Positions 1-64,000 of a stretch of DNA of 64,000 bases are shown here, one piece after another; position 1 is the first letter of the stretch; each line of letters opens with the position of its first letter. Position numbers and translations under genes: made by a program. The notes below the pieces were generated by a model. The model was not told where the DNA came from. It saw only the letters and a list, made by a program, of their open reading frames with translations, and searched no databases. Source of the DNA: Agrypnia vestita (taxonomy: Eukaryota; Arthropoda; Insecta; Trichoptera; Phryganeidae); assembly GCA_016648135.1 (NCBI GenBank), contig JADDOH010002133.1:105012-169011 (forward strand). Direction: 5' to 3'.

Positions 1-75
1 AAATAAGTCATAAATATTGAAAAAAATGCAAACTTTGATATGGTATATGTCCATAATTGTAATACTCTTGTTTCG
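1..75. repeat. Fragment of a fold-back MITE family (family F)
   Basis: The window opens inside text similar to the right arm of the fold-back repeats at 22723, 24118, 41496 and 52882: a short A-rich run, then GCAAACTTTGATAT and a diverged TATGTCCATAA block. Only this arm is present and it has drifted, so the assignment is by similarity to those copies. Confidence 0.4.
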
Positions 76-110
76 GGATGAGGAAGCTCCAAGTAAAGAC
101 TTTGTTCTCG

Positions 111-479
111 TAAGTATTTATTCGGTGACAATAGCGGTTTAGACAAACGTTGTACAGTAAGATGCGGTCTGAATAACAATGGTAGTAAAAAGAGAGCGAC
201 TCGACATTCACGCGCCTTTTTATACCTTCTCTCTCTCTGTCATGCAGTCTCTTTCTGGCGTGGCGACATACGTTCCTCAGATCTATTACAATAACTATTA
301 AGTCGTGGTTGCTTAACATTTTCGAGTCAGGTAGGAATCCACCTATAGAGTATTGTGGGCTTGCTCTGTTAAGCTCTTTATATATTTTTATTCAAATTAA
401 GTAATTGACTTTACTTCATTAATTATGTCCTCACAAAATGAAAACCATCCATCAGAATAATTATTCTTCGAAAAATTAA
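111..479. other. No gene recognised
   Basis: No domain, exon or terminal-repeat structure was recognised. A short CT-rich stretch lies around 200-250. Confidence 0.4.
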
Positions 480-1068
480 TCTATACCTATGAAACTCAAT
501 GTCTGTCTGTCTGTTCTCTATACAAATCTACACCATTTGTTCGATTCAAATTTCGCACAGTTATGCTTCAGGACTTCAGGATATATTTTCGACGCAAATC
601 TGTACCGTTCGACCGATCGGACTCAAAATTCGGAAACATATTCTTTAGGACCCGGCGGGTAACATAGGTGACATTTCCCCTCTTCCCTTTTACCCCTTCC
701 CCCCTGATCTATTTTCAATGCAAATCTTTACCGTTCGACCTATCGGACTCAAAATTTGCAAACTATTCTCTAGGACTCGGCAGGTAACATAGGTGACATT
801 TCCCCTTCCACCTCTAACCCATCCATCCCCTTCCTCAGGTCTATTTTCTGAACAAATCTACACCGCTTCATCAAATTTTGCATACATATTCTTGACGGAA
901 AAAATAGGCCACATTTATTCCCTAGACATTCTATCCATCGCAGCCTTGATTAAATGGAAACATTGTTTTAATTAGAGGCTTTGCAAAAAAATGGAACCTT
1001 TGTTTTCCCGCACAAATTTATTTTCAACTTAATCCTTAACCCGTGCAACGCCGGGTACGAACATCTAG
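480..1068 (+). mobile_element. Helitron-like non-autonomous element
   Basis: The element starts TCTATACCTATG after an A and ends CTAG before a T, the A^T insertion pattern of Helitrons. About 20 bases before the CTAG end is a small hairpin, CCCG-TGCAACGC-CGGG, in the expected place for the rolling-circle terminator. There is no Rep/helicase coding sequence, so it is non-autonomous. The interior is built from repeated units (see 521-910). Confidence 0.55.
521..910 (+). repeat. Diverged tandem units inside the Helitron-like element
   Basis: Units spaced about 115-130 bases share CAAATCT-ACCGTTCGACC, ATCGGACTCAAAATT and GGTAACATAGGTGACATT. The best-preserved pair is near 590-690 and 705-810; the outer two are partial. 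This is internal amplification typical of non-autonomous elements. Confidence 0.6.
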
Positions 1069-2605
1069 TATTATACAAAATAATGTTTAAAGAACATAAA
1101 GCGTTCTTCGTTCGTTCTTTTTTTGACAAATTCAGGCTTCACCTACATACATTAGTGTTGGTAGCTCCATCATGCACCGCTGGTTCTGTTTTGTGCGAAA
1201 TTCTTGATTTGGTTATTACTGTTAAAGTCTACTGAAATGTTATTTCAAAGTTATTTGTAACCACACTTTCGAGTGTGAGACGGATTCGGTCCATTTAGTC
1301 TAATTTGGTTTGTGATTATTTTCAAGACTAGACGTGCTTCGTCTATTCGGAACTGTTTTCGACCAGCAACATATGTAAATGTTGAGTGTACTTGTTGCCT
1401 ACGCACTTTGTGATTGATTTATTGAGACCGCTGATGGAATCCGTATTATTTTTAATTCATTCATTTGAAACATTTCGCAATGCCTCAATTTCATATGCGA
1501 AATCGTGAGATCATTCAGTAATACAATAACTCACAAATATTGTTTAAAAAATTACATATTCTGAACAACAATGTACGTTTTATAGGGCAGCTACCAGTGG
1601 CGTGCAGCGCATACAAGCAAAAAAGCTGTGCATTAGTAAAGATTCTGAGAAACAAATATTAATTAAATAATCCTTATCAGTAATGAGAAGTTTATTTTCT
1701 ATTTCATTTATTAATATATGAATAGGTATAGAAATTAACCTAATCTCTTTTAAGAAAAAGTTGATTTAAAATTCTAGCCGTAATTCTCCTACGGCTAGAA
1801 GTTTTATTTCTGACGTTTCCATTCAACGTGACGTATCTGTTTTTTTTCGATTTAAAATTCTAGCCGTAAGCCTACGGCTAGAAGTTTTATTTCCGACTTT
1901 TCTATGCTTAACTTCATGTCAATTCTTCATTTATTTTGCCAACCAATTTGTTCCACAGATATAGTCAAGTCGAGAAAAAAACCGTGTATTTTTAATGCTG
2001 CGAGTTTTGTGCAATAGCGTCCTTCTTCGAAAGGTCCTATGCCAGGCACACGTCATGCAGAAATGTTATTTTTTACAAATTCCACCCAAAACTTTCGGTG
2101 TCAATTTTAATGTCTTTTCTATGGTAAATGTAAATACGAATACGACAAATACCATGTGTTATCTGTCATATCATAATGATATCATAAAATGTTTGATTTA
2201 TTTTTGTGAAAAGAAACGTATATCTGAAATTAGTATTGTTCCCGATTTAATTATATATAAATCGTCTTCGAAATATATTGAAATTTTTCGTCGTACTAGC
2301 TATACCTATATAAAATATTTATTTATTTAGGAAATATTGTTTACAATACTTCTTTTATAGTGGAGTTATTTTTGTGGATTGAAGCTACTCAAAATAGTTC
2401 ATTATATATAGTTATTTTTTTTTTAAATGTATATACCCTTATAGGTATATGCGTATATATATATTTTTTTAATATAGGTATATAGTCGGTCACAGCATAA
2501 CCTAAGTTTATGCCCACTGCAAGCCACTGACAGCTACCCGGGACACTGCCCGCAGCCCTCTAGGGCGCCGGAATCTCTTATTTTACATAGTTTAGAACTA
2601 ATGAG
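1069..2605. other. No gene recognised apart from the hairpin repeat
   Basis: AT-rich intron or intergenic sequence. Short open frames (for example 1995-2330) have no recognisable domain and biased AT composition; I do not treat them as genes. Confidence 0.4.
1765..1890. repeat. Duplicated hairpin TCTAGCCGTA...TACGGCTAGA
   Basis: Two hairpins about 95 bases apart both read AAATTCTAGCCGTA, a short loop, then TACGGCTAGAAGTTTTATTT. The loops differ (ATTCTCC against AGCC). They look like a duplicated MITE end or two nested copies; no flanking duplication was found. Confidence 0.5.
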
Positions 2606-2715
2606 TAGAGATGCACCGAAATTCGTTTCACATTCGGTATAGCCGAACTTGGCAACTTTTACAGAACTTCGTCTCCGGCCGAATTTCGTTTAAATCTACC
2701 GAACTTCGGTAACTT
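2606..2715. mobile_element. hAT-type terminal fragment
   Basis: It begins TAGAGATGCACCGAA, a hAT-like terminus, followed by several CCGAA/TTCGG subterminal repeats in both orientations. Only one end is visible; a Helitron-like element begins ten bases further on and may have interrupted it. Confidence 0.45.
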
Positions 2716-2724
2716 TTTAATTAA

Positions 2725-2933
2725 CTAGCATTTGCCAGCGACTTCGTTGGTGTAGACTTCGATTTCATCCCACAGAAACCTATTACTGGGATAAAAAGTA
2801 TTTTTTGTGCTTTTTCAGACAATAATCTATCTCTGTGCCAAATTTCATCCAGATCCGTTTAGAAGTTCTGGCGTGATTGAGTAACAAATCCATCCATCTA
2901 AATTTTCACATTTATAAATATTAAATAAGTAGA
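2725..2933 (-). mobile_element. Short Helitron-like element
   Basis: Read on the minus strand it starts TCTACTTATTTAATATT, contains the AGATGGATGG and CATCCAGATCCGTTTAG-type block common in moth and butterfly intergenic repeats (here in reverse), and ends GCTAG before T. No coding capacity. Confidence 0.45.
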
Positions 2934-3649
2934 ATTTAAATAAGAAATGAAAAAGTATAAAGAAATTTAATTTAAAATGAAATCTAGACAAGATGTTGAT
3001 TTATAAGTAAATATGTAACGTGTGAATGGATTGTTTTTTATTCTTTAGAAAAGAAACCACGCAAGTATCAACAATATGCTTTAATAAAATAAAATAATCA
3101 ATTTTAATATATAATATTCTATAATAACCATCCAGAATTACGTTGTGCCCCTTAATTAATTAAAAAACACAGAGTAAATAAACAATTACACGTGTTATCG
3201 TGATGGCAGACTTTGTGTAAACCAAATTAATTATTTTTAACATCGTACGATATATTTCTGATACCATTGTGTCTTAGTCAGGACTGATGAACATTAACTG
3301 TTCCACTTGTTAAAATATGTAAAGTAGTCAATTGACAGCTGGGGGCGTGCCATCATTCGTGTTTAGGGTGGACACTGACAGAAAATTAGGAATATATTAA
3401 ATGATTAGAAATACATTAAACAACCGATTATACATTTAAATAATAAATTGGTCGAACCATTGATAATTGGTTGTACAATTAGACTTTGTAACTAAATCTA
3501 AAGACGCATAAGAAATGCGGTGCTGGAAATCATATTAACAGTTCACAGAACTAACAGCGTGTAAAATATTAGAAGAAATAAAATGAAAACAACGTACCTA
3601 CATATAATATGTATATCTTCCGCAATTTGCGCATTCTGAAATAAAATTG
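2934..3649. other. No gene recognised
   Basis: AT-rich sequence without recognisable domains, terminal repeats or splice-bounded exons. Confidence 0.4.
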
Positions 3650-3835
3650 AGACGAACTGATGCAATGAAGGGACAGATGGTTCTAGGCAAAGTCGAGGGA
3701 ATCCGTCCCTTGGAGGATTGCCGACCAGAGGAGGGATCTGGTAAAGTCAGCAAGTAATGGTTCACTTCGGGAAGCCGCCAGGAATACCACAGATAGGAAC
3801 AGACGGCGACAGATAGCTTCGGCTGTGGCGCCATC
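3650..3835 (+). pseudogene. LINE reverse transcriptase C-terminal relic
   Basis: Translation gives GQMVLGKVEGIRP and then, in a shifted frame, text resembling the RWTDQVKSA and AARNTTDRNRWRQ tail that ends the ORF2 protein of many insect non-LTR retrotransposons. Several indels separate the pieces. It is a dead 5'-truncated insertion; clade not resolved. Confidence 0.5.
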
Positions 3836-4745
3836 ATTATCAGTGTCTACCACTGCTCTGCCAGGGATATGATATAGTTAAACCAGAAAAGAAAAAAATC
3901 TTAAGAAACATGTTTACCAGAAATATTAAACCATTTACATGTTTTCACAGAAATAATGTATATATAACTGTTCGTAGTAAGGCATATAAAATTAGGTACA
4001 AAAAAGAATAGAAAGAGAGATTTACTAGGAGAATGGGAAGGTGGAGGTGGAAAAGGATGAGTTAGTCTGTTTTTTTTTTATTTATTTCTTAAGTTAGTTA
4101 ATATTAAAGTTTGTAATTATTAACTAGTGTTTAACACTTTCATTCAAAGCTATTACTAATATACTATCCATAATAACCTACATATTTACATTTACATCTA
4201 ATCTAATCTATGGTACAATCTATAATTAATAATACATCTTATGCTCTACAATTCTATACTATTTATGCAATAATTATAGCATTTGTTTTTAAATTCATTC
4301 ATCTTATTTATAATCTTCATGTTTTCTGGCATCTTATCGTATATTTTAAGGCTACATTCACTGCAAATGCATATTTCGACGTTTTTATCCCGAAAATATG
4401 TTTTTATTATTCATTTATATTACACTGTTCACGCCAACTTGTTAAAATTGGCTTCCTTTGTGTGTAGTGTTATTGTTAAAAATTTAAAATATATCAACAC
4501 TAGTGGCATGTTTCAGAATCGTTGAACTTACGAAAATAAACTTTCTTTTCCATTCAACAATGTTTTTTCGAAATATTCTAAAAACAAAAAGGAATTGCTT
4601 AATGACACTAGACGAAAGCGATTTATGGCGTCCGCAACATGTTCGGAAACAATAACAAAAACATTATCTTAATTTATTGTTCGGATAAATCGTGTGTTTT
4701 TTGTAAGATTTTTCAATTCTTTTCTCGCTCATCAGTCCGTTCGAC
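3836..4745. other. No gene recognised
   Basis: AT-rich. Two overlapping open frames near 4210-4525 are hydrophobic only because of T-rich composition; nothing supports them as genes. Confidence 0.4.
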
Positions 4746-4748
4746 TAA

Positions 4749-4893
4749 GGGCCGGTTGTTTTAAGTTGGATTAAAGTAAGCGTTCTTTTAAAGCATAGAT
4801 TTTTACGTTCTCCACCAACCAGACGATCCGTTTTCGTAAAAATCTATGCTTTAATCGAACGCTTACTTTAATCCAACTTGAAACAAACGGGCC
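4749..4893. mobile_element. PIF/Harbinger-type fold-back MITE
   Basis: A 145-bp near-palindrome. Arms begin GGGCCGGTTGTTT and GGGCCCGTTTGTTT (reverse complement of the right end) and continue AAGTTGGATTAAAGTAAG. It is flanked by TAA at 4746-4748 and 4894-4896, matching the TWA duplication of PIF/Harbinger transposons. Confidence 0.75.
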
Positions 4894-5159
4894 TAAGAGC
4901 ATTTATTGTCACAGGTTTCCGATAATCCAGTTTACCGATAATATGGCTTTGTTTTATTTTTTCTTTTATTATATTTCTTTATTAATTTATTTTTTCCTTT
5001 TTTTAATGTCGTCATCGTCATCTTCGTCCCCTTACCTTCAACCATAGTAGAGTGTTTCCATCTTCCCCTGTCCTGCGCCACTTCGTTACCAATTGCCCTA
5101 TCTGTATTCATGTAATCCTTTTTGTTATTTTCCCAGATAATCTGGGACAAATATAAAAT

Positions 5160-5330
5160 AACAAAAAACTATAGCCGCCAAGCCACACACATCTTCTAGC
5201 TCTTCTGGTATTTGCAAGACGTGGCCAACCCACCTCGGTTGGGATCTTTTTATGTGTAGGAGTAGCGGCTCCATTCCGAGTAACTAACTCCCTTATGGCT
5301 TTTCACGCCGTTGATTGGTGCACTCCATAT
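5160..5330 (-). pseudogene. LINE reverse transcriptase relic
   Basis: On the minus strand it reads HIKRSQPRWVGHVLQIPEEL, the conserved R-W-GH block near the C-terminus of LINE ORF2 proteins. Only about 50 codons can be followed. Confidence 0.5.
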
Positions 5331-6189
5331 AATAAATGCGTGGGGCTGTGGTGAACAAGGGCTAGCGCGCACTATAGCCTTAAAGGCAGCAACTATTTCA
5401 GCCAATCAGATTAAAGATACGTACCACGCGACCCTTAAGCCGACCTCAAATATTGCGACGACCATTTTGTCAACAACCGTTGTAGCCTTTACAATATTCA
5501 CGTAGTTTAACCTGTAAAACATGTTCAAATAAAACTCAACCTCAAACAGATAGTATTAATTAAACTCTATGTTATCCTGCCTCGTCCTCCAAGCCTTGCT
5601 CCACACTTTGCTACAAACGACAGGAACACTGAATACGGAAAAGTTCTCCCGGTTGGATGGGAATTCTTCACAACTGCCGTGTCAGGGGATATTCCATCCC
5701 CTGATGCGGTACATAATCACAACCAATCCGCCTAAGGTCTCAATACGAACTAGATTTAAATGAAATCAATTTGATCTCTTAACTCGGCATTATCACTGCA
5801 CTGTAAAGAGAACGTCAAACGTCAAATAACGATTTTTATATATTTGTAAACTTATATTTTACGTCACTGACTGTGACCAAAGCTCTCGCGCTACTGTGCT
5901 ACTGATTTCATTGTGAGAAAATGCAACGGGCAGGTACTAAGGTCTGGAGAGGTGGCAGACAATAAATTGCTAATGCCGTTTAGAGTTAATGGCAGGACGG
6001 TTGCCAGCACTGGGAAATTGAGAAAATTCAAATTTGTACCTGCCATTAGTGTTTTCCTAATGGTCCATGTCTATTGATGGGATTTTTATAGGATTTTCGA
6101 ATCGAGGCAATCTCTGTGATGAGTTTCACTTCTGTGAGATTCTTTGCAGACTTCTTTAGACTTTCATAGTCCAGGAGACTGGACTACCA
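5331..6189. other. No gene recognised
   Basis: No domain, repeat end or exon recognised. A 64-codon open frame at 5569-5763 has no known motif. Confidence 0.35.
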
Positions 6190-6475
6190 CTTCAGAATAT
6201 TTTGAGTATGTCCAAACTTTTCAGAACAGAACTGGATTTTTGTCACAGGGACATCAATAATCAATTAATGTATATTATAGATGTCTTACGAAATGGAAAT
6301 GGCGAACGTTACATATGTGTCAAGTGATCACTTAAGCCAGCCGTACGATAGGTCGTAAGTCCTATGTACCTACTCTCCATAAAGACTTCTATACCTACTC
6401 TCCCTTAGTAAAAAAATATACAGTTTCGTTTCTGTGAGACATCTATAATATACATTAATTGATTACTACCACTTC
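6190..6475. mobile_element. MITE family G, copy 1
   Basis: It begins CAGAATATTTTGAGTATGTC, continues through AACAGAACTGGA and GTCACAGGGACATC, and carries the family core GTGATCACTTAAGCCA...GGTCGTAAGTCCTATG. The outer arms recur inverted in the copy near 14200-14522. The right end here is cut by the SINE that follows. Confidence 0.6.
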
Positions 6476-6482
6476 GTTTGTT

Positions 6483-6665
6483 GTTGGTAGTAGTTTGTTG
6501 GTCTTGTGGTTAGGACTCTCGCCTCGTGATCCTAAGGTCGCGGGTTCGAATCTCACTCCAGACTAGCTGGTTAGTCCTATTTTCATAGCACAAGCATTTA
6601 GCTTAATTTGAAAATAAAAAGAATATTGATGTGACACGTATTCCGTGTTCGCATATCTATTAAAA
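6483..6665 (+). repeat. tRNA-derived SINE, full-length-looking copy
   Basis: A tRNA-like head carries a polymerase III A box around TGGTCTTGTGGTTAGGACTC (6499-6518) and a B box GGTTCGAATC (6543-6552). The body contains CCTATTTTCATAGCACAAGC and ACGTATTCCGTGTTCGCAT and ends in an A run. Related pieces lie at 10370-10435, 15150-15490, 28925-29103 and 38115-38255. Confidence 0.75.
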
Positions 6666-7435
6666 AAAACGTCTAACGTAAAATATAAGTCCACTTATCA
6701 GTGGCCATGATGATCCGTTCATGACGTCTCTTCCTCCCCTTCTGGGGGTGGTTGCCGAAGAATCTTGACTATCGCGACGCGTTAGGGTGTACAGTGGCTA
6801 ATTCTATTCAGTTAACATGTTTGTAAATGAGTGAATGCAGTATTAAAACTGCTTATTTTCTTTTATTTTGTTAAAACATTAAAATTCATCTGTTTCAAAA
6901 ATTGTTACAATAAATTAATGGTTTTCTTTGCTGAGAGCAACTGATTAGAGTAGCTATAATCACTTCTAAAACAGTTCCAGGAAAGGGTGGGTACCTTTCA
7001 ATTGATAATCGGTTGGATGAATTTGAATCGACTGATTAGATTACATTTGAGCCGTTAAAACGGAATAAATATTTATAGCTCGATGTCTTTCGTTCGCCTA
7101 ACTGTTAAAAATAAATACATAGTTTTAGCTAGACGTGCCTAGTCATGCTGTCAAATCTACGGTCCAAGTATATACACACATTTGAGTTGTCTCTTTTTAT
7201 ATCCAGATTAAAATCTTAACACATGGCACTGAGATTTGAGCGATTTAGTTGAGATAAATCTCAGATCAGATCAGATTCTTATCATATTTCCTAACGTGGA
7301 CACGGGACACAAGAATATCAGCATTTGAAAACTATGTTAAGCCGGAATCACAAGACGTTTATATTTTCAAAATTTAAAAAATGTAACAAATTTATGAATC
7401 AATTAGAAAAATCAAATTAACAAAATAATATTTTA

Positions 7436-7511
7436 GCTGCTACCCGGATTCGAACCAACAGTCCTCCACTCTATCCGGGAATGGCGCGTTATCCGATTTC
7501 GCCACAGCAGC
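7436..7511 (-). tRNA. tRNA-like sequence, probably a pseudogene
   Basis: On the minus strand the ends pair as a 7-bp acceptor stem (GCTGCTG with TAGCAGC, one G-T pair). An A-box-like TGGCGAAATCGG and a perfect B box GGTTCGAATCC are in order, and an anticodon stem CATTC/GAGTG can be drawn. Against a functional gene: no T is at the usual position before the anticodon (the loop reads CCGGATA), and the T stem has a mismatch and two G-T pairs. I therefore call a tRNA relic or SINE head and do not name an amino acid. Confidence 0.45.
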
Positions 7512-9493
7512 TTGGTAAATTAACGTATATTTTTCGACTTTGTATATAGCCTCTTTTTAATTGATTAACACATATATTATTCCATTTTTGAAAGCAATCT
7601 ACTTTTTATAATGCAATAGTCACAAATAACTTTGTGTATCTACCGCTAGTAGATGCCAGAATTAAATAATACGTAACTACAGTTTTTTTTTTCTGTATGT
7701 CTTTTCTAATTAATTAATAAATTTATTAATAATTCACAGAACTTTGTTCTGAAATTGCAGCTGCACAATAATTTTTTTGATACGGGTACCTGAGCGATAA
7801 ATTTGTTTCTTTAAATTTAAGTATTTGAGTTATAAATTTTTGTCGCCTGTTTCTGAAATGGTCACTTTAGCCCAGTACAATCAAGTTTCATCATAGTTTT
7901 CTTTCAAAGCTTTGCTTTTATTTACATACCTTAATACATGATTCTGGTAGGGATGACAATTTTTTTTTCTAAAATTATTTTTGAAAGATAAGTCCCCAAG
8001 ATCTTCTGAATGAATACGAGCCAGATGCCAAAACTTCATAACAGAAATCGGCTTATATAAAAATGCTTTACGTAATGCACACACAACTGCGACGCCATCT
8101 GAAGACAGATTCAGCCTTTCTCTAAATAAAGTGCTTCGTGGCTTTGATAGTTTTTTTTGTTGGAAATCTGACCTGTTAACAATTTTATATCTGAAATATA
8201 TTGATCAACGTCATACGCTGGCACGTTACACGCGTCATTGTATCTCATTATAGTAAACAGGTATGAATAAATGTAATAGGAAAATAAATATTTGCAGATA
8301 AGTGATTTTCACTTAAATGGAAACAAAATGTTCCCGAGAAAGTATCGATTGTGGTGTGTCCATCTCAGAGACCCCCGTAGAGAGATTCTTAATGCTGCTC
8401 TTTCAAAGCATGAACGGTAATTATTGGATACCCATTCATCTCCTCTCCCATCCCTCAAGAATGAGGATAACGACTTATCGAACAAATACCGACCAACTTG
8501 CACAGGTCTGTTATCTAAAGCTGGCACGCTCACAGTACTCACACCAGTACAATTTTATTATACAGCATATATAAAAAGTCATTTTTTATTATTTTAACAA
8601 ATTAAAAATACAATGTTTTTAAAGGCACTTGGTAAACCGACGTTTGATATAATTGTCACATGATCTACTTTTTTATTAAAAGGCTGTTATATTAAACCAC
8701 CGTTTTTAAAAGCTCAATTCGGTGGGTTGTGTACAAAAAAAAAACGATAGGATATTGTAAGAAATATAATATTTATTTTGTTACATTATTTCTTCTAATC
8801 GGGATCGCAAATCAATTTTTCTACGCCACTTTAATCAAACATGGAATAAAACAAAACATCACGATAGATTTCGTAATAGTAGTAAAAACAAAACAATAAC
8901 AGTCTCTGTCACGCTCATAAGCTTGGTCGCGTGCGAGAGAGACAGAGAGATTTTTGGAGATACGTATGCAGTGCAACGTCACCCCGTGCGTTTGCGCGGA
9001 GAAAAGTGTGAATGTGTGTATACGCCAGCTTTAGTTAACAGACCTATACATAATAAAACAAGGGCACTTTTAAGCGATTGTGGCATTAGATATGAGCCTG
9101 TACTATATATACTATTCACATATAACTAAAAGAGTAGTAAGTTTTTGGTAAGCAAACAGGCTCATCGGAATGAATTCATTTTGTCATTTTTAATTAATGT
9201 TAATTATATGTTAAATAATAAAATATTATTATAGAAAACTTATTATATTACTGCTAAATATTTGAATATTTATACAGAAAAACGTCGCCGAAAAAGTTTC
9301 GTATTTTTTTTAACGAACGGAAAATTTAAATAAAATTAATATAACTCAAAAGTTATGTAATTCTAAATTTGAGTTTAGCATGAATAATTTTGTTCCGTCC
9401 GGTGTACATCGCGTACCGTCGCGTGACGTCATCTCTCGTACCCGTTGTACATCGCAGCTCGTGCTCCGGTGCGCTGCTATGCGGACGCGTGAC
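7512..9493. other. No gene recognised
   Basis: Mostly AT-rich. Two overlapping open frames on opposite strands at 8309-8574 and one at 8923-9129 have no recognisable domain. A GC-rich, CpG-rich patch at 9400-9500 abuts the hAT MITE. Confidence 0.35.
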
Positions 9494-9501
9494 GTCACAG
9501 G

Positions 9502-9992
9502 TAGGGAATGCAATCCCGAATCGGGATTGCCCTTTCGGGATCCCTCGAGATTAGAATTTCAAACCCCCAGGGAACCCTAGGGATCGGGATCCCGAATACT
9601 TTTATGTTTTTTTGTTTATAGAGCTGAATAGCAATTAAAGACAACGCCTTGTATTTTTATATCATCAATTTTAATAAAATATTCATTATTAATCACCGCT
9701 TTCAAGTTTTTGTAGGCGTTTTTCCAAGCAGCCATGTAGAGTTAGTACCTAGTAGTTTTTATTACTATGTTAGGTTGATAAAATACAGCAAATATTATTC
9801 AAAGCTACTTTCATTATTTGAATGTGACATGAAGACAAGTTTTAAGTACTTAAAAGCTCTATAGACATACACAATTAAACATACAAAACATAAAAATGTT
9901 GATCAATCCCGATAATCTCGTCCGATTTTTCGGTTCGGGATTGATCTCGTTAAATGCCTCGAGAATTCGCGGGATCGGGATTGCATTCCCTA
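9502..9992. mobile_element. hAT-superfamily MITE
   Basis: An 18-bp perfect terminal inverted repeat, TAGGGAATGCAATCCCGA, bounds a 491-bp element. The flanks are GTCACAGG (9494-9501) and GTCACAGA (9993-10000), an 8-bp duplication with one difference. Superfamily follows from the 8-bp duplication and TAGGG end. Subterminal CGGGAT/ATCCCG repeats occur at both ends; no transposase. Confidence 0.85.
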
Positions 9993-10124
9993 GTCACAGA
10001 GGCTGTTGGATGTAAATCATTCCATGCTAAAATGCATAACTTTATTATATATTATTTTTCTCTGTTATTTATTGACAGATTTCAACATTTTTTCACTGGT
10101 TTATTAGTTATTAGCTAATTAGAA

Positions 10125-10190
10125 GTGAGGGTCCCTCATCAGACTCAAGAGCTTCTCTTCACTGATGAGGTCTACATGACTGCAAAGTAG
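10125..10190. repeat. Short dispersed palindromic repeat
   Basis: CCCTCATCAGACTCAAGAG, a few bases, then TCTTCACTGATGAGGTCTAC. The same segment occurs in reverse complement near 57527-57580. The two CTCATCAG/CTGATGAG blocks make it nearly palindromic. Confidence 0.6.
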
Positions 10191-10349
10191 GATTAAAAAA
10201 ATGTCAATTTGATATGTAAATATATAAGAATTGTATTTGTACCATATATTAAAAAAATATTATTTATTTTATGACGGTTATAAAATAAAATGCATCAATA
10301 TCAGTACATTCTATATTAGTAATACTGCAATATTTTTTTTTGGATATTG

Positions 10350-10440
10350 CCGCCTTTGCTTTTATACCCCACACATATGCGTCACATCAATATTCTTACT
10401 ATTTTCAAACTAAGCTAAACGCTTGTTCTATGAAAATCCA
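10350..10440 (-). repeat. Partial SINE body
   Basis: Minus-strand match to the SINE at 6483: CACATCAATATTCTTACTA, then GCTAAACGCTTG and ATGAAAAT. The tRNA-like head is absent. Confidence 0.5.
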
Positions 10441-10614
10441 ATTTAATGGTTGATCTTCTGGGATGGACCAAAAATCTATTATATTTACTTCTTATTGATA
10501 TATTTTTCATTCTATCATTTACTAATTTTCCTCATTTCCAATTCTTTAGAGTCTACGATGCTCTGAGAACTCTACGTGCGGCTATACCGCCTAATCTACT
10601 GCTACAAGTGCACA

Positions 10615-11335
10615 GATACACATGCTTCTTTAGTGGCATGCTAATGAGCATGCCAGTAATAAGCATGTCCTAACAACTGTACACACTTGCTCATTACTGG
10701 CTTGCTTATTAGTGGCATGCTCATAAATAAGCATGCCCAAAGCTAACAATCAAACACACATGCTTATTAGTGGCATGCTCTTGTCATAGAATAGAGACGC
10801 TCTTGTTCAAAATGACTGAAATAGATAATTCAAGTGAACCAATAAATCAAAAAAGTTCCCGAGTTTCCATCCGCACATTTTTGATTTTAGTTTGCCTATT
10901 AATAAAGTTTCGTAAACATTATTTCTCACTATATTATTTTTACACAACGGTGACCGAGTATTCCACAGACATTCGTGATTCCTATAATAAGTCACGAAAA
11001 ATAATCTTTTATCATCTCCCCAACACGCCATATTTGTTTCATCTGTCGCGGACTGAGAAGATCGCATCGATAATACTAGCCGCGAAGCCCGCGAATGACA
11101 TAAGCATGCTCATAAATAAGCAAGTCTGTTCACACATGCTCCAAAGATACCCGTTCTCTATGGTGAATGACAGTGGCATGCTTATAAATCAACCGGCGGT
11201 TGATTTTTGAGCATGCCACTAGGTGGCATGCTCATTTCTAGCAATGTGCGTACACACATGCCACTAATAAGCATGCCACTAATAAGCATGCCACTGATAC
11301 ACATGCACACGTGCCACTAAAGAAGCATGTGTATC
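10615..11335. mobile_element. TIR transposon with many GGCATGC subterminal repeats
   Basis: The ends are a 24-bp inverted repeat, GATACACATGCTTCTTTAGT followed by GGCA. Both subterminal regions (10630-10780 and 11100-11320) are packed with GGCATGC, AATAAGCATGCC and related units in both orientations, like arrays of transposase-binding sites. The interior carries a minus-strand MADF relic. A target duplication was not clear. By its MADF relic it may be PIF/Harbinger-like; that is an inference. Confidence 0.65.
10870..11067 (-). pseudogene. MADF-domain relic inside the TIR element
   Basis: The minus strand encodes FFVTYYRNHECLWNTRSP and then IVRNNVYETLL, matching the order of the MADF DNA-binding domain (a hydrophobic helix, Y-R-HECLWN, then R-N-Y-L). 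The frame loses similarity after about residue 65. MADF/Myb-like proteins accompany the transposase in many PIF/Harbinger elements. The longer overlapping + strand frame at 10770-11210 has no recognisable domain and is not treated as the gene. Confidence 0.55.
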
Positions 11336-12184
11336 AGACGCCTATAGCTTTGACACTTTTACTAACTACCTTATTAGCTAAACATGACATGTTTCATTTG
11401 TTACATGAATTTGGAAGGGTAAAAAAGATTAATTTTCCTCACAGACTTTTGAAGTATTTAAAGCAGTAAAATAATTTGTAATCATGGTCTACGTATGATA
11501 CAAATATAGAGTACGCTACCATTGTCTCAGGAATTTGAAGCAAATTGGTTGGGAGCTTCCAATTCCTGCTAATGGTATTTAGGTGTTAATAAATATCCAA
11601 AATCAATACACTGCGCCGTGCAACCCCTTCAGTACAAGCTGGAGGAATATCTGTTGTTAAATTTAACCTATATTATGTCGATAGTTTCAAATTATTTGTA
11701 TGTAGAATTGTTTAGATGCCATCACTACTACCGTCATTCGTCGGAAGAGGACAAACTTTTGAATCGCTAAAACAATTTAAACATCTGGGAGCATGTTAGA
11801 CAACTAATTTCTACAGTTTGATATATTCTTCTGGTACGACTGATCAATTTGTACGTTCTGTTATTCCATCGCCAATGATCTAGAAAACACACAGACAGGC
11901 TTTCGGTGGGCCCTACCCATTTTGCATTTTTGTCCAATTCTCTTTTTTCAGTTTGCATTTTCATTTATTTGTTTATTTGGAAATATTAGCAGATATAAAA
12001 TAATGATATACCTATATAAATATATGAGAGTGTAAATAGTTAATAATGAACATATTAACTTATATATACATATACACATCTATCTTGAAGTAGTACATAA
12101 TAGTAATATAAGCAAGTTAAAATAAAAGACATCAAATGTAACAGTAGTGAGTAGACCATAATAAAGTAAATAACAATGACAAAG
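11336..12184. other. No gene recognised
   Basis: AT-rich sequence without recognisable coding or terminal-repeat structure. Confidence 0.4.
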
Positions 12185-12186
12185 TA

Positions 12187-13330
12187 CAGGCGGATCTCGA
12201 CTTTCGAACATTCGACTTTCGCACATTTCGCTATTTCGCACATTGTCGGGCTGTGGGGTAAAGATATCCCCCTATCGCTCGCTCACAAGCAAGTGGAATT
12301 CTTGCTTGCTTCCGTCACTTTGCTTGTGAGCTAGCTAGGATAGAGATTTAGTCTTGCGCAGGAAGGAAAGATAATAATTTACCATTTAAAATATTATTAA
12401 TCTTAGACAATGCTCCAAGACACCAAAATCTCTACAGAATTTATACACGGAAATCAATGTTGTGTTTCTTCTTCCCAGTACTACCTGCCTTATACAGCTT
12501 ATGGACCAAACGGTGATAGCTATGTTTAAACGATAATTACATGATGTCAATAATGACTCAGGCTATCGAGGCAACTGACAGGGAAGGTGGGCCTACATTA
12601 AAAGATTTCTGGAAGAACTTCAATGTATGAAACGCAATAAACAATATTGGAGACGCATGAGACATATAGCGTGGGCTGAAATAAAAGAGTCAACCATGAA
12701 AGGTTCATGGAAACAATTTTATAAATTGTGATGAAACTCCAGAAACTAGCACAATTGATATAGTCCGCCTAATGAATGAACTAAACTTAGATGTTACCAA
12801 TGAGGATGTTAATGTGATGATAAAATCTCACCCAGAACCTCTAACAAATGAATATTTAATTGAGCAACAGGAGTATGAAAATGAAATATATACTCTATAA
12901 TGAAAGTTAGGAAGAAGAAGCTGATGAAATCATCAAGAGTGTAAGAATGAAAAATATGAATGAAGCCTTCATGCATCTTGACAAATTTTTAAAAATTATG
13001 GAAGATTGTGATCCCAATGGAGAACGCATATCTCGAATGTGTAGGCCGATCAATAAAGACATAGTATGTTATAAAATACCGTATGATGAAAAGAAAAAGA
13101 ATAGTGGCAAACAATTAACTCTTGATAACTTTATAAGGGAAATATCCGCAAACCCCACTTAAACATGTCTTTTAAACCACTTTAAAGCCTTTTAAACATC
13201 ATATATTTACTTGATAAATAAATATTATAAAATACATACAATTTTTTTTTTACTTCCCTTTACTTTCGAACATTCAACATTCGCACAAATTTTCAGGAAC
13301 CAATTATGTGCGAAAGTCGAGATCCGCCTG
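12187..13330 (+). mobile_element. Tigger/pogo element, internally degraded
   Basis: Both ends carry CAGGCGGATCTCGACTTTCG as inverted repeats, flanked by the TA dinucleotide at 12185-12186 and 13331-13332 (Tc1/mariner-type duplication). The 1144-bp interior keeps only the last part of a Tigger-like transposase. A full element would be about twice this length, so an internal deletion is likely. Confidence 0.85.
12596..13161 (+). pseudogene. C-terminal part of a Tigger/pogo transposase
   Basis: Reading starts at LKDFWKNFNV, crosses a TGA, continues NAINNIGDA, another TGA, then AWAEIKESTMKGSWKQFYK, the run of tryptophans that follows the DDE domain in Tigger/jerky-like proteins. More stops follow, then RLMNELNLDVTNEDV and a final open stretch of 71 codons (12947-13162) rich in Lys and Asn. 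The N-terminal CENP-B-type helix-turn-helix and all catalytic Asp residues are missing, so no transposase can be made. Confidence 0.7.
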
Positions 13331-13439
13331 TATACGTATTACATAAATCTATTTATATCTTGCATTGCAGTAATGAAGAAATATTCAGTTATTAATCAAG
13401 TATTAATTCAATGTTGCGTCGCAAAGTTATGTTCACTTG

Positions 13440-13835
13440 TTATCTTAGGTGGTATAGAGACACATGATAGATATCGATGTCGGTGAACAAGTCGTTGTAC
13501 ATTCTCACTATGGGGGAGCGTAATCCGTAATTGGTACGAGCTACAGGAATGTGGAAGATGCACTGTGTTCCAGTAGCTCTTGCCGGGACGTGGATGTTGA
13601 TAAGGGTTAAAAGGGATGGACAATTAAATTGGTTTCGACAGATCTTGTACAAATTAACAATGTCAAGCGCTGTGCGTCTGTTTTTTTTACTTAAGATGTT
13701 GAAGTAATTCAATGAATCTGCATAGTGCTGTCGTGGGATGTTTAACCTAAAAACTCTGAGATTACTCTGATTGAGACAGCTTTTGATAAATTTTGAGTGA
13801 TTACTTTTGTGATCGCAATCGTGATCACAGACCAC
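13440..13835 (-). pseudogene. C-terminal segment of a LINE reverse transcriptase (131 codons open)
   Basis: The minus strand is open for 131 codons and includes LNYFNILSKKNRRTALDIV, then LYKICRNQFNCPSLLTLI, then VARTNYGLRSPIVRMYN. This order (a D-hydrophobic-Y-K helix, an I/F-NCP-LL segment, and R-T-NYG-SP-RM) is the C-terminal tail of ORF2p in jockey/R1-like non-LTR retrotransposons. The catalytic palm is absent, so it is a 5'-truncated copy with an unusually clean frame. Confidence 0.65.
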
Positions 13836-14199
13836 GGCTTTCAGAAATCATTCTAAAACTTCACACGTAATATTGATTTCGAATATGCCACCGCACCACC
13901 GAAGACTACCTGAAAAGCTCATCCAAAAATGAGTGAAGACCTTTACTAAATACTTGAATATGTTCATCTTCAGTGGTGAAAACACAACTAAGCGCCAGAA
14001 TTTAAGGAAGAGCTAACATGTTCTCCCCGTATTCTGCCACTACCAGGGTCTTTCGTTCGCTTCCGTTTGCGGACTGCATTGATATTACAGGATCAGATCA
14101 CTTCTTCAAGGGCACACTGCACAATATTAGGCTAAGAGTCTCCGAAGTTTAAATATAACGGATGTACTAATAAGCGTACGGTAGGGAAGGGAAGAGGAA

Positions 14200-14522
14200 G
14201 GGGTGGGGCAACAGAAATTATTTCAATTAATGTATATTATACATATAAAAATTAATGGACATGGTATTCTATCATGGGTGGAAATGGCGAACGTTACATA
14301 TGTGTAAAGTGATCACTTAAGCCAACCGTACGACAGGTCGTAAGTCCTATGTACACCCATAAAGACTTCTATACCTACTCTCCCTTAATAAAATATATAT
14401 TATATATACAGTTTCGTCTCTGTGAGACATCTATAATATACATTAATTGATTATTGATGTCCCTGTGATAATAATCCAGTTCTGTTCTGAAAAATTTGGA
14501 CGTACTCAAAATATTCTGAATG
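14200..14522. mobile_element. MITE family G, copy 2
   Basis: The core GTGATCACTTAAGCCAACCG and GGTCGTAAGTCCTATGTAC matches copies at 6190 and 46355. The right arm (GACATCTATAATATACATTA ... CAGTTCTGTTCTGAAAAAT) is the reverse complement of the left arm at 6190. A second right arm follows at 14640-14745. Confidence 0.6.
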
Positions 14523-14639
14523 AAAATACTGGTAAAAAAGAAGTTTAATAAATTGAAATAATATTTCTGGCGTATACTAGTGTAATGATAAAAATTCGAT
14601 AAATTGATTGATTAATGATAGACATCATTAATCAATCAA

Positions 14640-14745
14640 TGTATATGTATATTCTATAATATACATTGAGTGATTAATGATGTCCCTGTGACAACAATCC
14701 AGTTCTGTTCTGAAAAATTTGGACATACTCAAAATATTCTGAAAG
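14640..14745. repeat. Extra right arm of MITE family G
   Basis: It repeats ATTAATGATGTCCCTGTGAC and CAGTTCTGTTCTGAAAAATT seen 200 bases upstream, so two family G ends lie in tandem, by nested insertion or local duplication. Confidence 0.55.
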
Positions 14746-15149
14746 AAATTATTTCGTTTGAGCTCTATATTAGCGCAAGTATCAAAATTCAGTATGATCA
14801 TGGACCTGCGGTTGATTGCGTGTGACTACATGGATGAACTCTCTCTGTCTTTTTCGTTCTGGGGTCTCAGTCAAATGATTGATCACCCCGTTGGTGACTT
14901 TCTACGATCTCTGATCCCATGTCTTCATAGGCTGAAGACGGCAGCTACGGTTGTACGTGTACTCCGAACGTGATTAAGTTTTTGCTTTGACAGCGTAATG
15001 TGTTTCAAAATTAAAACACGTGCGCGGTAAATCTACTCGTTTCGTTAGGCATTCTACAGCTCGATCCTCGTTCTCTTCTAATAACGTTCTTAAAAATAAA
15101 ACGCTAAACGAAATAGCGTTAAACGGGGTCATTTAAACAACTAGTTAAA

Positions 15150-15490
15150 AGATAGCTATGTGTATGATTCTCAACTAGTGATACAGTCGTTCGGTGGTTC
15201 GAGTCTCATTCCAGGACACCAGGAAGATAGCCCTATTTTCATACCACAAGCTTTAAGTTTTTACTTTATTATAGATTATGGTAAGTTCATATGTATTAAT
15301 AATTAAATATAGAGTGTTTTAAGACAAAATTAAGACCGTAAAATGGAAAATATTAGTTAATATGCAATATGTAATATTAACTAACTTAAAAATAAAACAA
15401 TAAGCTAATAAGAAAATGATAATTTAAATATTGTAATAATTGTCCTGCGTAGATATTGAAATGATACGTATTCCGTAGTCGCATCTCTTT
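15150..15490 (+). repeat. Degenerate tRNA-derived SINE
   Basis: A B-box-like GGTTCGAGTC near 15197, then CCTATTTTCATACCACAAGC, and after about 200 unrelated bases the SINE tail GATACGTATTCCGTAGTCGC. The body is split by an AT-rich insert. Confidence 0.5.
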
Positions 15491-15499
15491 TAAAATAAT

Positions 15500-16639
15500 C
15501 GTTGTAGGTCACATATACACGGCAGAATATCCCAGAAAACTATACACAGAAGATTCTGAACGGCCGTGAAAACCTGATAATATTTTTTTTTGATAAAATC
15601 AACTCTGGAAAAAGGTTGCGAATAACAACGGACAGAGAAATATGAAAAACAATCGGAGAGAACTTCATCTAGCAGTGTGTAGAAAACAACTGATTATTAA
15701 TGATGAATGATAATCTAGAAATATATTCTCGTAACTGCTAACTTTATATTTTTGTATATTAACCACAACGCAAGCAAGCTTTTCATTGACCGATTTCCTG
15801 CATTTTTAATACATGCACATACCTACAATCCTTCTATTGGCCGCGTTCTGTCTACTTTATGTGTGTTCTTTCCTTTCTTTGTTCTGGAATAATCGATAAG
15901 CGAGCTTTGTCACATATTCTTCCGCGAGCTTGTGAAAACATTTTAGATTGCCGCTCGGGGTCGTTAAAGTCGCGACTGAGAAATTCTATTTGAAATCTCT
16001 GAACTAGGGCTTCCAATTATCCGCCGATGGATACTAACCGGTTTTCGTTAAAAAATAGTTTACGGACGTTTTACAAATTTACGGACCGACAGACAGATGT
16101 ATAGAAAGACACACAACGAAATTATTATGTTTAGATAATGATTTCTTGCAATAACAGTATCTCTATTACCTCCGTCCATGTGTCCCATACTCATGTGAAA
16201 TGTCAAATTTGGTACATATAAAATGGTACAAAATCCTGAAATTATTGTAATTTTCTGAAATTTTAAATGACCTTTTATATTCAGAACAAAAATGTTATGT
16301 ATCGCATTTCAAAAGAATTTTATATTTAATTTAAATTGATGATATGTAAGGTAGCATAGCGATTTAAGTGTTTTGTGAAGTTTTCTCTACCATACACTTA
16401 TTGAAGAAAATTTATTGTTTTGTACGTCACTAAAAAGTGTTTTTATGCCATTGCCAGACTTTTGGTATTCGTAGTATATATATATATAACGCCAGAACAA
16501 TTTAAACTTTAATTTATTACGGAAAGTTACTGGACACAAATTTAGTCGGAGTACTTTTCTTAAATTTACAATAATAACTTTTTTTTTTAATTTTAAACAT
16601 GGTACAAATACAATTCATACATATTAACATATTAAATTG
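15500..16639. other. No gene recognised; short dispersed repeat inside
   Basis: The segment 16050-16130 (ACGGACGTTTTACAAATTTA, then GACAGACAGATG and ACAACGAAATTATT) recurs inverted and diverged at 50745-50825. Otherwise nothing was recognised. Confidence 0.4.
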
Positions 16640-16930
16640 ACTTTAATTTTGTATATAGGTACGTATGCGAGTCATTTGATAATACGGTAATAAAAGGTAA
16701 TTTGATGATGAAATGTTGAAGAATTTTGAAAACAGCTTTAAGTTTAAATGATTTATGAATTTAAGTTGGATTTAAGGAAGGTTTTATTTTTTTTAATTTG
16801 CTCTGAAAGTTTATTGATGCAGCGAATCTCGATAGGTAAATTATTTTAGTGGTTAATGGCTTTACAAATATAGTGGTTCTGCATTTGGGTTGTTTTAAAT
16901 TTAGGCATTAAAATTTGGTTTCCATTTCTC
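16640..16930 (-). pseudogene. LINE reverse transcriptase tail
   Basis: The minus strand reads NHYICKAINH, a stop, then NNLPIEIRCINKLSEQIKKN and KTFLKSNL. The pattern (Y-C-KAIN-WN-LP-EIR, then a Lys-rich F-K-L end) is the extreme C-terminus of jockey/R1-like ORF2 proteins. The stop replaces an expected Trp. Confidence 0.55.
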
Positions 16931-17863
16931 TAAGTTTAAAGTAGTCCTGGTTTTCTGTAAGGTCTAGAATATTTTATACGTTATTATCCAATTTCTTAAT
17001 TCGCACTTATTATCTATAGTCACTTGTCCGAAGAACACTTTTAATCACACTGTTAACTTGTTTCTCATACACTGATGTACGCTACCTAAATCGTTCAGTA
17101 CGCACTAGGAAACTTCTCACTTGTCGGTTGGTACTCGCACGATATTTATCGCGCATCATCGGCTTACAACGCAATGGCCACACTGTTTTTCGCAACGGTT
17201 TTGTCGCTGGTAATGACGCATTAGTCAAATGTTAATCAAAACTGAAAGTGTAGCAGCTGGAAGGTTTTCTTTTATAGAAAAAATATTTCGAGTTTCGAAA
17301 ACTAACGAGATGAGTCATTTCGAGAGGTTTCGATAAATATGTAATATTATTTCTGATTCTGGTATCTCGTTACAATATAATCAGTACTCGGTTAGCCGAG
17401 TTAAATAAATTAATTTCTTTTTTAACTAGTTTAGAAACCCTGCTCTAAACATTAAATTTGCAGCAAGTCCATAAAGTAGGAAGCATTCCAATTATTATAA
17501 TACCCGTAAAATTCCACACTTTATGATGTACAAATAAATTATTTTCGAAGGTTAACTTATTTATGATTCCATGGAACCGCTGGAAATTCCACAAATGTTG
17601 TTAACACATTGTTTAGATTTGATTGAATTATTTTTACGAAAAATTGGGTGCGTGTACCTATGTGAGCGCGTCAGAAGTTATATTTCTCTGGCGTAAATAA
17701 AATAAACAGAGCATCACCGCTTCTAAATGCAGACGAATTTGTGAGGAAGCGCGAAATAAACCAGCCGCAAGAACTGACAACTAAAGAGGCATCTGCAGAC
17801 TACAGATCCCTGTTCTACGTCGACAAAGAGACAGTCGCAAAAAAAGAAAAGCTCGACTAACAA

Positions 17864-18424
17864 TCTATACTAATATATAAAGATTGTAAGTTTGGATGTA
17901 GGAGGTAATCTCAGAAACTACTCGTCCGATTTCAAAAATCCTTTCACCAATATTTAGAATGGACTTTTAGGGTGGTGATACATTATCCATTTAAAATAAA
18001 AGGGCATTTCGTGGTAACCTTTCTTACAAATAAAGTCGACGAAAAAACGGCCAAACGAATGCTTTTTTTACGAACCTTAGCCTTAGCAGTAAAAGATAAA
18101 TGAATACTTTCTGTAGAGAAGTTGTAGAACTCAAAAAGGCCTACAAAAATTTCTACGATCACATATATCTATATTTTAAGGTTAATTCACAAAATGATAA
18201 AATATATATTTAAAATTAATTTTAACCTATCGGGGGTAATTTAAATAGGTACTATTACATTTTCATCGAAATAAATTTGTTTATCGTCAGGAAAATTTTA
18301 GGTAGATAAAAATTGCCTTTTACACAACATTGTTGGGACGAGTAGTTGAGATTGTATTGATTTTTCATTGATACTCTAATAGTCTCAAAATGAATTCCAC
18401 GCAGGCGAAACCGCGGGCACAAAT
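17864..18424 (+). mobile_element. Helitron-like element of the CTATACTAATA type
   Basis: It starts TCTATACTAATATATAAAG after an A and continues AATCTCAGAAACTACTCGTC, the common opening of a moth/butterfly non-autonomous Helitron family. It ends near GCAGGCGAAACCGCGGGCAC; the final CTAG is missing because a second partial copy follows directly. Confidence 0.5.
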
Positions 18425-18680
18425 ATATATATAAAGAAGTAAATTTGGATGTAGGAGGTAATCTCCGAACTACTATTCGATTTCAAAAATTCTTTCAGCA
18501 ATATTTAGAACGGACTTTCAGTGGTGATCTATTTTACAATTAAAGTCGGCGGAACAATGGTTGAGTGATGCTTATATAGAGAAGTTGTAGAACTCAAAAA
18601 TTTCTATAAAAAAGTCCACGACGATATATCGATAAAATATGACTAAAAGTTACTAAAAATCTATGCATGCGAAGCATAAA
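18425..18680 (+). mobile_element. Second, truncated Helitron-like copy in tandem
   Basis: TTTGGATGTAGGAGGTAATC, TCTTTCAGCAATATTTAGAA and later segments repeat those at 17890-18150. The 3' end is lost. Confidence 0.5.
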
Positions 18681-18706
18681 TTAAAAAATAGCTTTATTTT
18701 AGAGTA

Positions 18707-18748
18707 TCACAACATGTTTCGGAAATCTCCATTTCCTTCTTCAGGTGA
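18707..18748 (-). ncRNA. Minimal hammerhead-like motif 1
   Basis: On the minus strand: stem I TCAC, core CTGAAGA, one extra A, stem II GGAAAT with loop GGAG and ATTTCC, then GAA, the palindrome ACATGT, T, and stem I partner GTGA. All four stem I pairs and all six stem II pairs form. AATAAA lies about ten bases downstream. The extra A between core and stem II departs from the textbook hammerhead. Confidence 0.55.
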
Positions 18749-19549
18749 GTGTAAACTAAAGTGTGTGGGAGTGAATATCGTGTGTATGGGTTGCGGATTC
18801 AGAACTGGAGTGGTTATCTTGTTGGCGAGAGAGAGGGAACACTTTGGAAAGGGTGAAGTTTTTTGTGATTTTCAAGTGTTTCTAAATTATTTTGTTGTAG
18901 ATGTGTATATTTGTATTGTTGAATGTGTGGTTGTTTTCTATGTCATGGTTAGCATAATCTGAAAACAAATTATTAGCGTGGCATATTCTATACTCTTTGA
19001 ATCTAGTTTCTATTGATCTGCCTGTTCGACCTGTACATATATACTACAGAGTAATTTGTTAGCGTTTTTCGACATATTATTTTCTAATTGTTTTTCAATT
19101 GAATTGTCCACGCACAAAGCTGGTTTTTGAAAAGCTAGACTAGTTATTCAATTTAAAGACACACTGTGGAACACTTTTACAAAGCATGTACCTACTATGC
19201 AATATACTCCGACCAGATGAACCTGTCCAAAGTTTCCAAATTTCCTCAGCGAGCCAGGACCACTTGTTACTTGATTTACGGCCCCATTCAGTTGCCCCGC
19301 ATTGTGCTGGTGGGGAGCAGACTAATGCTCCACGTCCCCCGGGCACAGTGTAGTAAAGTATAAGTTGTTAAGGGCTGGACTCCACTCGGCCGCAATTCTG
19401 TCAACCTTTTTGCGAGTTGGATTAACTCCGCCAGACAATTGTGTTGTTGGTCTCGGTAGCAGGGATCGATTCATAATAATTCTACATTCAAAATCATTCG
19501 GGTCTATTTTCATCGGTTCGCGGTATTCTAACAATTATGTCTTGACCTC
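18749..19549. other. No gene recognised
   Basis: Overlapping open frames on both strands at 19140-19571 have no recognisable domain and no splice support. Confidence 0.35.
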
Positions 19550-20311
19550 ATTTAAACTTCCTTTCTTTTAACTCGTGACGTCTGTTTGCTTGATTGACGA
19601 AAAAACTTTGGATCGATTTTTAACCCTTTTCCCGTGATCCAATCGAGCTGAAACTTTGCAAGCAGACTCGTGGTGACGATAAAAATGATCTTTCTGAAAT
19701 TTTCGTTAAAAAATTTAATAATTATAGTATAATTTTGGATTTTTAGAAATTTTAATGGTTTTTTAAAATTGGAAACCATACAAATGTTTGATTACTACCA
19801 ACAGCGGCCTGGCGACGTCACGGAATATTTAAAATTTGAATTACTCCGTCGGTATAATAGGTTAATCACTTCGAATTTCGAAAAATAGTCTGATTCTGAC
19901 TATTTAAAATCATTTTGACGCTAGAAATTCATAAGGTACGATATTGCTGATAATTGAATCTATCATAATCTTGATTAAATTGACTAACAAATGTTTTTAG
20001 AATTTAATCTGGCTTATGTTATATGTTTTATTCGTCTTTAATTGGTATTATGTTATATGATTGGATTATGTGATATGATTAGATTATGTTATATGTTTTA
20101 ATTCGTCTTTAGTTGTTAAGATTTTCATTCGCCAAAAGGAATGTAAGAGAATAAAACGAAAAGAAAATTCAAATGGAGATAAAGAGATATTTCTAGAGAT
20201 TTTTGACATAGATATTTGTCTAGACATGTCTCATTTTCAGTCAATCAATTATTTAATTACATGATGGTAAACTTATTTTAAAAAGAGAGGGAGTAAAATA
20301 AAAACTTGGTT
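19550..20311 (-). mobile_element. TIR element family H, copy 1 (inverted)
   Basis: Contains CCTTTCTTTTAACTCGTGAC, CGATTTTTAACCCTTTTCCC, GATTACTACCAACAGCGGCC and ends in GGGAGTAAAATAAAAACTTGG. The same blocks occur in the opposite direction at 26052-26925 and 57655-58110. The ends read CCAAGTTTTTATTATACTC and its complement. No coding sequence. Confidence 0.65.
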
Positions 20312-20354
20312 TATATGGGTTATTTTTTAATTTTTATTTTTATTTTATTAAAGA

Positions 20355-20450
20355 ATTAATGTTACTTTTACGGTCGTTGGACATATTAATGTGTTAAATA
20401 AAACGGATATGTTATACAAATCGTATATTTCACTGAGAAGAAAATCTCGA
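20355..20450. repeat. Diverged single arm of the 32.7-kb palindrome family
   Basis: TTACGGTCGTTGGACATAT, ATGTTATACAAATCGTATA and AATCTCGAAGTTT align with the left arm at 32680-32760. The part that would hold the hammerhead-like core is missing. Confidence 0.5.
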
Positions 20451-20536
20451 AGTTTATTATTATTTTTTTTTTTACAAAAAGTAGACCCGTTGACGGTCTG
20501 TTTGTATAGAAATAATGCAAGTGGACATGTAGATAA

Positions 20537-21263
20537 TAGTGATGTCATTTTTTGAGCATTCGCAAATGCGAATGCGAATATCTGCTACCGACATTCGCGA
20601 ATGCGAATGCGAATACGAATGTTGTTTTTTTTTTAATTTGGCGCCATTTATGTATGGCTTAGCGGCTCAGTTTCGCGCGAGGCGCGTTCCGTTTGCATCC
20701 TGTTCCGAGAATTTCCGAGTTGATCTAATAGAAGCGTATAGAATAATTTTGTTTTTGTTTGTTTAATGTGTTTTCTTATAAAACATAATTTATTTATAGT
20801 TTGTAATTGAAGAACATGGTGTTTGTTTGATTTCTGTTTTTAGTTTCGTTCAGAAGATGATTACCTACCATTAAAAACTTATGTAAAGACTGATAAAAGT
20901 TTCAGAGAAGAATTCTTTTTTGTTTGTTTACATTGAATTATTATATTTTTTGTTGTCTAAGTTCTAATGAGAAGTTAATTGTTATTTAGTAGTGATCTGG
21001 AATCTTAAGCTTTATTACCCAATGCAGAAGTAGATGGTAAATAAATAATACCAAATGATAAGTAAAGTGAAGACTGATAATGTGATTACGAGGTAAAGTT
21101 ACTTTTTCTAATAATAAAAAAATAAAAAATGAATTGATTTTTTATTAACCTTATGTTGTTTTTTCTGATGTTCATATTCGCAAAACATTCGCTCGAACTT
21201 TGCGAATGCGAATATGCAAAAATATGCTAATATTGGCGAATGCGAATATTCGTTACATCACTA
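20537..21263. mobile_element. hAT-superfamily element beside the splice acceptor of the first exon
   Basis: The element begins TAGTGATGTCA and ends with its complement TTACATCACTA. It is flanked by a perfect 8-bp duplication, GTAGATAA, at 20529-20536 and 21264-21271. Subterminal GCGAATGCGAAT units are repeated at both ends in both orientations. It has no transposase. The right duplication is only 20 bases before the first base of the receptor exon at 21292. Confidence 0.88.
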
Positions 21264-21271
21264 GTAGATAA

Positions 21272-21291
21272 CGCGACTATCCCTGTTGCAG
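21272..21291 (+). promoter_or_regulatory. Splice acceptor of receptor exon 1 in the window
   Basis: CCCTGTTGCAG precedes the exon and ends in AG at 21290-21291. The pyrimidine tract is short. A branch-like TAAC at 21269-21272 sits on the edge of the hAT target duplication about 20 bases upstream; CTAAT at 21227-21231 inside the transposon is a second candidate. Confidence 0.75.
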
Positions 21292-21493
21292 AACGGCTAC
21301 CTGTACGTCCCCCAGCACCCGGTGAACACCAACTACTCGCCGATGTCCTACTGCATGGACGCCTTCCCGCAGGACCCGGACTCTGGCGAGGACGCCAACT
21401 GGACCACCAAGCACCTCGTCCTGCTCTGCTTCGACTCGGCCAACACGGAGGCGGAAGCCAAGAACGACCTCATCTACTCGCTGTTCCCAATAG
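21292..21493 (+). CDS. mthl: Methuselah-like GPCR, internal exon 1: end of the ectodomain
   Basis: This exon encodes 67 residues plus the first base of a Gly codon. It starts NGYLYVPQHPV and ends NDLIYSLFPI. Methuselah-family receptors are seven-helix class B-type GPCRs with a Cys-rich extracellular ectodomain; this is its membrane-proximal end. Visible features are two Cys (residues 21 and 46), which by family precedent would be in disulfides, and two possible N-glycosylation sites, NYS (14) and NWT (36). The acceptor is TTGCAG. The 3' end joins by a phase-1 GC-type donor, AG|GCAAGT. The joined text LFPI-G-MIISIPFLLATFLVY is typical of the family. GC-rich third codon positions contrast with the AT-rich surroundings. 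A specific orthologue cannot be assigned from three exons; mthl1-like is possible. Confidence 0.93.
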
Positions 21494-21499
21494 GCAAGT
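21494..21499 (+). promoter_or_regulatory. GC-type splice donor
   Basis: The exon ends AG and the intron begins GCAAGT, matching the donor consensus at every position except the T-to-C change at +2. Only this donor gives the phase-1 Gly that joins in frame to the exon at 33149. A GT alternative in frame was not found. Confidence 0.85.
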
Positions 21500-22110
21500 G
21501 TTGCAAAGATTTCACCTCTTCCAAGCACCAAAAACATTCAATACTCTTAACACTAAACTTAAAACATGTAGCCATAGTCTCGCGTATTTTTCTTCTAAAG
21601 TGAAACTCTGGCTGCATGAAAAGGGAAGGAAGCATGCCCAAAACCTACTAAAAGCCATGATATAAACTAAATTTAAAATATACTATTCATTCAAGAAAAT
21701 TTACTGTCATCTTTTTAAATACTTTTAATTGTTTTATTTTATTTTATTAATATCCTATTCAGATAATTTTTTTTCCTTTGTCTATAATAGAATTAATTAA
21801 CACCATTATTAAATTGTAAACATTTAATTATTACTATTACTTAATTTTAATAGGCAATAAGATTTATTCACAAATGTTATATAAATAATAAATATTCTTG
21901 AACATTATACTACTGGAAGAGCACTGTCTGCTATAATACAGTAAATTACTAGTGTAGCAGGCAGGGCGTCAAAGCAATTTAGTGTTTACTTGCTGCCAAG
22001 ACACTCAGCAACAATGAAAAAAGCTTAATTTAATTTTGTAAACACTGTAAACATTTGTAACATTGAACATTGAATAAACATTTATTATTATTATTATTAT
22101 TATTATTAAG
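21500..22110 (+). repeat. Probable LINE 3' end with (TTA)n tail
   Basis: A possible coding tail reads SSKVKLWLHEKGRKHAQNLL before a stop at 21663. A long AT-rich 3' UTR-like stretch follows, and the block ends in TTATTA repeats (22080-22108), as in many non-LTR retrotransposon tails. The coding similarity is weak; the simple-repeat tail is the stronger evidence. Confidence 0.4.
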
Positions 22111-22149
22111 TGTTGCGAAATCAGTTTATTGCGTTTCACGTAAACCATT

Positions 22150-22514
22150 ACAACAGATTGTCAGTTAACTTTGTAAAAACCACTACCAGATTTTAGGTCT
22201 ACCGGAGACGTACCCGTCTCTTCGTCGGGACCAACACTACACCACTACATTCACAATACATGGGGCAACACCCACTATAGACCCCGCCCCCTCTCACTCT
22301 CTTTCGGCAGATCCCCGATGGTTAATTTGGCTAATCGGTGCATGTTTCTTCCTGACAAGACTAACACGCATGTGATCAATTATCGGTGGAAGTGTAACAA
22401 TACTTTGGTTGAGGTGTGTAGTGTCGTGAATGTAGTGGTGTAGAGTTGGTCTCGAAACCGGTAGACCTAAAATCTGGTAGTGGTTTTTACAAAGTTAACT
22501 AACAATCTGTTATA
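22150..22514. mobile_element. Fold-back element with hammerhead-like motifs (family 2)
   Basis: Outer arms AACAGATTGTCAGTTAACTT and AGTTAACTAACAATCTGTT are inverted, and the inner sequence (ACACTACACCACTACATTCA against GAATGTAGTGGTGTAGAGTT) also pairs, so most of the 365 bp can fold back. Each arm holds a damaged hammerhead-like core (22196-22232 minus, 22448-22467 plus). A related half element lies at 60780-61000. Confidence 0.65.
22196..22232 (-). ncRNA. Damaged hammerhead-like motif 2
   Basis: Minus strand: stem I GGTC, core CCGACGA (expected CTGACGA), extra A, stem II GAGACG-GGTA-CGTCTC (six pairs), then the GAAAC block is deleted and CGGTA and stem I partner GACC follow. The copies at 22448 and 60907 keep TCTCGAAACCGGTAGACC, so the family form would have the palindrome ACCGGT and base A before GACC. 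Confidence 0.5.
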
Positions 22515-22722
22515 ATGTCTAACCACAAAGTTAATGCTTTAAATATTAATAATATTAAACCATTACACTTTGATATGTAACATGGTAATGTAGAACATAT
22601 GTGGGGTATGAAAGCAAAGGCAGCAATATCAAAAAGAAATTGAACGCAGTCATCGAGGATTACTTTTTTATAATGTACTGAATTCGAGATTTTATAGGAA
22701 ACATTATTTTGGAAAGGATGTA

Positions 22723-23153
22723 CAGGGTTATTTAGAAAATATTAATAACCTCGCAGGACCATATTCTTGCCTTGATTATGAGTCGAAAATGTTCAAGTTA
22801 TTATGACCTAATTAATATCAATAGTTATGGAGATATGCGACATCAAAGTTTGCATTTTTTTCAGTATTTTTGATTTATTTTTTGTAAAACGTTGGACCAT
22901 CATTACGATAACTTATATCGAATATTAAAAATATAATATTAAAGGGAATGAATTTTTCATATTCGATATAAGTTACTAGTAGTCCAACGTTTTACAAAAA
23001 ATAAGTCAGAAATATTGAAAAAAAATGCTAACTTTGATGTCGCATATCTCCATAACTATTGATGTAATGTCATGATAGCTTGAATATTTTCGACTCATAA
23101 TCAAGGCAGGAACATAGTCTTGCGAGGTTATTAATGTTTTCCAAATAACCCTG
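22723..23153. mobile_element. Fold-back MITE family F, copy 2
   Basis: Ends CAGGGTTATTTAGAAAA and TTTCCAAATAACCCTG are inverted. Both arms carry GTTATGGAGATATGCGACAT or its complement, and ATATCGAATAT lies near the centre. TA precedes the left end (22721-22722), as in mariner-type MITEs. Other copies are at 24118, 41496 and 52882. Confidence 0.7.
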
Positions 23154-23704
23154 CATAGGTACATAAAATCTGTAATTCAGTACATTCCAAATAGTAATGC
23201 TCGGTGACTGCGTTCAAAACATTTTTCTCATTTTTTGGATACTGCTGCCTTTACTTTTATACCCCACATATTATGCATAAATAAAATAATTTTAAAAGTA
23301 TTTAAATTCGGCGTTTCACATATAACATTGCAATATTTTACAAGATTAGCTAAATTCTGCTCTTCGATTACATCATTATGTTGCCACGTTGTTAAATAAT
23401 TCTAAAAAAAACTAAAATTCTAAATTTTACGTATATTATAACAGTATGTTGCAGATAACTAAATCATTATTAAGCTAGTTAAATTTTGCATATTAAAGAT
23501 ATTATTAAATTATTATATCACATTATTTTATAAATTGCTTTTTGAATCAATCAAATTTCTGATTTCACACACATTACAATTAATTAATAAATCATTTTGT
23601 AATTTGTTTAATTCTGCATTTCAAACACTTCATTAAAGTCAAGATATATTATACATAGATGCCTCATAGACGCGTAGCTATTTATACAGGAAAGTAAATA
23701 TGGA

Positions 23705-23830
23705 ATTCTTTTTGGTTGCTCATAGGACTTACGACCAATCGTGCGGCTGGCTTAAGTGATCACTTTACGTATTATAATTACAAGTTACAACATGTATATA
23801 TGTAACCTATAATTCCCACTGATAATACGT
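23705..23830. repeat. Partial MITE family G
   Basis: CATAGGACTTACGACCAAT and GGCTTAAGTGATCACTTTAC match the family G core in reverse orientation. The arms are missing. Confidence 0.5.
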
Positions 23831-24117
23831 ATGTTCCAATTGTTTTTTGTCCTTGCGCCTTGGAGGCAAAGAAGAGGTTTTGTGTGGACGCCTACCCGTC
23901 CCGCTCGCATTCACATGAGTGTCAGCGGGGCGGTGAGTACGACCACTTTAGTATTTAAAAAATGCCGAACACGGGTGGTGAAAGTAGGGCTGATATGGGA
24001 GCTATTGTTGATAGAAAGACCCTGGGTGTGTGGTGGGTCCCTCTTCATTACATAATATAACGTTCATAATTTCACCCACGATTGACCATCACATCTATAG
24101 AATTTTTGAAAGATGTA
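23831..24117. other. No gene recognised
   Basis: A GC-richer patch (23860-24040) has a 74-codon open frame without a recognisable domain. No splice context ties it to the receptor. Confidence 0.3.
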
Positions 24118-24676
24118 TAGGTATTATTTGGAAACCATGAATAACCTCGCAAGAATATATTCCTGCCTTGATTATGAGTCGAAAATGTGCAATCAACCAT
24201 GACCTAATATCAATAGTTATGGAGATATGCGACATCAATGTTTGCATTTTTTTCCAAAATTTCAGACTTTTTATTTTACAAAAACTAGAGCTGTCATTCC
24301 AGTAACTTACATCGATTACGAAAAATTCATTCGTTTCAATACAAGTTAAGTAAAATGATAAATACCCTGCAGAAATTCCAATTGGAATGTTTTCCAATTG
24401 GAATTTGAAGGTTTTCATTATTTTATTTGACTTGTATTAAAGGGAAGAAATTTATCGTATTCAATATAAGTTACTGTAGGTAATAATAGACCAACGTTTT
24501 ACAAAAAATAAGTCAGAAATATTGAAAAAAAAAAAGAAAAATTTTTATGTCGCATATCTCCCTAACTAACGATATTAGGTCATGGTTGCTTGAACATTTT
24601 CGACTCATTATCAAAGCAGGTTGTAGCAAATCAGGTATAGTCCTGCGAGGTTATTAATGTTTTCCAAATAAACCTG
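24118..24676. mobile_element. Fold-back MITE family F, copy 3
   Basis: The left end reads TATTATTTGGAAACCATGAA and the right end ATGTTTTCCAAATAAACCTG. The GGAGATATGCGACATCAATG block and its complement lie in the two arms. It is longer than copy 2 because of insertions in the centre and right arm. Confidence 0.65.
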
Positions 24677-24889
24677 CATATGTTATCTTTATACACCTCG
24701 TGAACGTGAACGTGAATGGTGTGATCGCCATCTGTGGTTGAAATTTGTCTTCCCCCTTAACCAGTATAGATGTCGCCGTTGGTAATGAGATATCTATTTT
24801 TATTATGATACCTCTGCAGATAAAATCCCGTATTGTGTTCTTAAAAAATTTGAACATATTCAAAATATTCTGAATATCATTAGGTATAT

Positions 24890-25140
24890 GTAGTATGTCA
24901 TAAGGTTGCTTTATTTATTTTTTTATTTCTATTTAACTTTAAATATAAAATTTTGTTTGGACTGTACCTGTCTCACTAGAAATATCTGTGTTGAGACAGG
25001 CATAGTTTACAATATTGTGTAGGTTCAAAACATAGTAAATAGATAATAATGTGTTTAAAGTAACATAATAGAAAATATATCATATATATTAGGTTATATT
25101 GTGTTAGTGTGTTTGTGTAAGTGTGCCTATTTAATCTCTC
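24890..25140. repeat. Dispersed repeat I, copy 1
   Basis: TAAATATAAAATTTTG, TGCCTGTCTCA-like text, TATCTGTGTTGAGACAGGCA and AAAGTAACATAATA recur at 60515-60730. The TGAGACAGG/CCTGTCTCA pair forms a small hairpin. It may be a LINE 3' end; no coding part was identified. Confidence 0.5.
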
Positions 25141-25199
25141 TACTTTTATAGCAATTTTTTGAGTTGCAATAATTGGATTGAGTGCTCTCATAGTTGCTC

Positions 25200-26051
25200 C
25201 TCCCCATGCAATTATGCCGTGTTCTATAATTTATTGGCAGATTTCGAAGTATACCTTAACAGACGACAGGTTTTGTATGACTCATTCGAAAAATATATTT
25301 CCCTCTCATTTGCACTACCATTGGCTCCATGCAAAAGAATAGGACAGATGATAAAAGAATGAGATGATCATATCAAAGTTAATCCCGATTAAACAATAAT
25401 TTTAAATCCAATTTAATTCCGAATTTCACATATATGCAGGTTGTGTTTCCGTACTACAATATTGACCACTTGATTGTAGCCGTAATATGATAAATGTTAA
25501 AAAAAAATGACCCACGAATGATCATGGTGAATTCAATTTTTTACTTTTAAAAGTAGACCATATTCAAATATTCTGCTTTGACATTATAATTTACTGTTTT
25601 GCATACGAAAACAAAATCTTTTTAATTTCCCAGATATAAATGCAAATTTGTGGACGGCGAATTTCGCATTTGCTTTGTGTCCAAAAATATTTTGCATTAA
25701 TATTTGTGAAATATTCAACACATTGCTGCTGTAAATTTCCCAGTTTAGCTTTGAATCTGATTATCCTGCCCATTATCGGAGTGAATTTTCATGTTTCACC
25801 AAATGTATGCAGATTTTGTTCTGAATAATGTATAAATGGTCCAAAGGGAACACTAAAAAAATATGTTACATGTCTCAGACATGTGTCACACTACCCCTCC
25901 AGAGTATATGTTTTCTGGTTCGAAAAAAAAACGTAATTTCAGTAGAATAAATAAAAATATAATTTATTCTTCAAAAACAGCAAAATAAATTTATCGTGAC
26001 ATTATTAATATAATTATTAAAATAATTAATAAAAAAACTTATCCATAACAA
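25200..26051. other. No gene recognised
   Basis: AT-rich sequence; open frames at 25591-25828 on opposite strands are shadows of each other without a domain. Confidence 0.4.
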
Positions 26052-26922
26052 CCAAGTTTTTATTATACTCACTTTCTTTGTAAAATATTACAACAATTAA
26101 AGACGAATTAAGACATATAACACAATATTAAACTTACAGGAATTCAATATATTTATAAAATTTCAGATGTTTTGAGCTTTGATAAGACACTTCATGCTTT
26201 GAAGATTAAATTCTTAAAACATTTGTCAGTCAATTTAATCAAAATTTTGATAGATTCAATTATCAGCAATATCGTAACTTATGAATTTCTAGCGTCAAAT
26301 GATTTAAAATAGTCAGAATCAGATTTGAGTAATGTAGAATTTTTCAAAACTAAGCAGATATATTATTATTATTCTTTTTTTTCCCACAAACCGAAGGGTG
26401 CTGTCATCTGTGAACCAATTGTCGTAAATTTTTGAAATTCGTAGTGCAGTACCTATTACACCGACGGAGTAATTCAAATTTTAAATATTCCGTGACGTCA
26501 TCAGTCCGCCGTTGGTAGTAATCAAACTTTTCTTGCAAACTGCGGTTCAAACGAAATATAATGGTGTTTTGATTTAAACCTGGTATGGATGTTGATATTT
26601 TTTAAGTGAGTATACCTATATTTTTAATTTTAATGATTTCACGTTTTTTAAAATTATATCGGTTATTTTATTCATTTCCTAGAAAATTTGTATGGTTTCC
26701 AATTTGAAAAAACCATTAAAATTCCGAAAAATTCAAAATTATACTAAAATTATTTTTAAAATTTAAACGAAATCTTTAGATCATTTTTATCGTCGCAACG
26801 AGTGTGCCTGCAAAGTTTCAGCTCGATTGGATCACGGGAAAAGGGTTAAAAATCGATCTAAAGTTTTTTCGATAGAAAAGCAGACGCTACGAGTTAAAAG
26901 AAAGGGAGTAATAAACTTAGTT
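26052..26922 (+). mobile_element. TIR element family H, copy 2
   Basis: It starts near AACCAAGTTTTTATTATAC and ends AAAGAAAGGGAGTAATAAAC. It shares with 19550-20311, in opposite direction, TAAAGACGAATTA, GACACTTCATGC, ATTCCGTGACGTCATC, CAGCTCGATTGGATCACGGG and the ends. Copies 1 and 2 lie on either side of the receptor exon at 21292 in inverted orientation. Confidence 0.65.
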
Positions 26923-26943
26923 TTCCCCACTTTTGTATTGAAA

Positions 26944-26985
26944 ATATCAACATGTTTCAGAGCCCATGGCCCCTTCGTAATACAG
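26944..26985 (-). ncRNA. Decayed hammerhead-like motif 5
   Basis: Minus strand: a decayed core ATTACGA, extra A, stem II GGGGCC-ATG-GGCTCT (all six pairs possible with two G-T), GAA, palindrome ACATGT, T. Stem I is not preserved. An AAGTGG box follows about 20 bases downstream as in families 2-4. Confidence 0.35.
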
Positions 26986-27352
26986 TTGTATACTAGTATA
27001 CAATTGTATCCTGACTTGGGTGTCTCTTTGGTCGATATGATTCACCACTTTCTCCTTATCTATTGACCAGATATCTTAAGCCAAGACATAAGCAAGCAAT
27101 AATGTTGAACAATGGCTTTGAACCGATAAAGTAACATCTTCCGCCTCTAAACAATTTGCCTAACCATTCGACCACCCATTGACCAGATTTGTGTCTGGTC
27201 AATGGCTGATTGTCCGCACGATGTTTTGTGCCAATCTCACAAGGTTACATCGCCGAGCGAGTGCGATGAAATCAATTATTCCACTTCTGGGGAATATTTT
27301 TGAAGTTATAGGTAGTTCTTTTGGCGCGTCATATTTTCACGTTGCATATTTT

Positions 27353-27726
27353 TGGCTAAAGCCAAGATAATGGTCCCATTGCCATATACAACGAAAATCC
27401 CATATACAACGAAAATGAGTATTTCACTATATTATTGAATGTGCTAATAACAAAAAGAAAGACAATTTAAGTTTAAATAGTAAGTATTAAATAAGATATT
27501 ACACTTTAAAGTTCCGAAAAATGCACTGCATATTTTGACATTTCATAGGCAATATATGAGGTTAGGTTAGGTTATTAGGTTTGGTTAGGTTAGGTTATTA
27601 GGTTTAGTTTGTTTAATTTAGATTACGATTATTTTAGTTAGATTAAATTAACAGGACGTTAAATTACACAGTGAATTACTTATTTTCATTGTATGAACAA
27701 CGGGACCATCATCTTGGATTATTCCA
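27353..27726. mobile_element. MITE with internal TTAGG-like repeats, copy 1
   Basis: Ends CCAAGATAATGGTCCCATTG and CAACGGGACCATCATCTTGG are inverted. The interior at 27558-27606 is AGGTTAGGTTAGG-type sequence resembling the insect telomere unit TTAGG. A second copy with the same ends is at 59692-60042. Confidence 0.65.
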
Positions 27727-28489
27727 TATTTTTTTGTCCAGTTTCATTTTAAGTCTGTCAGATTGTTTGGTCTCCGGCTGAGAATTGGTCTGAATTGCAA
27801 TTTATCATACAAAACACATTTGAATTGGAACATCCTTCATAGGAACTGAAATTTGTCGCAGATATTACCAATATGATTTACAAATGAATTAGAAATGATA
27901 GAGATGCTTCTCCTCTCAGCATTCATTATAAATATCACTAAAACCTTTCATTCAAATAACACCTTTATTCCTCGAGTCGTAGATACTTAGATGTCACCCT
28001 CGGACGAATTTACAATACCATAGATAAATACACACAAAAGTGTTGCCGTAACACAGGTAGTTTATTAAATAGTTTTGGAATTAGGTACTATTCGGTCCGG
28101 ACTCCGTACAAATTATTTGTTTTTTATTTATGCCAAAGAAGCATCACTTCTTATGCGCATACGTAAATACACGCACGTATTTTTTTATCTTTAAGATTTC
28201 CCAACGGCGAATACGTTACCTCTTTCCAGATGGCTCGAGGTAACAAAATTAGAATTGTGCAAAGCAAAATAAATGCATCACTGCACGGAGATGACCACAA
28301 GGTTATCTAAAACTCCCGTCAAGTTAAAATTATGTTTGACGTCAAACGCAGAAAAGTGCCTTTGGGGGTGACTTCTATAACCATTTCTAGCTCCCTTCGG
28401 TTGCCGCTATGTTATAGTTTGCAAGACTCGTCCCTTTATGACAAAGAAGTCTACGTATTATATGGACGTATCAGCTCACTTGGAAAACT
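27727..28489. other. No gene recognised
   Basis: Mixed-composition sequence with no recognised domain, exon or terminal repeat. Confidence 0.4.
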
Positions 28490-28548
28490 AATATAATTAT
28501 AATTTATATAAAATTACTTTATTAACACCACTTTTTTATTGAAAAACT

Positions 28549-28585
28549 TCAACTTAGTTCGAAGCCAATGGCTTCTTCGTCAGGA
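28549..28585 (-). ncRNA. Hammerhead-like motif 3
   Basis: Minus strand: core CTGACGA, extra A, stem II GAAGCC-ATT-GGCTTC (six pairs), then GAACTAAGTTGAAG. The other arm (29186-29206, plus) keeps GGCTTCGAAACGTGTTGAA, giving the stem III block ACGTGT (A-T, C-G, G-T) followed by T. Stem I supports only two pairs. Confidence 0.5.
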
Positions 28586-28924
28586 TAACAAAAATAAATA
28601 TAATAATAATAAATAAGTATAGATAATTAAAATATTAAAAAAGTTATATATGGAAAATGAATAATATAAAGTACCTACTTAACATGAAAATAAATTTAAA
28701 AGATAACTATTTGCAAAAAGGACCCGATTATTTATAACATTCTATTTACTATTAACACTCTTTCTTATTTACAAAATTTCTAATTTATTGAACTGTGATT
28801 CTGTATAATTTGTATGTAAAATTTTTAAACCCTTATTAATTGAATATTATAAATAATCAGGCCCTTTTTGCAAATAGTTATCTTTTAAATTTATTTTCAT
28901 GTTAAGTAGGTAATTTTTTTTTTT

Positions 28925-29103
28925 TTTTTAAAATAGAGATGCGAACACGGAATACGTGTCACATCAATATTCTTACTATTTTCAAACTAAGCTAAACGCT
29001 TGTGCTATGAAAATAGGACTAACTTGCTAGTCTGAAGTGAGGTTCGAACCCGCGACCTTTGGATCACGAGGCGAGTGTCCTAACCACAAGACCAACAAGC
29101 TAC
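28925..29103 (-). repeat. tRNA-derived SINE nested in the fold-back element
   Basis: Minus-strand copy of the SINE at 6483. The B box appears as GGTTCGAACC, the head as TTGTTGGTCTTGTGGTTAGG, and the 3' end runs into an A tract (T tract at 28915-28930). It is one of the better preserved copies. Confidence 0.75.
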
Positions 29104-29382
29104 TCCTTTATATTATTCATTTTCCATATAAATAACTTTTTAAATATTTTGATTATCTATACTTCGATTTTTAAATTTTATTTTTGGCTTCGAAACGTGT
29201 TGAATTTTTTAAATAAAAAAGTGGTGTTTACAAAGTTATTTTATATAAATTATAATTATTTCACCACAAAATAATTTTGCTATATTTGAAGAAGAAGTAA
29301 TATAATTATCACTAAGACGATAGTCCCTCGACGCTTTGCACTGAAAGGGCTATAGAATCGTTGTAATAGACATGTTCACTAA

Positions 29383-30141
29383 AGCCATGTATTCACTAGG
29401 GGACAAATTGTCCCTCAACAGCACGCGTGGCACAGAGTCTACGTGACGTTGCAACGTCGTGCACTGTTCCGCGACGGCGCGCACAACATAGCGCGGCATT
29501 TCTACGTGCCGTGGCAACGTTGCCATGCGCACGGTACCCGAGCGTACTCACTGCAACATTCCGCGGAGCGTCAGTACCACGTGGTATGTTTACAAGTGAA
29601 TACGCATGCGCTGTATCTGTCAAGATGACAGTGTGGGGAAACGAAATTGTTCTTGAACTCATCGAGCTGTATCGATCGAAGATCGCATAGAATGTCCGTC
29701 CTTCTTTTTCTTTGCAGTAAAGAATTTCGCATTCTCCTCTTTTTTCTCCTCTTACGTTTCGATAAACTCATTAATATAAACAGATACGCAGTTGACATCA
29801 TAACCTCCTAGGGCCACATTTCTGTGACGTGGAAAACAATAATTATTTGCAAAAAGGACCTTGTTTTTAATAATATTCAATTTACTACAGTAAAACCTCG
29901 TTAATTTGAAATTGCGACCCAAAAAAACATTTTGAATTGCGCGGAACCCCGTTTTCGCCAAATGAGATACCGCAGCTGTCATCCATAACCTCATCGGATG
30001 ACATTTCCGCGACAAGATATGCGAGTCCCGGTGTGTACACGTCAAATGATCCCGTCATTGTCCCCGAAACATGAGCGTAGATGTTGATGCGACATGCCGA
30101 GTGGAATGTTTCGCGATTTGTCCCCTAGTGAATACATGGCT
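29383..30141. mobile_element. PIF/Harbinger-like element with a MADF relic
   Basis: The ends AGCCATGTATTCACTAGGGG and its complement (both continuing to ACAAAT) are bounded by TAA at 29380-29382 and 30142-30144, a TWA-type duplication. The left subterminal region (29410-29590) is a CpG-rich patch of ACGTG/GCAACGT/CGTGG units. A + strand MADF start lies inside at 29625. No DDE transposase is present. Confidence 0.8.
29625..29690 (+). pseudogene. Start of a MADF domain
   Basis: The + strand reads MTVWGNEIVLELIELYRSKI and then a stop. W-EIVLELIELYRS is the first helix of a MADF domain as found in the accessory DNA-binding protein of PIF/Harbinger elements. Everything after this helix is lost. 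Confidence 0.55.
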
Positions 30142-30144
30142 TAA

Positions 30145-30779
30145 TGCTTTAGTTATGGAACACTCGAGGATCCAAGATTGTTGCTGGAAAGATAAAGGCT
30201 AAAGAGTACGACCACCGCCTCGATTGAGACCAGAATAAAGATGCCACTGGCTGTCTTCAGGAGGAGGAAAATCATTAAGGATACAAACAGATCATAACCT
30301 GGGGGGTCACGATCCTCAGTAATGAAGAAATTGATTGGAGCAGAAAACCTACGCAGCAACAACTGCCCTAGTTTAATCAATCACGAACCGCACATTAAGG
30401 TGTTTAAAAACCACTCGACGGACATTAATTGCAACTATTAACTTAGTAATCTTGTAATCAATTTATCTTTGTGAGTTCTAATTATAATATTATTGAACTA
30501 TTTTCAATTTAATTCCAGTTTTAAGATTCATTATCTACGTTATACAATATTGTCATATATTTTCCGCTATGACGTTCGAGAAAAACATTTTGGTAAGTGA
30601 TGTACTTTGTTTGAAAATAGTTAACGACTCTTTTATATATCAGAACTCTTGAATGTTCGCGCTTGAAAACGATCAATGAGCGAAAAATGTAGCTCCGTTT
30701 TATGTCGTTCGCTGATCGCAGTTTTTAACTTTAACGCGCCTGTCTTCGAGGGTGTCTTCTGTATATTGTTGTCAACAGG
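30145..30779. other. No gene recognised
   Basis: No recognised coding or terminal-repeat structure. Confidence 0.4.
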
Positions 30780-31040
30780 AATTTCAACATTAAAGTTTGC
30801 ATTTATTTCAATACTTCTGACATTATTTTCAATATTTCTGTCAATAATTGGAGTATCATGAAAGCGATTTATATCGTATATTTAAAATTCATTCGCTTTG
30901 TTTCAAGTGAAATACCATTTCATTAAACCGTTCTGATATTTGAACCAATTTTTTTGCAAGGTTTTAATAATTTTATTTAAATTGTATCAAAGCGAACGAA
31001 TTTTTAATATTCGATGTAAATTACTACAAGGCATAATGTG
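30780..31040. repeat. Central part of a family F-like fold-back repeat
   Basis: AAATTCATTCGCTTTG and CAAAGCGAACGAATTTT are inverted about a TTTGCAAGGTTTTAAT centre, as in the middle of the element at 52882. The outer arms are missing. Confidence 0.45.
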
Positions 31041-31439
31041 TATAGAAGCTTCGGGCCGCTTTAAATTTTTCTAGGTTATTCGAGGCACCCTTGGATGCTT
31101 CTTTTTCTTTATTTTTAATTATCTTAATAACATGTAGCGAAATCGTAAAACGATTCGTAACATTTTATAACTACCTGTATTACCCTAATATCTAAGTTTT
31201 TTTCATTTCAAATTCCTCGTGACTCCGTCTTTGAAGACTGGTTAAAAACTAATAAACGCAACTTAAAAAGATTTCACTACGAACACTTGAATTGAGTTTA
31301 CTGCTTACAAAAAGTGTGGAAATGGACTACAGAATCAATGTCAAGGGATGGGTGCCACTCTGTTGTGACTGCGTTCGTGGACTTTCTAGTCCCGTGTGGC
31401 CAACTAGTACCTACTTTATTTAGTTATTAGTGATCGATT

Positions 31440-31985
31440 CGTGGGTCTTTTCGGTATCTGGTCTAATATGAAGCGATTTTGCCGAAAGCCACACTGATAA
31501 TCTCCTATTATCCTCCTATAATCCCTGCGTGTGGTTCTAATTTCCTTAGGATTAATGTTGATAACACCTTGTACACTGTTATAATCAATTTGGTACCTCT
31601 GTGGTTACCGCAGTCCTTTTTATCTCCTTTTTTGTGGATCGCGATCCTCATCTCTCCGTATTTTCACTGCTCCATGAGTGGTTAGATTTTCCAGATTTTG
31701 ATCACAATTAAATGTAGCTCTTCTGCCAACTCATTCCTCTCATGCTTTACATTACAGACATCTTCGACAAAAGGTTTCTCCATTAGAAGTTCCACCGTGC
31801 TCTAGCTGACAGTAGCACCATGGTCGGCATTAGACACAGTGAGGAGATTGTCAAAATACTTTTTCATGTCTGAGGAACGTCCACATCATCTACTACAAAA
31901 TTAACATCAACACCCCGCATGATATTACACTTCTACCGTTTTTTCCCTCACTATCTCCGTTGATGCGTTTATAGAATTCTTGAAT
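31440..31985 (-). pseudogene. LINE reverse transcriptase, fingers region
   Basis: On the minus strand, in shifting frames, one reads HKKGDKKDCGNHRG, then YKVLSTLILRKLEPH, then GDYQCGFRQNRFILDQI. These are the conserved N-terminal RT motifs of many non-LTR retrotransposons (IPKKGD-C-NYRGI, YK-L-KI-RL, Q-GFR-GRST-DQI). Several frameshifts separate them, so it is dead. Confidence 0.7.
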
Positions 31986-32751
31986 ATATTTGAAATTTCG
32001 TCGCTACTTTATGTTGTTGATTTATATATTCGTATATATGAGGCTTATCTATTCTAATTTAACAATCTAACAATAAAATTTATCACATTTTAGTCATAAG
32101 CATCCTGGAATATAATTCCACACTTTGGTCATCATATATAAAATTAATTCCTACAAAAATGCAATAATAAGTACAGCATTAGTTTCTCAGATTCATAAAT
32201 TATAAGTTACATATTCCAATTGACAATCTTGACTAAAATTATTTAATGCAATTAATTAATTTAACAGACTTTCGCAGCGCAAAAAAAAATAAAGGGCATT
32301 GTGGATTGCCCAGGTTTGGCGAACATGATTAATTATCGTATTCCCTACCGTTGTAGCTCGCTCCATTTCAATCTATTTCATGCAGGTGTTTGCCACTCTT
32401 ATTTTTATAAGAGTATTTATTCTAGAATAATTCAATGCTGTCGATTTATTTTGTACAAGTAGCATTGGTGCTTTTAAAAAACACGCGCACGCAAGTGTTG
32501 AAAAAGTTATCTGTATCCTTTTAATATTGTTATTAATTTTATTTGTTTGATTTATAATTTTTTCTCACAAATTTTGTATTGTATATTAATGATTTTCTTT
32601 ATTATATTACTTAATTTTTACGTAACCTTTATTTTCTTTACATATTTAAGTTATTAAAGAGTTAAGGTTGTTATTACGGTCGTTAGACGTATTTAACTGT
32701 AAATAGTTGCGAATATTTTATACGAACCGTATGTTTTTCCGAGAAACGATT

Positions 32752-32792
32752 CTCGACGTTTCGTTGAATGCTTATTCAACGTCATAAGGAGG
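32752..32792 (-). ncRNA. Hammerhead-like motif 6, left arm
   Basis: Minus strand: stem I CTC, core CTTATGA (one change from CTGATGA), extra C, stem II GTTGAAT-AAGC-ATTCAAC (seven pairs, tetraloop), GAA, palindrome ACGT, C, stem I partner GAG. Confidence 0.5.
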
Positions 32793-32926
32793 ACGACCTT
32801 TACCCGCGGAGGTAGAGGGCGGACTGGTTACTGCTTTCGGCAACAACTCCACAACAAAGTGCATATAATTTGCGGCCTCGAAAGCAGTAATCAGTCCGCC
32901 CTCTACCTCCGCGGGTAAAGGTCGTC

Positions 32927-32973
32927 CTCCTGATGACGTTGAATAAGCATTCAATATTCAACGAAACGTCGAG
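32927..32973 (+). ncRNA. Hammerhead-like motif 6, right arm
   Basis: Plus strand: stem I CTC, perfect core CTGATGA, extra C, stem II GTTGAAT...ATTCAAC with an enlarged loop caused by a small duplication, GAA, palindrome ACGT, C, partner GAG. Confidence 0.55.
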
Positions 32974-33148
32974 AATCGTTTCTTGTAAAAACATACGGAT
33001 CGTATAAAATATCCGCAACTATTTACAGTTAAATATATTTAAGTTACACTGCTTATTGCACTAATCTTGTTGTTCCATGTCTAAGGGCGTATGTGTACAA
33101 AGTAATGTTGGTGGTAACTTTCCTAACAATTGTTTTGTGTTATTTTAG

Positions 33149-33346
33149 GGATGATCATCTCCATCCCTTTCTTGCTGGCGACGTTCTTAGTGTACGCCAT
33201 CATCCCCGAGCTGCGCAACCTGCACGGCAAGGCTCTCATGAGCTACGTGACCGGCCTCATCGTCGGCTACACCTTCCTGGCAGCCATACAGATCAGCACC
33301 ACCAGAGGATCCACCGAAATGTCCCTGTTCACCTGCCTTTTCATGG
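33149..33346 (+). CDS. mthl: Methuselah-like GPCR, internal exon 2: TM1 to start of TM3
   Basis: The exon has phase-1 ends on both sides. With the last base of the previous exon it gives Gly, then MIISIPFLLATFLVYAII (TM1), the loop PELRNLHGKALMSYV, TGLIVGYTFLAAIQIS (TM2), an extracellular loop TTRGSTEMS, and LFTCLFMG, whose Cys is in the position of the conserved class B disulfide before TM3. The acceptor is TTATTTTAG and the donor ATGG|GTAAGT. PELRN-HGK and GLIVGYTFLA are hallmarks of methuselah-like receptors, which sit in the plasma membrane and signal through G proteins. The high-GC codons stand out from the introns. The overlapping minus frame at 33187-33372 is a shadow. Confidence 0.95.
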
Positions 33347-33429
33347 GTAAGTCCGGATTTATCTTCATTCATTTTTTAATGGCGTTTAGAGGCTAAACAT
33401 TAACGAGGCTAAAAAGAATCACGCCCTCA

Positions 33430-33870
33430 TATCAAGTGACAGTTGTTTGAAATGATCACAATACTAACGAAGATTCCAGAACGGCCTAGAATAATCTACG
33501 GCTTACGAGAAACATCTCCAAAAGTCTGGAAAACGCGAGGAACTTCTCGAAAACGCGTGAAACGTCTCGGAATTTCGATATCAGAGCATTGGCGAATATA
33601 AATGCGACTCACGGGAGTAAGGAATGAGTTATTTTCCGTGCGCCTTGACAACGATAATACAAGCGAAGGCAGCCGCGAGCGGCGGGTCAGGCCGGCCAAG
33701 CGAGCGGTAGCGGCGAGAAGCCGGTGGTGCCAAACGAGCGGTAATTCGACAGCGATCCTAGAAAGTTCGTAGCGAAATAATTTGATTTTAAACAGTATAT
33801 TCTGTTTTTTCCCGTATTGTGAGGCTTTACTCACTTAATAAAAGTTAGTTTTTTTTAAATAAAAACACTT
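33430..33870 (+). mobile_element. Candidate solo LTR
   Basis: The block has promoter-like order: a heat-shock-type element GAAGATTCCAGAA (33469-33481), repeated GAA/TTC half-sites, a TATA-like GAATATAAATGCG (33593-33605), a GC-rich 5' UTR-like stretch and AATAAAAGTTAG at about 33837. Composition differs sharply from the intron around it. I could not fix TG...CA ends or a target duplication, so solo LTR is an inference. Confidence 0.4.
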
Positions 33871-34480
33871 TAATGAAATGTGTCAATAAATGACGTAATA
33901 ATTTTTCGATAATCCGGATTTGTCCCCACCCGGACTACCGCCATCCCCAATTAGTCCGGTTAAATCGAGGTTCTACTGTATTTTAAAAGAATTGCTATTT
34001 GACGTAGTGATCCTGAAATTTTTTTGTTATAGTTATGAGTGCATGCCGTTCGTCGTTTATGTCTGTATAATAATATGATATTACGATTTTGACATAAACA
34101 ATTATTATAGGATACCCGGATTGCAGGATCGTAAACCTGGGGCCAGGACATTTGATAGTCTTAATTAAAAGTTATCCTCTATCACGTCCCATATTATCCC
34201 GGTGCTATGCGCGCCGGCTGTATCGCCGTAAAGTTTTTATTGGAACAACGATAAACGAGTGGCGAAATTACTTTTCCTGGTCGCCTAAGGGGAGGCCATG
34301 AATGTATAATGCTTTCATATTTTAAGAACTGAAAATTTTAGTCGCATTTATTTTCTCTGTTTCTCTTTTCTCGAAAGATGGTGGATCTCAAAAGTTAAGA
34401 TTGTTACAATTTTTGTGCAGAAATCGAATATTTCTGTACTATTGTATTTTGCTATTACTTATAAATATAATTAAACGAAT
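33871..34480. other. No gene recognised
   Basis: No domain or bounded element identified. A GC-rich patch at 34190-34300 is unexplained. Confidence 0.35.
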
Positions 34481-34508
34481 TTACATAGTTTACTACCACT
34501 TAATTTTT

Positions 34509-34553
34509 GGTAAAAACCAACGGTTTCGGAAACAATGTTGCTTCGTCAGGGTA
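34509..34553 (-). ncRNA. Hammerhead-like motif 4 (decayed)
   Basis: Minus strand: core CTGACGA, extra A, stem II GCAAC-ATT-GTTTCC (partly paired, consistent with an ancestral GGAAAC/GTTTCC), GAA, then ACC-GTT-GGT, which can form a real small stem III. Stem I is not preserved. TTAAGTGGTAGT lies about 20 bases downstream, as in families 2 and 3. Confidence 0.4.
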
Positions 34554-34864
34554 TACTTAATACTAATTAAATTTTACAAAATTATAAACAATCATACCTC
34601 GGTGTCAAGTGTCTAAATGGGGGTAAATAATTGGGGGTGCGAAAGAAACAGGAGATAGGGTGAAAGGGAACATATTTTAAAAAATCTAACAATTATCTAA
34701 ATCTAATCTAAGAATTAATTGGTGATTAACTAAGTAAATTCGTGTAATTATACGAATATTTCTATTAATTCTATTAAACACAATTTTACTTATATAGTAA
34801 ATAAGTCTCATAAGCACGAAACTATTTATATGACAAACGTATATGTAAATATTTTTATTCGATG

Positions 34865-35250
34865 GCCCAGAGCTTTCGACCTTTTTGAGCTGGCTTAAGT
34901 GATCACTCTACACAATGCAACGTTTACCAATTTCAAGTTCATCGAAAGAATATCCACGCGTTATCAAATTTTTGAAAGTTGTATGGATGTGTTCCAAATT
35001 AAAACCTTCCCCTTTTTTGAAGGGACTATGCTAGCTAGAGACATCTGTAATCCATCTCATCAAATAGTATAGATAGATTTAGATGCTGATAACTATACGT
35101 CTATATTTTTAATCAAGAGTATTAAGCAAATTCTTCTTAATGTATATATTATATTCTTCCGAATTATTTAACATACACAATTGGTAAACGTTGCGTTATA
35201 TAGAACTATCACTTAAACCCACTCAAATAGTTTGTAAGCTCTGGACCAAT
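34865..35250. mobile_element. Fold-back MITE related to family G
   Basis: Left arm CCCAGAGCTTTCGACC and TGGCTTAAGTGATCACTC and right arm CACTTAAACCCACTCAAAT and AAGCTCTGGACC are inverted. AACGTTTACCAATT appears in one arm and its complement in the other. Confidence 0.6.
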
Positions 35251-35849
35251 GTGTGAAAAGACTTTCATACGCGTTTCTCATGTAAATATTATTCTTAATT
35301 CAATTATATTTAATTAAGATAAATGAAAGAATACTTTTTCTCTTGTTTATTTCAACAATTTAAATCTAAAAACGTATTTGAAAACAAAGCGCATAAATCA
35401 GGTTGACAAGTTCACCAAATGCATCTTCATTTGCACGTGTGCGTAATAATGCACTTAGTCAGCTGTTCGTCCATAAAAGTGCAGGCATTGCATTGCACTG
35501 CATTCTGCAGAGTGTTAAAATATGGTAAAACTAGCCATAGTGACGAGTGCAGACAAGGTCGAATGATCTGTCTAGACTCGTCACACAGCGCTCAGATGTT
35601 ATGGTAAATAGTTATCTGACCGTTGAAGTACTGTTAAGGTGGATTCCTTTGTTTACGTAACCACCAGGTGCCGGTCAGTGACGTAGAGCAGCACACGTGA
35701 CGTAGATGTTTCGTATTTTACCAGCAGGTAATCGTCGGCATCGCAAGTTGTCACGGCTAGGCCTTGCAACACCGGTAAAATACCACAAAGGATTTCCTGA
35801 ATATCTCATTAGTTAATTATGTATAAATTTTTATTGCATTGGTGTATTT

Positions 35850-36560
35850 CGAGATTTGGCGAAAACTGGAAATCATCTGCAAGATTTAAGCATGCTATTT
35901 AATGCAGTTGCATGTATGCAGAGATGTTTAGAACAAGTGAACGAGTTTGTATATTTGGGAAGTACGTTTAGTAGAGACGGCAAGGCTGAGAATGATATCG
36001 AAAGGAGAGTGACTGCGGGAAACAAAGTAAATGGTGCTCTAAATGCAATCATGGCCATTAAGAGTCTGTCTAAGGAAGCAAGACTAGTGGTATAGAAGTG
36101 AAGCCTGGAATTGGCAAAAGAGGAATGAAAGTAGACTGAATGCAGTAGAAATGCGGTCACTAAGATGCTTGTGTGGAAAATCTTTGGTCGATAGAGTAAG
36201 GAATGAACAAATTAGACGTGAATGCAATGCTGACTGTAGTGTGGTGGGAAAGACGTGCTGAGATGGTTTGGTCATGTGGAACGTATCAACGAGGAAAGGA
36301 CGGTTAATAAAATTTATAAGGCGAGTGTTGAAGGCAACAGGAATAGAGGGCATCCGCGAAAGACCTGGCATGATCAGATACAACAAGTGTTTGAGGATGG
36401 CCCCGTTCAAAGCCGCAACAACCGTAGAACTTGTATGAAAAGATGTATGAATGTGGCCGAAGCAAAAGTGATGTGCCAGGATAGAAGAGTGTGGCGTTAA
36501 ATCATCTCTGCCTATCCCTGCGGAGAAACGGCGTGATGGTTAGTTAGTTAGTTATCACGC
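35850..36560 (+). pseudogene. LINE ORF2 C-terminus with TTAG tail
   Basis: Fragments in order: EQVNEFVYLGSTFSRDGK, then RVTAGNKVNGALNAIM, NAVEMRSLRCLCGKSL, LRWFGHVERINEERTV, GHPRKTWHDQIQQVF, and RCMNVAEAKVMCQDR. These are the post-palm and C-terminal motifs of a widespread insect LINE group. Frameshifts lie near 36090 and 36250. The insertion ends in repeated TTAG (36538-36552), its target-primed tail. The same family recurs at 61860-62175. Confidence 0.75.
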
Positions 36561-36579
36561 GTCATCGGCAAAGAGGGAC

Positions 36580-36740
36580 ACACCAATTTCTCCAACATGT
36601 TTCATCCTCGTTAAACTTATCAGACGACGGTGCCTCCTAAAACAACATGTCGTAATCCTCTGACGGCATAAAAGTAATTAACCATTCTACAACATGTAAA
36701 ATACACGGCATTCAAACATGTCAAAAAGTACCTTGACATT
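36580..36740. repeat. Spaced AACATGT motifs
   Basis: AACATGT occurs at about 36594, 36643, 36691 and 36714, with spacing near 48 for the first three, each close to TCCTC or CTGACG/CAGACG text. The reverse strand reads ...CTGATAAG...GAGGATGAAACATGTT, which resembles the hammerhead-like layout but lacks a stem II partner. Confidence 0.3.
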
Positions 36741-36829
36741 TATGTGAAAAGGAAAAAAACATCACCGGTAATTTAAATTATTTTTTGGTAAATACCTCAA
36801 AAGTAACACACATTACAGTGTGAAAGACT

Positions 36830-37310
36830 TCTTCTTCTTCTTCATCACCCTTCGTCTCTACTGCTGGACATAGGCCTCTTCCTTCTCTTTCCATCCTTCC
36901 TTGTTGTTTGCTAATTGTAGCTATTGCTTTTCCCCCACAGCGGCTATATCATCGGCCCATATCTTTTGAGGTCTTCCGATGTCTCTTTTTTTCTCCCAAG
37001 GTCTCCATTTCAGAACTCTAGGAGGCCATCTTGTAGCATCCTGCCTTGCAACGTGTCCTGCCCATTGCCATTTTAGCTTCGCTACACGATCCATGATATC
37101 CGCTACTCTGGTTCTGCGCCTAACTGCGCCCTTAGGCTTACTCCAAGCATGGATCTCTCCATGGATCGTTGCGTGCATTTGAGCTTTTCTACACTTTTCT
37201 TTGTAAGGGCCATAGTCTCCAATCCATACGTAATCACTGGCAGCATGCATGATTCAAAGGCTTTTCTTTTTAGGCTAATTGGGATCCCTTTGTTCTCGAT
37301 GATATCTTGA
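36830..37310 (-). pseudogene. LINE ORF2 C-terminus with (GAA)n tail
   Basis: Minus strand: WIGDYGPYKEKCRKAQMHAT, RRRTRVADIMDRVAKLKWQW, AGHVARQDATRWPPRVLKWR and GRPQKIWADDI, the typical C-terminal order of a second LINE family. A stop interrupts at 36921. The 3' UTR holds GGCCTATGTCCAGCAGTAGA and ends in GAAGAAGAAG (plus-strand CTTCTTCTTC at 36831-36842). Confidence 0.75.
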
Positions 37311-37899
37311 AAGACTTACTCCTGAAATAAATTTCAACAACGGTGAACCGTTCTACTGAAATTAAACGACATACAGAACAATCATAAACACTCATTGATG
37401 CAATGCTAAAGCGACTTGAAATATTTGGCGGCTTCTAAAAATTAGCTGAATTGATTCTCTTCATGGTCTATCGGAAGTCGACGATCATTCAGGCGATTAC
37501 GATTTTTATGGTTTATCAGCCTTAATGATCGTACAAGGAGATGTTATTGCGGTAGTTCGCCTTCCGCAATGCAGTGCCACAGCCGTACCGTTGATATTTC
37601 AACTCCGCCTGGTGCTACCTGCACTCTGATGTAGTCCTCGAGTCGGTACTGATAATGCTTCTTCCCATTACCAGGGTCAAGTTCAGCCGCCCCCGACCTG
37701 GGGAACAGACGTTGTGTGTATCCGCCCATTCTGGCTCAGACGCTACGCTACCTGTCGGTCCGCGAGAAGCATTTAATTTCCCTCCTACCCAACATATCTG
37801 GCGAGAATTCCCCTATCCGCCACCCTCACCCTAGCGGTTACAGGTTCCGCCGAGAATCGATAACTTTACTGATGTGATGATACGAAAACAAAACAAAAA
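37311..37899. other. No gene recognised; GC-rich block
   Basis: 37540-37850 is GC-rich, with a 61-codon minus-strand open frame that I do not recognise. It could be a retroelement UTR; the sequence alone does not say. Confidence 0.35.
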
Positions 37900-38075
37900 A
37901 TAAATTCTTAAAGCAATAAAAACCCGTAAATTGAAATATTTTGGCCATATCGTGAGATATCCAGAAAAAATCCAGATCCTGGATTTCATAGTTCAAGGCA
38001 AACTTGAGAGCAGAATCCTGGCAGAGCAAGGACATCCTGGATGAAAAATCTTGGACAATGGTTTGTAAAATCCAT
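37900..38075 (+). pseudogene. LINE ORF2 C-terminal relic
   Basis: It reads TRKLKYFGHIVRYPEKIQIL, then DFIVQGKLESRI and a decayed KILDNGL. This matches the same family as 44460-44917 (LQYLGHVMRHPK..., LIMQGKIAGSRGP). Confidence 0.6.
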
Positions 38076-38114
38076 AGTCCAGCTATTTATTTCCATGATA
38101 ATGATCGCAAACAT

Positions 38115-38255
38115 ATTTTTGTTTTGTAAAAAAAAGATGTAAACACGGAATACGTGTCGCATACATTATTATTATTTTCAAACAATGCTAAACGCTTGTG
38201 TTATGAAAATAGGACTAACTTGCTGTAGTCCTGGAATGGGGCACGAAACTCGAAA
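38115..38255 (-). repeat. Partial SINE
   Basis: Minus-strand SINE body: AACACGGAATACGTGTCGC, GCTAAACGCTTGTGTTATG, AAAATAGGACTAACTTGC on the plus strand. The tRNA head is cut off. Confidence 0.6.
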
Positions 38256-39419
38256 CATGATCGCTTATGTACAATACACAGACTAGCATTAGGAGATTTA
38301 GATTGTGTCCGGATTTCTAAGACTGATTTTCGTTAAAAAAATGTATTCCGAAAATTTTGTGTATTTTTTTATTTGCTGATAATATTCTTTCGAACTAAAC
38401 TCTCCTGTATGGACGGCTGCCAAATATGAATACTTTCACTCTTTAAGCGACGATTTTGACTTCCCACGTTTTTCCAGAGCTGCAAAATTATTCATAAATT
38501 AATTTAAACCTTTACCCTCGGCGTGAATTAAAAATCCACTAAAATCTCTTAGCTAATTTGCAAACGAATGTAATTATTTATTTATAAGCTGAAAGCTCTG
38601 AAGTTATAACGTAAAAAAACAGACGGGATCACATCTGTACTGCTTTTAAATGTGGAACTATATCTAAGGCATTTGAGCAAATGAGAGACATGAGATTGTA
38701 GATGATACATGTATCTTACTTCGTTGTTGTTAGCCAGTGTAGAATGCAGTGATGAGTTTTCTGGTGGAGTAATACGCGATCTAGTAATTACTCCAGTTTA
38801 TTATAACAATATGATTTGTTGCCGACCGAGCGTACTAGAGCCTGTCTATTGGAAGCGTAACCCGGGAATCGAAGAGAGCCGTGCGCACGTGTGCCCCCGG
38901 TTTTATGCGCTCGCCTCCCCTACCACTCCGGCGCCCCGGGCCGCAATGTACCGACCTATGTAACTGTACGATATAGTAGGCCGACTCAAGTGTCCTGACG
39001 CCGCTTAAGTCGGCCATTTTACCACATTTTACACCCTTTTACACCCCTCGCGTGTCTGGTGCACAAGGTTAAGATGCGACACTCTTCCTCTGTTCATCGA
39101 TGTTTACGTTATTGAGTTAGGCCTTACAGAGGGTTACCTTGCAGTGAGGGTTTGACATTTTCATTTTTCCGTGACATCGAGAATCCTTTAGAATCCCTAT
39201 CCAGAGTCAGAAAAAGTTCTACGCCAAAATAATAAGGCCCGGTGGCTTAACTCATCAAATCTAAAGAAAAGTAACCTGAAGAGAGGCACTGGGAATTAGA
39301 TAAGATGGATGATCAGCTCGAGTGCTGCAATTAGATGGTTATTACGCTATTCATCTTCTTTTTACTGTCACTGAGTATTGCATCATTATTATAAATATAG
39401 GCGAAATGTCAGAGCGACT
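38256..39419. other. No gene recognised; GC-rich patch with hairpin
   Basis: 38820-39060 is GC-rich. It contains GGCCGACTCAAG (from 38979) and CTTAAGTCGGCC (to 39015), which pair 11 of 12 with a 13-base loop. The open frames there are shadows of each other with no domain. Confidence 0.4.
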
Positions 39420-39705
39420 ATTGAAGAGAACAGATATCCGTAAATCGTTTGGTTTGGGTCTTCTGAGGTATTGATTATGCCGTGTTATTCCGACGTTTTT
39501 GGCCGACGTTTCGGATCCCATTGCAGGGTCCATCATGTGTTCACATCAGCCCTCACGATGGACCCTGTAATGGGATCCGAAACGTCGGAATAATGCCCCA
39601 GAAGACCCAAACTAGAAGATTTCTGAGATCGTGAAAACCTCTGAACATTCTTATCCGTAAATCGGTAAAACAGCACTAATGACCTATTCTGGTTTGTGGC
39701 ACTTC
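39420..39705. mobile_element. Fold-back repeat with hammerhead-like motif 7
   Basis: Two inverted copies of GACGTTTCGGATCCCATTGC...GGGTCCATC meet at 39537-39556. Outer text ATATCCGTAAATCG and TTATCCGTAAATCGG is in direct orientation. Solo copies of the same repeat lie at 51095-51270 and 53440-53660. Confidence 0.65.
39549..39590 (+). ncRNA. Hammerhead-like motif 7, copy a
   Basis: Core CTCACGA, one extra T, stem II GGACCC-TGTAAT-GGGATCC (six pairs with a bulged A), GAA, palindrome ACGT, C, then GG pairing with the two C upstream of the core. The inverted partner on the minus strand (39501-39540) keeps stem II and GAAACGTC but has a broken core. Confidence 0.45.
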
Positions 39706-40284
39706 TTGTGAACTTCAGAAATGGACACTCCATCGAAATTTTAACCAAGTTCTAATCCGATTTCTTCCACTTTTTTTATGGTTTTCTATGATGTCCTATC
39801 TAGGATACGCAAAGTTCGTTGGATCCATTTGAAAATACATTCAACTAAAAAAGTGACAGACGAATATAAAATTACTTTTTCCTAATATGCGTGACATTGT
39901 TGATAAAAGTGTTACTGACGTACAGACGTTTTAATTTTCATGTCAAGTAAGCTTCAAATATGTCTTCTTTGCAATATGGCTACGTACTTCATTTATTATT
40001 TATTCTATTTACGAAACGTTAGTCCGCTATTAATATTTTCTTATGAAAATGTTGACATTTTTCACCTATGGAAGTAGGTGATGACACGTCATATTTTGAC
40101 ACGACGCGCTGTACACGAAATTCTCTCTGAATATTTTTACGAATTATGTTTTTCTGGCATTTATAATTTGTAAAATTATTTTCACGTCTCTGGTGGTGTG
40201 AGAGAGCGTGCGAACATTAATTACATATTTAACCATTCAAATTCCTTCCAAAATTGATTAAAAAACATTTAAGAAAACATATTA

Positions 40285-40440
40285 AATCGGCGTTGCATCT
40301 GGAGTACCGCAGGTGAGTCATTTTAGACCAAAGTTTTATATTCTACGTACAAGCACAATGAGACATCAAATAATTTATGTAAATTCATCATGTATGCTGA
40401 TGAAGTATATGCGTGTTAAACATTGATAAATTTGTAAAAA
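40285..40440 (+). pseudogene. LINE reverse transcriptase palm relic
   Basis: It reads GVASGVPQVSHFRPKFYIL, then after a frameshift FIMYADEVYAC. These correspond to the GVPQGS...LFILY and F-YADD-K palm motifs of jockey/R1-like LINEs; the second catalytic Asp is Glu (GAA at 40402-40404). The GTGAGT after CCGCAG at 40312 looks like a splice donor but is part of the RT codons. Confidence 0.6.
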
Positions 40441-40984
40441 ATTTAGCAGTAAATAACACATGTTAGCATTGTTTTTATATTTTATATGGAAGGTATCTAA
40501 AACTCCGCGGATATACATATACATACATAGTATAGTACACGCTATCACAGTTAAGAATTTAGCAATAGCGTGTCTCTGCCGCGTAGCAGAGTTTAGTACT
40601 CACACTTTCCCGTCTCCTTGGGATATCGCTGGGTATGGGATAGTTTTGGATGTGGTGTTTGCATTATCAGCGACCACAAGTGTTCTGCTAAGAGAATCCA
40701 GAATGAAAAGAATCACATGAATTTTACAGTTGTATGTACTCTTCTGTACTGACAGTTGTTTGATTATTGTGCGATTAACTTTGTGGAAGATCAGAGAAGA
40801 AGAGGCTGGTCTCTGATGGACTGCCGGATCAAGGAGGCTATTGGCGTGGAATGCTTTGGGTATGACTATCAAACTGCGGACTGCATAGAAAAATGTGTAG
40901 TTCAGGACATAAGCAGACCACAACCTATAAGTCGCAAGATCCTCATTAATGACGAAACTAATGACAGTTATCAGCAGGATCAAT

Positions 40985-41300
40985 GAAACCAGACGCATAA
41001 TGAATACCATCTCGAAAAGGCGTGCAAAATGGATGGGGCATATTTTACGCTCAAAACTATACTGGAGGGAATGGTAGAGGGAAAGATTGCCAGAGAGCGC
41101 CCTCGCCGTGAATATCTTGAGCGAGTGTGCCAAGATACGAATAATTGTGCCTCCTGCACAGAGCTGAAGAGGATCGCAGGAGACCGAGTGAAATGGAGAA
41201 AGAGATGTTCTTTGCTGCCAAACAATCCCATGGATTGAAACCCAGGAAGAAAGGAATGACAGTAGTAATATGTAAAGCGTGCCTCATACTTCATACGCCG
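40985..41300 (+). pseudogene. LINE ORF2 C-terminal relic
   Basis: It reads ETRRIMNTISKRRAKWMGHI, then after a frameshift MVEGKIARERPRREYLERVC and ELKRIAGDRVKWRKR, the C-terminal order RR-LL-I-RR-W-GH-LR, EGK-GKR-RGRPR, LK-A-DR-WR of a third LINE family. The large overlapping minus frame (40600-41133) is a shadow. Confidence 0.65.
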
Positions 41301-41376
41301 GCCATAAAGTGCCCTGGTTAAATGTACCACGCTGTCTCCGACAACCCTTGCGAGCCGTTTCCGACAGCCAATAATA

Positions 41377-41406
41377 TAAGGGTGGCCGCAGCTCGCGGCC
41401 CTTATT
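41377..41406. repeat. Strong hairpin
   Basis: AAGGGTGGCCGC and GCGGCCCTT pair around AGCTC, with a small bulge. It lies about 140 bases past the stop of the LINE relic and may be part of its 3' UTR. Confidence 0.5.
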
Positions 41407-41495
41407 GTTCAAGTATATAAATATAGAATCGAACCTTTGTTCTTAAATTAATTCAATATGAATCTCTAAGTTACTTTTACATATTTTTTTATATA

Positions 41496-41970
41496 CAGTG
41501 TTATTTGGAAAACACTAATAAGCTCGCAGGACTATATTCCTGCCTTCATTACGAGTCGAAAATATTCAAGCTATTATGACCTAATATTAATAGTTATGGA
41601 GATATGCGACATCAAAGTTTGCATTTTTTTTCAATATTTCAGACTTATTTTATGTAAAACGTTAGACTATCACTACAGTAACTTATATCGAATATGAAAA
41701 ATTCATTCCCTTTGATACAACTCAAATAAAATAAAAAAACCATCAAATTCCAATTGGAAAATTTTCAGGGTTTTTATCATTTTATTTACCGTAATGATAG
41801 TCCAATCTTTTACAAAAAATAAAGTTCAGAAATATTGGAAAAAAATGCAAACTTTGATGTCGCATATCTCCATAAATATTGATATTAGGTCATGATATCT
41901 TGAACATTTTCGACTCATAAAGTCAGGAATATAGTCCTGCGAGGTTATTAATGTTTTCCAAATAATTCTG
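41496..41970. mobile_element. Fold-back MITE family F, copy 4
   Basis: Ends CAGTGTTATTTGGAAAAC and GTTTTCCAAATAATTCTG are inverted and flanked by TA (41494-41495, 41971-41972). Arms carry GGAGATATGCGACATCAAAG and its complement; ATTCCAATTGGAA lies at the centre. The TA duplication supports a Tc1/mariner-type MITE. Confidence 0.8.
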
Positions 41971-42279
41971 TATATTGTTCCCTTGCGATATTCATCGGAA
42001 GTCTCAGATACCTGTACCGCGACACGAAGGGAGCACGATAGTTAAAGGCAGGCCTCACTCGCACAGCATTTTTGCGCATTTTATTTTCGTGATAGAGATC
42101 TTAACTGATGTGTAATCAGGGTGAAATTTAATCAACATCACCCAAACCTTTACAGATTTATATTTAAAACCTTAGGTCAGGGTCGCAAATCTACGTGTTG
42201 TAGCGAAGGGAAAAACTACATTTCAAAATGAAGACTACAACACACACACGTTCATCAGTTTGAAGACTACAAAGTGTAC

Positions 42280-42475
42280 ACTACAATTGTAGTAAAAACT
42301 ACTGGAAGTGAAGTAATTGCAGTACTACGAAATGAAGTGAAGTAAATGAAGTGAAGTAATTGAAGTGAAGTAAATGAAGTGAAGTAATTGAAGTGAAGAA
42401 ATGAAGTAATTGTAATATTAATGAAATGAAGTAATTGTAGTACTAGTGAAGTTAATTTTTAAATGAAGTGAAGTA
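42280..42475. repeat. (AAATGAAGTGAAGT)n-type minisatellite
   Basis: At least eight units of GAAGT in groups such as AATTGAAGTGAAGTAAATG. Related AAGTGT/ACACTTC and GTAGTACTAC palindromic text continues at 42780-42950, so the array may be the subterminal part of one larger element. Confidence 0.65.
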
Positions 42476-42594
42476 TTTTTTTCCCAAATAAAAATTTGGC
42501 GACCTAAAAAAAAAAATGTCAACAAGAAAGTTATTTAAGATAAATGAGAATATTTTCTCGAATGTAACATTTGGCGAACTAAAAAAAAAAAAAA

Positions 42595-42730
42595 AAAAAT
42601 TTCTTCATTTAGCTACATCAACTTTCCAAAATAATTTTCATGGGTCCGAAAATTTTTCAAACCATTGGGGAGGGGGGAGGTTGTTACAGTATCCAAAGAT
42701 TTCTTCATTTAGCTACATCAACTTTCAAAA
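42595..42730. repeat. Direct repeat TTTCTTCATTTAGCTACATC
   Basis: The 27-base block beginning TTTCTTCATTTAGCTACATC and ending AACTTTC occurs at 42600 and 42702. An 18-base A run and a G-rich patch (GGGGAGGGGGGAGG) lie beside it. Confidence 0.6.
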
Positions 42731-43049
42731 AATTTCAAAAAAATGCACTATTTAAAGTATATTTGTCATACTTTCGATAACATTGAAGTGTGTGTACTTT
42801 GTAGTGTTCGCTTTGAAACGAAGTGTACTATTTGAAGTTTACACTTTCAATAACATTGGTGTTTGTAGTTTGTAGTGTGCACTACACTTCAAATCGTGCG
42901 AAGTGTGCACTTCAATGTAATGTAGTACTACATTGTAGTAGTGAGTACAGAGCGGCCCCATCACTAACGTGTTGGCTTTTGTATTTAAATTTTCCAACAA
43001 GGTACTATAAATATTATGATTGGCACGTTATAATGTAATCAAATTGATG

Positions 43050-44459
43050 TGTTTTTTTTATTTTTGCTGGGTAGGTTAATCAACGCAAAAATATTCATCA
43101 CGCAAGGGGTCTACAAGGTGAACACAAAGCAAGTTGTGTAATTCGTCTAAATCCGCTGATCCCTGTAGTGATGTGAATTTAAATTTTTTCAGTCATGAGA
43201 AAAAAATCTGTTTAAAAATAAAACACTTCAGTCTGAATAAATTAGAATTATTTAATGTTGTACACGCAAGTATTCTCAACAACTGATAATCAATATAGAT
43301 CGAATTTTTATATAAGTTAATTTTTAACCAAGTACCTACTGTTTTCTGCTAAGGGTTACATGATTATTTAGTCGTACGCTAATATTTAAAAATTTATTTG
43401 AAATAATGCAAATGATTTTTTTAAATATGCGTTTTAAGTATTTTTATTTATATTTAAGTTTTGAGCAGTTTACAAAATCCCTTACGTATAAACTCGCGCG
43501 ATGACATTTTTCTTCCCACACATTTGAACACACACACGAACATATAAAAACGCATACACACAGGGACACATAAAAACACACAAATACACACAAATACACA
43601 TAGTCACACAAACTCACTATTTAAAATATTGTTTTTTCTTATTTTTTTATCGATCCTGGTATAATATTCTTGTATATATGTTTTCTTGTAATTGGCCCAA
43701 GGCTCTCTATACCAATAATTGTTTTTTTTTCAAGATTTATTAATTATATGGCTGTAAGAAAACCATTAATTGAAAAAAAAGTCCTTTTTAAACAAAAGTT
43801 TCCGTATTACAGAGGGTAGATAGTTCCACATTTTGTCATGTCACAGTGGTCGCGCCAGCATCCATATATATATATATATTTTTTTTATAATATATATATA
43901 TCGAACGCCTGTGCATGAGAGGGATAGGCAAACTGTCCACCTGATATATACTCTCCGATGCGCCGACCGAACAGAACCGAATTCAGTTCAAAAATGACCA
44001 CACCGTATAAAAACATCTATCATTGAACGATCTCCGCCCGCTAATGTGATACCGCACTTTATTTTGATCTTTACGAGCCGCTATCTCATGTAATCATTCG
44101 TGAGAGTGAATTTCTTTATGGTGGAGAGGGCATCCGCATCATCCGCGTACAGTCCATCCCAGGAGTACCGAGTTTTCTGGGAAATCGGAGGATCCAGTCT
44201 GTTTGCATTGTCTCTTTGTATATGGGCGTTTCGCACCTTATATTGGCTCGCTTTGGAAGTCTACCAGTTGGAAGTAAACCATTCTAGCGTACTATTCTTA
44301 TAACTGCTGCCGATTCACATATAGTTTTCTGGCAATGGCTTATTGGCTCTACAACCCTTCCTGCAACCAAAGTGGAGGATGACCTCAGTGTTTAGTGTCA
44401 TTTAAGTTGTCTGCGATGCAGACAATTGCATGAAAAAGATGTTCTGCAGTCATGATCTC
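43050..44459. other. No gene recognised; simple repeats
   Basis: ACACA-rich stretch at 43520-43615 and (TA)n runs at 43866-43903. A 67-codon open frame at 44100-44303 has no recognisable domain. Confidence 0.45.
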
Positions 44460-44917
44460 AAACTTGGATTGCGAATGCGAATAGTCAGATGCTACGTGTT
44501 TACAGTATTATTCTATGGAATGGAAGCATGGACGCTTACTGAAGAACTGATGCAGAAGAATTCTCAAAATAAGCTGGATGGACAGAGTTACGAATGAAGA
44601 TGTTAAGGCTCGGATGAATTAAGAAAAATAAGTTATTAAAACAATAAAAATCCGAAAACTTCAATATCTAGGACATGTGATGAGACATCCAAAGAAATAA
44701 GAGATCTCGCATCTCATAATGCAGGGAAAGATTGCCGGAAGTCGAGGCCCTGGAAGAAGGAGGACTTCATGGCTGAAAAACTTGAGACAGTGGTTTGGCC
44801 AGTCTACTGTGGAGCTGTTCCGGGCAGCAGGAATCAAAGTCTACATAGCCAACATGATAGCCAATGATGCAGAACTTTTGAAGATACAGAGGCGCCATAT
44901 TGTGCGTCAAGCGTAGA
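44460..44917 (+). pseudogene. LINE ORF2 C-terminus
   Basis: It reads LGLRMRIVRCYVFTVLFYGM, EAWTLTEELM, then after frameshifts MQGKIAGSRGPGRRRTSWLK, NLRQWFGQSTVELFRAAGIK and IANMIAN. The order Y-LYG-E-WTL, IQGKI-GRRGPGRRR-SWLKNLR-WF is typical of one insect LINE family (also at 37900). The last 65 codons are open. Confidence 0.75.
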
Positions 44918-44989
44918 TACTTTCTGCTCGTCGATTAGTAAGCAGCCTTAATGTGTCGGTCTTCCCCAAGGATCATCAGTTTTCTTTGT

Positions 44990-45420
44990 TTACAATCCAA
45001 TCCTCCTCATCCATCTTTTGCCAGTGCTGAACCTCAACTCCGGGACCTTTACCACCATTCAGCATCTCTTCAGTCCAGCTCGATGGCACTTGCGCAAATA
45101 GATTTTTGAACAACATAATGTAACCTTGATTATCTAGCAATTTTGCTAGACTATCAGAGATATTCTAATCACAGCTACGAGTATTGTTGTTGCTCTTTGG
45201 GTAACTTTTAATTAGTGTATGACATTGACGGTGAGGGCTAACGTCTCAACTCCGTATCTAAGTACTTTTGTAGGCTTTAATCTTTACAGATGATGATATT
45301 GGCTTTGAGGATGTACCCTAGTTGTCTAAGGCAGTTCAACCCAGTTAAATAAATCTGTTTATTTCTTCTTTCTCCATTCCCTTCTTAGTTATTTGTAACA
45401 GTATTATTTAGCCTAGGTAC
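44990..45420 (-). pseudogene. LINE ORF2 relic
   Basis: Minus strand: KIKAYKST, a stop, then in a shifted frame YGVETLALT, the K-LY-T-I-P-LTYG-ETW-LT motif after the RT palm. Further downstream SSWTEEMLNGGKGPGVEVQH is open but I cannot place it. It faces the + strand LINE relic at 44460. Confidence 0.5.
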
Positions 45421-46074
45421 ATACTTATATCTTGCCCGAATGATTCAATAGGAATAGAACACACATAAATAATGTACTGACGTGTGTTCAAATAACATTA
45501 ATCAAAATTTGAGTAAGAAATCTGAGTGAGCGAACTCGTTTTATTAAATTTACGTCAGTAATTGAGTAATGTCTAAATTTACTATCTTCAAAATAAGTCT
45601 GCATAATATCAGAACCATGACCTACGAAATAGCGCAGTAATAAGTTATGGTTTTGATGTTACTTAAAGTTTTTTAAAAACAAAACAGTTTGCTACCCTTT
45701 TTCGGCCTTTCCCGTAATCATGCACTTTGATCAATTTTGATATCTTTTATAAAAATGTATCTACTTAGATGGACTTCTAATACAGCTAGTACAATAATAA
45801 ACATTTTTGTGTAAGTACAGTAATAAACACTTTGTTTTAACCACAATTATTTCTTATTACAAATCGGGAGCGATGCTCCCTTATTTAGGATAAAAAATGT
45901 GCAAGCATTTTCAATCTATGAATCTAAGCTATTCTTTACGTATTTCAAAGTTGTCGCGACGCAGATTCTATGGTCACCGAAACGGACAAATACAATTTTA
46001 ATCAAAAAAATCACACACATATTTAATCGGACGTATTTTGTACATGTGTTTTAACACGAGTTGTAAGAATATTT

Positions 46075-46540
46075 TTCAGTATGTCCAAATTTTTCAGAAC
46101 AGAACTGGATTGTGAAAAAGGAGTTTAATAAATTGAAATAATATTTCTGGCGTATACTAGTGTAATGATAGAAATTCGGATGAATTCCATTATACAAGAT
46201 AAATCAAATATAGATGTCTCATTTAGCGACATCTGTGGTCATTCAAGGGGAAGAAAAAAGCTTTGTGGCCGGCCGCGGTGAGGATCCTTGCAACTCACAT
46301 GTGAAACGTGGCGTATAATTGAAATATATACAACTTCCAAAAATTAATAGACATGGAATTCTATCATGGGTGGAAATGGCGAACGTTACATATGTATAAA
46401 GTGATCACTTGAGCCAACCGTACGATAGGTCGTAAGTCCTATGTACACCCATAAAGGCTTATATACTTACTCTCTCTTAATAAAAAAAAACATATACAGT
46501 TTCGTCTCTGTGAGACATCTATAATATACATTAATGGAGT
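46075..46540. mobile_element. MITE family G, copy 3
   Basis: Left arm CAGTATGTCCAAATTTTTCA, core TGGAAATGGCGAACGTTACA and GTGATCACTTGAGCC, right arm ACATCTATAATATACATTAA. The core (46355-46480) is nearly identical to that at 14265-14400. Confidence 0.65.
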
Positions 46541-46559
46541 TGTAAGAGCTCACAGCTGA

Positions 46560-46822
46560 CCGGCAGATTAGCCAAGTGAACTATACCGAAGATCATCATT
46601 ATGGCGAATCACCGAGAGAAACTGGTAAGGGGTGCTTTAACATGATAGCAAGAGAACCCTGGATTCAGTCCGAAGGGAAATGGGGTATCGGCAGGAAGCA
46701 GATCTCATTGCTCCGTAAAATACGAGACTGGACAGAGATAAAGATGGTGGAAGAGCTGCTTTTAGCCGCTAGAGATAGGGAGATCAACTGTCAAGTGAAA
46801 GTCAACTCTAACGGGACCTAAC
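46560..46822 (+). pseudogene. LINE ORF2 C-terminal relic
   Basis: An 81-codon open frame ends KQISLLRKIRDWTEIKMVEE and LLLAARDREINCQVKVNSN, resembling the L-DNI-EWTG-L-AA-DR-W end of another LINE family. The upstream part has no clear match. Confidence 0.45.
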
Positions 46823-48579
46823 ACGACACTAGGAGCAGAATAATAGAATATTTCTTATTCAAAATTCCCAGTATGGAGTGCAATATCGACGGGTTTGATG
46901 ACACACATACGTACGTTTAAATGAAAATTGTGAGATGAAATTGTTCGAAATTTTCTTATGACACCTAACGACCACCCCCACATACCCACCGGACTCCAAT
47001 CTCCACCCCACTCCTCCTTTAGCCTTAAGTTTAGTATTAGCAACATTACTAAAGATGATTCGATAAAGAGCATCGAAAACATTCTGGTAAACAATTAGTG
47101 AAAGTAAACAAAGTCTTTTTAAATATATTTTTAAGGTGAAATTGTATTGTTTTATCCAGTTAACGTTCACAGTGCGGCGGTCGTGAGTTACAAAACTCCA
47201 TAATGGGCATAAGCCCGTGGAGACAGCAACAAAGCGAGGACAACTCAAGCAGGGTTGGGGGAGGATAAAAATCCCTGGGGGTAGTTAAGACGTAGATGGG
47301 AGCGTTTCTTATTCTGCTTAAATTAAAGTTAGAATCACCCTTGTAAGTGCTCTTACAAGGCACAACAATGTGAAAGGTCGTTTAATTAATTAAGCTTGAG
47401 TTTTTTATGGACGCCGTTATTTTTATTTAGGGTATTTTACTTGTTTTCAACTGACATTGAAGGTGACCCACCACATACCCTGGGCTGTTTTATGCGCCGA
47501 AGCGTCCATATCAGCCCAACACATTCGCCGCCTGGTTGGCATTATTTTATGCTAAAGCGTCCTCTCCGCCCGGCCTTGCGTCCCAGCATAACAAGAAGCA
47601 AGACCAGGCGAGTCGGTCGCGCAAAACCTTCAATGTCCCATGCTAAAAGTCTTTATTTTTTAAAAGAGGTTTTACAAAATTACAATAAAAGAACATCTAT
47701 AATCTAAAAAATACAACATAAGAACACCCGAGGAGACATCGCACGGGACAAAAATAAATCAACACCCCTCCTTGGAGGGAAAGGGACAAAACAAAAATAA
47801 AAACATGTAGCACTTGTGCCAGAAAAGGTAAAACCACCGGTATGACACCGATCAGGAGAGACAACGTAAAATTGACAAAATATGATACAAAACAGAAAGA
47901 TAACATGGTTGTGCAAATAAAATGGAAAATAGCGATAGAAAACACAATGAAATTAACAAGAATGTAAAGAGAAAATAGAAGTAATAAACAGAAAAAGTGA
48001 AATTGCAAGATTATTAAAAGAAAACAAAGAAAGACCAATGTAGGGCAGCATGGTCAAGGGTACATCAGGACCACTGACAACTGACAGGAAGCAACCGTAT
48101 TAGCCGGTAGAATAAATTCTTATGAGCTTTTATACTCCAGACAATATTGAGACACGAATTTTGCAACTGTGACCTTTGCAGTTGTGCAGGTAACATTTTT
48201 GCTGTCCACTGCTACCAACCGGGTCTTAGAAATTTGCATCATATGCATCGATATGCACAACACTTCACACAAACGTAAAATGTTTAGAAGTCAATATATT
48301 GACCATTTGATGTTGTGTTTATTTGGGGGAATTCGAACCTACCTACTAGCAGTAACAACAGAATACATGATTGTAATTTATGTTGTAATAATGCTTTCTG
48401 GATATCTAACTCTTCAAAATACTATAACGAAATGGTAAAAAAGATTACTTACAGAATCCCTCGTAATGTGTCAATGAAGACAATAACATCGAAACCTCTA
48501 GGACCTTCCACTACATTCTGGAACACACCATCGCACTCTGGAATAAGCTTCGTCATTCGCGGAGCACCTGGAAAAGCCA
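46823..48579. other. No gene recognised
   Basis: Overlapping frames on both strands (46855-47250, 47396-47707, 47697-48038) carry no recognisable domain. GC-richer patches at 46960-47030 and 47470-47640 are unexplained. Confidence 0.35.
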
Positions 48580-49000
48580 AGAAGCAACGAGAATCTAGGC
48601 GGTTCGAAAATTCAGTTTTTGGATATAAATAGCGCGGATCTGGGCCGCCGCGGGCAGGTCGTGTTTGACAGTTCGTTAATTGTGAAATCGGTGCGAAGTA
48701 CGCGCGAGTCGCGAGATGACGCCCATTGTGGCCAGTCGTGATTTGCGAAGCGATAAATAAAGCGAGTAATCGAGCGAAGTATCTAATTGGCGAAATAAAT
48801 AAACGCGATGAATACGACGAGCGAGAATGGAGAAGTGACTGTTAAATACGCGTTACCCAGCGATAATTAAGTGTTCACTTGCGAGTGATATGTTGCGAAA
48901 TAGTATAATTTAAAGAATAGCTTTAAGTTTGGTTTAAGTAACTTTGTACATTGAATTGTTTCATTAATAAATCGCCAATTAATTTCTAGTGGTTTCATTC
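48580..49000 (+). mobile_element. Candidate solo LTR
   Basis: A TATA-like GGATATAAATAGCGCGG (48619-48635) is followed by a GC/CpG-rich stretch with CGCGAGTCGCGAG, then AT-rich sequence and AATAAA (48967-48972). This promoter-to-poly(A) order and the compositional block resemble an LTR. Ends and duplication not fixed. Confidence 0.35.
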
Positions 49001-49390
49001 CTTCTTCCACACTGCCCTGCTATGCCAATAAATGTAGTGTTTGCCATGCGAGGCCATGTTTGGATGGCCCACTGTCTCAAAACATTGATGTAAAATAACG
49101 ATCCTGTGCTGCCCAGCTGCCAGCTCTGCCTCCATTTTACCTGCTGACCATTTTCGTAACTCTCTCATGGTATGGATGAGAGAGGCGTTTTGTAGATGTT
49201 AACATTATTATCGCAAGGATTTCCTGTAATCTTGGCTGTCGGATGAGGGATACCTGATCGCACATCTTCGAATCCTGACGCCATGTAGATTCAGCAGTGA
49301 ACATGGATACGCGCCGATTATATGTAGGAACTCCACCCAGAAGATAGAATCATCGCGGGATCACGCAAATGTGGCATCTGCAATCGTGCG

Positions 49391-49572
49391 GCACCATGAA
49401 TTTATGTTTTAATTTTGTATTCTTTTTAATTTAGAATCATTTTAATGATACCACCATGCAAAATTTTATGTTTTAATTTTAAAATCTTTCTAACTTAGAA
49501 TCATTTTAATGATACCGCCATGCTAGAATTTTATGTTTTAATTTCATCTTCCTTCTAACTTAAATCAATTTT
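49391..49572. repeat. Three tandem units of 60-64 bp
   Basis: Each unit carries CCATG, ATTTTATGTTTTAATTT and TAACTTAGAATCATTTTAAT. Starts are at about 49394, 49454 and 49518. Units differ at roughly one base in six. Confidence 0.7.
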
Positions 49573-50744
49573 ATAATTATATTTTATTCTGACCCGAATG
49601 GCGGTAGAACTTTTATTTTCGTCAGCGCAGTCAGCCTGTGCCTTTTAATTATTTTTATCTACTTACTTGCACTTAATCGCATTTTCAGCCTATGATAATA
49701 TCATTTATTGTTTGTAATATTATTTACTCCATTATTCTGCCCGATGGCAGATTAAAATTAATGTACTAGCGCGAATCTGCGCATTTTTTCATATTTCTAT
49801 TTTATTTTCTAATGCTAAATCTATTATACAAAGTGCATGATTATATTACTATTTTAAAAATTACTTCTTTTATTTATGTAAAATCCTATCCATGTATTCA
49901 TCTCATGCATTGGTTTACAAATTTAAAGATCTGGATATGCTTTACATACTATCAAGTAAGAACTCAACCTGAGGCTTGTGTTGTACCGTTAAACTAGCTG
50001 GTGGGATACATCTGTGTGCGTGAATATGTGAGAAATGCCACTCACCAAGTCAATACCACGCGACAATACAATACGTGTAAATGTTAAAAAATAAAAACAA
50101 ATTCAAATGATATAACAATAATTAATCCTATTACAAAGTTTGAAGCTAGAAAAAGGATACGTTTCCAGGCATTAATCAAATTATTGGTCAAGTCGAGGAG
50201 GAGTTTGGTATCTATAATAAATGATGACGGTAGCTGCATCTGATGTGATGATCGTGGATTCTGTAGTTAAAGAAATGGAAAAAAGATGCACAAATGTCTC
50301 TATTCTACATGAACTACTCTACGACAAACTAATAGCTCGCATTTTTTAGACTATCCAATTGTCCAAAACTAATGCACTTAAATTTTATATAACATCTTAC
50401 GAGAAGAGCAGATAGATAGCTTGGAGTCACGATATGCTTTCCTTGTTTCCCACCACACAAGCGTCTTCCCTCTCTTCAACAAAATAACACACTTCCTCTA
50501 AATACAGGAAGATTTTTTTTGCATCGGGTTAGTAAATAAAGAAAATGGAACATAAATAACCGGATTCAAGACCTAATTGTACCGTATAAACTATCAGATG
50601 TAAACATCATAAAAAGTTCGACAGTCCATTAGTTGGGATGGTGTTTGTGTAGTGCGTGTTTACAAGATATTCTCACTCTCGAAAAACTGTTTTAATTACA
50701 AATGTACATTTAAATAGGCACACCGCAAGCTTCCATACCAAACA
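49573..50744. other. No gene recognised
   Basis: AT-rich sequence without recognised features. Confidence 0.4.
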
Positions 50745-50825
50745 CAATAATTTCGCTGTTGGTCCGTCTGTCTATCTGTCTGTCCCCGTAACTTCGTGAA
50801 ACGTCCGTAATTTCGTTCGAATTGA
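50745..50825. repeat. Dispersed repeat shared with 16050-16130
   Basis: CACAATAATTTCGCTGTTGG, TCTGTCTGTC and GTGAAACGTCCGTAA correspond to the inverted text at 16050-16130. Confidence 0.45.
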
Positions 50826-51094
50826 CGACTAAAAAAAACAAATTAAACGGCCGAAAATGAGGCTTGAGCCCCGGGCCAGCAAACCCAAACCGGCCCTCTT
50901 ACGCAAGTTGCTACGGTCGCCTCTACGTGGACCGCCACAAAGATATTATAAATATATACTAGGGCACAAAGACGCGAACCAAAGTTCCGTATTTTTTGAC
51001 GGGTTACAGTTGGGTTGTCGTTTGCTGACAGTTCAGTTGGGCTACAGAAAAAAAACATGTGACTACTTAATTAGAATTATAATTATACTTATAA

Positions 51095-51270
51095 TTAGAA
51101 GATTCCGAGTGTCCGTGAAAACCTAAGAGCATTCTTATCAGCCTTGATGATGGACCCTGCAATGGGATCCGAAACGTCGGCCAGAAAGGTCGTAATAACA
51201 CGGCATAATACCCCAGAAGGCACAATCCAGAAGATTACAAGTGCCCGTGAAAACCTAAGAGCATTCTTAG
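51095..51270 (+). repeat. Repeat carrying hammerhead-like motif 7, copy b
   Basis: It contains GTCCGTGAAAACCTAAGAGC twice, at 51111-51130 and near 51244-51263 (GTGCCCGTGAAAACC...), on either side of the motif and of AACACGGCATAATACCCC. It matches parts of 39420-39700. Confidence 0.6.
51141..51181 (+). ncRNA. Hammerhead-like motif 7, copy b
   Basis: Stem I GCC, core TTGATGA (one change), extra T, stem II GGACCC-TGCAAT-GGGATCC with one bulged A, GAA, palindrome ACGT, C, stem I partner GGC. All three stem I pairs and six stem II pairs form. Confidence 0.5.
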
Positions 51271-51484
51271 ATTTATTTTAATTTGTTAACTTTCAAAATT
51301 ATTCATCTTATTACCTTAACGCGCGAAAAGATAGAGAAGTTTAACTCTCATAATACGTTGATGTCTTGTATGCAAATATCACAGAATTAATTGTGTGCAT
51401 TATTAATATTGGTTAATAATATAATGAACTAAATAAATAATTATAAATATAATAAAATAATGATTATGTAGTAGACCCCTTTCC

Positions 51485-51655
51485 ATTTAGGAAAGACAAT
51501 CGAATTAGTACATGTAAGCCGTGCGTACGAGGCACATAGTTTGATTGTGTTGGTGTCTATACCCGTAAACGCCAATACAACTAAACAATTTGCACCGTAC
51601 GCACGGCTTACACGTACTAATTCGATTATCTTTCTTAAATGGAAAGAGGTCTACA
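51485..51655. mobile_element. Fold-back MITE
   Basis: Arms AAAGACAATCGAATTAGTAC and GTACTAATTCGATTATCTTT continue into GTAAGCCGTGCGTAC and its complement GTACGCACGGCTTAC. A shorter related copy lies at 56672-56735. Confidence 0.7.
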
Positions 51656-51994
51656 GATCGATCGCCTCTAGTATTTAATTCAATGAATATGTATAATCTT
51701 GTGAAGCTTCTTACATAGATGTAAGAGGCAGCATCTAGCATTGTAAAGGTAAGTTACGCCACTGGTGTATCTTATTCCAGTGCAATACACCTCTGGGGAC
51801 GAAAAGTTCCCAAACACAAAACTGAGTCTATTTCCAAACAGCGGCGTAACTATGCTAATGTAGACAATTTGGTGCATTGGGCCCACGTTTAACACGTACC
51901 CTACAATACGTTGGCAGTATAGCTACTTTTTCTATGTAAAAATTAAAAAAACACAATGTTTTTTATGAGAGTTCAATATTTTATTAGTCTCTTA

Positions 51995-52033
51995 CAGGAC
52001 GATCGTTTCGGCTGTTTAGGCCATTATCAACTG
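51995..52033 (-). ncRNA. Hammerhead-like motif 8, left arm
   Basis: Minus strand: stem I CAG, core TTGATAA (two changes), extra T, stem II GGC...GCC, GAA, eight-base palindrome ACGATCGT, C, stem I partner CTG. Confidence 0.4.
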
Positions 52034-52346
52034 ATAAACATAGCTATTATTCTTGAGTTTATATACAAATATTTTGGAAAAACCTTAATAATAATACAGA
52101 GGATACAGTTAAGTCACCTGAACTTGTTGTATTGACCTGGTATTCCCGTAATCAGCAATTTTGAGACTACCTTTACTACCTGAAATCCATCCTTATAATG
52201 TTTAATTGCCCATATCTTAATAATTTAAAAAGGTAAACACCCAACTATTTTATGTATTTGTAAAGCTATTAACTGTATCCTCTGTATTATTATTAAGGTT
52301 TTCCAAAATATTTGTATATAAACTCAAGAATAATAGCTATGTTTAT

Positions 52347-52385
52347 CAGTTGATAATGGCCTAAACAGCCGAAACGATCGTCCTG
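52347..52385 (+). ncRNA. Hammerhead-like motif 8, right arm
   Basis: Same sequence as the left arm on the plus strand: CAG, TTGATAA, T, GGC-CTAAACA-GCC, GAA, ACGATCGT, C, CTG. AATAAAAT lies about 13 bases downstream. Confidence 0.4.
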
Positions 52386-52881
52386 TAAGAGACTAATAAA
52401 ATTTATCAGATAATAAATATGTTCTGATAAAAAACATTGTGTTCTTTTAATTTTTATATTTAAAATAATGGAGTTCTTTGCAATAAATAACGTCAGTGTT
52501 CAAAAAATTAAAACATCAACATTTTATCTTTCACGGATTTACGATTCAGAAAATTCGCTCAAAAAACTCCAGAGAAAGTGTTGGAGATTTAATACGCTAA
52601 CACTCTATTTTTCTATTTGCGGACAGCCGTGTTGTGGTTTTTGAGCGGCGCGTGGAATGCGTGTTAAAAAGCAATAAATAGTTTCTAAAGTCTTCCGAAA
52701 TAATTTTGTATAATCCCGCGACGAATAAAAATATACGGAAAAAATTCGTTAACCTTCCCCATGCCACGCTGTTACACGCAAGTTTGTCGAGCTAATTGAG
52801 CCTGGAATATTTTTCCCTAAATACGTGTAAAACAAATTTCGTATTTTAGGTAATCCTAAATTAACATTTTTGCTTATAGTA

Positions 52882-53408
52882 CAGGGTGTACCAGAGCTAG
52901 CAGCAGAAACTTGGCAGGTAGATTCCTCCTGACTATGTTATGAGTCTAAAATGTTCAAGCAACCATGACCTAATATCAATAGTTATGGAGATATGCAATT
53001 TCAAAATTAGATTTTTTTTCATTATTTCTTACTTATTTTTTGGAAAAAGTTGAACTATCATTACAGTAATTTATGTCGATTATGAAAAATTCATTCGCTT
53101 TAATACAAGTAGAATAAAATGATAAAAATCTTGCAAAAATTGAAAAAAGTTTTTTTACAAGGTTTTTATCATTTTATTTCAGTTGTATTGAAGCAAATAA
53201 ATTTTTCACAATCGATATAAGTTACTGTAATGATAGTTAAACTTTTTGCAAAAAATTAGTCAGAAATATTGAAAAAAATGCATACTTTGATATTGCATAT
53301 CTCCATAACTATTGATATTAATGGTCATGGTTGCTTGAACATTTTAGACTCATAACGTAGTCAGGAATCTACCGACCAAATTTCTGCTGCTAGCTCTGGT
53401 ACACCCTG
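52882..53408. mobile_element. Mariner-type fold-back MITE, best-bounded family F relative
   Basis: Ends CAGGGTGTACCAGAGCTAGC and its complement are a near-perfect inverted repeat of about 28 bases, flanked by TA (52880-52881, 53409-53410). The arms contain GTTATGGAGATATGCAATTT-type family F text; the ends differ from other copies. It sits about 470 bases before the receptor exon at 53878. Confidence 0.85.
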
Positions 53409-53439
53409 TATAGACGTTATATGATATATAACATGAGTT

Positions 53440-53660
53440 GCCATCGCGGCTCTTTTGGTTAGAGTTTTCTGGGATATTTTGCCGCGAATGTGAGACCTCT
53501 CTTACCAATGTTTAGGATCCCATCCCGACTCTGATGAAGGACCCCGCATTGGAATCGAAAACGTCGACTAGAAAAGTCTCACTCACGTATCACACAGCAG
53601 TATATACCATAATATTTTAAACAAGATTCTGAACGGCCAAGAACATTTCGACATCGTATC
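53440..53660 (+). repeat. Repeat carrying hammerhead-like motif 7, copy c
   Basis: Core CTGATGA at 53531-53537 is perfect and is followed by A, a mutated stem II (GGACCC...GGAATC) and GAAAACGTCGAC. Flanks share CAGTATATACCATAATA-like text with the other copies only weakly. TTTTCTGGGATATTTTGCCG resembles text near 15525. Confidence 0.45.
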
Positions 53661-53877
53661 TACTTAAGGGTATTTTCTGACACGCTACACTGAGGGTTAA
53701 ACAGAAATTTAAACAATATTCAAAAATAAAACATTATCATTTATTGTCCGTAATTGTATTTCGCAAAATTACTTTCGAAGAAATCTTTTATTGGATGACA
53801 AATAACCCCCGCAGAAAGTTTGTCCAGATTAGATTTACGGGACAGTTTTTCACTATAAATTTGCGTTCTTCTTTCAG

Positions 53878-53956
53878 CTTTCACCATCTACTTCTTCTTC
53901 ATGGTGAGCTTCTTCTGGCTGAACGTGATGTGCTTCGACATATGGTGGACATTTAG
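53878..53956 (+). CDS. mthl: Methuselah-like GPCR, internal exon 3: TM3
   Basis: This 79-base exon starts in phase 1: with the last G of the previous exon it gives Ala, then [20 protein letters not shown] and IWWTFR. It is the third transmembrane helix, and [16 protein letters not shown] is one of the most conserved segments of methuselah-like receptors. The acceptor is CTTCTTTCAG, preceded by a good pyrimidine tract, and the donor is AG|GTAAGT, leaving phase 2. Joined to the exon at 33149 the frame is continuous across CLFMG-A-FTIY. No later exon (TM4-TM7) was found before the window ends. Confidence 0.95.
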
Positions 53957-54486
53957 GTAAGTGTCAAATTATTCTTGCTTGCGTATTTTTGGTACAAATG
54001 AAAGCGTAAATCCTGTTTAACGATTTTGGTTACACAATAGCACTCAAAAGTGGCGAATTATTAGCAGATACGCGAAAAATGCTAAAAATCTTGATAGTTT
54101 TAGATCATTATCAGCATTGGAAATTTTGAAAAAATATTTCAAAAAATAAATTATGTTTATCTTTGAAAATTTAAATATGCGATAGCATTCAAAACTTTGT
54201 TATCGACAAGCTAATGCTAATAAAATAATATTTGAAGGGATGTTTTCTCTACTAGCATATGGAATTTTGTAAAATAACCTATTTTTTAACATTTATCATT
54301 GATTCATTCAATTTTTGAGAATCCATTAAACGTATTACTAAAAGTGCCGATTCTGTTTCTTTTGAACATTACTTTATTATTGTGTTTTACTTACGTATCT
54401 AAAGCTTAGGTTTCGACACGAATAATTCATGATTTCCATAATACATTTTATAGGAATCAATACGGCTAATCATTTATATTAATATT
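53957..54486. other. Intron, nothing recognised
   Basis: AT-rich intron sequence directly after TM3. I looked for a following exon with a one-base start phase and receptor-like text and found none. Confidence 0.5.
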
Positions 54487-55640
54487 CTGTACCTAGAAGT
54501 GTATCTTGACAGATCACTGCAGTGATTAATGTATGGCGTCTCATCCCATAAATACATAACCACCAATCTAGGTCACACACACACAAACGTGGCGAGTCTG
54601 TTGCGAAGACAAAACTGAGGCACAGCAGTGTACACGAGGCATCGACACAAGTAGATGCCCGGAGCACCGTCAGCACACGCATACAGTCAGACTTCAAGAG
54701 AGTTCTTTGTTCCCAAAACATATAAAAATAGCCAACGCCCTGTACGGGCATGTCAGTCTCTCAACTACCCCCGGCGTAGGCTGAAGATCCTGTTCCGTCG
54801 AAGTCTTTATCGTTGTCTTTATTACCGTAATTATGTATAACTTGTAATTGTTTTATCGAGTAAATAAATAAATTAAACATTCCACGACTTTGGAGAATTC
54901 CCGTTACACAACGGGTGGTAACCATAAAGCAAACTTCTCCTCATTCATCGATCACCGCAAATTGGTGACTACCGATGCTCACCTTTACCCCCCAAAAATG
55001 TATACACTGCACAAAAATGAACTGCCATTAACACATTTTTCATAGCGTTAGACGAATCTACTTCAGACCCGCACAAATATTCTGAAACTATCGAGAAAAA
55101 ACTCACAGGTTGCGAGAATAATCCCGTTGCAGTTTTTTCAACAAGTAATCGGTAAGAATAGAAAAAAATATTTTGAATGCAATGAGTATGGATACAAAAA
55201 TACCTTTATGCGTTTTGTAAAAAGTTGTATCTGGCATTTTTGCTGTAGAACTAGGAAATCGTCACCTCCAAAAACTGCTACATTCCAGGTAGAGTTTTTA
55301 ATGAAAGTGTATGCATCTATTCGGTTTGTATAAAGATTCAGACATACTTTAAAGATGGAGCCCAATATTTTTCAGTATCTACCGGAAAGTATTACATCTA
55401 GTGATTCATGCTATTATAAAAATAAATGGGCAATCAGAAAACCTTTTAATGCTATTTGATACAGGGAGCCACATCCGAGAACTTAAATCTGTGTTAAGAA
55501 AATGTTGATCTTACTCGCATTAGAGCATTTAAACAACCGAAAATATTATTTTCTGCTGAAGATTACATCGATATGATTACCTGCAACGCGTGTCAAGTAA
55601 CGTCACCCCCTGTCTCAACCACATATCTGATTAAAAATAG
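54487..55640 (+). mobile_element. Possible LTR retrotransposon relic
   Basis: A TATA-like CATATAAAAATAGCC (54719-54733), GC-richer leader and AATAAA-type signal (54863-54872) form an LTR-like block ending near CCCGTTACA (54901-54908). About 550 bases on, KINGQSENLLMLFDTGSHI is open; DTGS (55458-55469) matches the catalytic motif of retroviral-type aspartic proteases. Frames are broken and no RT or integrase is seen. Weak overall. Confidence 0.3.
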
Positions 55641-56664
55641 AAAGAAAGAAAGACTACTAAATAACAATCAGTATCTACAAATTGTTGAATTTTCCTGCCA
55701 CACACAACAACAGTAAACTATGGTGGGAGAAGACCTGTGTGTTTAGACTATGACGGCAACTTCTGAGTTTGTTGTATGTGAAAAATTTAGAAACAGAAGG
55801 AACAGAATTGAATCCAGAATTCAGATGCATTCTTTTAGCCACAAAAGTCAGTTTGCTTAGTAATAGTCGGTACGTATTTAGTGTTACAATATTATTTTTT
55901 ACGAAATTATTTTGTTTTATATTATTTATTAATAATTTTTCATGTCTAATATAGTTCAGTTTTCGAGTCATGAGTTTAAGTTTGAGTCTTTGTTTAATTG
56001 TATTCCTAATAAAATCATTAAATATGTAAAACTGAAAAAAATACTTATTTTAATGTAAAAAATATATTTCATGATCGCTAAAGGTCCAAAAGTAATACGG
56101 AAAATAAAAACAAAATATGTATCCCACAACTAAATATGTATAGTTGTGATGTAACGACTTCAGTAATTGGACCTCTTGAAGCGTTAAAAATAAAAAATTA
56201 AGAAATCGTAAACTAGGGAGGTACACTCCATTTTACTGTTACTGGGAATACGTACACCGGCTGGGAGGGGGTTAAGATACCCGTGTATTACAGCGGGTGT
56301 ATCTGTGGTACTCCTGGCGCTGAGAGCTGTCACGGGCAGGTCACGGCTCCGGGGCTTCCCCCAGAACAAGGGGTGGCCCGCCCAGGACACGGTAGGCTTT
56401 ACACACAACTTGGGGGCGCAGGCTTCAGGTGAATTAATTCTAATATAATAATCAGGTGATTTATGTCGCTCAGTCTACGCCCATTGTCGCGCGACGAAGA
56501 TCAGATCATTTCACATTCCATTTTAAAATCAACCAAACGTTGCACCACGCACACAAATGATTATTATTTTAAAACAATTCAGATGAGTCAAATAAAGCGA
56601 TTTGCAGAAAAAAATAACTATCGAAATAATATTTGGTTCCCGGAACGTGAAAAAAAGAGAATAA
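55641..56664. other. No gene recognised
   Basis: A GC-richer block at 56230-56420 with a 74-codon minus-strand frame has no domain I recognise. The remainder is AT-rich. Confidence 0.35.
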
Positions 56665-56740
56665 CTTTGCATAAGAAAGACAATCGAATTAGTATGTGTA
56701 AGCCATGTGTATGAGGCACGGCTTACACATACACTCGCTA
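56665..56740. repeat. Short copy of the 51.5-kb fold-back MITE
   Basis: AAGAAAGACAATCGAATTAG and GGCTTACACATAC match the arms at 51485-51655. The loop is reduced to a few bases. Confidence 0.6.
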
Positions 56741-57439
56741 ACGAACAACAAGACAGAGAGACGAAGAGACAGACAAAATTTTCCTGTTGCGTTCTCGTCA
56801 CGTTCTTTACATGTGTTATCGTTCCAAATTTTACCTTATTACCTTAACATAAAAAAGAACTCCAATAATTTTTGATGTGTAACATCTTTCCTCTCGCTTT
56901 CCTGCAACCTGTGACAGTGATTTCGTGAAAATGAACGGAAATGCGTAACAGGAAATAAGACGCCAGGAAGCGCGCCCAATTTTATTTAACCAATGAGCGC
57001 GCGCGATGGAAAAAAATCATTGTTTATAAACAAGTCAGTGTCCAGCAAGTGCCATCACATCGAAGACGCACACTCCCAATAACCAACGCTTCCGATTTTG
57101 TATGTATGCTACGTGGCTAGTGTCAAGCGTGTGAATGTTTGATATATCTTCGAAACTATCCAATAAATACGTAATTTTTTTACATTAATATTAAAAATAA
57201 CAACCCTTAAAGATTTTTATATAATTTTTGTGATTATATTTAAATATTTATTCAAAGTTTTCATACAGTATGTATTGCGGCACACTACCGCCATCAATGA
57301 AAATAAATAAAAACATATAATTGAACAAACACATTTCTAAACAAAATGCGTATGTAGATATATACGGTACCTACCTAGTGCGGCAAAATTCAATAATAAA
57401 TAAATGTACATACATTTTCTTTCCTTTTTTTATTATTTT
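56741..57439. other. No gene recognised
   Basis: Mostly AT-rich, with a CpG-rich patch at 56940-57010 (GAGCGCGCGCGATGG after CCAAT). No exon or element ends identified. Confidence 0.35.
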
Positions 57440-57650
57440 TTTATTTATTTAATATATGGTATAAATACAGTTCTTATATATTTACATATCAAATTAATAT
57501 TTTTTTTTCAAATACTTTATAGTCATGTAGATCTCATCAGTGAAGAGAATCTCTTGAGTCTGATGAGGGAGCCACAGTTCTTATTTCTTATTATAATATA
57601 TAGGTACATATGCGAGTTATTTATTAATACGGTAAGAAAGGTAAAAAAGT
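57440..57650. repeat. Dispersed repeat shared with 16590-16720 and 10125-10190
   Basis: TATATGGTATAAATACAGTT and GTACATATGCGAGTTATTTA match 16595-16680. Between them lies, in reverse, the CTCATCAG...CTGATGAG segment of 10125-10190, which is absent from the 16.6-kb copy and so looks like an insertion. Confidence 0.55.
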
Positions 57651-57654
57651 TACC

Positions 57655-58110
57655 CATAAAAACCAAGTTTTTATTATACTCCCTTTCTTTGTAAAATATA
57701 ACAACAATTAAAGACGAATTAAAACATATAACATTACACTAAACTTCCAGTAATTTAATATATTTCTAAAATGTCAGATGTTTTGAGCTTTGATTAGACA
57801 CTTCATGCTTTGAAGATTAAATTCTAAAAACATTTGTCAGTCAATTTAGATTTTCCACATTCGTAGTGTAGTACCTATTATGTATACCGATGGAGTAATT
57901 CAAATTTAGAAAATATTCCGCGACGTTATCGGGCCGCCGTTGCTAGTAATCAAACTTTTCTAATGATTACAATTTGAAAACACCAATAAAATTTCTAAAA
58001 ATCCGAAATTATACTATAATTATTAATTTATTTAACGAAAATTTGATAGATCTTCTTGATCGTCGCCACGAGTCTACTTGCCAAGTTTCAATATAAAGGG
58101 AGTAAAAATG
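57655..58110 (+). mobile_element. TIR element family H, copy 3
   Basis: The left end CCAAGTTTTTATTATACTCC and body (GACACTTCATGCTTTGAAG, GATGGAGTAATTCAAATTTA, CGTCGCCACGAGTCTACTTG) match copies 1 and 2. An internal deletion makes it about half their length. Confidence 0.6.
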
Positions 58111-59691
58111 AAGTATTTTGAAAAAATCTATAGGTTTAAATGATTTATGAAATTATGTTTAAGTGAATTTCAGTTAAGTAAAAAAGCTAAATTGTATTTG
58201 TATTTACTAATTAATAAATATATAAGTATTAGCTTTTTTTAAATTTTGATGTTGATGTAGTTGCTCAGTTGATATCTTTAATTGTGAGATGTCAAATGTT
58301 ACACATCGTATGCGACTACTGTAAGGCTCGCTAGTTTTTTATTTAATAACGCTTACTTGACGTAAAACGTCTAGTCTGTGTGACCAATGGTCTATTAGTC
58401 TATTTGGAAACTTGAGCAGGTGTTTGAGAAAGGGTAATATAACAGCGATGGCCATCATTACTCACTTTTATCGCTCTCGTCCGTTTCAAAAGATTATTTA
58501 CGGCACTCGCTGAGCGACGGAACGTTTGAAAACTTTTAGCTTCAGCTTGTTTTCCGCCTTCTAATGAATTATTTTACGATTCTTTTCAAGAACCAGTGGA
58601 ATTACGAGATTTATTGACATTTTTATCGATTAGTTTTAACATTATAGTTACAGATTTAGATATAATTAAAAAAAAAAACTCTTTTATATATCGCTCTCTA
58701 ATTTGTTCAACTCATCTTTTCAACTTTTCTTTCAATTCAGCGACTTCATATATGTAATTTTTTATCTTGCATCTTTCTTTAATTAACATTTTTTCTTTTG
58801 CCCAGACCTTGTATATATATGCAGATGTATTGATCAGATAGATATCTTTATGCTATACATATTTCTTTTGCACTTCTTTTTATTTTTATCTCTTGTCCTT
58901 TTTACTAAGTAGATTTGTCCTTTCCTATCCATTAATTATTCCCCTTTTACCTCTAATTCTTTGACTCTCATAGTTTGTCCATAACTGAAAACTTTCACTT
59001 CTTTTGTTTTTTATTATATAACTCAAGTTATTGTTGCTTTATGTTAATACACATGTTAATTCTGTGGAAACTTGTAAGATGTTGTTCAATAATCATGTAT
59101 AATCTATTTATATGTACTGTTAGTTTCCCAAAAATAAATAAATAAATAAAAACATGAGATTAGGAAGAAAATGGTGCCTTTGATATATGCAGTCCTTTGG
59201 TGGTTTTTCTTTGTGTGGCTGGGGGAGGCTAATAAAACAATGGAAATTAGTTGATTTTAATTACTGCGCACGAATTTAATCGGAGGACCGTTCTTTAATG
59301 TACACCAATATCATAATTCGCACTAATTATCACTAGAATATTCGCTGCACTCTAGAAAACTCCGCACGAAAGTACCCACTCTACCGCTTGTCTCTGGTAA
59401 AACGCCTTTCTATGGTCACTTGTCGCATCGTTCACTTCTCACTTGTCAAAATAACTCTGACACCCCGTGTGCTCGTCACCGTTTTTATACCGCGTTGGTA
59501 TCGCTTATATAAATGTACACAAAGTCTGCCCTAAGATCGGTGTTCACCAGTTTTAGGCAGATATACAGGCTATAAGGAATATTTTTTTAAATAAAATTAA
59601 TATATTTGCTATATACGAATATGCGGTTTATTTCTAACATCTTGAAACAAATTGAAGTAGCAGAACACATGTTGATTTGGAGTCCACATAG
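58111..59691. other. No gene recognised; one retroposon-like tail
   Basis: T-rich sequence. AAATAAATAAATAAATAAA at 59132-59150 looks like a LINE or SINE tail. The segment 59260-59420 (TTTAATCGGAGGACCG, CTCTACCGCTTGTCTCTGG) recurs at 62185-62345. Confidence 0.4.
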
Positions 59692-60042
59692 GGGCTAAAT
59701 CCAAGATAATGGTCCCATTGCATATACAACGAAAATGATTATTTCACTATATTATTGAATGTGCTAATAACAAAATGACAGATAATTTACGTTTAAAAAG
59801 TAAGTATTAAATAAGATTTAAAGTTTCGAAAAATGCACTGCATATTTTGACATTTCATAGGCAATAAATGAGGTTAGGTTAGGTTATTAGGTTTGGTTTG
59901 GTTAGGTTAGGTTATTAGTTTGGTTTGTTTAATTTAGATTACGATTATTTTAGTTAGATTAAATTAACAAGACATTAAATTATATCGTGAAATACTTATT
60001 TTCATTGTATGAACAACGGGACCATATTCTTGGATTATTCCC
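59692..60042. mobile_element. MITE with internal TTAGG-like repeats, copy 2
   Basis: Ends CCAAGATAATGGTCCCATTG and CAACGGGACCATATTCTTGG match copy 1 at 27353, as does the AGGTTAGGTTAGG interior (59870-59925). Confidence 0.65.
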
Positions 60043-60514
60043 ACACAGGTTTCACACGAAAATTCACAGTATCTTGGATATTTAGTATATATACATATAT
60101 TTACGCTTCGTTTAGGCTTCCCACGCGTTCCTGGCTCCCAAAGTCTATAACTTACTGCCAAATAACGTTTAAAATCTCGATTTCTAAAGTGGAAAGGTTG
60201 CTCAACAGATGAATAATAAATTTCTGAAGAAAAGAAATCGAAAAAAGGGTGATGAATGCAATCGCATGAACTTAAACGGACATAAGTTTTAATTTCTTTT
60301 AAATAATCATTAATCTTCTTCTTTTTCATTCACTTCTTCATTTACTTCTTCTTCTCTTCATTTTTTTTTTATCTTTTGTTATTTCATTTGATATTTCTAT
60401 GTTGACACGCTCACGTGTCTGGTGGACACTCATTGACAACGGATTATCCTGTCTCCTTTACCACAGGCCTTGGTCTAGCTAAGGAGACAGGGAACATCAT
60501 TTTTATTTATGTTA

Positions 60515-60735
60515 TTTGTTTATTTCTATTTAATTTAAATATAAAATTTTGGTTGAACTGTGCCTGTCTCACTAATAATATCTGTGTTGAGACAGGCATA
60601 GTTTACAATAGTGTGCAGATACAAAACATAGTATGTAGATGTATAGTAAAATAATTATTTGTATTTGATAAAGTATTGTATTGTATATTAAAGTAACATA
60701 ATAAAGTGATTAAAGTAGCATAATAATAAATATAT
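60515..60735. repeat. Dispersed repeat I, copy 2
   Basis: TATCTGTGTTGAGACAGGCA, TAGTTTACAATAGTGTG and AAAGTAACATAATAAAG match 24900-25080. Confidence 0.5.
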
Positions 60736-60779
60736 AAAGCATTTTATTTATTTAAAGCCCCCTCTCACTCTCTCCCGTT

Positions 60780-61000
60780 AGATTCCTGATTGTTCTGTAG
60801 GCTAGTAAGTGCATGCTTGTCCCTGACGCATGTGATAAATATTGGTGAATGTTCAACAATATTATGGTTGTGGAGTATAGTGTTGTGAACATAGTAGAGT
60901 AGTGTTGGTCCTGATACGTCTCGAAACCGGTAGACCTTAAATCTGGTAGTGGTTTTTACTGAGTTAACTAACATTATGTTATTACGGTTTCTTATAAAAT
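60780..61000 (+). mobile_element. Half copy of the family 2 fold-back element
   Basis: It matches the right half of 22150-22514: CCCCCTCTCACTCTCT, CGCATGTGATAAAT, AGTGTTGGTCCTGATACG, AATCTGGTAGTGG and GAGTTAACTAAC. The hammerhead-like motif at 60907-60936 keeps stem I GGTC/GACC, GAAAC and palindrome ACCGGT but has lost CGA plus the left half of stem II. Confidence 0.6.
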
Positions 61001-61859
61001 GGCGACAAGTTTAATAGAATTTTGTTCGCATTGTGTAAAAAGTGTAATTAAAAATATTATAGAACATTTTCAAACCATTTTACTTCATTAAAACGCAAAT
61101 TTGACTGGGGTCCCGCTTGTACCCCGATCCTATTTCCGATCTTCCGGTAACCAAAGGTTAAATAAATATCTGAAACACCACTCTTATGCCTTTCGTTTGT
61201 TTAATTTTTGTAGATCATTTTATCTATTCGACTGTTGACTTATTCATTCTTTTTCCGCCACTCCAAGTTTGTCTGACGATAGACATAAATAAACACATCT
61301 CTTAATTTAATACAAGTCCCGTGAATAGCTCCACTACGAGATAAATGCTTGGAATAGCGAGTTAATTTGTTTACAAACTCCCTCCCTTATTAATGGTGAT
61401 CGCGAGCGTTTTACTGTTCACCAAAACCCATATGCCCGCTTTCACGAGATGAAAAGCGGTTAAGCTAGAAACGACGTAGATGTAAATCTTACACTTTACG
61501 ACATATAAAAATATAATACGTTTTATTGACTGCAGGGAAAATAGACGGACATTTCAGAAACACTTTATTTTTATGGTGAACTTATAAACATATTCTCTTA
61601 GAGCTTGGTTATAAAAGCTTTCTTGTATTGGCTTATATTATATGATTTTCTGCAGTGCTATAAGTTTAAGTATGGCATCTTAGCACCATAAACCTCACTT
61701 GTAATACTAATATATGGTTTTATGAAAGAATATTGTACCAATATTGTAACTGCGGAAGGAAATTGAAACACTGGAAATTGATTGACATTTTATTACTTTA
61801 ATTAAATCACTGGATACGAATTTATGATAGAGTAAAGAAGGAAAGAATGTAAAGCTGAT
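61001..61859. other. No gene recognised
   Basis: No domain, exon or element end recognised. Confidence 0.4.
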
Positions 61860-62175
61860 CTTAGTATAGTTAATATAATGAAAAAAGTGTCGCTCAGATG
61901 GTTTGGGCATGTTGAGCGAATGAATGAGGAAATAATGGTAAAAAAAATATATGACGCAAGTGTTGACGGCACCAGAAAGACGACCGCTTGGCGTGACCAG
62001 ATTAATCAGCTACTAGAGGGTAGTCCTGTTAAGAGCCTCAATAATCATGGAGCTTGTATTCGAAGATGTATGAATGTGGATGAGGCGAGAGTTGTGTGTC
62101 AGGACAGATGATTGTGGCGCTCTATCCTCTCTACCTACCCCGCGGGGAAACGGCGTGATGGTAAGTAAGTATGTA
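61860..62175 (+). pseudogene. LINE ORF2 C-terminus, second copy of the TTAG-tailed family
   Basis: A 77-codon frame reads SLRWFGHVERMNEEIMVKKI, DGTRKTTAWRDQINQLLEGS and RRCMNVDEARVVCQDR, like 36255-36500. The tail has GGGGAAACGGCGTGATGG followed by TAAG repeats (62161-62172). A stop replaces the final W. Confidence 0.7.
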
Positions 62176-62394
62176 AGGCACAAATTTAATCGGAGGGCTG
62201 TTTTTTAATTTACATCAATTTCGTAATACGGACTATAATTATCACTAGAATATTCGCTGCATATTTGTCTATCGCAAGGTGGCTTCGCTCAGGTTCGCAC
62301 TAGAAAACTCCTCACGCAAAACCCACTCTACCGCTTGTCTCTGGTGAAACGCCTTCAATGGTCGCACCAATTTATTTTTTTAAATTTGTACACA

Positions 62395-62845
62395 AAAATG
62401 TACAAATTTAAAAAAATTTAATTAACTCTGAAGGTATTTTTTAATGTTTTTCTTAAAGTCCTCATAATTTTTTTCAATCCTCATTTCAACAGGCAATTAT
62501 TTAAACCATTTCACACCTCTAAGTGTGTAGTGATGCTGAGCAGTTATGGTATGTATCACAGGGATATCCAATTTACCAAGTGTTATATTTCTGCTACTTG
62601 ATACTATTTGGGTGAGCTAGTTATTACTGTGAAAACTTTTATAAAGTTGAAGAATGCAATTTTATTTGTAAATACTTTGTAATGTGGGGGACTTTAATTT
62701 ATTAAAAAGGTCTATTGTCGGATAATCATTGGGTTTTTAAGAATAATCTTTATAATCAATTTCTGGGCAACTTCTAAAGATTGCAATGTTGTTTTGATTG
62801 CACTACCCTATGAGATAATATCATATAATACATATATTTACTCAT
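62395..62845 (-). pseudogene. LINE reverse transcriptase relic
   Basis: Minus strand: GSAIKTTLQSLEVAQKLIIK, then IILKNPM, and further on HHYTLRGVKWFK, a stop, LPVEMRIEKNYEDFKKNIKK. This is the order after the RT palm in jockey-like LINEs (YG-WG-A-L-KL-QK-IRII, then RG-KWFN-LP-EIR-F-K-LK). Frameshifts and stops break it. Confidence 0.6.
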
Positions 62846-62889
62846 CACTTGTCAAAACAAAACTAATTGCGCAGCACGATGCCCTCATA

Positions 62890-64000
62890 TTAGGTCCTTA
62901 CATATGAAATTGGCGTTTTGCCGTACTGGCAAATTTGATCTCAAATATCTTCTCTTTGGTTAGGAATTCCAAATCCAAATTTATACAGCTATTTACTCAT
63001 GTATTTGTGTTTTGAAAATTATAATTCATTTGTTTTTTCCTCAATTGTTTTTTTCTTTGCGTCACTCAGTTTACAAAATGAAAAACTTGAAATATCGCGT
63101 TATTTACGAGTACGAGTTCCACCGTGGCACCAGTGCTGCAGAAACGGCTCGAAGGATTAATGATGTGTATGGCGACGGTGCCAACGTTTTCGTTCTGGAA
63201 ATTTCGACCTGCAGAACAAGCCCCGTGGACGGCCGAAGACCAAAGTTGATAATAAAGAATTGAAGGCTATTGTGGAAGCGGATCCATCGCAAACTACATC
63301 CGAGTTAGCTGCAGGCTGCGGTGTTAGTGATAAAACTATTTTAATCCACTTGAAACAAATTGGTAAGGTGAAAAAGCTTGAAAGGTGGGTACCTCACGAA
63401 TTGAGTGAAGCAAATCAACAAAAGCGCGTTGACTGCTGCGTTGCATTACTCAACCGGCACAATAATTAAGGGATTTTAAATCGAATCATTACCTGTGATG
63501 AAAAGTGGATCCTGTACGATAATCGGAAGCGCTCATCGCAATGGCTGAACCCTGCCGAACCAGCCAAACCATGCCCCAAGCGAAAATTGACTCACAAAAA
63601 GTTACTTGTGAGCGTTTGGTGGACTAGTGCTGGTGTCGTTCACTACAGCTTTCTTAAATCTGGCCAGACGATTACGGCAGATGTCTATTGTAGCAACTGC
63701 AAACCATGATGGAAAAGCTAGCTGCTAAACAACCGAGGCTGGTTAATCGCTCTAGGCCACTGCTGCTTCATGATAACGCTAGACCACACACTGCACAACA
63801 GACGGCTACCAAATTAGAGGAGCTTCAATTGGAATGTCTAAGACATCCACCGTACTCTCCGGACCTTGCCCCAACAGATTACCATTTTTTTCGAAATTTG
63901 GATAAATTCTTGCAAAGGAAAAAATTCAACTCCGATGGGGCAGTCCAAACCGCCTTCAAAGATTTTATTGATCCCGTCCGAATGGTTTTTTTAGTAAAGG
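62890..64000 (+). mobile_element. Mariner transposon, cut by the window edge
   Basis: The left end TTAGGTCCTTACATATGAAA follows a TA dinucleotide (62888-62889). A leader of about 190 bases precedes a transposase reading frame. The right end lies beyond 64000. Confidence 0.88.
63078..64000 (+). pseudogene. Mariner transposase with several frame breaks
   Basis: The frame starts MKNLKYRVIYEYEFHRGTSA, the first helix-turn-helix of a mariner transposase. Text resumes RFRSGNFDLQNKPRGRPKT from 63185 in another frame, after a deletion removing about ten residues. An in-frame TAA at 63467 interrupts LLNRHNN-GILNRI. The catalytic triad is in place: D in ITCDEKW (63497-63499), D in LLHDNARPHT (63772-63774) and D in PTDYHF (63877-63879); the last two are separated by 34 residues (D,D34D). 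A one-base deletion near 63695 and another near 63976 shift the frame again. It cannot make active enzyme. The WVPHEL linker is present (63388-63405). Confidence 0.9.

Follow-up and report, generated by a model that had tools for sequence, protein, structure and literature searches.

Minimal type I hammerhead motifs in probable Penelope-like element remnants of Agrypnia vestita

Paired elements and hammerhead motifs in the window

The window, that is, the whole 64,000-nt stretch of Agrypnia vestita DNA analysed here, carries short elements with hammerhead-like motifs (Table 1). They are arranged as inverted copies in E22, E28, E32, E34, E39 and E52, and as a partial tandem in E51, whose positions 51097-51137 are directly duplicated at 51229-51269 (93%; 132-nt spacing). 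E22, E28, E32, E34 and E39 are head-to-head pairs flanked by direct repeats of 11-13 bp (matched in 0 to 0.015 of shuffles), and a direct repeat of at least 9 bp was found around none of six inverted pairs that lack the motif. In four of the five repeat-flanked pairs, both arms bear an outward-pointing motif or remnant; E34 bears one in a single arm.

In all five of these pairs a tail of 30-46 bp, counted from the repeat, is present on one arm and never on both. The E22 arms (22146-22254 and 22426-22517, 80.7% identical), for example, lie at +45 from the repeat on the right and at +0 on the left; for E34, whose whole-arm alignment is weak (score 1), the tail was called from its 43-nt arms. The tail-side frames, chosen by eye, show (M/T/I)SN in four copies, and E28R and E52R are also open there. 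In E51 and E39L, frames open from ATGs inside the ribozyme (at 51147 and 51150 in E51), and the ends of E39L and E39R map to E51 coordinates 51236 and 51269, at +87 and +120 counted from the 51150 ATG.

Other copies are single. Neither a paired arm nor a direct repeat was found for E18 in the repeat searches of the window, nor an inverted mate or a direct repeat of at least 8 bp for E60, nor a direct repeat for E26, which is 76.9-77.4% identical to the E28 arms over 52-53 nt. The match between E32 and its relative at 20323-20455 extends about 24 nt beyond the E32 repeat edge, in AT-rich sequence. Truncation of this relative at the cleavage site was considered and dropped, the match extending about 8 nt beyond the site.

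A Penelope gene was not found in the window, as judged from a Pfam scan of 14 of the 401 ORFs of at least 50 aa (all 13 of at least 120 aa and one of 111 aa), which gave nothing above the cut-off and one sub-threshold WDR72 match, and from one narrow GIY-YIG pattern, absent in six frames. Short reverse-transcriptase-like motifs, YADD at 44149 (-) and FADD at 36572 (-), lie in ORFs of 59 and 40 aa. An exon-like ORF used as query in a protein search gave no match.

Table 1. Elements, hammerhead motifs and flanking direct repeats in the window
Feature	Position	Strand	Description	Direct repeat (shuffle null)
E18 hammerhead	18707-18748	-	full consensus core CTGAAGA, extra base A; stem I TCAC/GTGA, 6-bp stem II, block ACATGT	
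E32 relative	20323-20455	-	truncated relative of E32 outer segment; open frame start MSNDRKSNINSLIK kept, hammerhead absent	
E22	22141-22567	.	head-to-head inverted pseudo-LTR pair; tail on right arm	12 bp, 22141-22152 / 22556-22567, TAAACCATTACA (0/200)
E22L hammerhead	22196-22232	-	GAAAC segment missing; extra base A; stem I GGTC/GACC, stem II GAGAC/GTCTC	
E22R hammerhead remnant	22448-22467	+	core and stem II 5' half deleted	
E26	26914-26986	-	decayed hammerhead (26944) and downstream segment, kin to both E28 arms	
E28	28489-29309	.	head-to-head pair; tail on right arm; other repeats in interior	12 bp, 28489-28500 / 29298-29309, TAATATAATTAT
E28L hammerhead	28549-28588	-	core CTGACGA, extra base A; A15.1 lost, stem I down to 2 bp	
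E28R hammerhead remnant	29186-29203	+	core and stem II 5' half deleted	
E32	32642-33046	.	head-to-head pair; tail on left arm	12 bp, 32642-32653 / 33035-33046, ATATTTAAGTTA (0.005)
E32L hammerhead	32752-32791	-	core CTTATGA (G5 changed), perfect 7-bp stem II	
E32R hammerhead	32927-32973	+	full consensus core CTGATGA, extra base C; predicted cleavage 5' of GAG	
E34	34425-34763	.	head-to-head pair; tail on left arm	11 bp, 34425-34435 / 34753-34763, CGAATATTTCT (0.015)
E34 hammerhead	34509-34552	-	stem II damaged; left arm only	
E39	39435-39664	.	head-to-head pair; tail on right arm	13 bp, 39435-39447 / 39652-39664, TATCCGTAAATCG (0/200)
E51	51097-51269	+	partial tandem, E39 family	
E51 hammerhead	51141-51181	+	core TTGATGA, extra base T	
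E52	51928-52465	.	head-to-head inverted pair; arms 100% identical over 104 nt	doubtful: AT-rich 11-mer, 51938 / 52503, overlapping the arm
E52 hammerheads	51995; 52347	-; +	variant: core TTGATAA (U3-A8), extra base T, 3-bp stem II	
E53	53531-53578	+	decayed E51-family hammerhead; 80.9% over 47 nt	
E60	60757-60990	+	single-arm E22-family copy; 74% to 22286-22513	
E60 hammerhead remnant	60907-60936	+	part of core and part of stem II missing	

Motif excess, stem covariation and state of the copies

The original prediction, of one hammerhead layout recurring in about eight repeat families, holds in that each of the 15 places is present in the form described, on the plus or the minus strand; only two of them match fully, most of the others being damaged. 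The scan descriptor required stem I of at least 3 bp, CTGANGA, one extra base, stem II of at least 4 bp, GAAA, an A..T block with two pairs, H and the stem I partner, and the null was given by 40 Markov-generated sequences. With a perfect core, two matches are found in the window, in E18 and E32R, against a mean of 0.03; an earlier form of the scan likewise gave two, against 0.08 (maximum 1) in 100 Markov-generated sequences. Allowing up to one core change adds E32L and E51, giving four matches against a mean of 0.05 and a maximum of 1. The minimal type I order (stem I, CUGANGA, stem II, GAA, A15.1-U16.1, H17, stem I partner) is found in two copies, or in four if a single core change is tolerated, and each of them has one extra base; with 0, 2 or 3 extra bases no match is found in the window at either setting. 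The excess over Markov-generated sequence holds at this offset and with at most one core change, and weakens under looser settings: lowering stem II to at least 3 bp gives five matches against 0.15, the added one (47045) lying outside the 15 places, and two core changes give eight against a mean of 0.95 (maximum 5), four of the eight falling outside these places, and 1, 0 and 4 matches with 0, 2 and 3 extra bases.

Covariation was assessed in eight copies from six families. Pairs I.1, I.2, II.2 and II.3 show 2, 3, 3 and 4 pair types without any mismatch, pair I.3 is mismatched in two of the eight copies, and II.1 is G-C in all of them. Stems I and II differ between families with pairing mostly kept, and the compensatory change that had been claimed between families is borne out. 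A MAFFT alignment of ten copies put the cores out of register and was left out of the results. The recurring motif is real.

The further claim that the fold is selected, or active, in these copies is not supported: the majority carry damage, and lesions frequently differ between the two arms of an element. Of the 11 places other than the four scan matches, nine are damaged, as judged by eye from sequence, and the remaining two are the E52 variant pair. In addition to the lesions listed in Table 1, G5 is changed in both E39 arms, the hammerhead at 39549 also having a 2-bp stem I, those at 26944 and 34509 show core or stem II defects, and E53 seems to lack a proper stem I. When eight motifs were folded in isolation, only in E18, E32L and E51 did both stems form; z ranged from -0.02 to -2.97, and the sequences used for E52R and E34 cut off stem I. 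The E52 transcript is predicted to fold into one long hairpin, the ribozyme being paired with its antisense copy (-257.6 kcal/mol, z -26.8). The copies of the window are probably inactive, because most cores are damaged and because the ribozyme of a paired copy can anneal to its antisense twin on its own transcript.

Origin of the paired elements

Layout, between-family covariation, inverted pairs, direct repeats, one-sided tails and frame starts are directly seen and point, with high probability, to minimal type I hammerheads in the pseudo-LTRs of several Penelope-like families, left as short remnants without a coding region. Membership, as the original prediction had guessed it, is argued on structural grounds, with which the head-to-head pairs, repeats, tails and frames agree. 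When the pseudo-LTRs of a living element stand in tandem, the two hammerheads of a single transcript could pair by way of the self-complementary stem III, and the resulting dimer could cut the RNA on the 5' side of the stem I partner. Reverse transcription of element RNA that starts at both ends of a staggered break, by an enzyme that we infer to be Penelope's, would leave the remnants. The outcome would be two head-to-head copies whose 3' ends face outward, enclosed by a target-site duplication of 11-13 bp, with a tail on one arm if two reverse-transcription start sites were used once each.

DNA transposons of the foldback or MITE type, with palindromic arms that would merely resemble hammerheads, could account for the inverted arms with short spacer in E22, E32 and E52 and for the identity of the E52 arms. 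They are nevertheless very unlikely, as tails are one-sided in all five pairs, arm contents are unequal, E60 has a single arm, the frame starts at the tail and the hammerhead excess is specific to one offset; instead of symmetric terminal inverted repeats with a target-site duplication of fixed length, the flanking repeats vary from 11 to 13 bp. Non-LTR retrozymes, which are small tandem repeats that bear type I hammerheads and are mobilised in the form of circular RNA, would likewise be short, hammerhead-bearing and without a detected coding sequence, and the partial direct duplication of E51 recalls them. Retrozymes are however described as direct tandem repeats of 150-450 bp with hammerheads (PMC7229834), whereas E51 alone is partly duplicated directly here and the other arrangements are inverted, with one-sided tails and frame starts, which makes this origin extremely improbable.

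A third alternative accepts Penelope remnants and differs in mechanism only, the head-to-head pairs being formed by self-priming on one template and not by priming at both DNA ends. Such self-priming has been proposed from palindromes at inverted junctions (PMC3846280); a short palindrome seen by eye at the E39 junction and the identical E52 arms are in line with it. We consider it possible though rather doubtful, since the E22, E28 and E32 arms differ by ribozyme deletions or insertions, as two reverse transcriptions predict and as later mutation could also cause, and since the tail differs between arms in all five pairs, which two reverse transcriptions also predict. Priming at both ends can, tentatively, be put in a stricter form: each pair might record a single integration event, the Penelope enzyme having primed at the two DNA ends and drawn on each of its two internal RNA start sites just once, which would give one tailed and one untailed arm, and the arm-specific hammerhead deletions might be skips of the reverse transcriptase over the folded ribozyme.

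The inverted pseudo-LTR pairs, which keep traces of element insertion, can be read as integration records, and the one-tail rule (five of five, a small number) offers a simple genome-wide test of reverse-transcription priming in little-understood elements.

Comparison with known hammerheads and Penelope-like elements

One base is inserted between A9 and stem II in all eight scored copies, in place of the canonical stem II stacked directly on A9. This is not new: a passage of a 2023 paper states insertions of 1 or 2 nt beside CUGAnGA in known alignments (PMC10085705), and the extra base therefore does not exclude hammerhead membership. In IMG/VR viral contigs, a full three-stem hammerhead was found at 72 of the 133 sites that lack an extra base, at 64 of the 164 that have one and at 2 of the 120 that have two. 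Like the window copies, the viral ones can have one base between A9 and stem II (after CTGATGA); unlike them, they have a normal stem III, and their extra base (n=64) is T in 56 and G in 8, never A or C, whereas it is A, C or T in the window. Matches to the first pattern were full one-extra-base hammerheads in 0 of 118 cases in prokaryote genomes against 5 of 9 in viruses, and the viral swap control gave 41/520 and 36/430, values that kinship among the viral ribozymes has probably raised. To judge from the viral comparison, hammerhead searches should permit one base between CUGANGA and stem II. An Rfam search detected no hammerhead in the window at the gathering score or at E<=10, but this says little, because at the gathering score Rfam also missed the three-stem hammerheads placed in viral loci in 17 of 17 cases (9 without and 8 with the extra base), the sole hammerhead listed there being a different one, in one locus.

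Minimal type I hammerheads are reported in Penelope-like elements (PMC7761336, PMC6155905), and the hammerhead type itself is already known; one locus here adds several hammerhead-bearing, probably Penelope-like families, as new, mostly dead copies. The published hammerheads that citing papers credit to Lunse, Weinberg and Breaker (2017) share with the window their order, a very short self-complementary stem III and the pseudo-LTR location, whereas the window copies are mostly damaged and inverted instead of tandem. The E52 core shows the pair exchange of published hammerheads with U3-A8 replacing C3-G8 (PMC3088659), and adds the extra base and the 3-bp stem II.

In the account given of Adineta vaga Penelope, inverted pseudo-LTRs are most commonly head-to-head, with an 8-10 bp target-site duplication and an optional 31-bp tail on one of them (PMC3846280). 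The window shares head-to-head pseudo-LTRs, a duplication, one optional tail of about 31 bp and first codons in the pseudo-LTR; it differs in that no ORF was found between the arms and in its 11-13 bp repeats. For PAc (Poseidon, Anolis carolinensis), the passages cited describe a tail of 30-40 bp located between two internal start sites, cutting and extension of both DNA strands, an ORF beginning at ribozyme stem II, and a ribozyme that cleaved only with protein present and was dispensable for insertion in vitro (PMC11167929). The E51/E39 family is like PAc in having its start codon inside the hammerhead, and its second element end, at frame +120, compares with PAc start sites 111-118 bp into the ORF (PMC11167929); unlike PAc, the E22, E32, E34, E28 and E52 copies start their frame downstream, near the tail.

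Hammerhead layout and chance expectation

The fifteen hammerhead-like places of the original prediction were inspected on both strands of the window, and a layout descriptor requiring exactly one base (the extra base) between CTGANGA and stem II was run against 40 Markov-generated sequences as a null. With a perfect core, two copies are found in the window for a Markov mean of 0.03, and with at most one core change, four copies for a mean of 0.05, whereas descriptors with 0, 2 or 3 bases before stem II have no window match at either setting. As the counts are above the Markov means and other offsets give none at these strict settings, the hammerhead layout and its one-base offset are commoner in the window than by chance. 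At these settings the anticipated motif excess over random sequence is thus confirmed and the recurring layout is offset-specific, although only four copies are near consensus. When two core changes are allowed, 0, 1, 2 and 3 bases give 1, 8, 0 and 4 window matches (Markov means of 1.48, 0.95, 0.93 and 1.18, respectively), and half of the eight one-base matches fall outside the fifteen places.

Compensatory stem change between families had also been proposed, and is mostly borne out. In eight copies from six families, stem pairs vary with pairing kept, except for two mismatches at I.3, and pair II.1, invariably G-C, is uninformative on covariation. As these copies were picked because they fit the layout, the covariation table alone is not independent proof, and it is the random-sequence and offset controls that carry the weight of the hammerhead case.

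Inverted arms, tails and ribozyme damage

Self-comparison of the window shows that motifs or their remnants form outward-facing pairs in the inverted arms (L, left; R, right) of elements E22, E28, E32, E39 and E52, and that E34 has inverted arms and a single ribozyme. In all five pairs with direct repeats, one arm is longer than its mate by 30-46 bp (the tail); that of E34 is taken from the self-comparison arms, its whole-arm alignment being weak. In a second direct-repeat scan of ten inverted pairs, E32 and E39 not among them, flanking repeats of at least 9 bp are found in E22, E28 and E34, but neither in E52 nor in the motif-free pairs (0/6).

Reading frames at the tails were picked by eye, and ribozyme lesions were partly read in the same way. 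In the second ATG of the E51 family, the A is core position A9, the T is the extra base and the G opens stem II; the frames of E39L and E53 are initially like that of E51, and E39R has an early stop. In E51 coordinates, E39L and E39R end at +87 and +120 from this second ATG. The ribozyme regions of the two arms are unlike each other in E22, E28 and E32, and alike in E52.

Elements and other features of the window
Feature	Coordinates	Direct repeat (fraction of 200 base shuffles reaching it)	Longer arm	Frame	Hammerhead or remark
E22		12 bp (0)	right	R tail: MSNHKVNALNINNIKPL, last residues inside direct repeat	R without core and 5' half of stem II; L, GAAAC missing
E28		12 bp (0)	right	R tail open	R without core and 5' half of stem II
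E32		12 bp (0.005)	left	L tail: TSNDRNNNLNSLIT	
E34		11 bp (0.015)	left	L tail: ISNSKIQ, then stop	decayed
E39	ends at E51 coordinates 51236 (L), 51269 (R)	13 bp (0)	right		G5 changed in both arms
E51 family	ATGs 51147, 51150			MMDPAMGSETSARKVVITRHNTPEGTIQKITSARENLRAFLDLF	
E52				R tail open	U3 and A8, plus extra base
E26, E53					decayed
E60					without a different part than E22R/E28R
Relative	20323-20455			tail: MSNDRKSNINSLIK	
Piece of E51 family downstream segment	15506-15575				without hammerhead
Reverse-transcriptase-like fragments	36555-36677 (minus), 44081-44260 (minus)			short, open	FADD; YADD
Separate inverted-repeat family	22718-23157, 24114-24680, 41491-41975, 52880-53410				motif-free
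AGGTT-rich short tandem repeats	27555-27609, 59871-59941				adjoin duplicated 124-bp segment
tRNA-like sequence	7435-7511 (minus)				29.0 bits, cut-off 29; absent from gathering-score listing

Relation to Penelope-like elements

The motifs are very probably minimal type I hammerheads in pseudo-LTR (pLTR) remnants of Penelope-like elements (PLEs), our confidence being slightly reduced because of the two RT-like motifs, the weak E34 alignment and an E32 match running past its repeat. The window fits the published PLE signature. The accessible parts of PMC3846280 describe inverted pLTRs, most commonly head-to-head, with TSDs of 8-10 bp absent in some copies, a 31-bp tail on one inverted pLTR and first codons within pLTRs; in those of PMC11167929, the 30-40 bp tail lies between two internal sites at which RT starts, the start is in an AC-rich stem-loop that is 111-118 bp inside the ORF, both strands are cut and extended, and the ORF begins at stem II of the hammerhead. 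PLEs carry minimal type I hammerheads according to sections of two reviews (PMC7761336, PMC6155905). The proposed Penelope-like assignment therefore holds for pLTR-type structure, but membership is structural only, because no Penelope gene was found: of the 14 ORFs scanned, among them all 13 of at least 120 aa, none has a Pfam match above cut-off. Solo inverted hammerhead pairs are not described in the titles and abstract openings of the literature searched, which mostly excluded subscription papers.

Self-priming is a possible origin of the head-to-head pairs, and the unequal arms could come from later mutation; two-ended priming, by comparison, would produce the head-to-head order, the unequal arms and the single tail. 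In a living element, two tandem hammerheads would be needed to share stem III and cleave, and dimer action is described as requiring both a tandem arrangement and a stem III loop that is palindromic (PMC6466107). As the paired copies in the window are inverted, and as the predicted fold of the E52 transcript is a single long hairpin in which the ribozyme pairs with its antisense copy, these copies are expected to be inactive. For the element of PMC11167929, the accessible text reports ribozyme cleavage only when protein is present, and ribozyme mutants that still inserted in vitro.

The extra base in other hammerheads

The U3/A8 pair exchange of E52 also occurs in natural hammerheads (PMC3088659, in part), but E52 additionally has the extra base. 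Three IMG/VR scans with equally specific patterns were pooled; among the matches listed, full three-stem hammerheads occupy 72 of 133 sites lacking the extra base, 64 (57 distinct) of 164 sites that have one, and 2 of 120 sites that have two. Three-stem hammerheads in which a single extra T or G follows CTGATGA are thus frequent in these viral contigs (e.g., loci L002, L003, L005, L006 and L007). The base is T in 56/64 and G in 8/64 of the matches listed, and those with G could reflect a shifted register. The minus strand of L005 has one hammerhead near offset 1205 and another near offset 1593, roughly 390 nt away; one of the two has the extra base and the other lacks it. None of the 17 pattern-site viral hammerheads listed (17 loci, with or without extra base) is reported by Rfam at gathering score; in viral locus L203, Rfam lists one type II hammerhead away from the pattern site. 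Vertebrate Penelope hammerheads also carry an extra base. In the window copies this base is A, C or T, whereas it is T or G in the viral matches listed, so that window and viral hammerheads do not share the same choice of base.
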